From: Oscillatoria princeps RMCB-10
GTDB taxonomy: Bacteria; Cyanobacteriota; Cyanobacteriia; Cyanobacteriales; Oscillatoriaceae
Reading direction: 5' to 3'
DNA length: 52,780 bases
Assembly: GCA_019359235.1 (NCBI GenBank)
Contig: JAHHHT010000048.1
Location: forward strand, 1 to 52,780
Shown: one piece after another, positions 1-52,780 of the stretch
Layout of the letters: the number at the start of each line of letters is the position of its first letter
Position numbering within the stretch: position 1 is the stretch's first letter
Translations under genes and position numbers: made by a program
Notes under the pieces: generated by a model
What the model saw: only the letters and a program-made list of their open reading frames with translations
What the model was told of the DNA's origin: nothing
The model's database searches: none

Positions 1-141
1 CGAACTCCGCGCCGAGTCAGCACTGGTGGAATAGGCACCTGTAGGGGAGTAGACAGTAACTCCCAATCCGCCTTGCACTTCGGTAGTTATGGGAATATCG
101 CTCTCGCAGAAGCTGAGATCGACAATTATTAATTGACTCAT
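1..141 (-). CDS. B-type double-glycine-leader peptide precursor, cut by left edge
   Basis: Translating the reverse strand from an ATG at 141-139 gives an N-terminus starting MSQLIIVDLSFCES and ending its leader in TEVQGG at residues 20-25. The open core then continues off the window. A strong Shine-Dalgarno (AAAGGAGGGAGAA) lies just upstream. The leader shares an FCES box and an x-V-x-GG end with the gene at 6219-6500, so I call both family B. GG-type leaders are the processing signal of C39 peptidase transporters, and one is encoded at 10506-13664. The gene follows the A-type gene at 241-486 by about 100 bp in the same direction, which repeats the A-then-B order seen at 6219-7229. The core is Ser/Thr/Tyr/Ala rich. 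The mature function is unknown. Confidence 0.75.
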   Translation of the reverse strand, partial: MSQLIIVDLSFCESDIPITTEVQGGLGVTVYSPTGAYSTSADSARSS

Positions 142-240
142 TTCTCCCTCCTTTTATCTCAAAAAATCGCTGGAGGCATTTTTTTTACTTATTTAGCCTT
201 CAGCGAGTTTTCTACTTAATCGCAGTCAGCCGCTCTGCAA

Positions 241-486
241 CTAACAAGCTGACGAGCTAGAGCTAGAACCAGAGGAAGCGGAAGAGCCGCTGTAGTAGGG
301 GTAGTACCAGTTGTAGTAGTAGCCGTAATTGTTGGAACTGGCGTTGGTATAACTGCTGGTATAGGTAGCGGCAAAGTTGTAGCCGTTAGCATTGGCATTC
401 GCACCGGCATCTGCAAATGCGACCCCACCTTCTACGCTGGTTTTTTCAGAAATTACTTCCAGTTGTTCCAGATTGCGAATCAACAT
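241..486 (-). CDS. A-type Tyr/Ser-rich secreted peptide precursor (double-glycine leader)
   Basis: This 81-residue peptide has a 21-residue leader (MLIRNLEQLEVISEKTSVEG then G) ending in VEGG and a 60-residue core. The core has no Lys, Arg or His and 11 Tyr. It contains an Asn/Ala alternation, a Tyr-rich stretch around YYYNWYYPYY, a Ser run and a C-terminal Cys. The start is well supported: AAGGAG lies 5 nt upstream. The leader matches those at 6596-6841 and 6984-7229. A promoter-like module with a TGCCA-N3-TGGCA palindrome sits at 554-600. The peptide is inferred to be cleaved after GG and exported by the HetC-like/HlyD machinery. The composition suggests a structural or adhesive peptide as readily as a bacteriocin. 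I do not recognise a named family. Confidence 0.85.
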   Translation of the reverse strand: MLIRNLEQLEVISEKTSVEGGVAFADAGANANANGYNFAATYTSSYTNASSNNYGYYYNWYYPYYSGSSASSGSSSSSSAC

Positions 487-553
487 AAAATTCTCCTTGT
501 AAGGATAGATTGTTCTCAGAGCTGGGCCACCAAATTTCTTTTTTTTCCCTCTC

Positions 554-600
554 TATATATAGACTAGCAAACCCTCCTCGACCTGGCGGCCATTTTGGCA
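554..600 (-). promoter_or_regulatory. Palindromic operator and -10-like box upstream of the A-type gene at 241-486
   Basis: A near-palindrome, GGCCA-TTT-TGGCA, lies at 588-600 and is preceded on the transcribed side by AACAAA. Going towards the gene, GCTAGTCT begins 28 bp from the palindrome centre, with TATATATA at 554-561. The same layout recurs at other genes of the island. The promoter role is inferred from this conserved spacing. Confidence 0.6.
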
Positions 601-762
601 TATTTGTTGGGGGAAAGTCTGTCAGTCATCCGGAGCCTTATTTGCAGCATTTGTTTAGGTAAGCCTTCCAAAAAATAGCCGGCCTAATCCATAACACTTT
701 TGGATTAGGCCGCTAGGAAGAGTTAAATTGTGAAGATTCTCAAAAGGCAGAGCAATCATCGG
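601..762. repeat. Upstream module with 11-bp stem hairpin, copied at 7430-7470 and 7625-7711
   Basis: A perfect 11-bp stem lies at 680-690 and 702-712 (CGGCCTAATCC/GGATTAGGCCG) with an 11-nt loop. It is followed by a block at 717-762 that starts GAGTTAAATTGTGAAG and ends GGCAGAGCAATCATCGG. The hairpin arms and the block recur near 7625-7711, and the hairpin region alone recurs near 7430-7468. In each case the module lies next to a palindromic operator. It could be a terminator-like boundary, an untranslated leader or a small RNA. The sequence alone does not decide. Confidence 0.5.
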
Positions 763-844
763 AGCCGACGTTTTTTCTTTTTCCCGCACCGCAAGGGCGA
801 AGCATGAGCGCTGTTAAATGCGCGTTAAGCAGTAAAACTCCTGA

Positions 845-898
845 CGCTCATGCGAAAGCCCCTACACCAGATCCAATGTAGGGGCTTTCGCATGAGCG
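845..898. repeat. Perfect 22-bp inverted repeat
   Basis: The arm at 845-866 (starting CGCTCATGCGAAAGCCCC) is exactly complementary to 877-898, with a 10-nt loop. No T-run follows. It resembles a small mobile palindromic element more than a terminator. Iterated GCTAACG words follow downstream. Confidence 0.75.
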
Positions 899-1117
899 CG
901 ACGATTTTTGCAATCAGAGAAAAGATGGACATAGCTGCTGACGCAGCCGCTAGCGCGCTTCGCGCCGCTTCGCTAACGCTAACGCTAACGCTCATGCTAG
1001 CTGCTTACGCAGCCGCTGCGAAGCACGCCCTTCCCGTAACGCTACCCGCAGACAACTTCTAAAAAACCTACACTTGTAAGGAGAGGGTAGGGGGTGGGGT
1101 GACGCGAACAGGCTTGG

Positions 1118-1165
1118 GGCGAAAGTCTCTGATAGACTTCCTTGAATTGTCTGTCTCTTTTTAGC
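1118..1165 (-). pseudogene. Fragment of a second parvulin-type isomerase gene
   Basis: On the minus strand this stretch aligns with 5875-5922 of the intact isomerase gene. The shared string AATTCAAGGAAGTCT is flanked by TGCTAAAAA on one side and CAGAGA on the other. It encodes part of the N-terminal LLKTDIQFKEVSQR region, but the frame is lost. It is too short to be functional and is read as a remnant of a duplicated cluster. Confidence 0.6.
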
Positions 1166-1298
1166 ACGTGCCTCATGCTCGTAGGTGCGTGACGCAACCG
1201 TGTCACGCACCCTACTGTATATCTTTAAACTGCTGAAAGCTCGGCTTTCAGCAGTTTATCGATTCAATCACTTACCCGACTGTGGCAATCGCTAAATA

Positions 1299-1619
1299 TT
1301 AGCAGTAGGGATTGATCACCGCAACGGAAGCGCTCCCCGAGAAAGAGCCACCCAGGAATTGGGTCACAGCTACCGTGTCCGCTTTCGTGTAAGAGGAGGT
1401 TGGGTAACAGGTGTTGTTAATCGCATCGCCTTTGGCTCCAGCCGCCGCGCTGTTGCCATAAGACCAAGGCGTGCTTACTGAGGTCGAGAAATTGTTAGTG
1501 GAGTTGAAAGTAATCCCAATCAGGTCGCTTTCTGTATAAGAGCTACTAGCATTTAAGCCCCCCTCGACTTTAGCATCGGCGACCAAAACTTCCAAGTGAT
1601 TCAGGTTTGAGATAATCAT
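1299..1619 (-). CDS. C-type double-glycine-leader peptide precursor, copy 1
   Basis: This 106-residue peptide has a 21-residue leader (MIISNLNHLEVLVADAKVEG then G) and an 85-residue Ser/Thr/Asn/Ala-rich core. The core contains two Cys, one in NTCYPTSS and one as the last residue, so an intramolecular disulfide or a modified ring is possible. The leader pattern [I/L]I-x-[N/D]L-x2-LEV and the VEGG end match the A-type genes, so the same C39 transporter is the likely processor. This copy differs from the other two by two synonymous changes. It is closest to the downstream remnant and has its own upstream operators at 1734-1746 and 1808-1820. The function of the mature peptide is unknown. Confidence 0.85.
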   Translation of the reverse strand: MIISNLNHLEVLVADAKVEGGLNASSSYTESDLIGITFNSTNNFSTSVSTPWSYGNSAAAGAKGDAINNTCYPTSSYTKADTVAVTQFLGGSFSGSASVAVINPYC

Positions 1620-1708
1620 GGTGTTTCTCCGAAGGTTTGTGTTCTAAGTTGGGTTTACTGGAGAGCCTGAAGGGGTTTTGGTTCCCCTCTTTGGCTGGTA
1701 TTTACACT

Positions 1709-1820
1709 CTAGCAATTCAGTGGCGAGGAGTGCGGCCATTTTGGCGGGTTTTTTTTTGTCCCCCTTTTTGGTTATTTCTACTCTAGCCACCTATTCGCTA
1801 GTTGGGATGCCATTATGGCA
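1709..1820 (-). promoter_or_regulatory. Double promoter-operator of C-type copy 1
   Basis: There are two palindromes: GGCCA-TTT-TGGCG at 1734-1746 and a perfect TGCCA-TTA-TGGCA at 1808-1820. On the minus strand each is followed by GCTAGAGT, at 29 bp (1711) and 39 bp (1775) from the palindrome centre respectively. The two spacings differ by about one helical turn. The same pair recurs at 2289/2363 and 2844/2917. Confidence 0.6.
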
Positions 1821-1853
1821 GTTTATTTGTGGCGGTTGGGTGGGAGCTAAATA

Positions 1854-2174
1854 TTAGCAGTAGGGATTGATCACCGCAACGGAAGCGCTCCCCGAGAAAG
1901 AGCCACCCAGGAATTGGGTCACAGCTACCGTGTCCGCCTTCGTGTAAGAGGAAGTTGGGTAACAGGTGTTGTTAATCGCATCGCCTTTGGCTCCAGCCGC
2001 CGCGCTGTTGCCATAAGACCAAGGCGTGCTTACTGAGGTCGAGAAATTGTTAGTGGAGTTGAAAGTAATCCCAATCAGGTCGCTTTCTGTATAAGAGCTA
2101 CTAGCATTTAAGCCCCCCTCGACTTTAGCATCGGCGACCAAAACTTCCAAGTGATTCAGGTTTGAGATAATCAT
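1854..2174 (-). CDS. C-type double-glycine-leader peptide precursor, copy 2
   Basis: The protein is identical to those at 1299-1619 and 2409-2729. It is the middle unit of the 555-bp tandem array and carries its own two upstream operators at 2289-2301 and 2363-2375. Each gene having a full promoter region suggests the array raises dosage rather than forming one long operon. The sequence upstream of the start (CTTCGGAGAAACACC then ATG) contains GGAG at a suitable distance. Confidence 0.85.
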   Translation of the reverse strand: MIISNLNHLEVLVADAKVEGGLNASSSYTESDLIGITFNSTNNFSTSVSTPWSYGNSAAAGAKGDAINNTCYPTSSYTKADTVAVTQFLGGSFSGSASVAVINPYC

Positions 2175-2288
2175 GGTGTTTCTCCGAAGGTTTGTGTTCT
2201 AAGTTGGGTTTACTGGAGAGCCTGAAGGGGTTTTGGTTCCCCTCTTTGGCTGGTATTTACACTCTAGCAATTCAGTGGCGAGGAGTGC

Positions 2289-2375
2289 GGCCATTTTGGC
2301 GGGTTTTTTTTTGTCCCCCTTTTTGGTTATTTCTACTCTAGCCACCTATTCGCTAGTTGGGATGCCATTATGGCA
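2289..2375 (-). promoter_or_regulatory. Operators of C-type copy 2
   Basis: Palindromes at 2289-2301 and 2363-2375 are exact copies of the pair upstream of copy 1, shifted by 555 bp. Confidence 0.6.
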
Positions 2376-2408
2376 GTTTATTTGTGGCGGTTGGGTGGGA
2401 GCTAAATA

Positions 2409-2729
2409 TTAGCAGTAGGGATTGATCACCGCAACGGAAGCGCTCCCCGAGAAAGAGCCACCCAGGAATTGGGTCACAGCTACCGTGTCCGCCTTCGTGT
2501 AAGAGGAAGTTGGGTAACAGGTGTTGTTAATCGCATCGCCTTTGGCTCCAGCCGCCGCGCTGTTGCCATAAGACCAAGGCGTGCTTACTGAGGTCGAGAA
2601 ATTGTTAGTGGAGTTGAAAGTAATCCCAATCAGGTCGCTTTCTGTATAAGAGCTACTAGCATTTAAGCCCCCCTCGACTTTAGCATCGGCGACCAAAACT
2701 TCCAAGTGATTCAGGTTTGAGATAATCAT
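2409..2729 (-). CDS. C-type double-glycine-leader peptide precursor, copy 3
   Basis: This is the third identical 106-residue precursor, with its operators at 2844-2856 and 2917-2929. At the nucleotide level it matches copy 2 at the two positions that distinguish copy 1. That suggests copies 2 and 3 share the latest duplication or conversion. Its upstream region runs straight into the transporter gene remnant at 2955. Confidence 0.85.
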   Translation of the reverse strand: MIISNLNHLEVLVADAKVEGGLNASSSYTESDLIGITFNSTNNFSTSVSTPWSYGNSAAAGAKGDAINNTCYPTSSYTKADTVAVTQFLGGSFSGSASVAVINPYC

Positions 2730-2843
2730 GGTGTTTCTCCGAAGGTTTGTGTTCTAAGTTGGGTTTACTGGAGAGCCTGAAGGGGTTTTGGTTCCCCTCT
2801 TTGGCTGGTATTTACACTCTAGCAATTCAGTGGCGAGGAGTGC

Positions 2844-2929
2844 GGCCATTTTGGCGGGTTTTTTTTGTCCCCCTTTTTGGTTATTTCTACTCTAGCCACC
2901 TATTCGCTAGTTGGGATGCCATTATGGCA
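2844..2929 (-). promoter_or_regulatory. Operators of C-type copy 3
   Basis: Palindromes lie at 2844-2856 and 2917-2929. The T-run between them is shorter than in the other copies, so the two sites are one base closer. Confidence 0.6.
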
Positions 2930-2954
2930 GTTTATTTGTGGCGGTTGGGGAAAT

Positions 2955-3345
2955 CAGTTTCTCACCGCGAAATCGGGCATTCAGGGCGCAGGTCAATAGG
3001 TGTTCCCAGCGCGGCTCGGGGGAAGCTCAGCTGCAGCCGGCTTGACAAAACTCTTGTAGAACGCCGAATCGCGTCTCTCTACAATGCCGTCGCAACCGTT
3101 CATCATATGATTTGGCTGAACAGCGGCGCGATCGCGCCAAAAGCCTGGATCTGCAGGGAGCCAGCGATAATTTGCCCGATCGGGGAGCTGTGGGGCGCAC
3201 CGGCGCTGGCAAACCGGCTAGGAGGCGGGCTAGGGGAGATTTTCTCAGATTCAGCGTCTTTGAGGCAATCCGTGGGATGGAGCCCCAGCGCCTACCCGCT
3301 CCAGTGGGCCACAAATTCTTGCCGCGAGATGGGGCGTTCCACATT
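2955..3345 (-). pseudogene. Decayed fragment of a HetC-like peptidase/ABC transporter gene
   Basis: The stretch 3110-3340 aligns with 12115-12330 of the intact transporter gene. Shared strings include GCCAAAAGCCTGGATC, AATTTGCCCGATC and CCACAAATTCTTG. The stretch 2955-3055 aligns with about 11525-11615 (CATTCAGG, CTCCCAGCGC-like and GCTGCAGCCG matches). The roughly 490 bp between these parts are missing. At the junction (about 3055-3098) there is a short element, GAACGCCGAATCG...CTACAATGCCG. Frames are broken by indels. The fragment corresponds to the end of the C39 domain and parts of the membrane domain, so it cannot work. It lies directly upstream of the C-type array, as the intact gene lies upstream of the A/B genes. 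Confidence 0.8.
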
Positions 3346-3660
3346 AATAGGATCAACTCTTCTGTTTCCCCCCCACCCGGTACGGGGGAGGGGAGTTGGG
3401 GGGGTGGGGTTCCCTTGCCGCAAAGAGTTGTAATCATCCTTCTAATGTGCAACGCCTGAGCGGGGGGTTGCACACTGCAAAGATGATAAAACTCTTTACA
3501 GGTATCCTAGACAACCCCACCCAGGGGGAGGGGTTCATCCCGGCAATGTGCAACGCCCCAATACCCGCCGGCATCACCATTGAGCCGGCCCACACTTTTC
3601 CACACAATTCCCGGCTTGACCACTTTCATGACACCTACATATTTGTTCATCAAATAAATC
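3346..3660. other. Repeat-rich intergenic stretch
   Basis: Holds one copy of the G-rich dispersed element (3367-3412) and a partial second copy near 3514-3560, each followed by a phrase like ATGTGCAACGCC. No gene is supported. Confidence 0.5.
3367..3412. repeat. Dispersed CCCCTCC...GGAGGGGGTTGGGGGGTGGGG element
   Basis: A C-rich arm, a short variable loop and a G-rich arm end in GGGGTGGGGTTC. Other copies lie at about 14078, 22439, 25111, 27531 and 43761. Confidence 0.7.
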
Positions 3661-3701
3661 TGCCAAAATGGCAACATCTATATGGATACCTGAGCTATAA
3701 T
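3661..3701 (+). promoter_or_regulatory. Palindromic operator and TATAAT box upstream of the PEP-CTERM gene
   Basis: A perfect TGCCA-AAA-TGGCA at 3661-3673 is preceded by ATCAAATAAATC. TATAAT at 3696-3701, itself preceded by GC, begins 29 bp from the palindrome centre. This is the same spacing as at the peptide genes but on the opposite strand. Confidence 0.65.
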
Positions 3702-3765
3702 TAAGGAAGGGGAAACCTTTGCTTTTATCCAAAAACTCGTTTGCCACAGGCAGCGCGAGAATGTT

Positions 3766-4623
3766 ATGAAACCAAACCAGAGAATTGCCCAGCGTTTAGT
3801 CGCGCTAATTGCTCCAATAGTTGCCGCACCGGCAATCGCTGTAGCGCCGGCAATGGCGGCCACCCTGGCCTCTTCTGAAGCCACCTTCCAGTTCGATAAC
3901 TTCAGTCACAGCGCCTATTCGGTGGGGGCTGCAACAAACACTAATACTTTGACTGTTGTTACAGGACCTGGCTCCTCAACAACGGCCACGGCAGAAGCTT
4001 TGGCATATTTTGTCCCCGGAACGGCGGGCAATTTTTCTTCGAGTACAGCCAGTGGCCAAGGTAGTTCTTACTTTGGTGTGGCGCAAAGCATGGCCCAAAT
4101 TATTGGGAACTTTTTAGTAGGGCCAGGAGAATCATTTGGTTTCAATTTCAACGCTTCATTAGCCCTAAAAAGCGCCGTTGACAATCCCCAACAGGAAATG
4201 GCCAGCGCTGCGGGACGGACGGCTTTCTTCTTGTTCGGCAGCACTGACGGGGGGCCGGCAAGTCTGCTAGACTCTTTTTCAGTATTTGGTCAGGTAACAA
4301 CACCGGGCAATAATTTCCTGGACTGGCAAAGTAGCGACAATATTAACTATACTTCCGAGAGCAGCCTGAATTATACAGACACAGAATCATTAGCTCTGGC
4401 TGCATTTGAGGGTTGGTATCAGCGCAGTTTCGACAGTCAAATTCAGCTGACTTTAGTCGAATTTAAGGAAAATCAGGCCCAGGTACAAGTCCCAGAACCT
4501 TCAGTCCGGCTGGCTTTACCCTTCTTGCTTCTGCTCATGTGGGTGGGGAGAAAAGTCAGCAGGAGATCCACAATTTTCGGGCAACTGCAGATCGCCGCAA
4601 ATGGGGAAGATTCCAGTCGGTAG
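3766..4623 (+). CDS. PEP-CTERM sorting-domain protein
   Basis: This 285-residue protein has an N-terminal signal peptide: basic start, a hydrophobic Ala-rich stretch to about residue 31, and an AMA cleavage site. The Ser/Thr/Asn-rich middle is low in Lys and Cys. Near residue 245 comes VPEP, followed by a hydrophobic helix and a basic cluster (GRKVSRRS). This is the PEP-CTERM arrangement recognised by exosortase-type sorting enzymes, so the protein is expected at the cell envelope or in the extracellular matrix. An odd tail of about 20 residues follows the basic cluster. Its upstream region carries the same operator as the peptide genes, which implies co-regulation. A hairpin at 4673-4708 follows. 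The middle region has no family I recognise. Confidence 0.8.
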   Translation: MKPNQRIAQRLVALIAPIVAAPAIAVAPAMAATLASSEATFQFDNFSHSAYSVGAATNTNTLTVVTGPGSSTTATAEALAYFVPGTAGNFSSSTASGQGSSYFGVAQSMAQIIGNFLVGPGESFGFNFNASLALKSAVDNPQQEMASAAGRTAFFLFGSTDGGPASLLDSFSVFGQVTTPGNNFLDWQSSDNINYTSESSLNYTDTESLALAAFEGWYQRSFDSQIQLTLVEFKENQAQVQVPEPSVRLALPFLLLLMWVGRKVSRRSTIFGQLQIAANGEDSSR

Positions 4624-4672
4624 GCGTTTCATCCGGGGTGCATCTTAAAAATATCTTCTAGAAGGGATTGGG

Positions 4673-4708
4673 AGAGAGTGCCGGTGCGGTCTTAAACAGG
4701 CACTCTCT
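4673..4708 (+). terminator. Hairpin after the PEP-CTERM gene
   Basis: The arms AGAGAGTGCC (4673-4682) and GGCACTCTCT (4699-4708) form a perfect 10-bp stem. The T-run is weak, so termination is only likely. Confidence 0.45.
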
Positions 4709-4800
4709 GAGGGCGGGTTTATTAATAGCCGGCGCTTTACCGATACATTTCGAGTAAGCCCAGCCCCTGCAGAGCGGCGGGCGAAAGACATTACAGGCAA

Positions 4801-4989
4801 TTAACCGGCAACGCTCTCAGAGTTTGAGCTGCTGCTGCAACTGTTTCCCGACGCATCAATTTTGACGGTAACAGTTTGGCGGATTCTAGTTTCGCCATTG
4901 CCGGTGGCGTATGCTGCGCTTTTTGCCTCGGCGATGACTTTTCCATCTGGGGACGTTAGCCGGTGGGTGAAAACTCTATACTGTGTCAT
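4801..4989 (-). CDS. Small conserved-looking hypothetical protein
   Basis: This 62-residue protein starts MTQYRVFTHRLTSPDGK and has a good Shine-Dalgarno (AGGAGG) 6 nt before the ATG. The first two thirds look like a small beta-rich fold with alternating charged and hydrophobic residues. The tail is Ser/Asn-rich (SCSSSSNSES). There is no leader with a GG motif and no signal peptide, so it is probably not a transporter substrate. It sits between the PEP-CTERM gene and the isomerase gene. I do not recognise a function. Confidence 0.6.
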   Translation of the reverse strand: MTQYRVFTHRLTSPDGKVIAEAKSAAYATGNGETRIRQTVTVKIDASGNSCSSSSNSESVAG

Positions 4990-5007
4990 TTTTTCCTCCT
5001 ACTGTTT

Positions 5008-5044
5008 AGTAGGGTGCGTTCCGCAAAGCGGAACGCACCCTACT
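5008..5044. repeat. GTAGGGTGCGTTCC palindrome
   Basis: A 16-bp perfect inverted repeat (5008-5023 with 5029-5044). A second copy with a different loop lies at 20414-20448. It is followed by other palindromic repeats (CCGTAGGACAGGC...CCTGCCCTACGG) up to about 5142. Confidence 0.7.
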
Positions 5045-5202
5045 GCAATTCTATCCAATAAAAATGCTGCCTGCCTTACCCCCGTAGGACAGGCATCTTG
5101 CCTGGACTTGAGGGCAGGCGGGACACCTGCCCTACGGGGTGTGGCCCTGGGCGGCGTTGCAGATATTTCTACTTCATTCAATTGAAAACTGTTATAATAT
5201 TA

Positions 5203-5967
5203 TTACACCGGCACAGCTCTTTGAGAATTCAAGCTCTCATTACTGAGATGGTAGTTCAACTCACTGTCCAGCCACTGGTTAAACATCCGATTAAGAATCT
5301 CTTGATACCTTTCCGGGGTTAACTGAGCGGGGATAAACTCCTCAACCATCAGCAGGTGATACCCCTGTTCCGTGCGCAGAGGACCGATTGGCTCTCCCAG
5401 GGGGGCGGTAAATACAGCCGCAGCAATCGCCGGCTTCACCGCCCACCGGCAAAGCTTACCTTCATAACCGCACTGCAGCCGGCGGCGCTCATCAATGTCA
5501 TAAAGGCGAGCCGCTTGATAAAAACTGATTTCCTGATTTTCTAATTCATAGTACAGTTCCCGGGCGAGCCTTTCATCTCGCAGCAGGATTTGATAGAGCA
5601 AGACTTGCTCAAAATCCAGTTTATTTTGGGCGAAAAACTTTTCAACTTCCTTGGCGAACAGATAATCAGCCAATTTTTTCCCCAGCAGGCGAGCCCGAAT
5701 GCCAGCCTCCCAGTCATCCGCCGTCATCATTTGGTCAGCTAGCCAAGCTAGGGTGTCCGAAGCCCTCTGCAAACGCTTTTCACAGCGCTGGCGATTCGCC
5801 TCCGCTTCAATTTCTTCGGGAGTAACGCTTACGCCTCTTTCGCGAGCGACTTTTTCTATGAGTTTTTTGTGCAGAATTCTCTGAGAGACTTCCTTGAATT
5901 GGATGTCTGTTTTTAGCAAGGCAAGCACGTCATTTGGCTCAATGGAGGCTCTGGAAAGATTAATCAT
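5203..5967 (-). CDS. Parvulin-type peptidylprolyl isomerase
   Basis: The product is 254 residues. Residues 1-130 form a helical chaperone-like region of SurA/PrsA type. Residues about 150-215 carry a parvulin rotamase pattern: FYQAARLYDID, a basic stretch, AVFTAPLGEPIGPLRTEQGYHLLMVEE. The domain is known to turn Xaa-Pro bonds. No signal peptide is visible, so it probably acts in the cytoplasm. Isomerases of this kind are commonly found beside HlyD/C39-transporter genes in cyanobacteria, which suggests a role in keeping peptide substrates or the transporter competent for export. It is codirectional with the A- and B-type precursors at 6219-7229, with a 251-bp gap. A fragment of a second copy lies at 1118-1165. 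Confidence 0.8.
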   Translation of the reverse strand: MINLSRASIEPNDVLALLKTDIQFKEVSQRILHKKLIEKVARERGVSVTPEEIEAEANRQRCEKRLQRASDTLAWLADQMMTADDWEAGIRARLLGKKLADYLFAKEVEKFFAQNKLDFEQVLLYQILLRDERLARELYYELENQEISFYQAARLYDIDERRRLQCGYEGKLCRWAVKPAIAAAVFTAPLGEPIGPLRTEQGYHLLMVEEFIPAQLTPERYQEILNRMFNQWLDSELNYHLSNESLNSQRAVPV

Positions 5968-6218
5968 AGCTTGATTTTCATCTCTGATGCTGCCGGTTCA
6001 GCCTTTGGGAAATACCCCAGGTGTGACATTAGGAAGAGTCAGTTGTTTTCCCCCTGAGCTTATACCCAGTCCCAATCAGGCTAAATCCGGGCCAGTCAGG
6101 TAGCCCGCTTTAGCCGAAATAGGAATGATTTGATGTTAAAATTAGGTTAGTTTTGTGGCAGAGGTGAGAATAGGTAACCCTTACTCTCAGCACCTGTCAC
6201 CCCTGTACCAGGAAGCTT

Positions 6219-6500
6219 TCAAACCCATGTATAAGCGCTGGCTCCGGTATCGGCTGAGGCATATGCAGGAGAACCCACGCCGTAAGCGCTAGCCACTCCC
6301 TGACTGTAGGAGCCAGCAATGCCGGTGGACACCCCATAGCCGGAGTAACCATTGTTGTAATAAGCATACACCCGAACGCCTGCACTAGCAGCGACACTGG
6401 CGCTAGCATCAGCGGCGGCTGAAACTATAAGTCCGCCGTTGACTTCGCTACTGGGAATAACACTCTCGCAGAAGTCTAGATCCGCAATTCCTAAGCTCAT
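6219..6500 (-). CDS. B-type double-glycine-leader peptide precursor
   Basis: This 93-residue peptide has a 23-residue leader (MSLGIADLDFCESVIPSSEV then NGG) and a 70-residue core rich in Ala, Ser, Gly, Tyr and Val (VYAYYNNGYSGYG and YASADTGASAY). The core has no Lys and one Arg. The Cys in the leader FCES box is shared with the edge gene at 1-141. A strong Shine-Dalgarno (AAAAGGAG) supports the start. It lies about 95 bp downstream of the A-type gene at 6596-6841 and is probably cotranscribed with it. Cleavage after GG by the C39 transporter is inferred. The mature function is unknown. Confidence 0.8.
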   Translation of the reverse strand: MSLGIADLDFCESVIPSSEVNGGLIVSAAADASASVAASAGVRVYAYYNNGYSGYGVSTGIAGSYSQGVASAYGVGSPAYASADTGASAYTWV

Positions 6501-6595
6501 TGATTTTCTCCTTTTAGCATGAATCGCTGCAGGCTTGTTAAAATGCTACCCATTTCGCCCGCAGCGACTTATCAGCAGCTCACTACCGGAAGACC

Positions 6596-6841
6596 TTAGT
6601 AGTAGTAGTAGTAGGGATACCCATAATAGTACCAGCCGGAAGAGGCAGAAGAAGAAGAGCCAGACGCCGAGAAAGCAGAGTAGTAATCGGCGGAGGTTAT
6701 CGTGCCGGTTGAACTGGAGGTGTAGGAACCATAACCATATGCAGATGACAGAGCTCCCGCTTGAGCATACGCATTTCCAGCGCCTTCAACTTGGGTTTCT
6801 TCAGAAATGACTTCCAATTGTGACAAATCGCGAATAATCAT
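6596..6841 (-). CDS. A-type poly-Tyr secreted peptide precursor, copy 2
   Basis: This 81-residue peptide has a 21-residue leader (MIIRDLSQLEVISEETQVEG then A), so cleavage would be after Gly-Ala, a known variant of the double-glycine site. The 60-residue core has 15 Tyr, no Lys/Arg/His after the leader, and ends GWYYYGYPYYYYY. The last five Tyr are encoded by a TAC run, which could change length by slippage. It is a tandem copy of 6984-7229 (one Ser/Thr difference in the core). No operator lies directly upstream, so it is likely cotranscribed with that gene. A structural or adhesive extracellular role is possible. Confidence 0.85.
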   Translation of the reverse strand: MIIRDLSQLEVISEETQVEGAGNAYAQAGALSSAYGYGSYTSSSTGTITSADYYSAFSASGSSSSASSGWYYYGYPYYYYY

Positions 6842-6983
6842 GACTTTCTCTCGAAAATTTCAAAAGGGATGGGTAATGGGGAGGACTATTAAGTGTGGGT
6901 TCTGTCAACTCCCCGCACCGCAGGCTGAGTAGAAATTGATTTTCGCCCGCAGCGACTTATCAGCAGCTCACTACCGGAAGACC

Positions 6984-7229
6984 TTAGTAGTAGTAGTAGT
7001 AGGGATACCCGTAATAGTACCAGCCGGAAGAGGCAGAAGAAGTAGAGCCAGACGCCGAGAAAGCAGAGTAGTAATCGGCGGAGGTTATCGTGCCGGTTGA
7101 ACTGGAGGTGTAGGAACCATAACCATATGCAGATGACAGCGCTCCCGCTTGAGCGTAGGCATTTCCAGCGCCTTCAACTTGGGTTTCTTCAGAAACGACT
7201 TCCAGCTGTTCCAAATCGCGAATCAACAT
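6984..7229 (-). CDS. A-type poly-Tyr secreted peptide precursor, copy 1
   Basis: I start at the internal ATG at 7229 rather than 7262. From there the leader reads MLIRDLEQLEVVSEETQVEG then A, the same length as its relatives, and an AAGGA lies just upstream. The 60-residue core is Tyr/Ser/Gly/Ala rich, ends in five Tyr, and lacks basic residues. It is the first gene after the promoter-operator at 7298-7354 and probably heads an operon with 6596-6841, 6219-6500 and perhaps the isomerase. Export and cleavage by the HetC-like transporter are inferred from the leader. Confidence 0.85.
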   Translation of the reverse strand: MLIRDLEQLEVVSEETQVEGAGNAYAQAGALSSAYGYGSYTSSSTGTITSADYYSAFSASGSTSSASSGWYYYGYPYYYYY

Positions 7230-7297
7230 AAAACTATCCTTGTGAGTACACAATCTTTTCAAATCCAGGGGCTCAAATTTCTTTGTTTGCCCTCTCT

Positions 7298-7354
7298 GTA
7301 TATAGACTAGCTAACCAAACTCGAACTGTCTAGAGGTAGTCTGCCATTTTGGCA
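7298..7354 (-). promoter_or_regulatory. Operator and promoter of the A-A-B precursor group
   Basis: CTGCCA-TTT-TGGCAG at 7341-7355 is followed on the minus strand by TAGACA (7332-7327), a 17-bp spacer and TAGTCT (7309-7304), with TATATA just beyond. The palindrome centre is 39 bp from the -10-like box. Confidence 0.6.
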
Positions 7355-7429
7355 GGTTTGTTTGAAAAACCGCTGTATCCCTCACCCAGACTTATTTTCA
7401 GCCATCTTTTCTGTAAGCCTCACAAACAA

Positions 7430-7767
7430 TAGCCGGCCTAATTAATAAAAACTTTACATTAGGCTTCTGGCAATCGCCGAATTATCAAGTTCATCTCGAC
7501 ATAGCTAACCCGACTCGCGCTGTCAATAGGTATTCTGCCAAAATGGCATGTTTGTAAAAAAAAACTCTGTCTGGAGCCCGCAGCCTTCTTGTCATATGAT
7601 TCTTTATAGAAGTCTCAAAAAGAATAGCCGGCCTAATTCATCAAAACTTTACATTAGGCAGCTGGCAAGAGTTAAATTGTGAAGCTTAATTAAAGGCAGA
7701 GCAATCATCGGCTGACCGGCTTTCTCAAAGCCCTCCCTCAACCGGCATCGTTACTGCGGCAGCCCTC
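7430..7767. other. Second and third copies of the upstream module
   Basis: This stretch has no gene. It contains a second operator-promoter (7498-7548), GCCTAAT/ATTAGGC hairpins near 7436-7467 and 7630-7658, and the GAGTTAAATTGTGAAG...GCAATCATCGG block at 7667-7711. The layout duplicates 588-762. Confidence 0.55.
7498..7548 (-). promoter_or_regulatory. Distal operator and TTGACA promoter
   Basis: A perfect TGCCA-AAA-TGGCA at 7536-7548 is followed on the minus strand by TTGACA (7526-7521), exactly 17 bp, then TATGTC (7503-7498). The centre-to-box distance is again 39 bp. It would fire towards the A-type genes, upstream of the promoter at 7298-7354. Confidence 0.6.
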
Positions 7768-8055
7768 TTATCGAACGCCGAATCGATTCCTTACAATACC
7801 GGCTGGGACACATTCGTTCGCCATCTGGGAGTGACTGGCGGACTCCTCCTTCATTCCCTCACCGAGCTCATTTTCCTTAAGCAGCCGGTTGTACGTCCGG
7901 TAAGGGATGTACTGCAACGGGTTGTAACCGGCACAGCGCAGCATCAAAACACAAGCCCAAGAATACTTGTGTTCCTTGATAGCTCCCACTATCTGCTGAA
8001 TTTGCTCGGCAGAGATGGACTTTTCAACTTTTTTGCTAGCGAATAGCTGAGGCAT
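7768..8055 (-). CDS. HetP-like protein
   Basis: This 95-residue protein has a core (ISAEQIQQIVGAIKEHKYSW, then ACVLMLRCAGYNPLQYIPYR and TYNRLLKEN) that I recognise as the HetP-family signature, known from heterocyst development in Nostoc, where hetP lies beside hetC. Family members also occur in cyanobacteria that make no heterocysts, so no cell-type claim follows. The start has AGGAG upstream, and the gene lies 30 bp after the HlyD gene in the same operon. The last 10-12 residues (GIVRNRFGVR) are encoded by a short dispersed element (GAACGCCGAATCG on the plus strand) that also occurs in the transporter remnant at about 3061. The original C-terminus may therefore have been replaced. Confidence 0.75.
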   Translation of the reverse strand: MPQLFASKKVEKSISAEQIQQIVGAIKEHKYSWACVLMLRCAGYNPLQYIPYRTYNRLLKENELGEGMKEESASHSQMANECVPAGIVRNRFGVR

Positions 8056-8085
8056 GATAAGAGCTCCTGATGAGTAAACAGCGTT

Positions 8086-9972
8086 CTATAAATCAATACC
8101 GCCCTTTTGCAGTTGCTTAATGGGCGCAAGCAAGACATCCGCAATGCGGCGGCGGCGGATGACAATATCGGCAGAGGCGGTTTGACCCGCCTTAAAAACA
8201 ACCGTTTGGCGAGCGCCTTTCAGACTGTCGCGCTCCAGAGTCACTTCCACCCGGTAGACAGCGCCCAACTTCTCATCCGGTTTGGCATCCGGCGAGATAG
8301 AAGTCACCTTCCCCTGGACAATTCCATAATCCTGATACGGATAAGCGTCCAATTTCACCTTCACATCCATGCCGGTCTTCACAAAACCCGCCTCTCGATT
8401 GGGCAAACTCGCCTTCAGCACCAGTGGCGCATCCTTAGGAGCAATCTCCGCAACCGTTTGACCGGGTTGCACCACCTCCCCAGGCTTAGTGACATTCAGC
8501 GACAGCAGCACCCCATCCACCGGCGCAGTCAGGAATCTGTCCTTCAGCTTTGCCTTAGCGCTGCTCAGCAGAGTTTGCGTCTCCGCAATCTTGGCTTTCA
8601 GCTGAGTCAGCTCAACTTCCAGCTGCTGCACCTGCTGCTGCGACTCGATTTGAGTCCGTCGCGCCTCCGCTTCCTTGCTCAAAAGCACCGCACTCAGCCT
8701 GTCAGCTTCCGCTTTAGCTCCCTCAGCTTCGCCCACCGTTTGAGTCATCAACTGCCGGCTGTCGCGCAGCGCTTGCTCAGCTTGAAACAGCTGCTCCTTC
8801 AGATTCGTACCCTCTTGCAACTGGCTTTGCGTAATCGCCCGCGTCGCCTGCGACAGAGATTGCTCCGCTTGAAACAGCTGTTCCTTCAAACTCGTCCCCT
8901 CTTGCAACTCGTTTTTGGTAATGGCGCTGATCCTGTCCCGCAGGGTTTGCTCCGCTTGATACAGCTGCTCTTTGGCAATAGCGCCCTGTTCCACCAGCGG
9001 TTTTAACCGCTCAACCCGCTCCTTGGCGGCGTCAACATCAGCCTGCAGTTGTGCCAGCAACTCCTGATTAGTGCCAGCCAGCGGTTTCAGCCGCTGCAAT
9101 CGCTCCTTCGCCGCAGCTGCGTCTCCCTGCAGTTGCGCCTGCAGTTCCTGGTTAGTCGCCTGCAGGGGTTGCAGCCGGTCGATACGAGCTTGATGCGCAA
9201 TAGCTTGCGAGCGCAGTTGCGCCAGCAGTTGCGCCGTCGTGGTCGCTTTCTCCTTAGCCGCCGCCAGCGCCGCTTTTTGAGCCTGAATCTCCGCCTCCGC
9301 AATCGCCTCACGAGTTCCGACTTCCAGACGCGCTTTTTCCAGCAGCGTTTGCTTCTGGCTCAACTCCACCGAATAGGACTTCTGTTGCTCCTCCAGACGC
9401 TGAACTTCACCGGCAGCCACCTGCGTGTCCAGTTCTAACAGCACAGCGCCGGCTTTCACCGGCTGGCCTTCCTTGACCGGCACACTGGCCACCTTGCCCA
9501 GCTCCACCGGGTTAATCTTATAAACCTCACCTTTAGGCACCAGCTGTCCGCGAGCCTGTCCCACCTCTTCAATTTGGCCCACCCACGCCCAAACTGCAAA
9601 AGCAGCACAGAAAGCCATACCCCCCAGCATCACCCGAAAGGCAAAAGACGAAGGTGGCTGATCCAGCACACTCTGCAGCGAGGGCGACCAATTCCCCACC
9701 GGCGCAACCGCTTTCTGGGGAGTTTCTGGCGGGGATTGTTCTGGCAAAAAAGCCGGTGTCTGGGGTGCACTTACCGCAGAAGCTATACCCCCATAAATCG
9801 CAGCTCCTTCCCCAGAAGCGTCGGAACAAAAATCGCCCTCCAAGTCCGAACAGAGATTGCGCCCATCGGAAGCCGCCGGCTCATCCAAAACGCCCTCCTG
9901 ACTGGAGGCATTTGCCCGCGCCGCACCCAAAGGACTGGCTGTTACGAAACGGTTTCGGAAGCTAGTGTTCAT
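8086..9972 (-). CDS. HlyD-family membrane-fusion adaptor
   Basis: The product is 628 residues. The first about 110 residues are cytoplasmic, acidic and Pro/Ala-rich. One membrane helix spans about 112-133 (RVMLGGMAFCAAFAVWAWVG). A lipoyl-like hairpin follows (VPVKEGQPVKAGAVLLELD), then a very long coiled coil (about 195-500) with internal repeats such as LKEQLFQAEQ(S/A)L and AKER(L/V)(Q/E)RLKPL. The C-terminal half-lipoyl and beta-barrel region contains FLTAPVDGVLLSLNV. This is the periplasmic adaptor that joins an inner-membrane ABC exporter to a TolC-like channel. It lies between the HetC-like and HetP-like genes, with 533 bp separating it from the former. An operator-like palindrome is at 10285-10299. 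The coiled coil is longer than in typical HlyD proteins. Confidence 0.92.
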   Translation of the reverse strand: MNTSFRNRFVTASPLGAARANASSQEGVLDEPAASDGRNLCSDLEGDFCSDASGEGAAIYGGIASAVSAPQTPAFLPEQSPPETPQKAVAPVGNWSPSLQSVLDQPPSSFAFRVMLGGMAFCAAFAVWAWVGQIEEVGQARGQLVPKGEVYKINPVELGKVASVPVKEGQPVKAGAVLLELDTQVAAGEVQRLEEQQKSYSVELSQKQTLLEKARLEVGTREAIAEAEIQAQKAALAAAKEKATTTAQLLAQLRSQAIAHQARIDRLQPLQATNQELQAQLQGDAAAAKERLQRLKPLAGTNQELLAQLQADVDAAKERVERLKPLVEQGAIAKEQLYQAEQTLRDRISAITKNELQEGTSLKEQLFQAEQSLSQATRAITQSQLQEGTNLKEQLFQAEQALRDSRQLMTQTVGEAEGAKAEADRLSAVLLSKEAEARRTQIESQQQVQQLEVELTQLKAKIAETQTLLSSAKAKLKDRFLTAPVDGVLLSLNVTKPGEVVQPGQTVAEIAPKDAPLVLKASLPNREAGFVKTGMDVKVKLDAYPYQDYGIVQGKVTSISPDAKPDEKLGAVYRVEVTLERDSLKGARQTVVFKAGQTASADIVIRRRRIADVLLAPIKQLQKGGIDL

Positions 9973-10505
9973 GATCTCCTACTCTTCCTCCATTCAAAAT
10001 AATTGCCGCTTTTTTTTTATCTAAAATGACCCGTTCTCCCGCTATTAATTAGGATTTATATCCCTCCTTAATCCGTTATAAAATATTAGATTCGCACGCC
10101 AATTGGCCTGCAACTACCCTAGAGTCAATCGCGGCGCGATTGCGCCTACATTTTTGCGCGAATCATTTAGGAGCGCTATATATCCACTGCTTTTCAGGCA
10201 GTCATTACCGCTACCTTGTCAAATCGTTACTGTTATAATTTAACCCAAAAAACAGTGAAAACACTCACACCGAAACTGCTTTTGCTGCCAATTTGGCAGG
10301 TTTGTTCACAACTTTACTGAATCTTTACAATTGCGGGCTAAAATGCAGCTGCTTATTGCCCTTTTTTAAAGTTTTGATGAAGCTGGGTTGGGGTGAAAAC
10401 ACCGATCTGCCCTGACTGGCCAAACATGGCCCCTTTCAGAAACCTCGTCTTTTCAGCAAATCGGCTTTCTTAACCCAGCAACCCCTGCTCAGGTTTTCTG
10501 TACGA
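9973..10505. other. Intergenic region between adaptor and transporter genes
   Basis: This 533-bp stretch has no gene. It carries one CTGCCA-ATT-TGGCAG palindrome (10285-10299) and an AT-rich TATAAC-like box on the minus strand at 10232-10237. The spacing between them (about 55 bp) differs from the other sites. Confidence 0.5.
10285..10299 (-). promoter_or_regulatory. Palindromic operator upstream of the HlyD gene
   Basis: CTGCCA-ATT-TGGCAG is preceded on the minus strand by AACAAAC, as at the peptide genes. This suggests the export genes share the regulator of their substrates. Confidence 0.55.
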
Positions 10506-13500
10506 TTACAGATCCAGTTGCTGCTGGGCTAAGTGACAGTAAAGCCCTCGCCGCGCCATCAGCTCACCGTGAGTTCCTTGCTCCACCAAAACCCCCCTGT
10601 CCAGCACCAAAATGCTGTCCGCATTGCGCACTGTACTGAGCCGGTGGGCAATAATAAACGTCGTCCTGTCCCGCGACAAACGCTCCAAATTATGCTGGAA
10701 TCTCCTTTCCGATTCCGTATCCAGAGAACTCGTCGCCTCGTCCAGTACCAAAATCCTCGGATCTCCCAACAAAGCCCGAGCAATAGCAATCCGCTGTCTC
10801 TGTCCTCCAGAAAGCATTGAACCCCGCTCGCCCACCTTGGTGCTGTATCCTAAAGGCATGTCCTGAATAAAGGCGTGCGCCTCCGCCAGTTTGGCCACCT
10901 CGGTGACTTGCTCCAGCGTGAATTCAGGCCGGTATAAGGTAATATTCTCCAGAATAGTTCCTGAAAACAAGAAGCACTCTTGCGGCACCACGCCCATTTG
11001 AGAGCGCAACGATTGCGGAGAAACCAGCCGGATATCGTGCCCGTCAATCTGGATGCGGCCCGAATCTGGGCGGTACAGAATTTGCAGCAGGCTGACCAAG
11101 GTACTCTTTCCCGACCCGCTGCGCCCGACAATAGCAATGGTTTGTCCCGGACGCGCCTCGAAGGAAATATTCTGTAACGTATTGCGCTCCTGCTGCGGGC
11201 TGTAGCTGAAGGTGACATTCTCGAACCGCACCTCCCCCCGCAACCGGGGCAAACTCAGCATTTGCTGTCCGGGAATCTCTTCCGGCTGCGCTTCAAAAAC
11301 ATCATTGAGCCGCTCTACCGAAATCGTCACTTCTTGCATTTGATCCCAGAGATTCACCACCGCCAGCACGGGGCTGATCACTTTGCCAATCATCATGTTG
11401 AAGGCCACAAACTGGCCAATGGTGAGCTGGTCTTGAATCACCAGGGTAGCTCCGTACCACAGCAAAGCCGCACTCCCCAAGCTATTGATGGAGCCGCCGG
11501 CAGCTTGCAGAAAGTTCGCCAGTTTTTGACCGCGAAACCGCGCATTCAGGGAGCTGGTAAATTGATGCTCCCAGCGCCAGCGGATTTCTCGCTCCGCTGC
11601 AGCCGCCTTGACGGTACTGACGCCGGTGAGCATTTCTACCAGCAAGGAGTTTTGACCGGCTTCTTCGTTAAAAATATCCCGCGACACCCGCCGCAGCAGG
11701 GGAGTCGCCACCAAAGTTAAGATGGCAATCGGGGGAATCAAAGCCAGCACCAGCACAGTCAGTTGCCAGTTGTAGTAAGCCATCAGCCCCATATAGGCAG
11801 CCCCCATCAGCATGTCCAGCCAAGCCAGGACAACTTGGCGCGTCAGAAATTGCTGGATTTTCTGGTTTTCCTGAACGCGGGTGATGATGTCTCCCACGCG
11901 GCGGGATTCAAAAAACTTCAGGGGTAAGGTGAGGGTGTGGCTGATAAAGCCGCTAATCAGAGTGAGGTCAAAGCGGTTGGAGAAATAGTCCAGCAGGTAC
12001 TGTCGGGTGGCGGTTAAGCCGGTGCTCCACACCCCAAACAGCACCAGCCCCAGGGCGAAGACATTCAGACTGCTGGAGCTTTTGCTCACCACTACTTTGT
12101 CGAGAATGATTTGGGTGAACAGTGGGGTGACGACGCCAAAAGCCTGGATCAGCAGGGAGGCGAGGATAATTTGCCCGATCAGGAAGCGGTAGGGCGCAAG
12201 GGCGCTGGCAAACCGGCTCAGGGAGATTTTTTGAGATTCAGCCTCTTGCAGGCGATCCGTGGGATCGAGCAGCAGCGCGTACCCGCTCCAGTGCGCCACA
12301 AATTCTTGTCGCGAGATGGAGCGTCTGCCTATCGCTGGATCGGCAATCAGGATGCGATCGCCCTTGCAGCGGTAGACAACGATATAGTGAATTCCCTCCC
12401 AGTGAGCTATCCAGGGGTTTTTCCGCTCTTCTAGCTTGTTCAGGGAAGCTCGCACCGGCATGGCGTGGAATCCCAAGCTTTCCGCAGCTTTGGCTAGCCC
12501 TCCGGTGAGGGAAGCCCCCGACCGGCCCACACCGGCAAGCTCGCGCAGGTAGTTGAGGGTAAACCGCTTCCCCCAATACTGGCTTATCATCGCAAGGCAA
12601 GCCGCGCCGCAATCGGAAGAGCTCTGCTGCTCAATAAAGGGATATCTCGCCAGCCAATCCAGGAAACGCCGGCTTGCCGGTTTGGGAAAGGCGACAGAGG
12701 GCGGTTGGGCGCTCTCTTTTGCTTTCTCCTGTTTGTCTGGCTCTCCTCTGTCTGCACCGACTGGTTGGGGGAGATGTCCTGATTCCTTGACGACTGACAG
12801 GTGCCGTCTGGGGGCGGGTGCCGGTTGCCGGTTGCCATTACCGCTCTCTTCTGGCAATCTGAAATGTGCCGGTGCGATTGAGTGGGCGTGCTGCCAGTGT
12901 TCCACCGGCAAGTGGTAGACTAGCAAGTCAGTCTCCGCCACCCAGTCTGCCGGTGTGGCGTCTGGATAGCCCCAGCTAGCTCCCGGCGCTGGCGGTTGGG
13001 TTAGCTCCCCCTGGTGCCGGATTTGCCCGCCGGCAAGCCAGAACCGGCCATTTGCTGCAGGAGTCCGCGCTTGCAGGGATTCGCCGGTTGCAACCCGCAG
13101 TTGCGTCAAATAAGGCAAAAGTTCCTCCACTTGGAGGCTGGAGCAGCGGCGCAATTCTGTTGAGGTTTTGAATAATATCAGGCTTTGTCGCTGCTGGGTA
13201 ATTGAGAGCAGGTGGTTTTGCAGATTTGGCAGTCGCTGCAAATACTGCTGGAGTTTGCCGGCTGGAATGCGAGCCATCGCACCGGCAGTGGCTGCTACGG
13301 CTCGGTAAGGCAGGGGATGATGGCAGAATAGAGAGTCCGCGCCAAAGGTATCGCCCGCTTCCAGCACTAAGGCTGACACCTCTTGCATCCTTTCGGCATC
13401 AAAGACAACCAGCCGCACCCGCCCGGAACAAACGATATAAAAATCACTCTTAATATATTGAGATTGACTGTTTTTATCTGAGGGGTTAGACCCCACATCA

Positions 13501-13664
13501 GTCAGCTCATCCCCTAACTGGAAATTAAGGGCAACAAAAGCTTTGCTGAGCTCTGTAGCCTGGGTAACATCGCTCTGACTGGCTGTCAAAAGCTGGGCGA
13601 GCGCCAGCCAGCTTGTTGAGGCGTTTGGTTCCGCACCTTCCTTACTCCCTAAACTCCCTTTCAT
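10506..13664 (-). CDS. HetC-like peptidase-containing ABC transporter
   Basis: The product is 1052 residues. Residues about 45-160 resemble a cyclic-nucleotide-binding fold, and a second weaker one may follow to about 265. A linker leads to a C39 peptidase (about 332-470) with Gln346, Cys352 in DCGAAC, His426 in GIHYIVVY and Asp442 in IADPA, so the active site is complete. The membrane domain spans about 490-790. The nucleotide-binding domain has Walker A GRSGSGKST, signature LSGGQRQR, Walker B ILVLDEATSSLD and the switch His in AHRLST. Transporters of this build cleave double-glycine leaders and export the core. The length and domain order match HetC of Nostoc. It is the likely exporter of the eight precursors. 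Two 74-bp direct repeats precede the gene. A decayed paralogue lies at 2955-3345. Confidence 0.93.
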   Translation of the reverse strand: MKGSLGSKEGAEPNASTSWLALAQLLTASQSDVTQATELSKAFVALNFQLGDELTDVGSNPSDKNSQSQYIKSDFYIVCSGRVRLVVFDAERMQEVSALVLEAGDTFGADSLFCHHPLPYRAVAATAGAMARIPAGKLQQYLQRLPNLQNHLLSITQQRQSLILFKTSTELRRCSSLQVEELLPYLTQLRVATGESLQARTPAANGRFWLAGGQIRHQGELTQPPAPGASWGYPDATPADWVAETDLLVYHLPVEHWQHAHSIAPAHFRLPEESGNGNRQPAPAPRRHLSVVKESGHLPQPVGADRGEPDKQEKAKESAQPPSVAFPKPASRRFLDWLARYPFIEQQSSSDCGAACLAMISQYWGKRFTLNYLRELAGVGRSGASLTGGLAKAAESLGFHAMPVRASLNKLEERKNPWIAHWEGIHYIVVYRCKGDRILIADPAIGRRSISRQEFVAHWSGYALLLDPTDRLQEAESQKISLSRFASALAPYRFLIGQIILASLLIQAFGVVTPLFTQIILDKVVVSKSSSSLNVFALGLVLFGVWSTGLTATRQYLLDYFSNRFDLTLISGFISHTLTLPLKFFESRRVGDIITRVQENQKIQQFLTRQVVLAWLDMLMGAAYMGLMAYYNWQLTVLVLALIPPIAILTLVATPLLRRVSRDIFNEEAGQNSLLVEMLTGVSTVKAAAAEREIRWRWEHQFTSSLNARFRGQKLANFLQAAGGSINSLGSAALLWYGATLVIQDQLTIGQFVAFNMMIGKVISPVLAVVNLWDQMQEVTISVERLNDVFEAQPEEIPGQQMLSLPRLRGEVRFENVTFSYSPQQERNTLQNISFEARPGQTIAIVGRSGSGKSTLVSLLQILYRPDSGRIQIDGHDIRLVSPQSLRSQMGVVPQECFLFSGTILENITLYRPEFTLEQVTEVAKLAEAHAFIQDMPLGYSTKVGERGSMLSGGQRQRIAIARALLGDPRILVLDEATSSLDTESERRFQHNLERLSRDRTTFIIAHRLSTVRNADSILVLDRGVLVEQGTHGELMARRGLYCHLAQQQLDL

Positions 13665-13716
13665 AGCACCTGTTTTACTCGCATCTCACCTTAAGGGGCA
13701 GAAACGCAAATTATCT

Positions 13717-14012
13717 AATATCCGGTAGAACGCATATATACAAAACCCGTCTAGAGTCGGGTATTTGTGAAAATCATTTAATCGTAAATTATCTCATTTA
13801 CAGTCATTTGACCCGAAAAATGGCCGTGGAGTAGGGTTGGGTCGTGTCGCGGAGCGGGTGCCGATGGCCACACAGGGGCAATTGGGCCCCGAAAAGCAGA
13901 TTTGCCGCACCTAGCGGGGTCGCTTTAGGGCAAAATATATAATATCCGGTTAAAAGCATATATACAAAACAGGTCTAAAGTCGGGTATTTGTGAAAATCA
14001 TTTAATCGTAAA
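13717..14012. repeat. Two 74-bp direct repeats upstream of the HetC-like gene
   Basis: The sequence at 13717-13790, beginning TAATATCCGGT and containing CATATATACAAAAC, GTCGGGTATTTGTG and AAAATCATTTAATCG, recurs at 13939-14012 with few changes. The first copy ends 53 bp before the start codon. It may be a duplicated promoter or operator region. The rest of 13665-14149 holds a G-rich dispersed element and no gene. Confidence 0.65.
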
Positions 14013-14077
14013 ATATATCAGCTATCGTCGTCCCAGAAGACCCTCACCCTCTAGAAAAACCCAGTCTTATTCTTATT

Positions 14078-14120
14078 CCCCCTCTCCCCTTGTGGGAGAG
14101 GGGGTTAGGGGGTGAGGGGG
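14078..14120. repeat. Dispersed G-rich element, variant copy
   Basis: CCCCCTCTCCCC, loop, GGGAGAGGGGGTTAGGGGGTG: a diverged copy of the element at 3367. Confidence 0.55.
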
Positions 14121-14149
14121 AGTAGCACAGGCGTCTCGCCGGTGCACAC

Positions 14150-16603
14150 CTACGCCTGGAATTTGGTCAGGACGCCATAAATCGCCCAAATGGCCATAGG
14201 GCGGAGGTAGAGGCTGGCGCGGAAGGTGCCGGCGGCTGTGATCGCTTCCGGGGTGCGGAATTGCAGCCCGTTGTCGTACACTTGGCGCACAACCGCTTCC
14301 GTCATCCGAAACGCCTCATCTTTCATCCCCATCTGCACCATAAACGCCGCCAGCCCAAAATTAATCCCCGTCCACACTTCCAGGGGGTGGGTGGCGTTGG
14401 GATTCACCGGCTTCCCGGAGGGCAGAACGCCATTCGCCGCGCCGAACTCGCCGCCGTGGAACCTCAAAAAGCAGGCGTCGTAGACTGTTTTCAGGGCGCT
14501 GAGGGCGCGATCCACCGGCACAATATCCGCCAGTCCCAGCATCTGGGCGTAAAATTGGCCGCACAGCTGATCCGCCATCACCACCTCGGAACCGCTTTCG
14601 CTGTCAAGCCGGTAGTATTGCCCATTCCAGAGTTTTTCCTCATACACCGGCTTTGCTTGTTGCAACCAGGTGCGGTAGGTGGCGGCGGTTTCCTCGATAT
14701 TGGAAGCCGGGATTGGGGGATTGGGGGATTGGGAGTGTTGGATGAGAATCTCGGCAATGGCGATCGCTGCTTCTAGTGCGGCTAGCCACAGCCCGCCGCA
14801 ATAGGCGCTGACGCCTTGCAGTTTCCAGTCGTCAAAGGTTTGGTCGGGTGCGCCGCCGTTTTCGGGGATGCCGTCGCCGTCTATATCAAAGGTTTTCAGG
14901 TAGGCGAGGGTTTCGGTTGCAGCGGGCCAGCACTCCCACAAGAATTCTACATCCTTTGCGCCGGTGAGGAGGTAATCCCGGTACACCTGCAAGACGAAAT
15001 CGCAGGGCAAGTCTTTCCAGAGGTTGCAGTCCTGGTAGCTGGTATAATTGGTTTGCTGCCAGGGGTGTTCGTTGGGTGCCCCCAAGTCGTGGGGGGTGGC
15101 ACCGGCAATCTTGCGAACCGCTTGTGCCTGGTTGTAGCCAATAATCCGGGGGGTGTCGTCGCTGGTGGGAATGGCGCGGGCGAAAGCGAGGAGGACGGAT
15201 TTTTCCAATTCTGGCCACAGCATTAGCAGGGCGAATGAGCCATAAAGCCGCACGTCGAGGCTTTCGTACCAGCGGTAATCGAGGCACTCCAAGACCGCAA
15301 ACCGGCCTTTTGGGTCGTTTTCGTCGGCTGCAGTCCACAGCGCCCCACCGGCAGTCAGGGCGTACAGCTCGTTAAATAATGCCATTTTAAACCAGTCGGG
15401 CAAATCCTGCCGGTCTAGAATGGGTTGCTGCCAAGTTTGGATTTGCTCTTTCCAGGTTTCGCAGTGCTTGAGGGCGGTGCGCACCATCGCCCAGGCGTTT
15501 TTGCCATTGCGCCCGTAAAAATCCGTGTAGCGCCGGTAGTACCAGGCACCGGTGGCAAATTCGGTGACCGGCAAATCCCACGCTAATATAAAAGGTATTT
15601 TGCGGCTTTTTCCCGGTCTGAGGGTGAAGCGGATGGCCAGGGCGACGGCGACTTGCTGTCCGGGATCTGCCGGTGTTTCGTCTTGCACATCAGGCAGAGA
15701 TCCGTCTTCAGAGAACATCTTCCAGAGTTCTTCCCCCGTGCCGGCGGGATTCCAGCGCGTGTGATAGTATACCTGCACGGCGGGGTTGGTAATGCTGGCA
15801 ATCGCCAACTGCCCCTCACCTTCCTGGATGTCCTCGTGGATGCTGACGCGGTTCATCACGCACCCCACGCGGTGGAAGTCCTCAACCATCTGGTTGAAGT
15901 TGCCGGTGCTCTCCCCCCACTTCGGTTGGTACTCGTAAACCGGACTGCCATCATCGCGCACCCGCACCTCAGGCGATTTAATTAAATTGGTAAACCAGCC
16001 CACGGTATTATGCCAAGTGAGCATAATGCTGAGTGTGATAGGCTCATCCGTTGGGTTGTGCGCCGTCCACTCAAAAATCGCCAGCGGATAGCTGCTTTCC
16101 TGATAGTTGTGCGCCCACACCGGCGAGAATTGCTCGCAACTCAACTCTGCCTTAAACACGCCATCATAAGTAAACCAACTGCGCGGGTACAGGGCGTGAT
16201 AAGTGCCGGTAAACTTCCCCTCATCCCCCTTGGCGCTCTTGGCATCTTGTCGGTTCGTTTTTTCAGGATACCACTTCCAAGCCGAGAGACTGCCATCCTC
16301 AGGCGCTTCCGAGCACATCGCATAAGCTTGCTTCTTGCCGGCAGCCTCCTCAAACACGCTAAACTGACAAGCGGGCAAATTGCGGAAGACATGCTCGCCG
16401 CCGTCGAGGTGCCAGAGGTTGAAGTCGCCGCGCGGGGATCTGCCAATACAGCCGGCACCGAAGCCCCCCAGGGGCATACCGTGCCAAGGGCCATCGTCCA
16501 GGTTGCTGGCGTAGCGGACAGTATAAGGTTTGTCCCACCCTTTGCCGGTGGGCCGGTTCCAAGTGCAGGCGGGGATTTCGGGTTTAGTCGGTTGGTTGCT
16601 CAT
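14150..16603 (-). CDS. GH116-family glycosidase (GBA2-like)
   Basis: This 817-residue protein belongs to the GH116 family of beta-glucosidases/glucosylceramidases. The N-terminal beta domain carries GGFGAGCIGRSPRGDFNLWH (residues 46-65). The C-terminal (alpha/alpha)6 domain has ECLDYRWYESLDV, with Glu439 at the nucleophile position, and ENGGAPDQTFDDW, with Asp587 at the acid/base position. The spacing matches characterised members. No signal peptide is seen, so it is probably cytoplasmic. The true substrate (glucosylceramide-like lipid or oligosaccharide) cannot be read from sequence. A short Lys/Asp-rich insertion near 115-128 (TNRQDAKSAKGDEGK) resembles a dispersed-repeat translation. The gene is separate from the peptide island. 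Confidence 0.9.
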   Translation of the reverse strand: MSNQPTKPEIPACTWNRPTGKGWDKPYTVRYASNLDDGPWHGMPLGGFGAGCIGRSPRGDFNLWHLDGGEHVFRNLPACQFSVFEEAAGKKQAYAMCSEAPEDGSLSAWKWYPEKTNRQDAKSAKGDEGKFTGTYHALYPRSWFTYDGVFKAELSCEQFSPVWAHNYQESSYPLAIFEWTAHNPTDEPITLSIMLTWHNTVGWFTNLIKSPEVRVRDDGSPVYEYQPKWGESTGNFNQMVEDFHRVGCVMNRVSIHEDIQEGEGQLAIASITNPAVQVYYHTRWNPAGTGEELWKMFSEDGSLPDVQDETPADPGQQVAVALAIRFTLRPGKSRKIPFILAWDLPVTEFATGAWYYRRYTDFYGRNGKNAWAMVRTALKHCETWKEQIQTWQQPILDRQDLPDWFKMALFNELYALTAGGALWTAADENDPKGRFAVLECLDYRWYESLDVRLYGSFALLMLWPELEKSVLLAFARAIPTSDDTPRIIGYNQAQAVRKIAGATPHDLGAPNEHPWQQTNYTSYQDCNLWKDLPCDFVLQVYRDYLLTGAKDVEFLWECWPAATETLAYLKTFDIDGDGIPENGGAPDQTFDDWKLQGVSAYCGGLWLAALEAAIAIAEILIQHSQSPNPPIPASNIEETAATYRTWLQQAKPVYEEKLWNGQYYRLDSESGSEVVMADQLCGQFYAQMLGLADIVPVDRALSALKTVYDACFLRFHGGEFGAANGVLPSGKPVNPNATHPLEVWTGINFGLAAFMVQMGMKDEAFRMTEAVVRQVYDNGLQFRTPEAITAAGTFRASLYLRPMAIWAIYGVLTKFQA

Positions 16604-16616
16604 GTGGTAGATTTTA

Positions 16617-17039
16617 TCAGTCTGGTGCTGATTTTGGCGTTTCTTCTTCCTGCTGGTGCAATTCTATATATTCTAGAACCAGCAGTCGCAGGTAATCCAA
16701 CATCTCAATGTAAAACTTCATTTTATGGTAATCTTTGGAGGAATTGAAGTACCATTGGGCGATTGCCGGTGTGTCTAAGATTCGCATTTTATGCAGTTTG
16801 TTAGCTGCTGCTGCCGGCTCGCTCACTCGACCATATACTTTGACTTGACTGGCATATCCCCTGATGTCTGCGGTCAGGAGTTCCAGTTCCTCCAAAACGG
16901 TAAATTCTTCTCCGCTACTCCAAATTTCTGCTATGCGTTTGCGTTCGTCTTTTGCCGCCTGGTAGTATAGGATTAAGTCCTGAAACAGTTGGCTGATGTA
17001 ATCTCTGGCCAGTTCAACTTCTGTGTGAATCGCAGCCAT
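16617..17039 (-). CDS. Helical hypothetical protein, possible immunity partner
   Basis: This 140-residue acidic protein is predicted mostly helical, with no signal peptide or membrane segment. I recognise no family. It lies 93 bp downstream of the toxin-tip-like ORF at 17133-17402 in the same direction, which is the usual order for a toxin followed by its immunity gene. It ends 13 bp before the GH116 start, so it may instead be cotranscribed with that gene. The start has GGAGGAA upstream (CCCAGGAGGAATTTCCTAA, then ATG). Confidence 0.6.
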   Translation of the reverse strand: MAAIHTEVELARDYISQLFQDLILYYQAAKDERKRIAEIWSSGEEFTVLEELELLTADIRGYASQVKVYGRVSEPAAAANKLHKMRILDTPAIAQWYFNSSKDYHKMKFYIEMLDYLRLLVLEYIELHQQEEETPKSAPD

Positions 17040-17132
17040 TTAGGAAATTCCTCCTGGGTGAAAATTTTGTCTGAGGTTCAATTCATGCGCCCGCCGGTTG
17101 GAAGAGCAGCCATTTCTAAGGTCTGTCATCTC

Positions 17133-17402
17133 CTACTCATCAGTGATACCATAAGTTACGATTCTCTCACTGCCAAAGGCATCAGAACGAACGATTAAGT
17201 ATTCATTGCCTTTTCTGTAAACAGCAGAACCATCACTGCGATATCCTGTCTTTGGAACTCGTGTTGCTCCTTTTTTATTAAAGTTGTGTGCTTTTCGCAA
17301 GTATCTCAAGGGATCGAACCCTTTCCTCAAGGCGTGATCTACAATACTTGCCGCCACGCTCGTATATGTAGATGCGTCCCAGCTAGTCATGTACCGCTGC
17401 AT
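17133..17402 (-). CDS. Short toxin-tip-like or truncated protein
   Basis: The 89 residues from the ATG at 17402 include DHALRKGFDPLRYLRKAHNF, then NKKGATRVPKTGYR and GNEYLIVRSDAFGSERIVTY. The basic, compact C-terminal pattern resembles catalytic tips of polymorphic toxins, but I cannot name the fold. The frame stays open upstream of the ATG for about 30 codons (ending ...EQLFSGRTEAEIAE) to a TAA near 17493. It has AGGAGG but no standard start codon there. So either translation begins at 17402 or at a rare codon, or this is the detached C-terminus of a larger gene. Confidence 0.55.
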   Translation of the reverse strand: MQRYMTSWDASTYTSVAASIVDHALRKGFDPLRYLRKAHNFNKKGATRVPKTGYRSDGSAVYRKGNEYLIVRSDAFGSERIVTYGITDE

Positions 17403-17772
17403 TTCGGCAATTTCTGCCTCTGTGCGTCCGCTGAATAGCTGCTCTACAAATGGATCTGCTGGCTGATTTTCCAGTTTTTCTTCCTCCTGACTTTATACTT
17501 CAACAAAAGGGGTAATAGCGTATGCTAGAGGCTGGCTTGCGATTGCGGTGCCAGACGCGAAAAGGTTCGTGGGGTGCGACACCCTTCATCAAGCCGGCAC
17601 GCGCAGCGCCAAAGAAGCCAAGACAAATTAACAGGAGAGACTCCTGCGCTACTCAATGATTTGCTTTGGTATATTATAACATAGGGGGGAGAAACAAACA
17701 AGCCCTCTCCCCCCGCAACAACCTCTCTTCTTCTACCTTGGCGTCCCTTCACGGGGGCGGTTCAATAAACCT
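17403..17772. other. Intergenic stretch, no clear gene
   Basis: The first about 90 bp are the open upstream extension of the preceding ORF. The rest (17500-17772) contains short dispersed words and an AT-rich patch near 17660-17690 that could hold a promoter for the protease gene at 17773. Confidence 0.4.
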
Positions 17773-18627
17773 ATGCCAAACTTCGCAACAAAACTGCGCC
17801 CCTTAATCCTAGCACTGTTGCTCGGCGGAATAGCAGCGGGATTCCCCCTAGAAACCCCTACCCCGGCAGTTTTTTCTCAGCCGGATGGGGGGCAGGTGGC
17901 GGAAATTGCGCGGCGGGTGACGGTGCGGATTTTCTATGATTTGGGAGCGGGTTCTGGGGTGATTGTTAAGCGGGAGGGGGGGACTTATACGGTGCTGACG
18001 AACCGGCATGTCGTTGCGGGGAGTCAGGAGAATGGCTATACTATTGTAACAGAAGATGGGGCGGCTCATGCGGGGAAGTGGCTGCGAGATGTGGGGAGGG
18101 TATTTGGTGAGGTGGATTTGGCTTTGGTGGAATTTAAGAGCGGGCAGAGTTATGGCGTGGCGGTGCTGGGAGAGTGGGGGAAGCTATCTGTGGGGGATGC
18201 GGTTTATGCGGCGGGTTTTCCCAATTGGCAGTTGAAGAATGGGAGTGAGATTGAGAAGACGCGGGAGTGGGGGGTGGTGAGAGCGTTTCGGGTGACGGGG
18301 GGAAAGGTGGGGATGCTGCCGGCGGAACCGCTTGTTGAGGGATACCAGTTGGGTTATACTAATGATATCGCGCAGGGAATGAGCGGCGGGCCGGTGCTGG
18401 ATGGGGAGGGGAAGTTGGTGGGAATTAATGGCCGGTCGAAATACCCTTTGGCGGGGATTGATGCGTTTAAGTTTGCGGGTGGGGGTGTGCCGGTGGATGA
18501 GGTTTTCCTGCAGATGGAAGCTTTGAGTTGGGCGATTCCTATCTCGTATTTGGGCAATCTCGCTCACCCCCGGCAATCTGTAGGGGCGGGTTCGCCCGAA
18601 TTCTTTGGGACAAAACGGGGAATGTGA
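17773..18627 (+). CDS. Trypsin-like serine protease, exported
   Basis: This 284-residue protein has an N-terminal signal peptide (about 1-35). A trypsin-like domain follows with His in LTNRHVVAG, Asp in VDLALVEF and Ser in QGMSGGPVLD, so the triad is complete. No PDZ domain follows. The last about 20 residues (QSVGAGSPEFFGTKRGM) come from a dispersed GTAGGGGCGGGTTCGCCCG-type repeat that runs through the stop codon, so the C-terminus may be secondarily altered. It is convergent with a paralogous protease-TPR gene, 31 bp away. It is probably periplasmic. The substrate is unknown. Confidence 0.85.
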   Translation: MPNFATKLRPLILALLLGGIAAGFPLETPTPAVFSQPDGGQVAEIARRVTVRIFYDLGAGSGVIVKREGGTYTVLTNRHVVAGSQENGYTIVTEDGAAHAGKWLRDVGRVFGEVDLALVEFKSGQSYGVAVLGEWGKLSVGDAVYAAGFPNWQLKNGSEIEKTREWGVVRAFRVTGGKVGMLPAEPLVEGYQLGYTNDIAQGMSGGPVLDGEGKLVGINGRSKYPLAGIDAFKFAGGGVPVDEVFLQMEALSWAIPISYLGNLAHPRQSVGAGSPEFFGTKRGM

Positions 18628-18658
18628 ATAAACCCGCCCCGGCACTGCCGGCAATCTG

Positions 18659-20344
18659 TTAGGATAGCTCTTTGAGCCGGTTAAGCGAATTTTGATACCA
18701 CTCTTGTTTCCCTTGTTGTTTATAGAGATCGGCAGCTTTCTGAAAATCTTCTCTCGCTCTTTGTTTATCTCCCGTGTCACGGCGGACAACACCCCGACCG
18801 ACGTAGGCATCGGCATAGTTGGGATTAATCCGAATAGCCTCATTGTAATCGGCGAGCGCTGCCGGTTTGTCCCCTGAGTTGTAGCGGACATTACCCCGAC
18901 CGACGTAGGCAATGGCATAGTTGGGATTAATCCGAATTGCCTGATTGTAATCGGCGAGGGCTGCCGGTTTGTCCCCTGAGTCGTAGTGGACAAGACCCCG
19001 GTTGTTGTAGGCATCGGCATAGTTGGGATTAATCCGAATAGCCTGATTGTAATCGGCGAGCGCTGCCGGTTTGTCCCCTGAGTCGTAGCGGACAAGACCC
19101 CGGTTGTAGTAGGCACTGGCAAGGTTGGGATTAATCCGAATAGCCTCATTGTAATCGGCGAGGGCTGCCGGTTTGTCCCCTGAGTCGTAGCGGACAACAC
19201 CCCGGTTGTTGTAGGCATCGGCATAGTTGGGATTAATCCGAATAGCCTGATTGTAATCGGCGAGGGCTGCCGGTTTGTCCCCTGAGTCGTAGCGGACAAC
19301 ACCCCGGTTGTTGTAGGCATCGGCATAGTTGGGATTAATCCGAATAGCCTGATTGTAATCGGCGAGCGCTGCCGGTTTGTCCCCTGAGTCGTAGCGGACA
19401 AGACCCCGGTTGTAGTAGGCACTGGCAAGGTTGGGATTAATCCGAATAGCCTCATTGTAATCGGCGAGGGCTGCCGGTTTGTCCCCTGAGTCGTAGCGGA
19501 CAACACCCCGGTTGTTGTAGGCATCGGCATAGTTGGGATTCATCGCGATTGCCTGGGAATACTCAGCAAGTGCACCCTTTAAGTCACCTTGCTGTTCGAG
19601 AGCAAAGCCTTGGCTGAAATGGGCAGTGGCATCCTTTGCCGGCTCAGGTTGAGTGCCTTTCGCCATCTGGCTGTCAGGCTTTAAAAACATCTGAATAGGA
19701 ATCCCCAAATTGAATCCTGTCTTCTCCCCGTTTTCCCTGTCGCCCTTTCCGTGAATGCCAATCACGCGCCCCGCTTCATCCAGCACCGGCCCGCCACTCA
19801 TCCCCCGCTGTGTGGGATTATCATAAAGCAAAGCATACCCCTCAAAAGGCTTCGGCACCACACCCATAATTTTGCCCTCAGGCAGCACGAAAGTGCGCTG
19901 TCGGATTACCTGGTTGGGTTCCGGTGCGCCGGCGACGTAAACGATTTGGCCGGCAGTCGCTTTTTCTGAATCGCCCCACTCTGCCAGCTTGTAGGTTTTG
20001 TCGCTCTCAAAAGTCAGCACCGCCAAATCCACACCAGGCACCGGCGCAGTCACTGTACCGGAATTTACCCGATACTCGGCTCCATCTGGCGCAATCACCA
20101 GACAAATCGCATCGGGCTGATTGAAAGTGTGCTTAGCGGTGAGTACAGAGTAGCTTTTTCCCTGGCGCTTGTAAAGCACCCCAGATCCGGAACCGCAGCC
20201 ATCAATTATAACCGTAATTTCTTTTGCTATGTTTCCGACCTGTACAGAGGATGAAGCGGGACTGTCCCCTTTCGGCAACGGCAAGAGGGAACACCCACCC
20301 ACCGCTAGCCCAATTGCGACTGTAATTGAGAGTCTGCGCACCAT
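18659..20344 (-). CDS. Lipoprotein trypsin-like protease fused to tandem TPR repeats
   Basis: I start at the ATG at 20344, which gives a lipoprotein signal (AIGLAVGGC). A trypsin-like domain follows with His in LTAKHTF, Asp in GVDLAVLTF and Ser in QRGMSGGPVLD. About nine 34-residue TPR units come next, of which seven (about 18780-19545) are almost identical (YDSGDKPAALADYN-x-AIRINP). Two unit types (NLASAYYNRG and NYADAYNNRG) recur in the same order, so a three-unit block was itself duplicated. TPRs bind partner proteins, so this may be a regulated envelope protease. The gene is paralogous to its convergent neighbour and lies near a COP23 protein and a kinase. Confidence 0.88.
   Translation of the reverse strand: MVRRLSITVAIGLAVGGCSLLPLPKGDSPASSSVQVGNIAKEITVIIDGCGSGSGVLYKRQGKSYSVLTAKHTFNQPDAICLVIAPDGAEYRVNSGTVTAPVPGVDLAVLTFESDKTYKLAEWGDSEKATAGQIVYVAGAPEPNQVIRQRTFVLPEGKIMGVVPKPFEGYALLYDNPTQRGMSGGPVLDEAGRVIGIHGKGDRENGEKTGFNLGIPIQMFLKPDSQMAKGTQPEPAKDATAHFSQGFALEQQGDLKGALAEYSQAIAMNPNYADAYNNRGVVRYDSGDKPAALADYNEAIRINPNLASAYYNRGLVRYDSGDKPAALADYNQAIRINPNYADAYNNRGVVRYDSGDKPAALADYNQAIRINPNYADAYNNRGVVRYDSGDKPAALADYNEAIRINPNLASAYYNRGLVRYDSGDKPAALADYNQAIRINPNYADAYNNRGLVHYDSGDKPAALADYNQAIRINPNYAIAYVGRGNVRYNSGDKPAALADYNEAIRINPNYADAYVGRGVVRRDTGDKQRAREDFQKAADLYKQQGKQEWYQNSLNRLKELS
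18780..19545. repeat. 102-bp tandem repeats coding TPR units
   Basis: Seven near-identical 102-bp units, with evidence of a 306-bp higher-order duplication. Such DNA is prone to copy-number change. Confidence 0.85.
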
Positions 20345-20413
20345 AATCAACCTCCTCGCCGGGAATAAGTGATATCCTGTCCTGAGCAATTTTTTCTATT
20401 ATAACTATAACTC

Positions 20414-20448
20414 GTAGGGTGCGTTCCCTGTTAGGGAACGCACCCTAC
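20414..20448. repeat. GTAGGGTGCGTTCC palindrome, second copy
   Basis: 16-bp arms (20414-20429 and 20433-20448) around a 3-nt loop, as at 5008-5044. Confidence 0.7.
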
Positions 20449-20507
20449 CCCTGGCTATGTCCCAAGGTGTCGGGTGAACCCGCCCCTACAGGGTGTTGGG
20501 GACGGGG

Positions 20508-21110
20508 TTAAAAACCGCTATCCTTTGGCAACAACCGATTGACCAATGTTTCCAAAACAATGGACTGGGGCACCCCACTTTCTGTTACTGTCCCGTCAGT
20601 AGCTTTACCCTGGGCAAAATTGGTAATCTGTGCCAGCGCAGCACTGGGATCTTTGGCATTTTCCTTATTCAAGGTAAACAGCATATTGGCCAGGGTGCAA
20701 TTCTTTTGCCCCTCCGTCACCAAACAGACCACAGTATAGCCCTTGTCTACCTGGCCAGTCGTTAAATCCAAATTCCCCAATTTTCCCCCATTTGCGTTCA
20801 CCGCATCCGTTAGCTTGCGGGACACCATTTTGCAGCGCTGTTCGGGTGTGTACTCAGGGCCAAAGTATGTGCTGTTCCACGTCAGCAGGGGGGCAACGGA
20901 AACCACATTCCCTCTTTTGGCAATAGTCGCCCACCCATCCCCTTGCTGCACGCACTCGAAGCTTGTCGAGTCTGTGGAATTGGAAGCTGTCGCCACTGCC
21001 GGTTTCTCGCCCTCGCTGGAAGCGCTTTGCGGCGAACACCCTACAGTCCCAGACAGCATCAAACCCGTAACGAGAACTGGCATCATCAACCGGCACGTCT
21101 TGGCAGTCAT
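20508..21110 (-). CDS. COP23-domain lipoprotein
   Basis: This 200-residue protein has a signal ending LSGTVGC, so it is probably a lipoprotein. The rest carries the COP23 pattern: FECVQQ, APLLTWNS-x-YFG, YTPEQRC, TGQVDKGYTVVCLV, NCTLANMLFTLN. COP23 is named for a circadian oscillating membrane protein of unicellular cyanobacteria. Its biochemical role is not established. The paired cysteines in the domain suggest disulfides in the periplasm. The gene is divergent from the Ser/Thr kinase at 21233, with about 120 bp between them that must hold both promoters. Confidence 0.85.
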   Translation of the reverse strand: MTAKTCRLMMPVLVTGLMLSGTVGCSPQSASSEGEKPAVATASNSTDSTSFECVQQGDGWATIAKRGNVVSVAPLLTWNSTYFGPEYTPEQRCKMVSRKLTDAVNANGGKLGNLDLTTGQVDKGYTVVCLVTEGQKNCTLANMLFTLNKENAKDPSAALAQITNFAQGKATDGTVTESGVPQSIVLETLVNRLLPKDSGF

Positions 21111-21232
21111 AGTCCAATCTTGTCAATGGGGTGAATTGAACTTTAAGCGATAGCCCTTGACAAATTTACTGCATTATACTACTTTTTGCCAGACTGTGCA
21201 ATAATAGAGCCTAATTTTACCATATTAGCTCT

Positions 21233-22204
21233 ATGATGACTCAGGGACTGGCCCTTGGCGGGCGCTACCAGATTATCAAGTTGCTGGGTAAAGGCGGGTT
21301 TGGCGAAACTTATCTCGCCAAAGACACCCACCTACCTGGCCATCCCCTGCGGGTGGTCAAGAGACTCCAGCCCCAGTCCAGCGATCCCTTTGTCCTGCAA
21401 ACGGCTAGCCGGCTGTTTGACACGGAGGCGGAAACCCTGTACAAACTAGGCAAGCATGACCGAATCCCCGAACTCTTCGCCCACTTCCAGGACAATCAAG
21501 AGTTCTATCTTGTCCAAGAATATATTGAAGGGCACGACCTCAGCCAAGAAATTATACCGGGAAAACAGCTAAGTGAGACTCAGGTAACAGAACTGTTGCG
21601 CGGCATTTTGGAAGTCCTGGAATTTGTCCACCGGCACAAGATCATCCATCGCGATATCAAACCCGCCAATTTAATCCGCCGCGCCAAAGATGGTAAAATT
21701 GTCCTCATCGACTTTGGCGCAGTCAAACAAATCAGCACCCAGATAAACACTCAAGGGCAATTCAATGGAACAGTTCCCATCGGCACAGATGGCTATATGC
21801 CCAGCGAACAATCGAAAGGGCATCCCCAATTGTGCAGCGATATCCATGCGGTGGGAATGGTGGGTATTGAAGCCCTCACCGGGGTGTGGCCCAACCAGCT
21901 AGCAACAGATTCCAACACCCTGGAAGTCATCTGGCAAGACCGGGTTTCAGTCAGCCCAAAGTTAGCTGCAATTTTAGATAAAATGGTACGCTATCACTTC
22001 AAAGATCGCTACCCATCCGCATCGGAAGTCTTGGCGGATATTACGCCGCAACCCCAAACACCCAAATTCCTCTGGCTAGCTGGAATTGGCTTGGCAATCG
22101 CCGCAATAGCCGGAATTGTTATCCTAAAACTTATCCCCCAATCCAATCTATCACCCTCCCCGCCAAATCCCAAACCTTCCCCAACTGATAAGTATATCTG
22201 GTAA
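21233..22204 (+). CDS. Membrane-anchored Ser/Thr protein kinase
   Basis: This 323-residue protein has a kinase domain at about 10-275: glycine loop GKGGFGETYLA, Lys in RVVKRL, catalytic loop HRDIKPANL, DFG and an APE-like GYMPSEQ segment. One membrane helix follows (about 283-303) and then a short Pro/Ser-rich tail ending TDKYIW. All catalytic motifs are present. Cyanobacterial relatives often carry a larger sensor beyond the helix. Here the tail is short, so a sensor may have been lost or a partner such as the divergent COP23 protein may fill the role. The domain faces the cytoplasm. Confidence 0.88.
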   Translation: MMTQGLALGGRYQIIKLLGKGGFGETYLAKDTHLPGHPLRVVKRLQPQSSDPFVLQTASRLFDTEAETLYKLGKHDRIPELFAHFQDNQEFYLVQEYIEGHDLSQEIIPGKQLSETQVTELLRGILEVLEFVHRHKIIHRDIKPANLIRRAKDGKIVLIDFGAVKQISTQINTQGQFNGTVPIGTDGYMPSEQSKGHPQLCSDIHAVGMVGIEALTGVWPNQLATDSNTLEVIWQDRVSVSPKLAAILDKMVRYHFKDRYPSASEVLADITPQPQTPKFLWLAGIGLAIAAIAGIVILKLIPQSNLSPSPPNPKPSPTDKYIW

Positions 22205-22589
22205 AGAAGATTGCCGGTTTGTTGGGGGTGCCGGCAACATTCCTAACCAGCCAGATAAATTCAGGGTGCCGGCTTTACAATTCTTAATCGTGCCGGCTTC
22301 CTGCTGGCGTTGACAAGCGTCACCAAAGCCAATACGCTGAAAACTGGCGATTCGGCAAAAGTGCCGGTAACTCAACCGCAATCAAGGGCGTTCGGGATGA
22401 TTAAAACTTTTCCCACCAGAGCAAAAATCCCCTCAAGCTCCCCCTCCCCGTACACGGGGAGGGGGTTGGGGGGTGGGGTTCTTCATCCCACAAATGCGCA
22501 ACGCCCAATAAAGCACCCCAATTGGCAGATGCCCCATGCCCAATCCCCAATGCCCCATGCCCAATGCCCAAAATCAGTATCCACGCAAA
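22205..22589. other. Repeat-filled intergenic stretch
   Basis: Holds a G-rich dispersed element (22439-22481) and a CCCATGCCCAATCCCCAATG-like simple repeat (about 22528-22570), both typical cyanobacterial fillers. No gene is supported. Confidence 0.6.
22439..22481. repeat. Dispersed G-rich element
   Basis: CCCCCTCCCCGT-ACACGGGGAGGGGGTTGGGG form followed by TTCTTCATCC, as at 43761. Confidence 0.7.
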
Positions 22590-22913
22590 ATGCCTCTCAA
22601 GATTATTGAAAACTTCGACAGCAGCTTTAACCTCGAACCGGCAGCCAAAGAAACCCTGTTCAACTTATTGAAGGGGGAAGCTTTTCTCCTCCAGCTTACC
22701 GAACAGGCAAAATCTCAAAGTGTGGAATTCACCGAACTCTTATTCCAGCCGGTTCCCTACAGCACAGCCACTCCCAAAGGAATGCCGGCGGAATTTGAGC
22801 CCTACTACCAGTCGGCGGATCATATCATAATCAACGTCCCGCCCAACTTCATGTTCAAAGCAAAAATCTTCAACCCCAGTCGCCTCTGCGCCATTTATCG
22901 CCAAGTCAGATAA
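22590..22913 (+). CDS. Hypothetical protein upstream of a GIY-YIG gene
   Basis: The product is 107 residues. I start at MPLKIIENFD because the 18 codons before it are a translated simple repeat. It has a mixed alpha/beta look with no signal or membrane segment. It ends 7 bp before the GIY-YIG gene, so the two are probably cotranscribed. I recognise no family. Confidence 0.6.
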   Translation: MPLKIIENFDSSFNLEPAAKETLFNLLKGEAFLLQLTEQAKSQSVEFTELLFQPVPYSTATPKGMPAEFEPYYQSADHIIINVPPNFMFKAKIFNPSRLCAIYRQVR

Positions 22914-22920
22914 TACCCCC

Positions 22921-23466
22921 ATGACTGCAGGAACAGACATTCCCTCCCTCGCCACTCTGGAATACATCTCCTACCTGGATGCCGCCGGTCAAATCCCCGA
23001 GCAATTTCAGGGAAAAGTCGGAGTGTACGCCATATTTGATGCCGAAAAAGTGTTACAATATGTTGGGTACTCTCGCGATGTGTATCTCAGCCTCAAGCAG
23101 CACCTCGTGCGATCGCCCCAGCAGTGCTACTGGCTGAAAGTCCAAACTATCGAACGTCCCAGCCGCACCATTCTAGAATCTATCCGCGAGTCCTGGATTG
23201 CCGAAAATGGCGCAACACCGGCAGGAAATGCCGGTGACGAAGCGAAATGGACTGAGCCCATTGATGTTAAAATGCTGATGACGCCTGAAGAAAAGGCGAG
23301 TTATGAAAAGGCTGCCGGTCAAGAATTGGAACAGGCAAAACTGCTCAAAAAAGCAGCGCGGCGGGTGGAAGCTGATATTTTAGCATCCCTGGAAGCCCGT
23401 GGCGTGCGAATGGAACTTCGCTTCAATCCAAAAATCAAAGAAAACGGCTTGCTGGATTTAAAATAA
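22921..23466 (+). CDS. GIY-YIG-domain protein
   Basis: This 181-residue protein has a GIY-YIG-type core at about 32-75: GVYAIFD, then LQYVGYSRDVYLSLKQHL with Tyr-Val-Gly-Tyr-Ser-Arg. The family comprises metal-dependent DNA endonucleases. The expected downstream catalytic Glu may be in ILESIRESWIAENG. The C-terminal half is helical and charged, ending LDLK. Cyanobacterial stand-alone GIY-YIG proteins of this size are common but uncharacterised. Real nuclease activity is not certain. Confidence 0.75.
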   Translation: MTAGTDIPSLATLEYISYLDAAGQIPEQFQGKVGVYAIFDAEKVLQYVGYSRDVYLSLKQHLVRSPQQCYWLKVQTIERPSRTILESIRESWIAENGATPAGNAGDEAKWTEPIDVKMLMTPEEKASYEKAAGQELEQAKLLKKAARRVEADILASLEARGVRMELRFNPKIKENGLLDLK

Positions 23467-23468
23467 GC

Positions 23469-23501
23469 AGAAACCGGGTTTCTTCAAGAAACCCGGTTTC
23501 T
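23469..23501. repeat. AGAAACCGGGTTTCTT palindrome
   Basis: 16-bp arms around a single C. It is a dispersed cyanobacterial palindrome and may also serve as terminator for the GIY-YIG gene. Confidence 0.75.
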
Positions 23502-23734
23502 CGCCACCGCCATGTTATACCAACTTTGAGCTGGGAACGAGGAAAAACCGCGCAGATGTTGACAGTCTCCCTCTTCTCTTTAGCCCGCGCAGGCGGGCTT
23601 CGTTTGTATAGCCGCGATTTCAATCGCCAGGAAACCGGCACACACCGGCATCTCACCGGCACAACCCCGGCATGGAGGCGTAGCACAGGCGTCTCGCCTG
23701 TGCTACTCACCAGTGCACGCCAATCCGCACATCA

Positions 23735-24127
23735 CTACTTGACAGACGCCTTAGCACCGGCTTCTTCCAGCTGCTTCTTGGCATCTTCCGCCACATCCTT
23801 AGCCACCGCTTCCTTAACCGGCTTCGGCGTAGATTCCACCAAGTCCTTCGCTTCTTTCAGACCCAAGCCGGTCAGAGAGCGCACCACCTTCAGAATAGCA
23901 ATCTTCTTGTCAGCGGGAACCTCTTCGAGGATGGCGCTAAACTCAGTTTGCTCTTCCACCGGCTCTGGAGCAGCAGCAGCACCAGGAGCAGCCATCATCA
24001 TCATACCACCGGCAGGCGCAGCCGCGCTCACCCCGAAAGCTTCTTCAATCTGCTTAACCAGTTCAGCAGCTTCCAGCAGAGTCAGCGTTTTTAGTTTTTC
24101 CAGAATTTCGTCAGTTGCAGCAGACAT
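23735..24127 (-). CDS. rplL: 50S ribosomal protein L7/L12
   Basis: This 130-residue protein has the typical N-terminal dimer helices ([20 protein letters not shown]), an Ala/Gly/Met/Pro hinge and a C-terminal domain with EKTEF-like [26 protein letters not shown] and [12 protein letters not shown]. It forms the ribosomal stalk that recruits translation GTPases. It lies 59 bp downstream of rplJ, in the usual pairing. Confidence 0.97.
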
Positions 24128-24186
24128 TAATTAACTCCTGTGTTGAACGTTCTAAAGCGATCGGTTATCGGTCAAAAAGCAAACAG

Positions 24187-24750
24187 CTAGGCAGCGGTTT
24201 CTTCCGCAGCGGGTTCATCCCCACTGCTCTTGTCCTTATCAGCAACAGCCTGCAAACCGCGAGCGATGGATGCCGGCACTTCCTTGATGCCCACCGCAAT
24301 CTTGGTAGCCAGCCCATTGATAGCCCCGGCAATTTGCGCCATAAGCTGTTCCTTGGATGGCAAATCCGCAATTGCCTTAACATCAGCTTCCTTCAGAAGC
24401 CGCCCTTCCATTACGCCGCCCTTCAGTTCAGACTTCTTGGTGGCTTTTTGGAAGTCTTGATAGGCTTTAACAGCACCGCCGATATCCTCTTTCACGAGCA
24501 AGAACGCCGAAGAACCCTCCAGCAACTCCTGCATCGGCTGCCATTGCTTGTCACCTTCAACCGCAATTCGCATCAGCGTGTTCTTGGTGACTTTGCAAAC
24601 CGTGCCGGTCGGGCGCAGCCGCCTGCGCAAATCCGTGATTTCAGACACGGTAAGCCCTTTGTAGTCGATCACGACTGCAAGTTGCGACTCGCTCAAAGTT
24701 TCTTTGAGATCGGCGATAATCGCATTTTTGTTCTCTACTGTTCTCCCCAC
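24187..24750 (-). CDS. rplJ: 50S ribosomal protein L10
   Basis: This 187-residue protein starts [20 protein letters not shown] and contains [20 protein letters not shown] and the L12-binding C-terminal helix. It anchors L7/L12 on the ribosome. The gene is preceded by a structured leader with an attenuator-like hairpin (24842-24990), consistent with the L10 autoregulation known for this operon. AAGGAGG lies just before the start. Confidence 0.97.
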
Positions 24751-24841
24751 GCTTATTTCACCTCCTTAAATGGGAACCCAATAATTTTGAACCCTGAATT
24801 TTGATTTCTGAATCGCATTCAAAATTCAAAATTATCCAATC

Positions 24842-24990
24842 AAAAACCCCGGACATTATGCCGGGGTTTCGCGCACCCCTGATGGCGTACAGTCACCTGC
24901 CGCTCGCGGCGGCAGCACTGGCCATTCAGGGGATTGGGGCGCAAACCTCGGCAGGGAATTAAGCCACTGGCACCTGCTGTCTTCGGCAAT
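24842..24990 (-). promoter_or_regulatory. Probable L10 leader with attenuator hairpin
   Basis: On the minus strand, upstream of rplJ, is a stretch of complementary blocks (CCCCTGAATGGCCAGTGCTG with GCCATCAGGGG, and GCCGCCGCGAGCGGC). It is followed by AAACCCCGG/CCGGGGTTT and a T-run at 24869-24842. The position and layout fit the ribosomal protein L10 leader. The exact boundaries are uncertain. Confidence 0.55.
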
Positions 24991-25110
24991 TGCCTATTCA
25001 GTTCACTTTAACTTTTGAATTAGCCATTCTGAATTCATTTCCAATTCAGACTTCCCAATTCAAAATTCAAAATTTTGCTATCGCACAGCGCCTGGGATGA
25101 ACCCCTCTCT

Positions 25111-25153
25111 TTTCCCCCTCACGGTACGGGGGAGGGGGTTGGGGGGTGGGGTT
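25111..25153. repeat. Dispersed G-rich element
   Basis: A copy followed by CCCAGCCGCAAAGAGTT, nearly the same flank as at 3412-3430. The mobile unit may therefore be longer than the G-rich palindrome. Confidence 0.7.
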
Positions 25154-25208
25154 CCCAGCCGCAAAGAGTTTTAATTATCCTTCCAGCGTGCGAGGCCCAA
25201 AATTTTCT

Positions 25209-25925
25209 TCAGCCAGCTTCATTCAGCTTCATGTCGCGCAGGGCGTTGATATCGAGTTGAATCGACGGGCCCATCGTAGCGCTTAAATAGAAGGTGCGCC
25301 AGAAGCGACCCTTCGCACCTGAGGGGCGATTGCGGTCAATGGTTTCTTGCAGCGCCTTCAAGTTCACGAGCAGGTCATCGGCTGTAAACGACGCCTTGCC
25401 AAACATAACGTGAACGATGCCGGTGCGGTCCGCCCGAAACTCCAGCTTACCAGCTTTGAACTCCGCAATCGCACTCGCCAGATCGAATGTTACCGTACCG
25501 CCTTTCGGGGATGGCATCAAACCGCGCGGACCGAGAAGCTTCCCGAGTTTGGCCACCTGAGGCATCACATCCGGCGTTGCGATCAGCTTGTCAAAGTCCA
25601 TCCGACCCTGCTGGATTTCGGCGATCAGCTCTTCCGAACCCACAATATCCGCACCAGCGCTAGTGGCTTCTTGCACCTTTTCCCCCCGCGCAATCACCGC
25701 CACCCGCACGGTTTGGCCCGTTCCCTTGGGCAGCACCACCGTCGTCCGCAGCTGCTGGTCCGTGTACTTGGGGTCAATCCCCAGCCGGATGTGGGCTTCT
25801 GCTGATTCGGGAAACTTGGCTGTCGCTGTCTCTTTTAACAGATTCAGGGCATCTAAGGGTTCGTACAGCCGGTCTTCGACTTTCTTGTTCAGTTCGCGCA
25901 ATCGGCGCGAAAGTTTTTTCGCCAT
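25209..25925 (-). CDS. rplA: 50S ribosomal protein L1
   Basis: This 238-residue protein has the conserved [18 protein letters not shown]-like region ([19 protein letters not shown]) and the N-terminal [14 protein letters not shown]. It binds 23S rRNA at the E-site stalk and can repress its own operon. It follows rplK by 126 bp. A G-rich dispersed repeat lies between it and the rplJ leader. Confidence 0.97.
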
Positions 25926-26051
25926 CTGTGTCTCCTGGGGTGCGTAGCGAGGCCATGCCTCTCCCCCGATAATTCATTTTACAGTTAAACAGGCTAGAAC
26001 GTGTGAGAGTGACGCGCCGGGAACGGTTAAGCACTCACACTTGCCAAAGCC

Positions 26052-26477
26052 CTAATCAGCCACCGAAACGCCCATGTTCTTGGCTGTGCCTTCCACGATT
26101 TTCATCGCCGCCTCCACATCATTAGCGTTCAGGTCAGGCATTTTCTTCTCGGCAATTTCCCGCAGCTGAGCCCGGGTAATCGACCCGACTTTGGTGCGGT
26201 TAGGCTGGCCCGATCCGCGCTCAATGCCGGCAGCCTTGCGAATCAGCACTGAAGCCGGCGGCGTCTTCAGAACAAATGTAAAGCTTCTGTCTTCATAGAC
26301 AGAAATTTCCACCGGCACCACTAGACCTACTTGGTCAGCTGTTCTGGCGTTATATTCTTTGCAGAACGCCATAATATTTACGCCGTGCTGACCCAGCGCT
26401 GGCCCTATGGGAGGTGCCGGATTGGCCTTCCCCGCCGTGATGGCCAACTTCACCACCGTTACTACTTTCTTTGCCAT
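26052..26477 (-). CDS. rplK: 50S ribosomal protein L11
   Basis: This 141-residue protein has the motifs [40 protein letters not shown] and the C-terminal rRNA-binding domain. It is part of the GTPase-associated centre. The start lies 7 bp after the nusG stop. Confidence 0.97.
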
Positions 26478-26484
26478 CTACGTG

Positions 26485-27120
26485 TCAGTGTTTTTGAACC
26501 TGATGAAACTCCAACTCTACTGGCGTATCCCGTCCAAAGATGGAGAGCAATACTTTTAGCTTACCCCGTTCCGGACTCACTTCTATCACTTCGCCTTCAA
26601 AATCTTTGAATGGCCCTGACAGGACAATCACCTTGTCGCCAACGCCCATATTAATTTTGAGGACTGGCTCTTGTTCGCGAGCTTGCCTGAAGATCCGCTC
26701 CACTTCTGAAGCGCTCAGCGGCACCGGCTTGACGTGTCCGCGCCCCCTTCCGTAGCGGCGCTTCTGTTCCGCCCCCACAAAGTTAATCACATTTGGCGTG
26801 TTTTTCACCACCTGCCAGCTTTCATCGTCCATCACCATTGAGACGAGGACATAGCCGGGGAAGACTTTCTCGTCCGTTTGCTGGCGATAGCCATCCTTGC
26901 GGATTTTGATAGCCGCACTCTGGGGTATCTCCACCTGGAAAATCCTGTCCCCCACATCCAGCGTTTGAATCCGCTGCTCCAGGTTGGTCTTCACCCGCTT
27001 TTCACAGCCAGATGCGACCTGAACAGCATACCACCGCGCCTCGGGTAGAGACGCCGCCTTTTGCGGCTCCGGTTCAGGCCGTTTTTTTGAATAGCGCGAT
27101 TCTTCTGATGCAAAATTCAT
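26485..27120 (-). CDS. nusG: Transcription termination/antitermination protein NusG
   Basis: The product is 211 residues. The NGN domain has RWYAVQVASGCEKRVKTNLE and FPGYVLVSMVMDDESWQVV. The KOW motif is GDKVIVLSGPFKDFEGEVIE. It links RNA polymerase to ribosomes or Rho-type factors. The start overlaps the secE stop by 4 bp (ATGA), so translation is probably coupled. A 28-residue N-terminal extension precedes the NGN domain, as in other cyanobacteria. Confidence 0.96.
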   Translation of the reverse strand: MNFASEESRYSKKRPEPEPQKAASLPEARWYAVQVASGCEKRVKTNLEQRIQTLDVGDRIFQVEIPQSAAIKIRKDGYRQQTDEKVFPGYVLVSMVMDDESWQVVKNTPNVINFVGAEQKRRYGRGRGHVKPVPLSASEVERIFRQAREQEPVLKINMGVGDKVIVLSGPFKDFEGEVIEVSPERGKLKVLLSIFGRDTPVELEFHQVQKH

Positions 27121-27344
27121 CTAAACACCTGTAAAGCTACCCACGCAAATAAGTTATCCACCAGGTAGATGAATGTTGCCGCCAGAGTTACCATCAACAG
27201 CACGGCTAGCGATTCGCTAATCAGCTGCTGCCGCGACGGCCAAACGACTTTAGCGAGTTCCTCTTTGGTTTCGTCAAAAAAGGTGCCAACATTAAACCCC
27301 GCCGGAGGGGTTTGCTGAATCTCAGCTTCGTTTTTCTTTGCCAT
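27117..27344 (-). CDS. secE: Preprotein translocase subunit SecE
   Basis: The product is 75 residues. An amphipathic segment (FFDETKEELAKVVWPSRQQL) is followed by one membrane helix. This is the short single-helix SecE that clamps SecY. It lies between tRNA-Trp and nusG in the standard order. Confidence 0.95.
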   Translation of the reverse strand: MAKKNEAEIQQTPPAGFNVGTFFDETKEELAKVVWPSRQQLISESLAVLLMVTLAATFIYLVDNLFAWVALQVFR

Positions 27345-27857
27345 CTTCTTGCGGCCTCGCTCTTGGGATCGCTACAGCTTATATTTTATCTCGTTCGGGG
27401 TATTGCCGCCCTCTGGAGGGCGGTTGAGCCTCCAGTTTTTCTCCGCCCTTTTGGCCTGTAACTGGTAAACCTGTCAGCGCCAGGTTTTCCTGCCGGCGTC
27501 GCACACCGCCTGCTATCAACCCCTGTTTTTCTCCCCCTCCCCGTGGACGGAGAAGGTGGGGCCCCCTCTGGGGATGGGGGTAGAGGGGGTTGGGGGGTGG
27601 GGTTCACTGCAGAGGTGCACCTCTGAGGCACGCACCACTTGTTCTTCGCTTTGGCCCACCCCGATATTCTCTATCCAGGACGTGCCAAGAGCAGCTGTTC
27701 ACTTCCCGGCTGGATTTCCAGCCCCCGCCACACGCAGCGTGCGCCCGCGGTCAGTTAGTGACTCCGATGACAATTATACCCGAAAGTTTACTACTTTGAT
27801 GCAGGTTTTGCATCTTGCGAGCTGCTTTCGGGCCGGACTGATATGGACATTGTTCAG
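27345..27857. other. Repeat-rich spacer between secE and tRNA-Trp
   Basis: Contains a CCGCCCTCTGGAGGGCGG hairpin (27405-27422) and a long G-rich dispersed element (27531-27604). No gene is supported. Confidence 0.55.
27531..27604. repeat. Dispersed G-rich element, extended copy
   Basis: CTCCCCCTCCCCGTGGACGG, then a second G-rich block with the GGGGGTTGGGGGGTGGGG end. It is longer than the other copies. Confidence 0.65.
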
Positions 27858-27930
27858 CGCGCCCTGGAGGACTTGAACCCCCGACATCAGGTTTTGGAGA
27901 CCTGCGTTCTACCAACTGAACTAAGAGCGC
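27858..27930 (-). tRNA. trnW: tRNA-Trp (CCA anticodon)
   Basis: On the minus strand the 73-nt gene folds as a cloverleaf. The acceptor GCGCTCT pairs with AGGGCGC. The D arm contains AGTTCAGTTGGTAG. The anticodon stem-loop CAGGT-CTCCAAA-ACCTG gives CCA. The T arm is GGGGGTTCAAGTCCTCC. The discriminator is G. CCA is not encoded. Confidence 0.96.
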
Positions 27931-28025
27931 ACGGGTTAGACTCTGAGCTTGGCTCTCATCTGCCTGTCTAATTTACTATAACGCATTGCTGCGTTATTGG
28001 CTAGACTGCCAAGCCAGAATTTTTT

Positions 28026-28388
28026 CTACACACTTTTGTTGAACCGCTGCTTGAGCCTGGTTGCCTTGCCAACCCGCTGCCGCAAGAAGTAAAGTTTAGC
28101 ACGGCGCACCACACCGCGACGCAGAATCTGGACGGTTTCAATCCGGGGCGAGTGGATCAGGAACACCCGCTCCACGCCAACCCCTTGGAAGATGCGCCGC
28201 ACTGTAATGGTCGTGTTCAGCCCACCATTGCGCTTGGCAATCACAGTTCCCTCGTAAGGTTGAACCCGCTCTTTGCCGCCTTCTACAATTTTCACGCCCA
28301 CCTTGACTGTATCGCCCACGTGGATGTCCGGCAGATTGGTTTTCAGTTGCTCCGCTTCAATGGAGCGGATAATCGCTTCAGCGTTCAT
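28026..28388 (-). CDS. rplS: 50S ribosomal protein L19
   Basis: This 120-residue protein has the L19 core: [20 protein letters not shown], then [11 protein letters not shown] and [18 protein letters not shown], and ends in basic residues. It sits at the 30S-50S interface. It is upstream of tRNA-Trp, as in many cyanobacteria. Confidence 0.97.
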
Positions 28389-28583
28389 AAAGCTTTAAAA
28401 AATCACAATTATCTATAATATCTCCCTCCCCGGCAAAAAGTCAAGAAAATTTTTCCGGAAGACGGGAGCGGGGGCTGGCAGGGGCGGGGGCGCTGTTGCC
28501 GAACGCCGAATCCCATCTGGGCGGGGCCAGGGGGAGAGCCGGCCCGACCATCTACAATCTAAAATCTAAACCCTAACATCGAC

Positions 28584-29945
28584 ATGACAGTCTTGCTTGC
28601 CCTTCTGGCCTTTTATGTGGCCTGGAATCTGGGGGCGAACGACGTGGCCAACTCAATGGGCACCTCTGTGGGGTCGAAGGCGCTCACCCTGCGCCAAGCC
28701 CTGGCAATTGCCGGCATCTTGGAGTTCACCGGCGCTGTATTATTGGGCCAAAGGGTATCGGCAACACTGGCCACCGAAATCGTCAATCCCGCTGAGTTTG
28801 CCGGCTCTCCCGGGGTGCTGCTTGCAGGCATGGTGTCCGTCACCCTCGCCTGCGGGCTGTGGGTGCAAGTGGCCACCCTGCGGGGCTGGCCAGTTTCTTC
28901 CTCCCACGCTGTTGTGGGGGCAATCGCCGGCTTCAGCTGGGTTGCCGGGGGTGCCGGTGCGGTGCGCTGGTCACAAATTGGCACCATCTCCCTGACCTGG
29001 CTGGTGACGCCGGCAGTCAGCGCCGCCATTGCAGCCGGCCTGTACAGCCTGCTCAAGCGCTGGATTCTCGACCGCCCCGACCCCCTGCAGCAACTGTACG
29101 AGTGGGTTCCCTGGATCTCGGCGCTGCTGCTGGGCGTATTTGGGTCCCTGGCACTGCCGGCCCTCAGCGCACCGGCACAGGCTTGGATCGCACAGCGGTT
29201 CGCTGTGGCGATTCCCCCTCACGATATCCCCCTGGCCTTGGGTGCCGGGGCTGCCGCTGGCCTGACCCTAGTCAGCTGGCGACAGTTGGACACATTAGGG
29301 GCGAGCCAGGGACCGGCGGGTGGGGCTAAAGCCCAACTGCAAACAGGAGGGCTAAAGCCCAACTACAAACGGGACACCGGCGAGCCAGATCCCAAGTCAC
29401 TGGAAGCTGTGGAGCGGTTTTTGGCCCGGTTTCAAATCCTCAGCGCCTGCTTTGTGGCTTTCGCTCACGGCTGCAATGATGTCGGCAATGCCGTGGCTCC
29501 CCTAGCCGTTATCAATTATATCCTGCGCACCGGCTCGGTTCCCAGCGCCAATTTCGCAGTCCCGTTTTGGATTTTGCTGCTGGGCGGTGCCGGCATTGTC
29601 GCCGGTTTGGCCGTGTTGGGCAAAAACGTGATTGCTACAGTTGGGGAGGGGATTATTCCCCTGCAGCCGAGTGGGGGATTCTGCGCCGAACTGGCCACCG
29701 CCACCACGGTTTTGCTCGCTTCCCGCCTGGGGCTGCCGGTTTCCACCTCTCACGCCCTTGTGGGCGGCGTTGCCGGTGTCGGGCTCGCGGGAAGTTGGTC
29801 GAAAACCGGCTCTGGGACAGCCATTCGCTGGGAAACTGTGCGGGGAATTGTCTTGGCTTGGCTGATTACGGTTCCCATTGCTGCCGGTCTGGGTGCCGGC
29901 ATCTTTACAATCGCTCGCAGTTTGGGCGGTGCGGCGTGGGGGTGA
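28584..29945 (+). CDS. PiT-family inorganic phosphate permease with an in-frame repeat insertion
   Basis: This 453-residue membrane protein has the duplicated PiT signature: WNLGANDVANSMGTSVGSKA near the start and AFAHGCNDVGNAVAPLAV in the second half. Each half is followed by a PVSSSHA or PVSTSHA motif. About ten membrane helices flank a central cytoplasmic loop. It imports phosphate with H+ or Na+. In the loop (29310-29375, residues about 243-264) a GGGCTAAAGCCCAACT...AAAC repeat occurs twice in frame and codes GGAKAQLQTGGLKPNYKRD. The same repeat lies between genes at 43165-43217. The reading frame and helices remain intact. Confidence 0.92.
   Translation: MTVLLALLAFYVAWNLGANDVANSMGTSVGSKALTLRQALAIAGILEFTGAVLLGQRVSATLATEIVNPAEFAGSPGVLLAGMVSVTLACGLWVQVATLRGWPVSSSHAVVGAIAGFSWVAGGAGAVRWSQIGTISLTWLVTPAVSAAIAAGLYSLLKRWILDRPDPLQQLYEWVPWISALLLGVFGSLALPALSAPAQAWIAQRFAVAIPPHDIPLALGAGAAAGLTLVSWRQLDTLGASQGPAGGAKAQLQTGGLKPNYKRDTGEPDPKSLEAVERFLARFQILSACFVAFAHGCNDVGNAVAPLAVINYILRTGSVPSANFAVPFWILLLGGAGIVAGLAVLGKNVIATVGEGIIPLQPSGGFCAELATATTVLLASRLGLPVSTSHALVGGVAGVGLAGSWSKTGSGTAIRWETVRGIVLAWLITVPIAAGLGAGIFTIARSLGGAAWG
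29310..29372. repeat. GGGCTAAAGCCCAACTACAAAC repeat inside the permease gene
   Basis: Two direct units of a short palindrome-containing repeat. Further units lie at 43165-43217. Confidence 0.75.
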
Positions 29946-30248
29946 GGGTGTGAGGATAAGACGCGATTTATCGCGTCTCTACAAGATGCCGCCCTCGCTC
30001 CCGATGTCCCAGGACGGAACAGTTTCAGCCGCCGGCAGCCATTGGCACAGAAGCGGTTACTGCTTGAAGCAACTCAGGCAAAATCCCCGAACCCTCTGCA
30101 AATCAGGTCTAAAGCAGAAGATTACATTTCTTTAAGGGGAACTGACGCCAATTTGGAAGTGAATTTGCCAAAATACATGCCAGCATTGACGAAATGGCGC
30201 ACTTGCAATTAGAACCCTTGATAGCAACAGAGTAGAGGTTAGACACTG
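29946..30248. other. Intergenic stretch, nothing certain
   Basis: Starts with a GACGCGATTTATCGCGTC palindrome (29960-29977). A weak half-match to the island operator (GCCAATTTGG) lies near 30149, but it lacks the second arm. No gene is seen. Confidence 0.35.
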
Positions 30249-32144
30249 ATGCAGCCCCTGGACAATCGACCGGACCGCCCGGAAGCTGGCGATCCTCAAG
30301 CCGTGGAGAAGGCTTTGAGGGCGGTGACTCAGGATCTGAGGCATTTACAGCAAGATTTGGCGATCAAGTTTTCTGAGGACTTCACCAGGCTTTTGTCTGA
30401 AACATCCCGCCTGAGTGAGGAAATCGACAAGCTGCTCATCCAGCAGCAGCAGCAGCAGCAATTGCAGCAGCTGCAATCCCTGTCCCAGGATCAAAAGGCC
30501 CAGCAGGAACAGCTGGTTGAGCGACTGGAATCCCTTTCCCAGCAGCAAAAGGCCCAGCAGGAACAGCTGGCGGCGCAGCTGGCTGACTTGGTGACGGAGC
30601 AAGTGCAAGAGCGATTGACGAAACGGATCGATGAGCTGACCGCCGCCGCTCGGCTGTCTGCTAGCCCCGCTGCTGCGGATGCGCGACTGGCACCGGCATC
30701 CAATGCCGGTCGCGACAGAAGGGGTGGTGGGGTGTTCCTGGCATCGATGGACGGCACGCTGATGGCCAACTACGAGGCGGCGCAAGAGGAACTCGACGGC
30801 TATCAAAACAGGCTCGCCGAACAGCTGAAGCGCCTAAACAGCCTGCAGCAGCAAGGTGAGGTGGTTTTGGAGGCGCTGGTCAACCGTCTGATTGAACAGC
30901 TGAAACAGGAAGGAAACCCCGTCCAAACTGCGGCTGAGCTGTCACAGGAGGATTTAGAGCGGATCTTGCAGAGCAGCCAGCCGGCTCAGCTGAGCCCGCA
31001 GCTGAACTCCGGTAAAACAGCTGCGCTCGCTCCCTCCTTGAAGCCGGTACCGGCACCTGTCCCGCCGGTGCCTCAGCCACCCGCTGACCGGCAGGTTGTG
31101 CCAAAGGCACCGGCAGCGCCACCGGCAGCTGCGCCCAAACCGCCATCGGTGGTTCAGGTGGGTTTGGTGCTGGCTCTGATTTCTTCGGTGGTGCTGTCGC
31201 TGTTTAATGTTTCCCTGAAGATTATCCTCAAGGCTAAGGCTCCCCGGATGATTTTTGGCATCTGGCAGCTGCAAGGATTTATCACGCCCGGATTCGGGAA
31301 TTCGCTTTTGATTCTGCTGCTGCGGACAATCGTGGTGATTGCGGTGATGCCAATTCTGGCTACTTTCCTGTATCCGCAAGTGTGGCAAGACCTGAACCGG
31401 TTTGTCAAGTCTGGCGATCGCGACCAGTGGCTGAAGGTGGTGGGCAGCGGTTTCTTTCTGTTCTTGTCGCAGGTGCTGATTTATATTGCGATTGGCAATA
31501 TTCCCACCGGCATTGCGATCACGATATTCTTTATTTATCCGATTGTGACCGTGCTGGCGTCTTGGTGGCTGTTTGCTGACCGCCCAACGATAGTCCGCAT
31601 TGCGGCGATGGGCGTGATTACTGGAGGGGGTGTCTTGGCGCTGCCGGCAGGGGGTGCCCAAGGCAATCTCCAGTTGGGCGTTTCTGCTGCAGTGGGCGCA
31701 GGTATTGCTTTCGCCGGCTATGTGCTGACGGCGCAGTTGGGGCAGAAAAAGCTCCACCCGATTCCTTTCACTCTGGTTGGGTTCCTGTCTATTTTGGTGT
31801 TTTGCACGGTCAGTTTGCTGCTGCCTTTACCAAAAGCAATGGCAGTGCAGTTCGACTGGAACTTGTGGCCCAGTCTGCTGATTGGCAGCGCTATCTTGGG
31901 GCTGTTCACACTGGCGAGCTATCTGCTAAACAACTTTGCTATCCGCTTTGCGGGGGCGGCGCTGGCGTCGATTATCGGGACGAGCGGGCCGGCTTTGACC
32001 GCTTTGTTTGGCTTTGTGATTATTGGGGAGAAGCTTTTACCCATGCAGATTTTTGGCATGGTTCTGGTGACTTTGGGCGTTGCTGCGATGAGTGTTGAGC
32101 GCATGCTCGCTCAGAAGAAGCCGGCTGCTCAAACTGCTAAGTGA
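30249..32144 (+). CDS. EamA/DMT-type transporter with a long N-terminal coiled coil
   Basis: The product is 631 residues. Residues 1-155 are charged and Gln-rich with strong heptads (QQQQQQQLQQLQSLSQDQ and two KAQQEQL repeats). A second helical block runs about 175-240, and a Pro/Ala linker to about 300. From 305 on there are about ten hydrophobic helices arranged as two EamA repeats, the drug/metabolite exporter superfamily. The soluble part probably lies in the cytoplasm and may oligomerise or bind a partner. The fusion is uncommon in the superfamily. The substrate is unknown. A good terminator follows at 32165-32208. Confidence 0.85.
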   Translation: MQPLDNRPDRPEAGDPQAVEKALRAVTQDLRHLQQDLAIKFSEDFTRLLSETSRLSEEIDKLLIQQQQQQQLQQLQSLSQDQKAQQEQLVERLESLSQQQKAQQEQLAAQLADLVTEQVQERLTKRIDELTAAARLSASPAAADARLAPASNAGRDRRGGGVFLASMDGTLMANYEAAQEELDGYQNRLAEQLKRLNSLQQQGEVVLEALVNRLIEQLKQEGNPVQTAAELSQEDLERILQSSQPAQLSPQLNSGKTAALAPSLKPVPAPVPPVPQPPADRQVVPKAPAAPPAAAPKPPSVVQVGLVLALISSVVLSLFNVSLKIILKAKAPRMIFGIWQLQGFITPGFGNSLLILLLRTIVVIAVMPILATFLYPQVWQDLNRFVKSGDRDQWLKVVGSGFFLFLSQVLIYIAIGNIPTGIAITIFFIYPIVTVLASWWLFADRPTIVRIAAMGVITGGGVLALPAGGAQGNLQLGVSAAVGAGIAFAGYVLTAQLGQKKLHPIPFTLVGFLSILVFCTVSLLLPLPKAMAVQFDWNLWPSLLIGSAILGLFTLASYLLNNFAIRFAGAALASIIGTSGPALTALFGFVIIGEKLLPMQIFGMVLVTLGVAAMSVERMLAQKKPAAQTAK

Positions 32145-32164
32145 TCTGTCAAGGATTGGCACAG

Positions 32165-32208
32165 GAAGGGTGAATTAACGAGTGTTAGTTCACCCTTCTT
32201 TTTTTTTA
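32165..32208 (+). terminator. Rho-independent terminator
   Basis: The stem GAAGGGTGAA/TTCACCCTTC is followed by at least nine T. Confidence 0.85.
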
Positions 32209-32659
32209 TTTTAATAGCAATACACAGTTAGGTTAGGACGTAGGACAGGCGAGACGCCTGTCCCAAAGACCTTGAGGGCAGGCGTTCCCTCAGTACGCGC
32301 CCGCACGGAACGGTTTGCCCCCAAGGTCTAGTGTCCTTCCGCCGGCGCACCGGCACCACTTCTGCCCAGTTTTCCATGCGGCGGAACGCACCGGCTCTCT
32401 GGAAGGCTGAAGGATTTTACCCCTAACTGCCGGCTCCACCGGCAGTCTGCCGGCGTAAATTCAATATATAGCGGTTTTCAGTTGGATGTACGCAAAGGCC
32501 CATAAACCCGGTGAGCGTAGGGGCGGTGCCCCCGTGCCCGCCCCGTCCAGTTTTATCGGTAGTTCACTAATGTGAGAAACGCTATAAGCTTAACACGAGT
32601 TGACGGTAGATTTAGGAAGTGGCATAATTAATATAGTGTTTGCCCACAGGGAGGTTTTT
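32209..32659. other. Intergenic stretch with palindromic repeats
   Basis: GGACAGGCGAGACGCCTGTCC (32243-32263) and a GGGGCGGTGCCCCC-type repeat near 32521 are dispersed elements. A plausible promoter for the toxin-antitoxin pair lies close to 32610-32645. No gene is supported. Confidence 0.45.
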
Positions 32660-32944
32660 ATGAATATATCTCTGACGCCCAAGCTGGAGCAGTTTATCGA
32701 CGAGCGGATCAAGAGCGGGAGATACTCGTCTGCTAGTGAAGTTCTGGGAGAAGCTTTGCGGCTGTTGTGGGAGCGCGATTGCCATCGGGAGGCTCGTCTC
32801 GCTGAGCTGAAAGAAAAAATTAGGATAGGTATCGAAGAACTCGATCGCGGTGAAGGAATTGATGGTGAAGAGGTATTTGCTGAACTTGAGGAGGATATCC
32901 GGCGCATTGAAGCGGAAATGGCGCAGCGGGAGGAAGCTAAATAA
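32660..32944 (+). CDS. ParD-like antitoxin
   Basis: The product is 94 residues. I start at the ATG at 32660, preceded by GGGAGG, rather than 20 codons earlier. The N-terminus MNISLTPKLEQFIDERIKSG, then RYSSASEVLGEALRLL, is the ribbon-helix-helix DNA-binding domain of ParD/CopG antitoxins. The acidic helical tail would wrap the toxin. The stop overlaps the toxin start by one base (TAATG). It is expected to repress its own promoter. Confidence 0.9.
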   Translation: MNISLTPKLEQFIDERIKSGRYSSASEVLGEALRLLWERDCHREARLAELKEKIRIGIEELDRGEGIDGEEVFAELEEDIRRIEAEMAQREEAK

Positions 32945-33243
32945 TGAGCCGGTATATTTTAGCTCCTTCAGCTAGGCTTGACTTGCAGGACATTACCCGT
33001 TACATTGCCGGCTTTAATTCTGCTGCGGCAAGAAAGCTCAAGGACAGAATCAAGCAGCAGTGCGAGCGGCTGGCTGATTTTCCAGAAATGGGACAGAGGC
33101 GCGATGATTTGCAGCCCGGTTTGCGGAGTTTCCCGGTAGAAGATTACCTGATATTTTACCGCCCGATGGGTGCCGGTGTTGAAATTGTGCGGGTTGTCAG
33201 TGGCTACCGGGATTTGGAAGCGCTTTTCTCCAGTCGGGAATAG
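32944..33243 (+). CDS. ParE-family toxin
   Basis: The product is 99 residues. The RelE/ParE fold is shown by LAPSARLDLQDITRYI, then AARKLKDRIKQQCERLADFP, GLRSFPVEDYLIFYRP and VEIVRVVSGYRDL. ParE toxins poison DNA gyrase, and the ParE rather than RelE assignment is by sequence feel. It is translationally coupled to the antitoxin. Confidence 0.88.
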   Translation: MSRYILAPSARLDLQDITRYIAGFNSAAARKLKDRIKQQCERLADFPEMGQRRDDLQPGLRSFPVEDYLIFYRPMGAGVEIVRVVSGYRDLEALFSSRE

Positions 33244-33630
33244 GTTGCTGAGGCGGGATGGAACTGTGGGGTTTTGCAAGAGGCCGTTTTCTAATCCGCG
33301 ACCTTTATTATATCACCTAGCGCTTATTTTGTCAATGTTAAACGTGTAAAATATTGTTGCAGTTGCAGATTAACAACAGTATGCGAGGGGGAGTACGGGC
33401 AGGTGGTGGGGAGGGTGCCGGTGTCTCAGGTTGACACCGGCTTGATGGGAGATTGCAGTCACCGGCGCGGTAGGGGGATAGCGGGGGGTGGGGGCGGGTT
33501 TAGGAATCTTCTTCGTTGCGCCTGAAATATCTTGGCGCTCACCCGCCCCTACAAGGACAGGTATAATCGTGCAACCAGATAGGATATCAATGGCAGGTGG
33601 TATGATAGGAGATATAAGGAGGATTCAAGC
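33244..33630. other. Intergenic stretch between two toxin-antitoxin pairs
   Basis: GC-poor patches (33295-33375) alternate with G-rich repeats (33380-33500). The last 30 bp hold the Shine-Dalgarno of the next gene (ATAAGGAGGATT). No gene is supported. Confidence 0.45.
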
Positions 33631-33969
33631 ATGCAGCTAGAAGACTATTTCAATTTTTTGGCACCGAATGATATTCGGCTGAAAGACTCGCGGATAGGCA
33701 TTGAAACCATCCTGTACGAGTACATCTATCGGGCTCGCACTCCAGAGGAAATCGCCAACATTTACACATCTCTGAGCCTGGAGCAAGTGTACGCCACGAT
33801 TTTGTATTACCTGCACAACAAAGAAGCTGTCAGCAAGTATATTGCTGACTGGCTGGAGTGGGGACACCAGCAACGGAAGGCTCAAGCATTGAACCCTCAC
33901 CCAGCTGCAGCCAGACTGCAGAAACTCAGAGACGCACGAGAGGCAATGAAAAAGGCAAATGACGCTTAA
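33631..33969 (+). CDS. DUF433-type antitoxin-like protein
   Basis: The product is 112 residues. The motif RIGIETILYEYIYRARTPEE, then IANIYTSLSLEQVYATILYY, is the DUF433 helix-turn-helix found in VapB45-like antitoxins. The C-terminal part is basic and helical. It overlaps the next gene by 11 bp. The pair is read as a type II toxin-antitoxin module. Confidence 0.82.
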   Translation: MQLEDYFNFLAPNDIRLKDSRIGIETILYEYIYRARTPEEIANIYTSLSLEQVYATILYYLHNKEAVSKYIADWLEWGHQQRKAQALNPHPAAARLQKLRDAREAMKKANDA

Positions 33970-34336
33970 GTATTTAATGGATGAAAATGTCGATCCGGTT
34001 TACGCCGCTCAACTCAGGCGGCGGGAGCCTGATTTGAGAATTCGAGTAGTGGGAGAACCCGATATTCCCGCCCGAGGCACGTTAGATCCTGAGATTCTGG
34101 TTTGGTGTGAGGAGTATGGCTTTATCTTGGTGACGAATAACCGCACCTCGATGCCCGTACACTTAGCGGCTCACATTGGTCTAGGTCGTCAGGTGCCTGG
34201 GATTTTTATTCTGAATCCTGATTTAAGTATAGGCAGGAATATTGACGAATTGATTTTGATTGCGAAAGGTTCTTTTGAGGGTGATTATCAAAACCAGATT
34301 ATTCACTTACCACTCACTAAAAGTCGTGATGACTGA
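33959..34336 (+). CDS. DUF5615 PIN-like toxin protein
   Basis: The product is 125 residues. YLMDENVDPVYAAQLRRREP, GTLDPEILVWCEEYGFILVT and NNRTSMPVHL show a PIN-like fold with acidic residues at the first and third metal positions. DUF433/DUF5615 pairs resemble VapBC45, so an RNase toxin is inferred. Activity is not proven. Confidence 0.82.
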   Translation: MTLKYLMDENVDPVYAAQLRRREPDLRIRVVGEPDIPARGTLDPEILVWCEEYGFILVTNNRTSMPVHLAAHIGLGRQVPGIFILNPDLSIGRNIDELILIAKGSFEGDYQNQIIHLPLTKSRDD

Positions 34337-34404
34337 ACAAGTACGCCGGCTAAACTTCCGACCTATGAAAAGCCGGCTTTCCCCGGCTCACCCCTCTACC
34401 CCCT

Positions 34405-34905
34405 TCAATTTTGCTCCATGCCGTTGTGACTGTTATCCTCACCTGAGTCTGGGTTTTGTGCTGGCAGTTCTAAAGGTAGGGGGATAGTGATTTGCAGGAA
34501 TACCTCAATGGTTATTTGATTGTTCTCAAAATTTATATTAGTGATGTTAAATTTTTCGTGGAAAGACTTCCCCATCGCCGATTTAGGAGCCGGCGGACTT
34601 GTATATCCGGCTTCCTCAAGCCATGAAGTGATGTTTCTCCAGCTGTATATCTTTTCGCTGCCTTTGCCCACCAGACTCTTAACATATCTGTACAAAGTGG
34701 CGCACAGGTCTGTCTCGACGCCCTTGCAGTTTTTGCCGAGGGTTTGTGCTATTTTGGAGGGACTGCAACCGCAGAGCAACCCCCGCAGGTGCAGTTTCTC
34801 GGTGGGGGTGAGGGGCTTGCCCTTGGCGGTGGCCAAGTCTGCGTAGAGGGTGTCCAAGTCCCAGTGGTTAGCCGCCTGGGGGAAGGGATCGCCGGTGGGT
34901 GCCAT
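34405..34905 (-). CDS. Cyanobacterial HTH protein divergent from the TerY-P triad
   Basis: The product is 166 residues. Residues about 15-85 (LDTLYADLATAKGKPLTPTE, then KLHLRGLLCGCSPSKIAQTL and GKNCKGVETDLCATLYRYVK) look like a LuxR-like helix-turn-helix of a type often placed at the start of cyanobacterial signalling or conflict proteins. The rest is a short beta-rich tail with no known domain, ending SGEDNSHNGMEQN. The gene is divergent from the VWA gene at 35162. The 256 bp between them contain a 33-bp tandem repeat (34994-35060), a possible binding site. Regulation of the triad is inferred only. Confidence 0.7.
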   Translation of the reverse strand: MAPTGDPFPQAANHWDLDTLYADLATAKGKPLTPTEKLHLRGLLCGCSPSKIAQTLGKNCKGVETDLCATLYRYVKSLVGKGSEKIYSWRNITSWLEEAGYTSPPAPKSAMGKSFHEKFNITNINFENNQITIEVFLQITIPLPLELPAQNPDSGEDNSHNGMEQN

Positions 34906-34993
34906 AGGTGGGGAGGGAAATTCCTGATGAAATCCTAGCGAAATTCCTGATGGGGGTCAGGAGGCGGATGAGTTTGGTTAGCTTATATTAGAT

Positions 34994-35060
34994 GTTAAGG
35001 AGATCGTACAGCAGTGCGGTGCACTTGTTAAGGGGATCGTACAGCAGTGCGGTGTGCCGG
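34994..35060. repeat. Two 33-bp direct repeats before the TerY-P triad
   Basis: GTTAAGG(A/G)GATCGTACAG then CAGTGCGGTG occurs at 34994 and 35027. GAAATTCCTGATG is also doubled at 34918 and 34940. Confidence 0.7.
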
Positions 35061-35161
35061 TCAAGTGGGCCAGGGAGCCGGTGTGGGTTCCGCAGGGAGC
35101 CGGTTGTCCACCTGGGATTGGCTAGGGACTGGGATAGACATTATTCAACAAGGAGATTTAG

Positions 35162-35824
35162 ATGCCTGTAGGAAAACCTGAATTCGTTGACAACCCTGAG
35201 CCACGTTGTCCAGTGATACTATTACTCGACACCTCTGGTTCTATGGATGGTCAGCCCATCCGGGAGTTGAATGCAGGGATTGCTGCTTTTAAGCAGTCAG
35301 TAGAGCAAGATGGACTGGCGGCACTCAGGGTCGAGGTAGCGCTTATCACATTTGGCCCAGTGCAAATGCGTCAAGATTTTGTGACAATTGACCAATTTGT
35401 ACCTTCAACGCTTCAAGCACAGGAGCTAACTCCTATGGGTGAAGCGATCGAATACGCTCTAGATGTGCTGGCAGATCGTAAGGAAACTTACAAAAATAAC
35501 GGCATACAATATTACCGCCCCTGGGTTTTTCTGATTACAGATGGTTCCCCGACAGATTCTTGGCAGAATGCAGCACAGCGCGTCAGGAAAGCTGAGAGCG
35601 ATCGTAAACTTATGTTTTTCGCAGTTGGCGTACAGGGAGCTGATCTGAATATTTTGAGCCAAATTGCACCGACAGAACGGCCACCCCTGTTGCTGAATGG
35701 TCTGGATTTCAAATCCATGTTCCTCTGGCTGAGTCAGTCCATGAAACAAGTGTCTAGGAGCAAGCCAGGAGCAACAACAATGGTGACGCTTCCTGCTGTG
35801 GGATGGGGCCAAGTATCTAGTTAA
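35162..35824 (+). CDS. TerY-like VWA-domain protein
   Basis: The product is 220 residues. The von Willebrand A domain shows a full MIDAS pattern: DTSGSMDG at about 23-30, ELTPMGEAI with the MIDAS Thr, and ITDGSPTD. It matches TerY proteins, which act as cytoplasmic metal-dependent adaptors. Start: AAGGAG 6 nt upstream. It is the first gene of a three-gene operon with PP2C and kinase genes, 16 bp before the second. This arrangement is known as the TerY-P triad from comparative genomics of tellurium-resistance and stress systems. The target is unknown. Confidence 0.88.
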   Translation: MPVGKPEFVDNPEPRCPVILLLDTSGSMDGQPIRELNAGIAAFKQSVEQDGLAALRVEVALITFGPVQMRQDFVTIDQFVPSTLQAQELTPMGEAIEYALDVLADRKETYKNNGIQYYRPWVFLITDGSPTDSWQNAAQRVRKAESDRKLMFFAVGVQGADLNILSQIAPTERPPLLLNGLDFKSMFLWLSQSMKQVSRSKPGATTMVTLPAVGWGQVSS

Positions 35825-35840
35825 ACTGTAAGGATGTCAC

Positions 35841-37025
35841 ATGGGATGGAAAGCAATAGCAAGTTCTGCAACAGGAACAAGCCATAAACAGGGGGCAATA
35901 CCCTGTCAAGACTACGGGGATTATGTCACTGTTGAGGACATAATTGTGGGCGCGGTGGCAGATGGCGCTGGCAGTGCCAAATATTCTCATATAGGGGCTA
36001 AATTGGCTGTAGAGACAGCGCTTTCGTACCTAAAAGGATGGCTCAAATGGCTCAAAGACAACCACTCTAATTTGCAGCAGCCAATCTTGCAGGAAGAAGC
36101 CCTTAAAGTTTTTAACCAGACCTTGGGAAAAGTGGTTGCTACTTTAAAGGAAAAAGCAAGCAACAGGTACTCACTAAACGACTTAGCTTGTACTCTGTTA
36201 GTGTTTGTTGCAACTCCTGAGTGGATTGCAGCGATGCAGGTTGGGGATGGATTCATTGTGGTGAGTCAGCAGGACTCAGAATATCAACTGCTGTTTCCGC
36301 CAGATAAGGGAGAATACGCAAACGAGACAACATTTGTAACTTCGGAGAATGCCAAATATCAGATGCGGGTGCGTGTGCTATTAGGCCATTATAAGTTTAT
36401 TTGCGCCTCAACGGATGGACTGGAAAGATTAGCAATTAGCACCCGTGACTGGATGCCATCTGCTGGCTTTTTTCAGCCCTTTGAAGAAGGACTTACAACC
36501 AGGACTAAACAGCAAGAAAAGGAATCTCTACAGCAGTGGCTGGACTCAAAAGAAGTGAATGCCAAAACAGATGATGATAAAACACTGCTTTTGTGCGTCT
36601 ATGAGCGAAAGCTTGCTGGTGTTTTATCTGGTGTTGGGGGTAGAATTCTAGAAGATACTAGCTATGTCCAGAACAAAGATTACTCTGGTGACTTCGCTCT
36701 AATACCTGGAGATTTAGTAACACAAACTTTGATAGTGAATGTGTTAGCAGGCTGTCTCTTACAGGCCAACTATGATTTGGCAGCTTGTCATGGAGTAATT
36801 AAGTCGGCTGTTGCTATATTGGTTATTGTGGCTATCACTACAGGCATATTTTGGTGTATAACTTTATCCAAACTCGTGAGGACTCTCAACAAGCGATTCG
36901 GTATTATAATCCTGACTGTAATTTGTGGTATAGGACTGCCATTAGGGCGTCTGTTGTATGTGGTGGCGCTGAGCAGCTTTAACAACTATTGCTGGACAGG
37001 AGATTCTTATGGCCAGCTACCGTGA
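35841..37025 (+). CDS. PP2C-family phosphatase with a membrane tail
   Basis: The product is 394 residues. The PP2C domain spans about 1-260: SHKQGAIPCQDYG, VGAVADGAGSAKYSHIGA with metal-binding Asp, LLVFVATPEWIAAMQVGDGF and ICASTDGLERLA. Thereafter there are two or three hydrophobic segments (about 300-390) not part of the phosphatase fold. It would remove phosphate from targets of the neighbouring kinase. It overlaps the kinase gene by 17 bp. The tail differs from typical triad phosphatases in being membrane-anchored. Confidence 0.86.
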   Translation: MGWKAIASSATGTSHKQGAIPCQDYGDYVTVEDIIVGAVADGAGSAKYSHIGAKLAVETALSYLKGWLKWLKDNHSNLQQPILQEEALKVFNQTLGKVVATLKEKASNRYSLNDLACTLLVFVATPEWIAAMQVGDGFIVVSQQDSEYQLLFPPDKGEYANETTFVTSENAKYQMRVRVLLGHYKFICASTDGLERLAISTRDWMPSAGFFQPFEEGLTTRTKQQEKESLQQWLDSKEVNAKTDDDKTLLLCVYERKLAGVLSGVGGRILEDTSYVQNKDYSGDFALIPGDLVTQTLIVNVLAGCLLQANYDLAACHGVIKSAVAILVIVAITTGIFWCITLSKLVRTLNKRFGIIILTVICGIGLPLGRLLYVVALSSFNNYCWTGDSYGQLP

Positions 37026-38301
37026 CAGTAAAGGGAATTCTATTTCTCTCGGTAAACAGATTGCCAGTAGCGGGGAGGGAGTAATTTGGGAAACCAATCG
37101 CAGTGGATATTTAGCTAAGATTTATCATGCGCAAGATACAGGGCGGGTCAAGAAACTAGAAGTGATGGTGGCGAATCCACCTGAAGACCCGACAAAGAGC
37201 CAAAATCATATTTCTATCGCTTGGCCACAGGATTTACTGAGAGATAGTAGCGGTGTTTGTGTGGGTTTCTTGATGCCCGCTATTACGCAAGCGAAGGAAC
37301 TTCTCTATGTTTACAGCCCGCAGCATCGCAAAAGCAAAGCTCCTCGATTTAACTGGTATGTCCTCCACACAATCGCACTAAACGTTGCGTCGATCGTAGA
37401 GGCACTTCATGCGAAAAATTATGTTATCGGTGACATGAAGGCACAAAATATACTGGTCAACGATCGGGGACTGGTTTCTGTTATTGATACGGATTCTTTT
37501 CAGGTGAAAGATCCTGCAACTGGAAGGGTCTACCGCTGCTCTGTAGGCTCGGAAGGTTTTATCCCACCTGAACTGATCGGAAAAGACTTGTCTGCCCTCA
37601 CTCAAACTAGATCCCACGATCGGTTTCGGCTGGCAGTAATTATTCACCTTTTGCTCTTTGGCTACCACCCCTTTATGGGAGTGTGGAAAGGTTCTGGAGA
37701 TCCACCCGGACAAGATGAACTTGTGGGTCAAGGGTTCTGGTTATACGGTCAAAACAGTCAGATACAACCCAGTCGAAATACAATTCCCCTTGATGTTGTG
37801 CATCCAGAAATTAAGAAATGCTTCCTAAAATGCTTTAACGATGGCCATACAGATCCGAGTTCCCGCCCATCCCCAAAAGAGTGGTTCAATGCCTTGCAAG
37901 AGGCCATTTACGATCTAAGAGCCTGCCCTAAAGTAAAAAACCATTGCTACAGCCTAATTTCTGGTAAGTGTTGCTGGTGCGAACGGGCAAAGAATCTCGG
38001 AGTTGATATTTTTCCATCCGTTTCTAATCCAGTTCCGCCACCGGGGCCAAAAACTGCACCACCACCACCACCACCACCACAGCCAAAACCTGCACCTCCT
38101 CCACCACGACCAGTTTCACAACCGCAGCCAAAACCTGTACCTCCTCCTATTCCTGAACCGCCACAGTCAGTCTGGGGGTGGGCCGCAGCAGCTATTATTA
38201 TGGGCTTCTTGGCGTGGCAGGGTAACTGGATTGGTATGGTGAAAGAAAAACTGTGGCCACAGCCAAACAACCCGACTTATACGCAACCCCACACACGATA
38301 G
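37009..38301 (+). CDS. TerY-P-type protein kinase with zinc-ribbon-like and membrane parts
   Basis: The product is 430 residues. The kinase domain (about 1-300) has an unusual catalytic loop, YVIGDMKAQNILVN (GD for RD), and IDTDSFQV in place of DFG, as in TerY-P kinases. A Cys cluster (about 306-326, CPKVKNHC...GKCCWCERA) suggests a zinc knuckle. A Pro-rich linker and one membrane helix (about 390-407) follow. It ends in a short polar tail. It forms a triad with the VWA and PP2C genes and is likely cotranscribed (17-bp overlap). The output of the system cannot be read here. Confidence 0.86.
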   Translation: MASYRDSKGNSISLGKQIASSGEGVIWETNRSGYLAKIYHAQDTGRVKKLEVMVANPPEDPTKSQNHISIAWPQDLLRDSSGVCVGFLMPAITQAKELLYVYSPQHRKSKAPRFNWYVLHTIALNVASIVEALHAKNYVIGDMKAQNILVNDRGLVSVIDTDSFQVKDPATGRVYRCSVGSEGFIPPELIGKDLSALTQTRSHDRFRLAVIIHLLLFGYHPFMGVWKGSGDPPGQDELVGQGFWLYGQNSQIQPSRNTIPLDVVHPEIKKCFLKCFNDGHTDPSSRPSPKEWFNALQEAIYDLRACPKVKNHCYSLISGKCCWCERAKNLGVDIFPSVSNPVPPPGPKTAPPPPPPPQPKPAPPPPRPVSQPQPKPVPPPIPEPPQSVWGWAAAAIIMGFLAWQGNWIGMVKEKLWPQPNNPTYTQPHTR

Positions 38302-38613
38302 CGGCGATCGCCCATTACTACTCCAAGGAAACCAAGAACAGCTATCCCATTGTCCCACTTTTTTACCCTGGGTTCTTGGCAATCTGTTACAGGCAGTTGA
38401 CTGAGGGACTATCCCCCGATCTTCCCTCGATCCACCCCACACCCCAGCTTCAATACTGTTGGCAACCTCCAACATTCTGCTATCCCACCGGCACCCCCGC
38501 ACCCACCGGCACCCTCACCCCCATCCAATCAATCCACTAACTCCATCTCCCCCCTCTTCCTTGGCGTTCTTGGCGTCTACCCTGCGGGAAGCCGCTGGCG
38601 CGTCTATGGCGGT
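38302..38613. other. Intergenic stretch between the triad and lutC
   Basis: CACCGGCACCC-type repeats and a palindrome-free AT-poor run. No gene is supported. The two flanking genes converge. Confidence 0.45.
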
Positions 38614-39276
38614 TCAAAAAACTCCCCCCAACAACCAAACATAAAGCGCCCCAGGACCGTGCATACCAATCGTCAAAGTTAACTCAATATCCGCCGTGCG
38701 ACTCGGACCCGTCACAAAAACACAATACCCCTCATTTTTCACCTCCCCAAACACCTCATGCAAACCGGCATGCAACACCCCCGCACCCAAAATCGCCAAA
38801 TGAACCCGAGGCAAAAGAGAAACCAAACGAGGTTGCAACTCAGACGAGCGCAACACCAGCGTACCCGTTTCAGGAAGCGCCATATCAACCCCCGTCACCC
38901 CCAGATCGCACCCCGCCAGCAACTCCTTCTCCGCATCAGGAGACACCATCTCCACCCCCAGGTCCCCCAGCATCGCAGACACCCCCAACTCCTGCAACAC
39001 CGGCGTCTCCCAAGCTGTTGCCTTCCGCACCCCTTCCGCCGCCACCAACTCCGCCAGCGCCGCTCTCAAATCCCCCTCTCCCGCTATCCGCCGAGTTTTC
39101 CCCCCGACGCGCTCAATTTCTGCCAGCAAAAGCTGCAATTCCGCCGGCACATCCCCCGCAACCCGAGGAGTCACCCGCGCACTTGCCGGTGGCGGCGGCG
39201 CAACCGCTTCCCCCTCCCGCCGCAGCGCCGCTCGCACCTTCCCCAAAACACTCTCCCGATCCGAATTCTCACTCAT
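38614..39276 (-). CDS. lutC: LutC-like LUD-domain protein
   Basis: The product is 220 residues. I start at ATG 39276 (AGGAGTGAGGTG upstream), 8 bp after the lutB stop. The LUD domain motifs are VGVTGVDMALPETGTLVLRS-like (GVTGVDMALPETGTLVLRSS) and VFVTGPSRTADIE. In Bacillus, LutABC oxidises L-lactate. LutC is the soluble third subunit. The operon here is lutA-lutB-lutC on the minus strand. Confidence 0.88.
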   Translation of the reverse strand: MSENSDRESVLGKVRAALRREGEAVAPPPPASARVTPRVAGDVPAELQLLLAEIERVGGKTRRIAGEGDLRAALAELVAAEGVRKATAWETPVLQELGVSAMLGDLGVEMVSPDAEKELLAGCDLGVTGVDMALPETGTLVLRSSELQPRLVSLLPRVHLAILGAGVLHAGLHEVFGEVKNEGYCVFVTGPSRTADIELTLTIGMHGPGALYVWLLGGVF

Positions 39277-39284
39277 ATCACACC

Positions 39285-40721
39285 TCACTCCTGTGAACCA
39301 CGCTGGCGCTTGCGCCACCACTGGCGAAAATCAGCAGCAAAAACCGGAAACGGGCGAACCTGGGTCCACCGGCTCAGCGGCGGAGGCAGCCATTTCAACC
39401 ACCCATCGCGCCCCCAAGGTGCCGCCAGCGCCTTAAACAGCTGCGAGCAACCCCTGTAAAGCCAGCCCCATCCGAACAGCAGCGCACTCGCCCGCACTCC
39501 CAAACCCAGCACCGGCGGCGCAACCGCCCCTTCCACCGCATCCCCTTCCACAGCGCGACGCCGCAAATGCAGCAATATATTCGGAATCGGAATCTTTACC
39601 GGGCAAACATCAGCGCACGCCCCGCACAGAGACGAAGCGAAAGGCAAATCAGCAGCAACTTTACTCCCCAGCAATTGCGGTGCCAGGATTGCCCCAATCG
39701 GACCCGAATAAACCCAGCCATAGGCGTGCCCGCCAACATGATTGTACACCGGACAGACATTCAAACACGCCCCGCAGCGCACGCAAAGGAGCGTCTCCCG
39801 CGCCACCGGATCTGCCAGAATTTTACTGCGATTATTATCCAGCAAAACTAAGTGGAATTCTTGCGGGCCATTTTCCCCTTGCGTGCGGCGCGGGCCGGTG
39901 ATAAAAGAAGTGTAGGCAGTAATTTTCTGGCCGGTGGCGCTTCTCGCCAGCAATTGCAGCAACACAGTCAGACTTTCCCAGTCGGGCACCACTTTGTCAA
40001 TCCCCACCACCGCCACATGCACCGGCGGCAAAGTCGTGCACATCCGCCCATTACCTTCATTGCTCACCAGCACCAGAGTGCCGGTTTCCGCAACCAAGAA
40101 ATTCCCCCCCGAAATTCCCATATCAGCGGCGAGGAATTCTTCCCGCAACTTAGAGCGGGCAATTTCCGCTAGCAGCTGCGGATCTGCCGGCACCTCCGCC
40201 CCCAATTTTTCCCGGAAGATTTCCGCGATACCCTCCTTCGTCAGGTGAACTGCCGGCACAATAATGTGCGACGGACCGGCACCCGCCATTTGAATAATAT
40301 ATTCCCCCAAATCAGTTTCCAGCACCCGCACACCGGCAGCTTCCAGAGCGCGGTTTAGCCCCACCTCTTCCGTGGCCATACTTTTGCCCTTAACCGCCCG
40401 CTTTACCCCGTGTTGCGCCGCAATTTCCAGCACAGTGCGCCGCGCCTCCTCCGCATCCCGCGCCCAGTGGACATAACCCCCCGCTTGCGTCACCCGCTCT
40501 TCCAGCTGAGCGAGATAGAAATCCAGGTATTCCAGCGCGTGCGAGCGCACCTCGCGAGCAGCTTGGCGCAACTCCTCCCAGCGCTCCTTTCCAACTTCTT
40601 CCACCACCGCCGCCCGATTGCCCAAAAAGCGCCCAGTCGCCTTCTGCACCGCCACCGGCATCTCGGGCGGAACCCGCTGCGTATTAGCGCGAAAGTCAAT
40701 GCGTTCCTTAATCTGACTCAT
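39285..40721 (-). CDS. lutB: LutB-like iron-sulfur protein
   Basis: The product is 478 residues. An N-terminal LUD-type domain (KGKSMATEEVGLNRALEAAG, then ETDLGEYIIQ, SNEGNGRMCTTLPP and FITGPRRT) is followed by two 4Fe-4S motifs, CVRCGACLNVCPVYN and CGACADVCPVKIP. A hydrophobic C-terminal stretch may attach it to the membrane. It shares a 4-bp overlap with lutA. The complex is inferred to oxidise lactate or a related 2-hydroxyacid. Confidence 0.92.
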   Translation of the reverse strand: MSQIKERIDFRANTQRVPPEMPVAVQKATGRFLGNRAAVVEEVGKERWEELRQAAREVRSHALEYLDFYLAQLEERVTQAGGYVHWARDAEEARRTVLEIAAQHGVKRAVKGKSMATEEVGLNRALEAAGVRVLETDLGEYIIQMAGAGPSHIIVPAVHLTKEGIAEIFREKLGAEVPADPQLLAEIARSKLREEFLAADMGISGGNFLVAETGTLVLVSNEGNGRMCTTLPPVHVAVVGIDKVVPDWESLTVLLQLLARSATGQKITAYTSFITGPRRTQGENGPQEFHLVLLDNNRSKILADPVARETLLCVRCGACLNVCPVYNHVGGHAYGWVYSGPIGAILAPQLLGSKVAADLPFASSLCGACADVCPVKIPIPNILLHLRRRAVEGDAVEGAVAPPVLGLGVRASALLFGWGWLYRGCSQLFKALAAPWGRDGWLKWLPPPLSRWTQVRPFPVFAADFRQWWRKRQRGSQE

Positions 40722-41458
40722 TGCTCCCCTCCCTTTCTTGCCAGAATTTCAATCAAATGCATCGCCCGCACCGGCGAATTAATTTTGCGCAACCCGCCGC
40801 CAATATTCATCAGACAGCCGGCATCACCCGCCACCACCACCTCAGCGCCGGTCGCTTCAATATTTTGCACCTTTGCCTCCATCATTGCTTGCGACACTTC
40901 CGGATACAGCACGCTAAAAACGCCCCCAAACCCGCAGCAAGTTTCCTCCTGTTCCAAAGGGAGCAATTCCAGCCCCCTAACCGCCTGCAGCAATTGTTTA
41001 GGCTCGTCCCGCCCGCCCAGCGCCCGCAGCAAATGGCACGAAGCGTGGTAAGTTACTTTGTGGGGGAAATACGCCCCCACATCAGTTATTTTCAGCTCCC
41101 CCACCAGAAATTGACTGAACTCAAAAGTGCGGCTAGCAACAGCCCGCGCCCGCTCGTATTCCCGACTTCCCGAGGGGAAAAGTTCCGGATAGTGGTGCTT
41201 TATCGTATTGACACAAGAACCTGAAGGCGATACAATATATCCGTCCGTCTCCCCAAACACCTGAATCCACTGACGGGCGATATCCCGCGCCCGGTTTTGG
41301 TAACCGCTATTGTAAAAAGGTTGACCGCAGCAAGTTTGCCCTTCCGGGAATTCGCACTGAACCCCCAGCCGTTCCAGCACAGCCACCATATCTTTTAGCA
41401 CCCCAGGAAAGAACTGTTCTGCCAAGCAAGTAATGAACAGTTGCGCTTTTACAGCCAT
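40718..41458 (-). CDS. lutA: LutA-like CCG-domain protein
   Basis: The product is 246 residues. It has two CCG (cysteine-rich) domains: LGVQCEFPEGQTCCGQPFYN with the second-half Cys in SGSCVNTIKHHYP, and YHASCHLLRALG with EETCCGFGG. The repeats bind a heterodisulfide-reductase-type cluster in this family. It is the first gene of the lut operon, and the region upstream (41459-41618) is free of other genes. Confidence 0.92.
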   Translation of the reverse strand: MAVKAQLFITCLAEQFFPGVLKDMVAVLERLGVQCEFPEGQTCCGQPFYNSGYQNRARDIARQWIQVFGETDGYIVSPSGSCVNTIKHHYPELFPSGSREYERARAVASRTFEFSQFLVGELKITDVGAYFPHKVTYHASCHLLRALGGRDEPKQLLQAVRGLELLPLEQEETCCGFGGVFSVLYPEVSQAMMEAKVQNIEATGAEVVVAGDAGCLMNIGGGLRKINSPVRAMHLIEILARKGGEQ

Positions 41459-41618
41459 CGTTTAGTTTCTCTGGCAATTGAGGTAACATCACCCTATTAT
41501 AGCAGAAGCGATAGCCCAAAACCCAGCTTGTAATCTAAAGATACTCTAAAGAATCCTGCTCTCCCCTTGCGGGCTGGGAGCGGCGTTCAAAGTGCTGATA
41601 TGCCGGTTGAAAAAAAAA

Positions 41619-42815
41619 TCAAAACTCAGGCACTTCATATCTCCTCATTATCTCCGCATAATGCTTAATAATCACCTCAGCCGAACTTCCCACCCACTCC
41701 CCAACCTCTACCACACTCACCCCAGCTTTAATACATTCTGTGATAAAAGTGTGCCGCGTGTGGTACTGCGAGCGATAGTGATCGACCTTCCCTTCCCGCA
41801 CCAAGCGACTGACGATGCCTTCTTGATACTGCCCATGCACTGTCGTCCCTTTCCAGCACAGCGCATTAAAAGTGTGGGTGTTAATTTCTTTGCCGGTTAA
41901 AGAAGTAAAAACCAAGGCTTCCTTATTTAGCCAGCCCCAAGGGTCAATTGACTGCAAAAGTTTCTGTAGAGAAGCGTTGCAAGGGAAGATTCGGGGCTTG
42001 TGAGTTTTCGTATCCTTGCGAATCTTTTTAGAAGAAGCCCAAACCACAGCCTCCGAAAAATTAATTTGCGAGCAATCCTCACTGATATGCTTCCACTGCA
42101 GCCCCACCGCCTCAGAAGTCCGGCAACCTGTCGCAAACAAAAACTTCACAAAAGGGGTGTAGTGACAGTAGGTCTTATGCTCCTGAAATCCCTGAATAAT
42201 TGCGTCCCGTTCTGCGCAGGTAAAAGGGTCAATATCCCTCTCTTGTTCCACTATCTTTATTTTGTGAGCCATCCCCCTGAATGGGTTATCGTCAATCAGT
42301 GATAGCTCACAAGCCCAATTGCAGCAGGCATTTAACTGTGTTATAATTCGCTTAGCTCGGTAATCCGAGTTGTGTTCCAGGAGGTACTGGAAAATTTCCT
42401 CCGCATCTTCTACTTCCTGAAAAGGAATTTTTCTGAGATGATTGGCGACATTATCGTAAGTCAGCTTCTCTGTGCTGGCAGCAACGTGAGGCTTCTGGTG
42501 CTCTGTGTAACCCTCCCACAGTTCGGGCAGGGTTGGCGCATTCCGCTGAAAGCCTGCCGGTTTTGCCGGCGCTAAATTTGCATGCTGCCGATATTTAACT
42601 AGACTTGGATCGAAGTTACCTGATAGAATATCTGACTCAACCTCTCTGGCCTTAGACTCCACCCACAAACGGTTTTCTGGAGTGTCAGGCAAATTCGCAA
42701 AGGTTAAGTATCTTTGCTTGCCGGCATAAACTTCACGGGGAAGACGCAAGCGCAACTTACCCTTACAGGATTCCCACTCAACTGAAACTTTGCCAGATTT
42801 TTTTGCTCTGCCCAT
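41619..42815 (-). CDS. Tyrosine recombinase (phage-type integrase)
   Basis: This 398-residue protein is counted from the ATG at 42815 (a TTG 21 bp upstream is possible). The catalytic set is Arg232 in ATGCRTSEAVGLQW, a Lys in the KKIRKDTKTHKPR strand, Arg354-His355 in YHTRHTF, and the Tyr386 nucleophile in IKHYAEIMRRY. The N-terminal SAM-like domain is intact. It begins about 90 bp from the 3' end of tRNA-Ser and points away from it, the usual place for an integrase of a tRNA-targeting element. No cargo is seen: the next genes are lutABC. It may be a remnant. Confidence 0.9.
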   Translation of the reverse strand: MGRAKKSGKVSVEWESCKGKLRLRLPREVYAGKQRYLTFANLPDTPENRLWVESKAREVESDILSGNFDPSLVKYRQHANLAPAKPAGFQRNAPTLPELWEGYTEHQKPHVAASTEKLTYDNVANHLRKIPFQEVEDAEEIFQYLLEHNSDYRAKRIITQLNACCNWACELSLIDDNPFRGMAHKIKIVEQERDIDPFTCAERDAIIQGFQEHKTYCHYTPFVKFLFATGCRTSEAVGLQWKHISEDCSQINFSEAVVWASSKKIRKDTKTHKPRIFPCNASLQKLLQSIDPWGWLNKEALVFTSLTGKEINTHTFNALCWKGTTVHGQYQEGIVSRLVREGKVDHYRSQYHTRHTFITECIKAGVSVVEVGEWVGSSAEVIIKHYAEIMRRYEVPEF

Positions 42816-42905
42816 AACTGCAGCCCTGACTGTCAAGTGCTTTTATCTCACACTATAACAGTTAGGGCACAGTTGTGGCATCCATCTTTATTCTTAATTT
42901 TGGTA

Positions 42906-42992
42906 CGGAGAGGGAGGGATTCGAACCCTCGTTGAAGTTACCTTCAAACTGCATTTCCAGTGCAGCGCTTTGAACCGCTCAGCCACCTCTCC
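42906..42992 (-). tRNA. trnS: tRNA-Ser (GGA anticodon)
   Basis: On the minus strand it is 87 nt. The acceptor GGAGAGG pairs with CCTCTCC. The anticodon stem-loop CTGCA-CTGGAAA-TGCAG gives GGA. A long variable arm (TGAAGGTAACTTCA) marks class II. The T arm is GAGGGTTCGAATCCCTC. CCA is not encoded. A recombinase gene lies beside its 3' end. Confidence 0.96.
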
Positions 42993-43310
42993 AGAGGCAA
43001 ATTAGACTATTTAGTTTATTTTTTCGCCCACAGGAATATTATCGTAGCAAACCACCGGCAGCTTGGCAAGGGGTTTGGGAAAATTTTTTTTTCGGCACCG
43101 GCAGCCCCGGCCTAGTGGGCCGAGAGCCCAATGGCAGCCGGTGGGCCGAGAGCCCAATGGCAGCCGGTGGGGCTAAAGCCCAACTACAAGCCTTGGGGCT
43201 AAAGCCCAACTACAAACGCCCGCCCGCCGGCTGGATCTGGGCCCCGGTTTTGTCGTACCCTCTATACAGACCCATAACTGAGCTAGGCCCCTGTGCGGCT
43301 GAGCGAACCC
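42993..43310. other. Intergenic stretch with two kinds of direct repeat
   Basis: GTGGGCCGAGAGCCCAATGG is doubled near 43116-43165. GGGGCTAAAGCCCAACTACA is doubled near 43168-43217 and matches the insert in the phosphate permease gene. No gene is supported. Confidence 0.65.
43116..43217. repeat. Direct repeats GTGGGCCGAGAGCCC and GGGCTAAAGCCC
   Basis: Both units contain a short palindrome (GGGC...GCCC). The second type is also found in coding sequence at 29310-29372. Confidence 0.7.
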
Positions 43311-43679
43311 ATGACCCAATCGTACACCATCAAAATTCACCACCGGCAGACCGGCAAGCAATACGTCGTCCAAGTGCCAGAAGACCGCTACATCCTGCAC
43401 AGCGGCGAAAGCCAGGGCTTGGATCTGCCATTTTCCTGCCGGAATGGGGCTTGCACCACCTGTGCGGTGCGCGTCAAAGCCGGTGAGCTCTACCAGCCCG
43501 AGGCAATGGGGCTGTCTCCCGAACTGCGCCAGCAAGGCTACGCCCTGCTGTGCGTCAGCTACCCCCGCTCCGACTTGGAAGTGGAAACTCAAGATGAGGA
43601 TGAAGTCTACGAACTCCAATTTGGGCGCTACTTTGGCAAAGGCAAAGTGCGGGCGGGATTGCCCCTAGATGAGGAGTGA
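43311..43679 (+). CDS. [2Fe-2S] ferredoxin
   Basis: The product is 122 residues from MTQSYTIKIHH. The plant-type motif CRNGACTTC, with the fourth Cys in YALLCVSYP, shows a [2Fe-2S] cluster. It carries electrons between soluble enzymes. A C-terminal extension (QFGRYFGKGKVRAGLPLDEE) goes beyond the photosynthetic PetF length, so this is more likely a specialised ferredoxin than the main photosynthetic one. The partner is not known. Confidence 0.9.
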   Translation: MTQSYTIKIHHRQTGKQYVVQVPEDRYILHSGESQGLDLPFSCRNGACTTCAVRVKAGELYQPEAMGLSPELRQQGYALLCVSYPRSDLEVETQDEDEVYELQFGRYFGKGKVRAGLPLDEE

Positions 43680-43760
43680 GGGATTTGGACACCGCAGATG
43701 TGGCGCTGCAGACTAGAAGGATGATTGAAACTTTGGACACTCATCGAAAACTCCCTCAAA

Positions 43761-43804
43761 CTCCCCCTCCCCGCTGGCGGGGAGGGGGTTGGGGGGTGGG
43801 GTTC
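43761..43804. repeat. Dispersed G-rich element
   Basis: CTCCCCCTCCCCGC-TGGCGGGGAGGGGGTTGGGG form, 13 bp upstream of the nuclease-like gene start. Confidence 0.7.
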
Positions 43805-43816
43805 TTCATCCGGCGA

Positions 43817-44326
43817 ATGTCCAAAGCGGGCTGTCTGCTGTTCATCCTCTGTTTGCTTCTGGCGAGCTGCGCCGCACCGGCAGCGCCCCGAGGCGTCACA
43901 GTCTCAGTGGAGCGGGTGGTGAGCGGGCAAATGTTACAGATTGCCGGCAATCCCCTGCAGCAGGTGCGGCTGATAGGGATTGAGGCACCGGATTTCAAGC
44001 AGCACCCCTGGGGGCTGGAAGCCAAAAAGCGGCTGGAGGCGATGATTGACAGCCAGCCGGTGTTGCTGGAATTTGATGTGGAGGAGAAATTTTGCTATAA
44101 CAGCCGGTGCCGGCAATTGGCTTATGTCTGGCGAGAGGGGAAACTCCTCAATGAGGAGCTGGTTAAACAAGGTTACGCCCTAGCAGAGCCGCGATCTCCC
44201 AACGTCAAATACACTGAACGCTTGGCGCGCGCCCAAGAATGGGCCAGACTTATGGGAGAGGGGATTTGGAACCCTGACAGCCCGATGCGCCTTCCGCCGG
44301 CTGATTTTCGCCGCCAGAGTCGATAA
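43817..44326 (+). CDS. SNase-like lipoprotein nuclease
   Basis: The product is 169 residues. I start at ATG 43817, which gives a lipoprotein signal (FILCLLLASC). The codons upstream are a repeat. The SNase fold shows VSGQMLQIAG, VRLIGIEAPDF with the first Arg, GLEAKKRLEAM with Glu, and SRCRQLAYVW with the second Arg, so the catalytic trio is present. It may be an envelope nuclease. Nuclease activity has not been shown. Confidence 0.85.
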   Translation: MSKAGCLLFILCLLLASCAAPAAPRGVTVSVERVVSGQMLQIAGNPLQQVRLIGIEAPDFKQHPWGLEAKKRLEAMIDSQPVLLEFDVEEKFCYNSRCRQLAYVWREGKLLNEELVKQGYALAEPRSPNVKYTERLARAQEWARLMGEGIWNPDSPMRLPPADFRRQSR

Positions 44327-44364
44327 TTGTAAATTGTCAATTGTAGATAGGTGCTTCCGTGACT

Positions 44365-45213
44365 ATGAACCGGCATACCCCTGAACAGCTGCAAACATTC
44401 CTGGATATCGCCACCGAGGCGGCGTGCGCAGCCGGTGCGGTGCAGCTTGCCTACTTGGGCAAATTACAAGAAATTCAAGAAAAAGGGCGTCCGGGGGATT
44501 TGGTAACCGCAGCAGACAAAGCGTCGGAAGAGGCAATTCTGGCGGTACTGCGGCGTCATGTACCGGATCACGGGATTCTGGCAGAGGAAAGCGGTGCGCT
44601 GGGGAATACTAGCAGCGAATACCTGTGGGCGATTGACCCGCTGGATGGCACCACCAACTACGCTCACCAGTATCCCTTCTTTTCCGCCTCAGTGGGGTTG
44701 CTGATAGAGGGCGTTCCCCAAGTGGGAGCGATTTTCGACCCGTTTCATAACGAATTGTTTCGAGCCGCCATTGGGCTGGGTGCGACGCGCAACCGCCACC
44801 CCATACAGGTTTCTCAAACAGCGGATCTGGGCAAGAGCTTGCTCGTCACCGGCTTCCCCTACGACCGGTGGGAAACCGCTGACAATAATTATGCCGAGTT
44901 CTGTCACCTCACCCATTTGACCCAGGGCGTGCGGCGCAGCGGTTCAGCGTCGCTGGATTTGGCTCACGTCGCCTGCGGGCGCGTGGAGGGATACTGGGAG
45001 CGCGGGCTTTCCCCTTGGGATGTGGCAGCCGGTGTGGTATTGGTAGAAGAAGCTGGCGGACGGGTGACAGCCTACGACTGCAGCCCGTTGCAAATCAGCT
45101 CCGGACGGCTTCTGGCCACCAACGGCCACCTTCACCACCGCCTTAGCAAAGAATTGTTACAGGTTCGCCCTCTGGCATCGTGGGGTTTTACAGTCCCCTC
45201 GGAAAATCACTAA
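44365..45213 (+). CDS. Inositol monophosphatase family protein
   Basis: The product is 282 residues. The motif set is GDLVTAADKASEE, ILAEESGA, WAIDPLDGTTNYAHQYP with metal-binding Asp, and WERGLSPWDVAAGVVLVEEAGG. This is the Mg-dependent phosphatase family acting on inositol phosphate, histidinol phosphate or PAP. The sequence does not tell which. A GTG 6 bp upstream is an alternative start. Confidence 0.9.
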   Translation: MNRHTPEQLQTFLDIATEAACAAGAVQLAYLGKLQEIQEKGRPGDLVTAADKASEEAILAVLRRHVPDHGILAEESGALGNTSSEYLWAIDPLDGTTNYAHQYPFFSASVGLLIEGVPQVGAIFDPFHNELFRAAIGLGATRNRHPIQVSQTADLGKSLLVTGFPYDRWETADNNYAEFCHLTHLTQGVRRSGSASLDLAHVACGRVEGYWERGLSPWDVAAGVVLVEEAGGRVTAYDCSPLQISSGRLLATNGHLHHRLSKELLQVRPLASWGFTVPSENH

Positions 45214-45279
45214 TGCAGGGGTGAGGGCAGGCGCGATACATTAGAAGAATTGAACGGCAGCGAAGGGGGATGGCGCACC

Positions 45280-46239
45280 ATGTCTTTTGCAATTGAACGA
45301 GGGCTATTTAAGTTTGACTTCACCGACTACCATGCCATTTTAGGGGTGCCGGTTGGTGCGGACTTCAATGAAATCCGCAAACGGTATCTGAAAATTGCCC
45401 GCCGGCTGCACCCTGACAGTTGCAAGGCTGAAAGCGAAACGGAAAAACAGCTGGCTAGCGATTTGTTTTCCAAGCTGGTCAGTCCGGCTTACTCGAAATT
45501 TTCCAACGAGCGCGAGCGGGCGGAATATACTGTACTGCTGGGGATGATTGGCAAGCGCGTCTTGCAGGAAAAGGCCAAAATTCAAATTCAGAGCGATTTG
45601 GCCAAGCAGCTATTTCAGGCGAGCGAGTTGGAGAAAGCCTACAAAACTTTAGTGGGCAACCTGGCAGAACACCAGTATGAGTCTCTGGCAAAAAGCCTGG
45701 AAGCGATCGCCCAAATCAGCGAGCTGAACATGGTTTACTTGATGCGGAAAGAGAGCAAGGGCTCAGTTGCGGGATCTGCCTCGCAAACTAAGCAGCCGGC
45801 AGCCCCAGGAGCCGCACCGCCCGCTCCCACCCCAGGAGCCGCCCCCGCTGCAGCCGCACCGCCGCCTCCGCCGCCCGCAGCTAAGGCGGAATCGCGCGTG
45901 GATGCGTACTGCAGGCGGGCGGAAGAGTGGGTGGCGAGCAAAAATTTCGCCCAAGCGACTCTGGAGTTGAAAGATGCCCTGAAGATAGAGCCGAAAAATA
46001 GCCGGTGTCACGGAATGCTGGGGATGGTTTATTTTAAGCAAAATCAGCCGGGAATGGCAAAGGTTCACATTAATAAAGCCCTGGAATTGAATCCCTCTGA
46101 GCCGGTGGCGCTAGAAGCTAAGAAACTCCTGGAAAAGCCGCCTCAGAAAGCTGACGGGAAGGGCTCCCAGCCGCCCTCGAAATCCGGAAAGCCAGGAGGC
46201 GGTTTCTTGGACGGTTTATTTGGCGGGAAGAAAAAATAA
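45280..46239 (+). CDS. J-domain/TPR protein
   Basis: The product is 319 residues. The J domain (about 10-75) has YHAILGVPVGADFNEIRKRY and an HPD at RRLHPDS. A helical middle part, a Pro/Ala-rich linker (about 165-205) and two TPR units (CRRAEEWVASKNFAQATLEL and HGMLGMVYFKQNQPGMAKVH) follow, with a basic C-terminus (FGGKKK). J proteins stimulate DnaK. The TPRs bind a client or partner. The stop overlaps the hisZ start by one base. Start chosen at ATG 45280. Confidence 0.88.
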   Translation: MSFAIERGLFKFDFTDYHAILGVPVGADFNEIRKRYLKIARRLHPDSCKAESETEKQLASDLFSKLVSPAYSKFSNERERAEYTVLLGMIGKRVLQEKAKIQIQSDLAKQLFQASELEKAYKTLVGNLAEHQYESLAKSLEAIAQISELNMVYLMRKESKGSVAGSASQTKQPAAPGAAPPAPTPGAAPAAAAPPPPPPAAKAESRVDAYCRRAEEWVASKNFAQATLELKDALKIEPKNSRCHGMLGMVYFKQNQPGMAKVHINKALELNPSEPVALEAKKLLEKPPQKADGKGSQPPSKSGKPGGGFLDGLFGGKKK

Positions 46240-47456
46240 TGGTATATCAACCACCAATGGGCGCCAGGGATTTACTTCCCCTCGATGTCGCTCAAAAATA
46301 CTGGATTGAGGAGCGCTTGCGGCTGGTTTTTCGCCGCTGGGGCTATCACTGGATTATTACTTCGACTCTGGAACGCCTGGATACGCTAATGGCTGGGGGG
46401 GCTATCCAGCCCTCAACGGTTATCCAGGTGTACGATGAGGATGAGGTGCTGGGGTTGCGCCCAGAACTGACTGCTTCCATCGCCCGCGCCGCCGTGACTC
46501 GCATGGCGGGCGCGACTTATCCGCTGCGCCTGTACTATATTGCTAACGTGTTCCGCCGGGCGGGGGAAAGGATTCACGGCGGACAGCAGGAGTTCTACCA
46601 AGCCGGGGTGGAACTCTTGGGGGCGGGCGGGTTGATGGCGGATGCGGAAATTCTGCTGCTGCTGTCTGACTGCTTGCAGAGTCTGGGGCTGAGCCGGTGG
46701 CGCGTGATTTTAGGAGAGGCGGGGCTGATGCGATCGCTGCTCTCGGCTTTCCCGCCGGCTCTGCAAGATACGGTGCGCCACGCGATCGCTAATCTCGACC
46801 GCGTGACTCTGGAAACTCTGCCCCTGACGCCAGAACTGCGGGAGCGAGCCCTGCTGCTGTTCGATTTGCGGGGACGCCCCGCTGACGTGCTGCAGCGGGT
46901 TGGCAGTTTGGATCTTGACTCACATCAGCGGCAAATTGTCAACACCCTTAAATCGCTGATTGAGTTGCTAGACGAATGTTCGCCGGCTGGGTTACCTGCG
47001 ATCCTCGATTTGAGCTTGATTCAGACTTTCGACTATTACACCGGCATCGTGTTTGAAGTCGTCAGCGAGACTGACGGTGGACAGCGAGTCCTCGGTCAGG
47101 GGGGGCGCTACGACCAGCTGCTCGGACTGTATGACCCCCAAGGGCAAACCGCACCGGGAATTGGCTTTTGCCTGAATATCGAAGACTTGCAGCAGGTGCT
47201 GCAGCCCACCGGCAAGCTTCCTGAGGATACAGCACCTTGTGACTGGCTAGTGGTGCCGGTGGCTCCCCACGATTCCGCAGCCGCGTTCGCCCACGCCCAA
47301 AAGCTCAGAGAAAGCGGGGAGTTAGTGCGGGTGGAGGTGGAATTGGGGCTGCGGGATACGCCCGAATCGCTCCGCGAATACGCCCAGCGCCGGGGGATTA
47401 AGCAGATTGCCCGCGTCAGGGGTGCCGGTGAGCCCGAAATTGAAACTTTGAGTTAA
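46239..47456 (+). CDS. hisZ: ATP phosphoribosyltransferase regulatory subunit
   Basis: The product is 405 residues. It has the HisRS-like catalytic fold without the tRNA parts: GARDLLPLDVAQKYWIEERL, RPELTASIARAAVTRM, RLYYIANVFRR, GQQEFYQAGVELLG and FDYYTGIVFEV. HisZ partners with short-form HisG in the first step of histidine synthesis. It is translationally coupled to the J-domain gene. Confidence 0.93.
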   Translation: MVYQPPMGARDLLPLDVAQKYWIEERLRLVFRRWGYHWIITSTLERLDTLMAGGAIQPSTVIQVYDEDEVLGLRPELTASIARAAVTRMAGATYPLRLYYIANVFRRAGERIHGGQQEFYQAGVELLGAGGLMADAEILLLLSDCLQSLGLSRWRVILGEAGLMRSLLSAFPPALQDTVRHAIANLDRVTLETLPLTPELRERALLLFDLRGRPADVLQRVGSLDLDSHQRQIVNTLKSLIELLDECSPAGLPAILDLSLIQTFDYYTGIVFEVVSETDGGQRVLGQGGRYDQLLGLYDPQGQTAPGIGFCLNIEDLQQVLQPTGKLPEDTAPCDWLVVPVAPHDSAAAFAHAQKLRESGELVRVEVELGLRDTPESLREYAQRRGIKQIARVRGAGEPEIETLS

Positions 47457-47512
47457 AGATAGTAGTAGGTGCGCAGCACCTTACTAAGAACTGCTGAGAG
47501 AGGAAGAACACT

Positions 47513-47737
47513 GTGCCGCACACGATTGTTACTGATGTTTGCGAAGGCGTCGCCGATTGCGTCGAGGCTTGCCCTGTTGCTTGCATTCACGAAGGTCCGG
47601 GTAAAAATTTTAAGGGAACTGACTGGTATTGGATTGATTTTGCCACCTGCATCGACTGTGGAATCTGCTTGGAAGTATGCCCAGTAGAAGGAGCGATTGT
47701 TGCAGAAGAACGCCCTGAGTTGCAAAAAACACCCTAG
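47513..47737 (+). CDS. Bacterial-type 4Fe-4S ferredoxin
   Basis: The product is 74 residues from a GTG start with GAGAGGAAG upstream. Two cluster motifs are present: VCEGVADCVEACPVACIH (an incomplete first set typical of 7Fe ferredoxins) and CIDCGICLEVCPVEGAI. It is a low-potential electron carrier with no fixed partner here. Confidence 0.93.
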   Translation: MPHTIVTDVCEGVADCVEACPVACIHEGPGKNFKGTDWYWIDFATCIDCGICLEVCPVEGAIVAEERPELQKTP

Positions 47738-47745
47738 ATAAACAT

Positions 47746-47769
47746 AAAGCCTCCCTTCTGGGGGGCTTT
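47746..47769 (+). terminator. Hairpin after the ferredoxin gene
   Basis: AAAGCCTCCC and GGGGGGCTTT pair (one G-T) around TTCT. Confidence 0.6.
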
Positions 47770-47912
47770 GGGGTAGCCCCAAAACATTTATCTCATCTCC
47801 GACTGCATTGTTTATGGATAGGAGCCGAGTCAGGGAGTGGGAGAGAAAAGCGCCCCCTTTCGCCGAAAATAGCTAGCGTCCGAACGGTTACTGTCAGCAT
47901 GAGAGCAGCAAT

Positions 47913-48530
47913 ATGCTATCCAAATTTACCCCACAATTAGACTTAGGCACAGCCGGCTTGGAACCCGTACCCATAGAAAACCCAGGACTCACCTGCATCC
48001 CTGAATACACGCCGCCAGACTAACAGAGTCAATTGCTCAACCTGATTGACCGGCAGCCGTGGTCAGGGGAACTAAAGCGGCGGGTGCAGCACTACGGCTA
48101 CAAATATGATTACAAAAAACGCGCCGTAATTCAAGCAATGTACCTGGGGGAATTGCCGGCTTGGGCGAAAAAACTTGCCGGCAGACTCCATCAACAAGGC
48201 TTCACCCCACAAATCCCCGACCAACTGATTGTCAACGAATACAAACCCGGACAGGGCATCGCCAGCCATATCGACTGCGTTTCCTGCTTTGGCGATCCCA
48301 TTCTTTGCCTGAGCTTGGGGAGTGCCTGCGTCATGAATTTCACGCACATACCGGCAGGTATAAAAGCAGCTCTCCTTTTGCAACCCGGAAGCTTACTTAT
48401 CCTGCAAGGAGAAGCCCGATATCAGTGGCATCACAGCATCGCCCCCAGAAAGCGAGACAAATATCGAGGTGCAGAACTTGCCAGAACCCGAAGAGTATCG
48501 CTGACATTCAGGACGGTATTAAAGCGCTAG
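47913..48530 (+). pseudogene. alkB: AlkB-like 2-oxoglutarate dioxygenase with an in-frame stop
   Basis: The frame from ATG 47913 codes an N-terminus like other AlkB proteins (MLSKFTPQLDLGTAGLEPVP, then GLTCIPEYTPPD), then TAA at 48021-48023, then continues unbroken with QSQLLNLIDRQPWSGELKRR to 48530. The downstream part keeps the motifs NEYKPGQGIASHID (Fe ligands His and Asp), HHSIAPRKRD (third ligand) and RRVSLTF (2-oxoglutarate Arg). AlkB repairs alkylated bases. A downstream start at TTG 48033 could still make an almost complete enzyme lacking 40 residues. Sequencing error is also possible. Confidence 0.8.
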
Positions 48531-48569
48531 CACTTTTTAAAGCAGCTTGCTTTAATTTTTCTGGGTTCA

Positions 48570-48743
48570 GACTTGACAGAGAGCCGGTTTAACTGCTATC
48601 CTTATTAACACCCACATACCGGCCTGCCTTATGGCGTCTTTGACGTCTTGGCGGTAAGAAAAATCCGCCCAGAAAGCTTCCTGACTTGACAGAGAGCCGG
48701 TGAAAGTGCTATCCTTATAAACACCTATATACCTGTCTGCCTT
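48570..48743 (+). promoter_or_regulatory. Duplicated promoter-like repeat before the JAMM gene
   Basis: The string GACTTGACAGAGAGCCGGT, followed by a ...TGCTATCCTTAT...AACACC run, occurs at 48570-48630 and at 48683-48743. In the second copy TTGACA (48686-48691), a 17-18-bp spacer and TATCCT fit a promoter, 47 bp before the start codon. Confidence 0.6.
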
Positions 48744-48762
48744 CTTGGCGTTATTGGCGTCT

Positions 48763-49236
48763 ATGGCGGTTATAAAACTCCACCCCGAGCACCTGCAAAC
48801 CATCCGCGCCCATGCCGAAAGCACCTATCCCGAAGAGTGCTGCGGTTTGCTGCTGGGCGCAATCAGCGGGGATGAGAAAACAGTCGTAGAAGTTTGGCCT
48901 GCTCCCAACGCCTGGACTGCCGAAACCGCTGAAGAGCTGTCAGCCGAAGCCTCCTTGACAAAAGAGCGCAGATATGTTATTGAGCCGAGAGCGATGCTGG
49001 AAGCGCAGCGGGAAGCGCGGAACCGGCAGTTAGTTATTCTCGGTTTCTATCACAGCCATCCCGACAGCCGGGCCATTCCCTCAGAGTGCGATCGGGAATA
49101 CGCTTGGGCAATCTACTCGTATATTATTGTCGGAGTCCGGCAAGGCATTGCCGGCGAGATCGGAAGCTGGTGCCTGGATGACGCCCGCAGCTTCGAGGCA
49201 GAGGAAATCCTCACCGGCAAGCTTTGCCCGAAATAA
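48763..49236 (+). CDS. JAMM-motif metallopeptidase (M67)
   Basis: The product is 157 residues from MAVIKLHPEHLQ. The JAMM set is Glu in YPEECCGLLLG, HSHPDSRAIPSECD (two His, Ser, Asp) and the following Tyr-rich helix. Bacterial members cleave sulfur-carrier proteins from products, as Mec does in the CysO pathway of mycobacteria. It lies 85 bp before moeB-rhodanese in the same direction, which fits a sulfur-carrier role. The carrier protein itself is not in the window. Confidence 0.88.
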   Translation: MAVIKLHPEHLQTIRAHAESTYPEECCGLLLGAISGDEKTVVEVWPAPNAWTAETAEELSAEASLTKERRYVIEPRAMLEAQREARNRQLVILGFYHSHPDSRAIPSECDREYAWAIYSYIIVGVRQGIAGEIGSWCLDDARSFEAEEILTGKLCPK

Positions 49237-49321
49237 AGAAACAATTCTAAAAACTGCCGGCCAACAAAGCCACAACGGATTTAGATAAGATAATATTCCG
49301 CTCTCCGCTAGCTAGACTGCT

Positions 49322-50494
49322 ATGCTCAACCCCAATCCCGACGAGATCCAGCTGACAAAAGAAGAATACGAACGATACTCGCGCCACCTCATCCTCCCGG
49401 AAATCGGACTGGAAGGGCAAAAGCGCCTGAAAGCCGCCAGCGTTATGTGCGTGGGCACCGGCGGGCTCGGTGCGCCGCTGCTGCTGTACCTGGCAGCTGC
49501 CGGTGTCGGGCGCATTGGCATCGTAGATTTCGATGTCGTAGATCATTCTAACCTGCAGCGGCAAGTCATCCACGGCACATCCTGGGTGGGAAAGCCTAAA
49601 ATAGAGTCCGCCAAAAACCGGATTCTAGAGATTAACCCCTACTGCCAGGTGGACTTGTACGAAACCCGCCTGACATCCCAGAACGCCCTGGATATCATCC
49701 GCCCCTACGATATCGTCGCAGACGGCACCGATAACTTCCCCACCCGGTATCTGGTGAACGACGCCTGCGTTCTCCTGAACAAGCCCAACGTCTACGGTTC
49801 CATCTTCCGCTTTGAAGGGCAGGCGACCGTCTTCAACTACCAAGATGGCCCGAACTACCGCGACTTGTATCCCGAACCCCCGCCACCGGGGATGGTGCCC
49901 TCCTGCGCAGAAGGCGGCGTTTTGGGGATTTTGCCGGGGATTATCGGCGTCATCCAGGCGACGGAAACCGTCAAAATAATTACCGGTGCCGGCACCACCC
50001 TCAGCGGACGCCTGCTGCTGTACAATGCCCTGGATATGAAGTTCCGGGAGTTGAAGCTGCGCCCCAACCCGGTGCGACCGGTGATTGAGAAATTAATCGA
50101 CTACGAGCAGTTCTGCGGCATTCCCCAAGCAAGAGCAGAGGAGGAGAAACAAAAGATGGAAATCCCTGAGATGACGGTGCGCGAGCTCAAGCAACTGATT
50201 GACAGCGGTGCGGATGATTTCGTGCTGGTCGATGTTCGCAATCCCAACGAGTACGAGATTGCTAAGATTCCCGGGGCAGTGTTAGTGCCGCTACCGGATA
50301 TTGAGCGCGGGGAAGGCGTTGAGAAGGTGAAGCAATTGCTCAACGGGCACCGGCTGATCGCTCACTGCAAGATGGGCGGGCGCTCGGCCAAGGCGCTGGG
50401 CATCCTCAAAGAAGCTGGTATTGCCGGCACGAACGTTAAAGGCGGGATTACCGCTTGGAGTCAGGAAATCGACCCCTCTGTTCCTGAGTATTAA
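49322..50494 (+). CDS. moeB: MoeB-like adenylyltransferase with C-terminal rhodanese domain
   Basis: The product is 390 residues. The adenylation domain spans about 1-255: GTGGLGAPLLLYLAAAGVGR, DNFPTRYLVNDAC and Cys195 in VPSCAEGGVLG. The rhodanese domain spans about 283-390 with Cys349 in AHCKMGGRSAK. It activates the C-terminus of MoaD/ThiS-like proteins, and the rhodanese then provides sulfur. The two CxxC zinc pairs of E. coli MoeB are absent (NYRDLYP in place of CYRCLYP). The start is the ATG at 49322. Confidence 0.92.
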   Translation: MLNPNPDEIQLTKEEYERYSRHLILPEIGLEGQKRLKAASVMCVGTGGLGAPLLLYLAAAGVGRIGIVDFDVVDHSNLQRQVIHGTSWVGKPKIESAKNRILEINPYCQVDLYETRLTSQNALDIIRPYDIVADGTDNFPTRYLVNDACVLLNKPNVYGSIFRFEGQATVFNYQDGPNYRDLYPEPPPPGMVPSCAEGGVLGILPGIIGVIQATETVKIITGAGTTLSGRLLLYNALDMKFRELKLRPNPVRPVIEKLIDYEQFCGIPQARAEEEKQKMEIPEMTVRELKQLIDSGADDFVLVDVRNPNEYEIAKIPGAVLVPLPDIERGEGVEKVKQLLNGHRLIAHCKMGGRSAKALGILKEAGIAGTNVKGGITAWSQEIDPSVPEY

Positions 50495-52327
50495 ATCCCC
50501 AGCAGGGTGCGCTGGGCGCACTCTCTAGCTTGTGGACAGTTCAAGCCGGCGCTCACCCCACACCAGCGCGGGTTTGATTTATGCCGGCAGCTCTGGGGTG
50601 GCGATTCCACAGCCTCGCACGCAGCTGGGGTGCTTAACGGCGAGATTGGTTTTTGGCACCGGCGTCACGGCGGGAAAGCCGGAAACCGGATGGATACCCT
50701 CTGGCATCGAATCAGTCATGTCCGGCAGTATCGACTGTGTTTCCTACTGCGCCCAAAGAACCTGCAATCTCTCTCCAGAACTCCAGCGCTCCAGCGCTCC
50801 AGCGCTCCAGCGCTCCAGCGCTCCGGCAGTGGGAGCACCGGCGGGCCAGCTCTCGTCTTTATATGCCGGCCTCGCCCCTGTCTGCCGGCAGCGCTTTTAG
50901 CTTTTATATGTTACATTGGCGCTTCCTGCCAAATTCCCACCCCTGTCAGTGGGTTAGACAGCTGTGCCGGATGCTGTTTTAGTTGATCCCCGCCGGTTAT
51001 TAAACAATTTTACAGCTTTGCTGATTCTTCCCAAATTTGGGGAATTATATAAATAGGGGGTGAGCGGTGGCGGAAGCCTCCCTCCCTCCCTAGGAAAGAA
51101 TTGAGGATACAGCCATGCTTGGCCCGATAGTGGAAGTCAGACGCCATCAATCACCGCAGTGCCCTACCAGGCTGCCTTGGGAGCGCAGCAGCGCCTCACG
51201 TCCAGGCTGGCAGGCTATCTGCGAGCGCAACACCGCCAATTGCCGGGAGGAAGCTCAGATTGCCGCTCAGTTGGAAGGACTGCCAGAACGGCTTGCTTCC
51301 CTGGAGAGCTTTTGTGAAAAGTAAGGGGCTGCTGCGTGCTGGCTTACTTCCCTTGTCTTTAGCTTGGAGTGCGAAACAAACCAGCTCAGCAAGCAAGCCC
51401 AGACGCCAAAAACAATTCTGCTGCCGAAAACAATCCCCACCTTCAACCGCAGATTAGAAGGAAGTGGCGCAGCAGCCGGCTCTCCAGGAGGATGCTCGTG
51501 TGATTTTCTCTACAAAGGGAGATACAGCAGTCGCTGCCATACCGGCAGTTGCCACCCATAAACCGATTGTGGCGAGCGTGTCTTAAAGATTGCGATGCCC
51601 GGGTTTCGCACCGCCGGTCAATCTCAGCCTGCTGAATCCCCACAAGGAATGCGTTGCGTGTTCATTAGGTTTTGCACCACTGCTACCTCAGAGCCACAAC
51701 TGGCACAGTCTTTTTGCAGGTGCTGTGTTTACCTCGCACAGCTTCTCTTTATTATAAAAAACAGCTAAAATTTTAGCACAGAGCTATAAAAACCGGCAAC
51801 ATTATTCTGGAAAATAGCTGGTTAATTTGGCGCATATATAGCAGTAGCCACTTAGGGCACGGACGTAGGAATTGCGTTCCCTCCGTAAGCGTTGCGGGAC
51901 GCGACAGCGTCCTTCCCTATCCCTACTAGCAAGTGAGATGCCTTGTCCATTACTGAGCTGTCTATAGCTATAATTGTGAGTTATTGACAGTTTTAATCGT
52001 CTTCTTAAGTGGGGGCGCGGGCAAGCGAAGGGTGAGGCGCGACTTGCGCCCGCAACAGGTAAGACGCTGCCGGCTGGTTGCAGTTGTGGCATTTTCGGTT
52101 CGTGTGTGCGAGAGGGGCTAGAAAAGAGAAAATCTAGAATACGCTGCAACAGTCAGCAAAAGTCTAGATTTTACCTGTCAGTTAGGGCGCTGTGAGGAAG
52201 CTGCAGGCTCCGCTTTGTGCGCCCTGTGCGCCGGTGGGGTTTCCTTTTTCTTCCCCTTTTGGCTGCTGAGTGCCCGCGTCTCGAGCCACCCCGCTTGCAT
52301 CCCCACGCGGCAGCGGCTTTGGCTGGC
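50495..52327. other. 1.8 kb without a convincing gene
   Basis: Open frames here are short, overlap one another and have low-complexity or Arg/Pro/Ser-rich products. One (51115-51324, plus strand) has a plausible start but no recognisable domain. The stretch holds an 8-bp tandem repeat (50782-50825) and degraded words of dispersed repeats. It may contain gene remains. Confidence 0.5.
50782..50825. repeat. 8-bp tandem repeat CGCTCCAG
   Basis: About five units in a row, the last changed to CGCTCCGG. Confidence 0.8.
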
Positions 52328-52780
52328 TCACTCTCCGCTGGTGGAGTTTTCGGCAACGGCACTCCGTTGATCCTGAGTGCCGGCAGAAGGGGCAACCTCT
52401 CCTACCCGCTCAGCAGCAGCGGGGGCTTGCTGAGGCTCCTCCTCTGTTTCTGTAGCGGTGGTGCGGTTTGTTTCTCCTTCCCCCACCGGCTGCTGAGTGC
52501 TCGTGTCTGGCGCAACCCCCCCTGCATCCAAACTGCCAACAGGGGAGACTGGCTTGGGCTGTTGTGCTGGCGTGCTGCGGATTTCCAGGGCTTGGGCTTG
52601 CTCCAGATTGCCTTGCTGTTGCAGAACCTCGTGTGCCCCCACACCGTCAGAATGGGAAACTGACTCAGTTGCCGGTTCTGCCGTGGTGGCAATTTCCGGT
52701 TCTGGCTCGTGAGTGTCTTGCAACCGCCGGCTCTGATCTGGCTCAAGACCGGCAGTCGGGGAAACTGACTCAGTTGCCGG
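52328..52780 (-). CDS. Low-complexity protein, C-terminal part, cut by right edge
   Basis: The minus-strand frame is open from the right edge (52780) to a stop at 52328, at least 150 residues. It is rich in Glu, Thr, Ala, Gln and Pro, with a PATESVS unit repeated (AEPATESVSHSDG and PATESVSPTAG). No Cys or hydrophobic segment is seen. It is likely a disordered tail of a larger protein upstream. An internal start is not needed. Being low complexity, it could also be a chance frame. Confidence 0.5.
   Translation of the reverse strand, partial: PATESVSPTAGLEPDQSRRLQDTHEPEPEIATTAEPATESVSHSDGVGAHEVLQQQGNLEQAQALEIRSTPAQQPKPVSPVGSLDAGGVAPDTSTQQPVGEGETNRTTATETEEEPQQAPAAAERVGEVAPSAGTQDQRSAVAENSTSGE

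Follow-up and report, generated by a model that had tools for sequence, protein, structure and literature searches.

The first 13,664 positions of the 52,780-nucleotide stretch of Oscillatoria princeps DNA analysed here (the window) hold an island that is best read, on the balance of probability, as a group II-type exporter cluster for beta-rich surface or matrix peptides. Eight precursor genes with double-glycine leaders adjoin a C39 exporter, and these, together with the adaptor, isomerase and HetP-family genes of the island, all lie on the minus strand. Core A precursors are found at 241–486 (leader end VEGG), 6596–6841 and 6984–7229 (both VEGA; for the latter the ATG start is taken, and a longer TTG frame extends to 7262). 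Core B precursors lie at 1–141 (VQGG) and 6219–6500 (VNGG), and core C precursors at 1299–1619, 1854–2174 and 2409–2729. Window position 1 is base 1 of contig C52, whose edge cuts off the first core B copy, and the three core C genes, which encode identical proteins with two Cys each at a spacing of 555 bp, are one gene copied. With these two corrections, the eight short leader-bearing genes reported in the first-pass annotation stand.

The leaders, of 21 residues in cores A and C and of 23 and 25 in core B, share the pattern MIIxDLxxLE...G[GA]. Of 73 stretches that surround related exporters, many of these stretches being cut by contig ends, 56 contain precursors matching a model of the leaders, and because of this match the presence of precursors near the exporter is not attributed to chance. 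Comparison of the precursors with Pfam and NCBIfam gave no convincing match to a known family.

The long-type exporter itself (10506–13664) exceeds the profile cut-offs for cNMP_binding (40.9 bits), Peptidase_C39 (137.8 bits), ABC_membrane and ABC_tran, and its C39 domain aligns with PCAT1 (4ry2) across the positions of Cys, His and Asp, which we take to be the triad residues of this domain. Cutting of the leaders by this exporter, as proposed at first pass, is well supported by its family and by residue conservation. Its neighbors are a HlyD-type adaptor (8086–9972; type_I_hlyD over cut-off), a HetP family gene (7768–8055; 104.8 bits against a cut-off of 45) and a PpiC/SurA-type peptidyl-prolyl isomerase (5203–5967; Rotamase over cut-off) in which no signal peptide is evident. 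The profiles and the PCAT1 alignment thus bear out the earlier description of a transporter with complete Cys/His/Asp accompanied by these three genes. Precursors would be recognized through their leaders; the C39 domain would then cleave them behind the double glycine, and export would proceed via the ABC transporter, HlyD and an outer-membrane channel encoded elsewhere, as the families suggest; the isomerase may hold them unfolded in the cytoplasm.

The pairing of an exporter with a HetP gene raises the alternative that the peptides are signals for cell differentiation or filament patterning. HetP is present in 51 of the 73 exporter stretches, and in Nostoc sp. PCC 7120 HetC, a C39 exporter whose N-terminus carries a cNMP domain, likewise adjoins a HetP gene and is required for heterocysts (PMC10986499, in the portions available). 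The same portions place neither a membrane fusion gene nor a double-glycine leader gene near hetC, whereas the window has both. Cores of about 60–85 residues, each present as several identical genes, are also more easily reconciled with dosage than with signaling, and a receptor was not seen, so that a signaling role appears quite unlikely.

The organization of the island offers further clues to its history. At the sequence level, it consists of a cluster duplication that has decayed in part, with remnants of an isomerase gene (1114–1166, minus strand; 83% identical to 5866–5918) and of an exporter gene (3107–3337, minus strand; 83–84% DNA identity to 12106–12324). In Oscillatoria sp. PCC 10802, two such clusters stand in tandem and four core A genes are present. 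These remnants might suggest a decaying or silent duplication that has no present function. That possibility is exceedingly improbable, as reading frames are open throughout 5203–13664, the predicted operators are kept, and relatives retain leaders, cores and promoter. In a sister cluster on contig C51, a precursor is accompanied by an LxmK-like kinase and a HopA1-family protein. LxmK and HopA1-type proteins are associated with class V lanthipeptides, and the Ser- and Thr-rich cores would likewise be compatible with post-translationally modified, lanthipeptide-like precursors whose modifying enzymes come from elsewhere. HopA1 is over its cut-off, but the kinase, at 90.9 bits, falls short of its cut-off of 315, Cys is present in only 14 of 111 cores, and the pair, found in 1 of the 73 stretches, was rejected as a general source of modifiers. 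It lies outside the window, whose own cluster does not fall into class V, and modification of this kind is very unlikely.

How the cores relate to each other bears on what they might build. The first-pass annotation had described three unrelated cores. Core B does stand apart, a comparison with no shuffles giving no support for a relationship to A or C, but A and C are probably distant relatives linked only through intermediates. In hhalign with intermediate D, core C reaches 88% (score 35.0, shuffle maximum 15.8) and core A at 73% (28.6, maximum 13.7; 60 column shuffles each), which weakens the view of A and C as unrelated; A–A2 and A2–D reach 92% and 85%, values that carry no shuffle control. 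The direct C–A comparison gives only 3.6%; it scores 17.0, and the highest shuffle score is 14.1.

Several properties of the cores are consistent with beta-rich structure. Their hydropathy alternates in the manner of beta strands (z of −5.4 at lag 1, +3.2 at lag 2 and −6.3 at lag 3), and predicted models, of low to moderate confidence (pLDDT 52.7 for core C and 66.7 for core A), place three 13-residue beta strands in both. The small peptides of the island are rich in Tyr, Ser and Ala. The earlier count of 15 Tyr in 60 mature residues holds for the core A genes at 6596–6841 and 6984–7229, and such Tyr richness is restricted to one branch of cores. An aromatic C-terminal tail was discarded as a general feature, being found in 32 of 111 cores, a number also reached by the top of 500 shuffles. 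Near-identical core pairs occur in 12 of the 28 loci holding at least two cores and therefore point to dosage. Mature A and C cores would stack into beta-rich, possibly amyloid, fibers or films.

Another component of the island is a companion gene (3766–4623, plus strand) encoding a secreted protein whose PEP-CTERM-like tail was read by eye and for which Pfam and NCBIfam gave no match. Members of its family end in either such a tail or RTX repeats. The family occurs in 12 of 60 genomes, each of which belongs to the 13 that have a close exporter, and 13 of 18 companion copies have an exporter no more than about 10 kb away. Nearby, a conserved 62-residue protein (4801–4989, minus strand) has no leader; its match as a leaderless core was weak (17%; score 21.4 with D, shuffle maximum 15.1), and profile comparison with A2 or C lent no support.

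Transcription of these genes may be coordinated with that of other extracellular proteins. The palindrome TGCCAWWWTGGCA, with a −10 box exactly 22 nt after it, is found upstream of precursors in many genomes: a −10-like box stands at exactly this distance in 33 of 40 cluster promoters, as against 6 of 40 in the opposite orientation, and in 15 of 21 non-redundant palindrome sites outside clusters. Those outside sites precede RTX, S-layer/SLH, DUF4347/FG-GAP, giant-protein and polysaccharide-export genes, and kinase and peptide-synthetase-like genes are also found behind the promoter; in the Nostoc-type clade the palindrome occurs in 1 of 28. An activator probably binds TGCCAWWWTGGCA, the center of which would lie about 41 bases before the transcription start point judged from the DNA pattern, and switches transcription on; a search for the regulator did not find one. 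Within the window, predicted operators with TAGAGT at offset 22 lie at 1808–1820 (minus strand) and, as repeats, at 2363–2375 and 2917–2929, with second, imperfect palindrome copies at 1734, 2289 and 2844, and the predicted operator of the companion gene (3661–3673, plus strand) has a perfect TATAAT at offset 22. A different spacing is seen at the core A promoters of the window itself: the best −10-like box lies at offset 26 for the predicted operator at 588–600 (one mismatch, no strand assigned) and at offset 37 for that at 7342–7354 (minus strand), near which a further site is found at 7536–7548. The predicted operator upstream of hlyD (10286–10298, minus strand) has no −10-like box at offset 22.

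These observations bear on the label that group II products carry in print. If the products were bacteriocins, that is, microcin-like antimicrobials, the number of copies and the diversity of cores would result from strain competition; the machinery and leaders are indeed those of putative bacteriocin clusters (PMC3140520, as far as available), and the cores differ strongly among genomes. This explanation is unlikely. Matrix material is favored over an antibiotic because the companion, of surface type, is conserved and co-inherited with the exporter and because the promoter is common to the genes of surface and other extracellular proteins. The same preference follows from neighbor families of related exporters in which no modification enzyme or immunity-like gene recurs, from tandem copies that are identical, from the beta alternation and from the EbfG precedent described below. 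Together they lend indirect support to the earlier suggestion that the cores resemble matrix material more than bacteriocins.

A more specific version of the surface reading is possible but doubtful. The double-glycine-exported, three-strand beta peptides would polymerize into curli-like fibers on an anchored companion, its anchor being either PEP-CTERM or RTX, under an activator shared with surface proteins and tyrosinases, and Tyr oxidation or cross-linking would harden the material only in strains with Tyr-rich cores. The tyrosinases concerned would be secreted, and only in Microcoleus-like relatives, where the palindrome promoter also precedes tyrosinase genes. Tyrosinase was rejected as a partner within the window's own genome: the link rests on the relatives because the genome's sole tyrosinase lies on a contig, C8, that has no palindrome site.

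Should surface or matrix material be the product, a class of "bacteriocin" annotations would be misleading, and a definite protein constituent of the sheath or mat would be known for filamentous cyanobacteria. Because the promoter motif points to candidates for co-regulation, it makes the surface or matrix reading testable.

The architecture of the island has been described before, contrary to the first-pass view that no known system shows this combination. In 2011, Wang, Fewer and Sivonen (PMC3140520) counted 23 group II "bacteriocin" clusters in cyanobacteria, with a long-type C39 exporter, HlyD, SurA, several precursors and HetP-like genes. By gene content the island fits this group, HetP included, from the N-terminal nucleotide-binding domain of the exporter to the SurA/rotamase gene. 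The group II leader motif there, KIXDLXYLEX10GG, is close to that of the window, where GG is preceded by about 9 residues instead of 10, and KIXDLXYLE stands in two papers among the matches listed. The leaders thus belong to a known class, as the annotation had allowed might count against its reading, although the function attached to that class is only the label "putative bacteriocin"; in the literature, as far as available, no group II product was seen to have been put to the test. An M16 peptidase is named as a hallmark of group II in PMC4558948; the window's cluster has none, and a search found no match on its contig and two M16-type genes on C51, at 85.8–87.8 kb, with some 7 kb between them and the sister cluster. 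The companion and palindromic promoter are present here, with no mention for group II in the available portions of PMC3140520; among the matches listed, in a search covering few subscription journals, no description of the palindrome in cyanobacteria or of the companion was found. A separate 935-residue long-type exporter on C8, with isomerase and HlyD, looks like the near-universal group I.

A tested precedent for matrix peptides comes from Synechococcus elongatus PCC 7942, in which EbfG1-3 form amyloid and EbfG4 is found at the surface as well as in the matrix (PMC9981879, PMC4997328). Mature EbfGs are stated there to lack homology to other cyanobacterial proteins, and Wang's table (PMC3140520) lists for this strain a single cluster each of groups I and III but none of group II. 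EbfG1-4/PteB resemble the window's system, by description, in small proteins with GG motifs, a C39 exporter and Tyr-containing cores; matrix and surface roles are shown for them. In curli (CsgA/CsgB), small beta-rich subunits are secreted and paired with a partner that is anchored. The exporter here is different and no curlin repeats were seen in the cores; the likeness lies in the idea of subunits assembled with an anchored partner.

The machinery of the island is of a known kind, and all of the genes named in the first-pass annotation are found in the window, which starts at base 1 of contig C52 in a genome of 8.49 Mb. The exporter (10506-13664) carries cNMP-binding, C39, ABC membrane, and ATPase domains, each over cut-off in a domain search. 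The complete Cys/His/Asp set proposed for its C39 domain is borne out by an alignment to the known C39 exporter structure PCAT1 (4ry2) that spans all three positions. Accompanying it are genes for HlyD (8086-9972), a HetP family protein (7768-8055), and a PpiC-type isomerase (5203-5967), together with leader-bearing precursors of three core A, two core B (one truncated), and three core C copies, the last being identical and spaced 555 bp. An inverted repeat at 834-909, its 33-nt arms matching with 88% complementarity, separates core A from core C genes.

A scan of genome contigs with the exporter as query gave 76 loci. The sample compared comprises 73 stretches, many shortened by contig ends: 71 loci (L031-L101), the window, and L008, from contig C51 of the same genome. 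Precursors matching a leader model from 13 seeds (accepted at E < 0.05 and at least 45 residues) occur in 56 of the 73. Single linkage across these stretches recovers as neighbor groups the exporter (73), HlyD (68), HetP (51), isomerase (49), a companion/RTX group (42, over-linked via RTX repeats), a main precursor group (35), a glycosyltransferase-like group (12), a 62-aa protein (11), and two groups of 6, of which one consists of precursors; further neighbor families of at least six members do not emerge from it. The 62-aa protein (4801-4989), leaderless, Ser-rich at one end, weakly core-like, and present in 10 other clusters, is possibly a cytoplasmic partner. One cluster (L073), whose exporter is 71% identical to that of the window, lies in a metagenome-assembled genome labeled Candidatus Gracilibacteria, most likely through erroneous binning.

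Contig C51 carries a sister exporter, 72% identical to that of the window and accompanied by HetP, HlyD, and isomerase genes of its own. Oscillatoria sp. PCC 10802 has two clusters on one contig, their exporters 91% and 70% identical to the window's, with start positions in the exporter scan that differ by ~13.6 kb. The first 5 kb of the window look like a decayed second unit, since repeat comparison places there remnants of an isomerase (1114-1166) and an exporter (3107-3337). Because C51 terminates right past its companion and 62-aa genes, where the window continues with its isomerase gene, the end of C51 probably adjoins the start of C52. The sister cluster also holds, at L008 1182-3982, a Ser/Pro-rich precursor and, after it, an LxmK-like kinase and a HopA1-family protein, a pair reminiscent of class V lanthipeptide enzymes. 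Beside the second PCC 10802 cluster, seven precursors with a different type of core, all much alike, form an array (L100, 19217-21784).

The companion, a protein of the window (3766-4623) with a putative signal peptide and PEP tail read by eye, has no match in Pfam or NCBIfam. An iterative model built from it collects 37 proteins in 32 of the 73 stretches, trimmed to 31 by dropping five recruited through RTX or precursor sequence and counting a PCC 10802 gene once. Among these, the tail is a PEP motif in 15, a degenerate PEP motif in 3, and at least two RTX motifs in 11; the remaining two fall in no tail class, one being cut by a stretch end. The domain occurs in 12 of 60 genomes of the order, all within the 13 whose exporter exceeds 1100 bits, a line set after the list was seen. 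Thirteen of the 18 copies lie within ~10 kb of an exporter, four are on other contigs, and the last is far from the exporter in a one-contig genome; in G041 the adjoining exporter is of a more distant type. A precursor recruited into the model during iteration (L048, 16766-17074) may hint at a shared origin of companion and cores, or the resemblance may be compositional.

Ala, Ser, Thr, Gly, and Asn are abundant in the mature cores, whose hydropathy alternates in a beta-strand-like manner (z of -5.4, +3.2, and -6.3 at lags 1, 2, and 3, ignoring relatedness). Three 13-residue strands appear in the AlphaFold models of both core A (pLDDT 66.7, under 50 in the Tyr tail; alignment of 20 rows) and core C (pLDDT 52.7, under 50 over the first 27 residues; alignment of 13 rows, 6 being other core types). 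Profile links of C and of A to a third core set, D, are well above column shuffles, the direct comparison of C with A is marginal, and core B shows no link to A or C by profile comparison. The Tyr content is 25% in both core A copies measured from the window, as it is in three of the four PCC 10802 copies. Tyr richness is a trait of one core branch, as its share drops from 24% to 13% in the next relatives.

An operator-like palindrome, TGCCAWWWTGGCA, recurs upstream of precursors and of other genes. The 52.8-kb window has 11 GCCW5GGC sites, every one within its first 10.3 kb; with up to two mismatches TGCCAWWWTGGCA occurs 19 times, whereas 100 shuffles average 6.4 and reach at most 14. Of 16 exact sites genome-wide, 7 are in the window island and 2 in the C51 cluster (backwards control, 0). 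Sites are found in 22 of 30 genomes, this one included; counts run from 0 to 17, those of the control from 0 to 3. Of 112 precursors not belonging to the Nostoc-type clade, 37 have an exact site 60-130 nt upstream (random windows, 179 of 22,400); within that clade, 1 of 28 does. The palindrome also lies within 450 nt upstream of 6 of the 37 companion-model proteins.

At least four of the six TATAAT letters stand exactly 22 nt past the site in 33 of 40 distinct precursor promoters, versus 6 of 40 in the opposite orientation and at most 15 at any other offset from 8 to 41. Such a site would be centered near -41, where class II activators bind. In the window, offset 22 holds a perfect TATAAT for the companion gene and TAGAGT (4/6) for the core C sites. 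Against this, the best box of the two core A promoters is TATATA (4/6), at offsets 26 and 37, and window sites 7536 and 10286 (hlyD) have no box at offset 22. TANNNT placed 22 nt past the site is found 35 times, across 18 of 60 genomes (one control match): in 12 of the 13 close-exporter genomes versus 6 of the 47 others.

The regulon extends beyond the clusters, because one Microcoleus-like genome (G003) has sites and, in the exporter search, no close exporter. Outside clusters (L162 and L165, themselves clusters, and sites lacking an ORF within 420 nt being left out), removing redundancy leaves 21 of 30 oriented sites, with the box at offset 22 in 15 and at any other offset in at most 6. In three Microcoleus-like genomes of the same family as the window's, tandem tyrosinase genes lie downstream of sites. 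In L138 (2325-3710 and 4457-5818), as in L152 and L158 (90-92% identical to it), these secreted tyrosinases flank the palindrome; L138 scores 156.5 bits for Tyrosinase, with PEP-CTERM slightly under cut-off. No genome was seen to combine tyrosinase and Tyr-rich cores with the palindrome promoter. Other downstream genes encode RTX-repeat proteins (L140, with L154 72% identical to it) and a DUF4347/FG-GAP giant protein (L143, with L150 87% identical to it), each in two of the three genomes, and an SLH protein in one (L137). Sites in the genome that the window comes from precede a gene for a polysaccharide-export protein (L133, 413 nt away) and a Nif11-type leader gene (L131, 222 nt away), each with a 4/6 box. 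Targets also include non-extracellular products, named by eye as Ser/Thr kinase, peptide-synthetase-like, and sugar-phosphate deaminase-like, and some sites are intragenic or have no nearby gene. A different GG-leader gene with short TTLALGEEGGG-type repeats (L163, 4076-4381) has the palindrome 71 nt upstream and TAGATT at offset 22; the promoter is therefore common to other peptide families.

The architecture of the island and its HetP association are as described for group II, a class of cyanobacterial putative bacteriocin clusters, by Wang et al. 2011 (PMC3140520). M16 peptidases are called characteristic of group II (PMC4558948); C52 gave no M16 match, and C51 has two M16-type genes at 85.8-87.8 kb, about 7 kb from the sister cluster. 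In other papers, the cNMP domain of HetC is required and ppGpp binding is reported (PMC10986499), PEP-CTERM background is given (PMC10957091), and for EbfG/PteB a biofilm and matrix function is shown, with EbfG1-3 amyloid (PMC4997328, PMC9981879). The island's products are best read as putative matrix or surface material. As far as the searches go, what is new is the conserved companion whose tails are swapped, the architecture of the promoter together with the broader gene set behind it, and the link between cores A and C.
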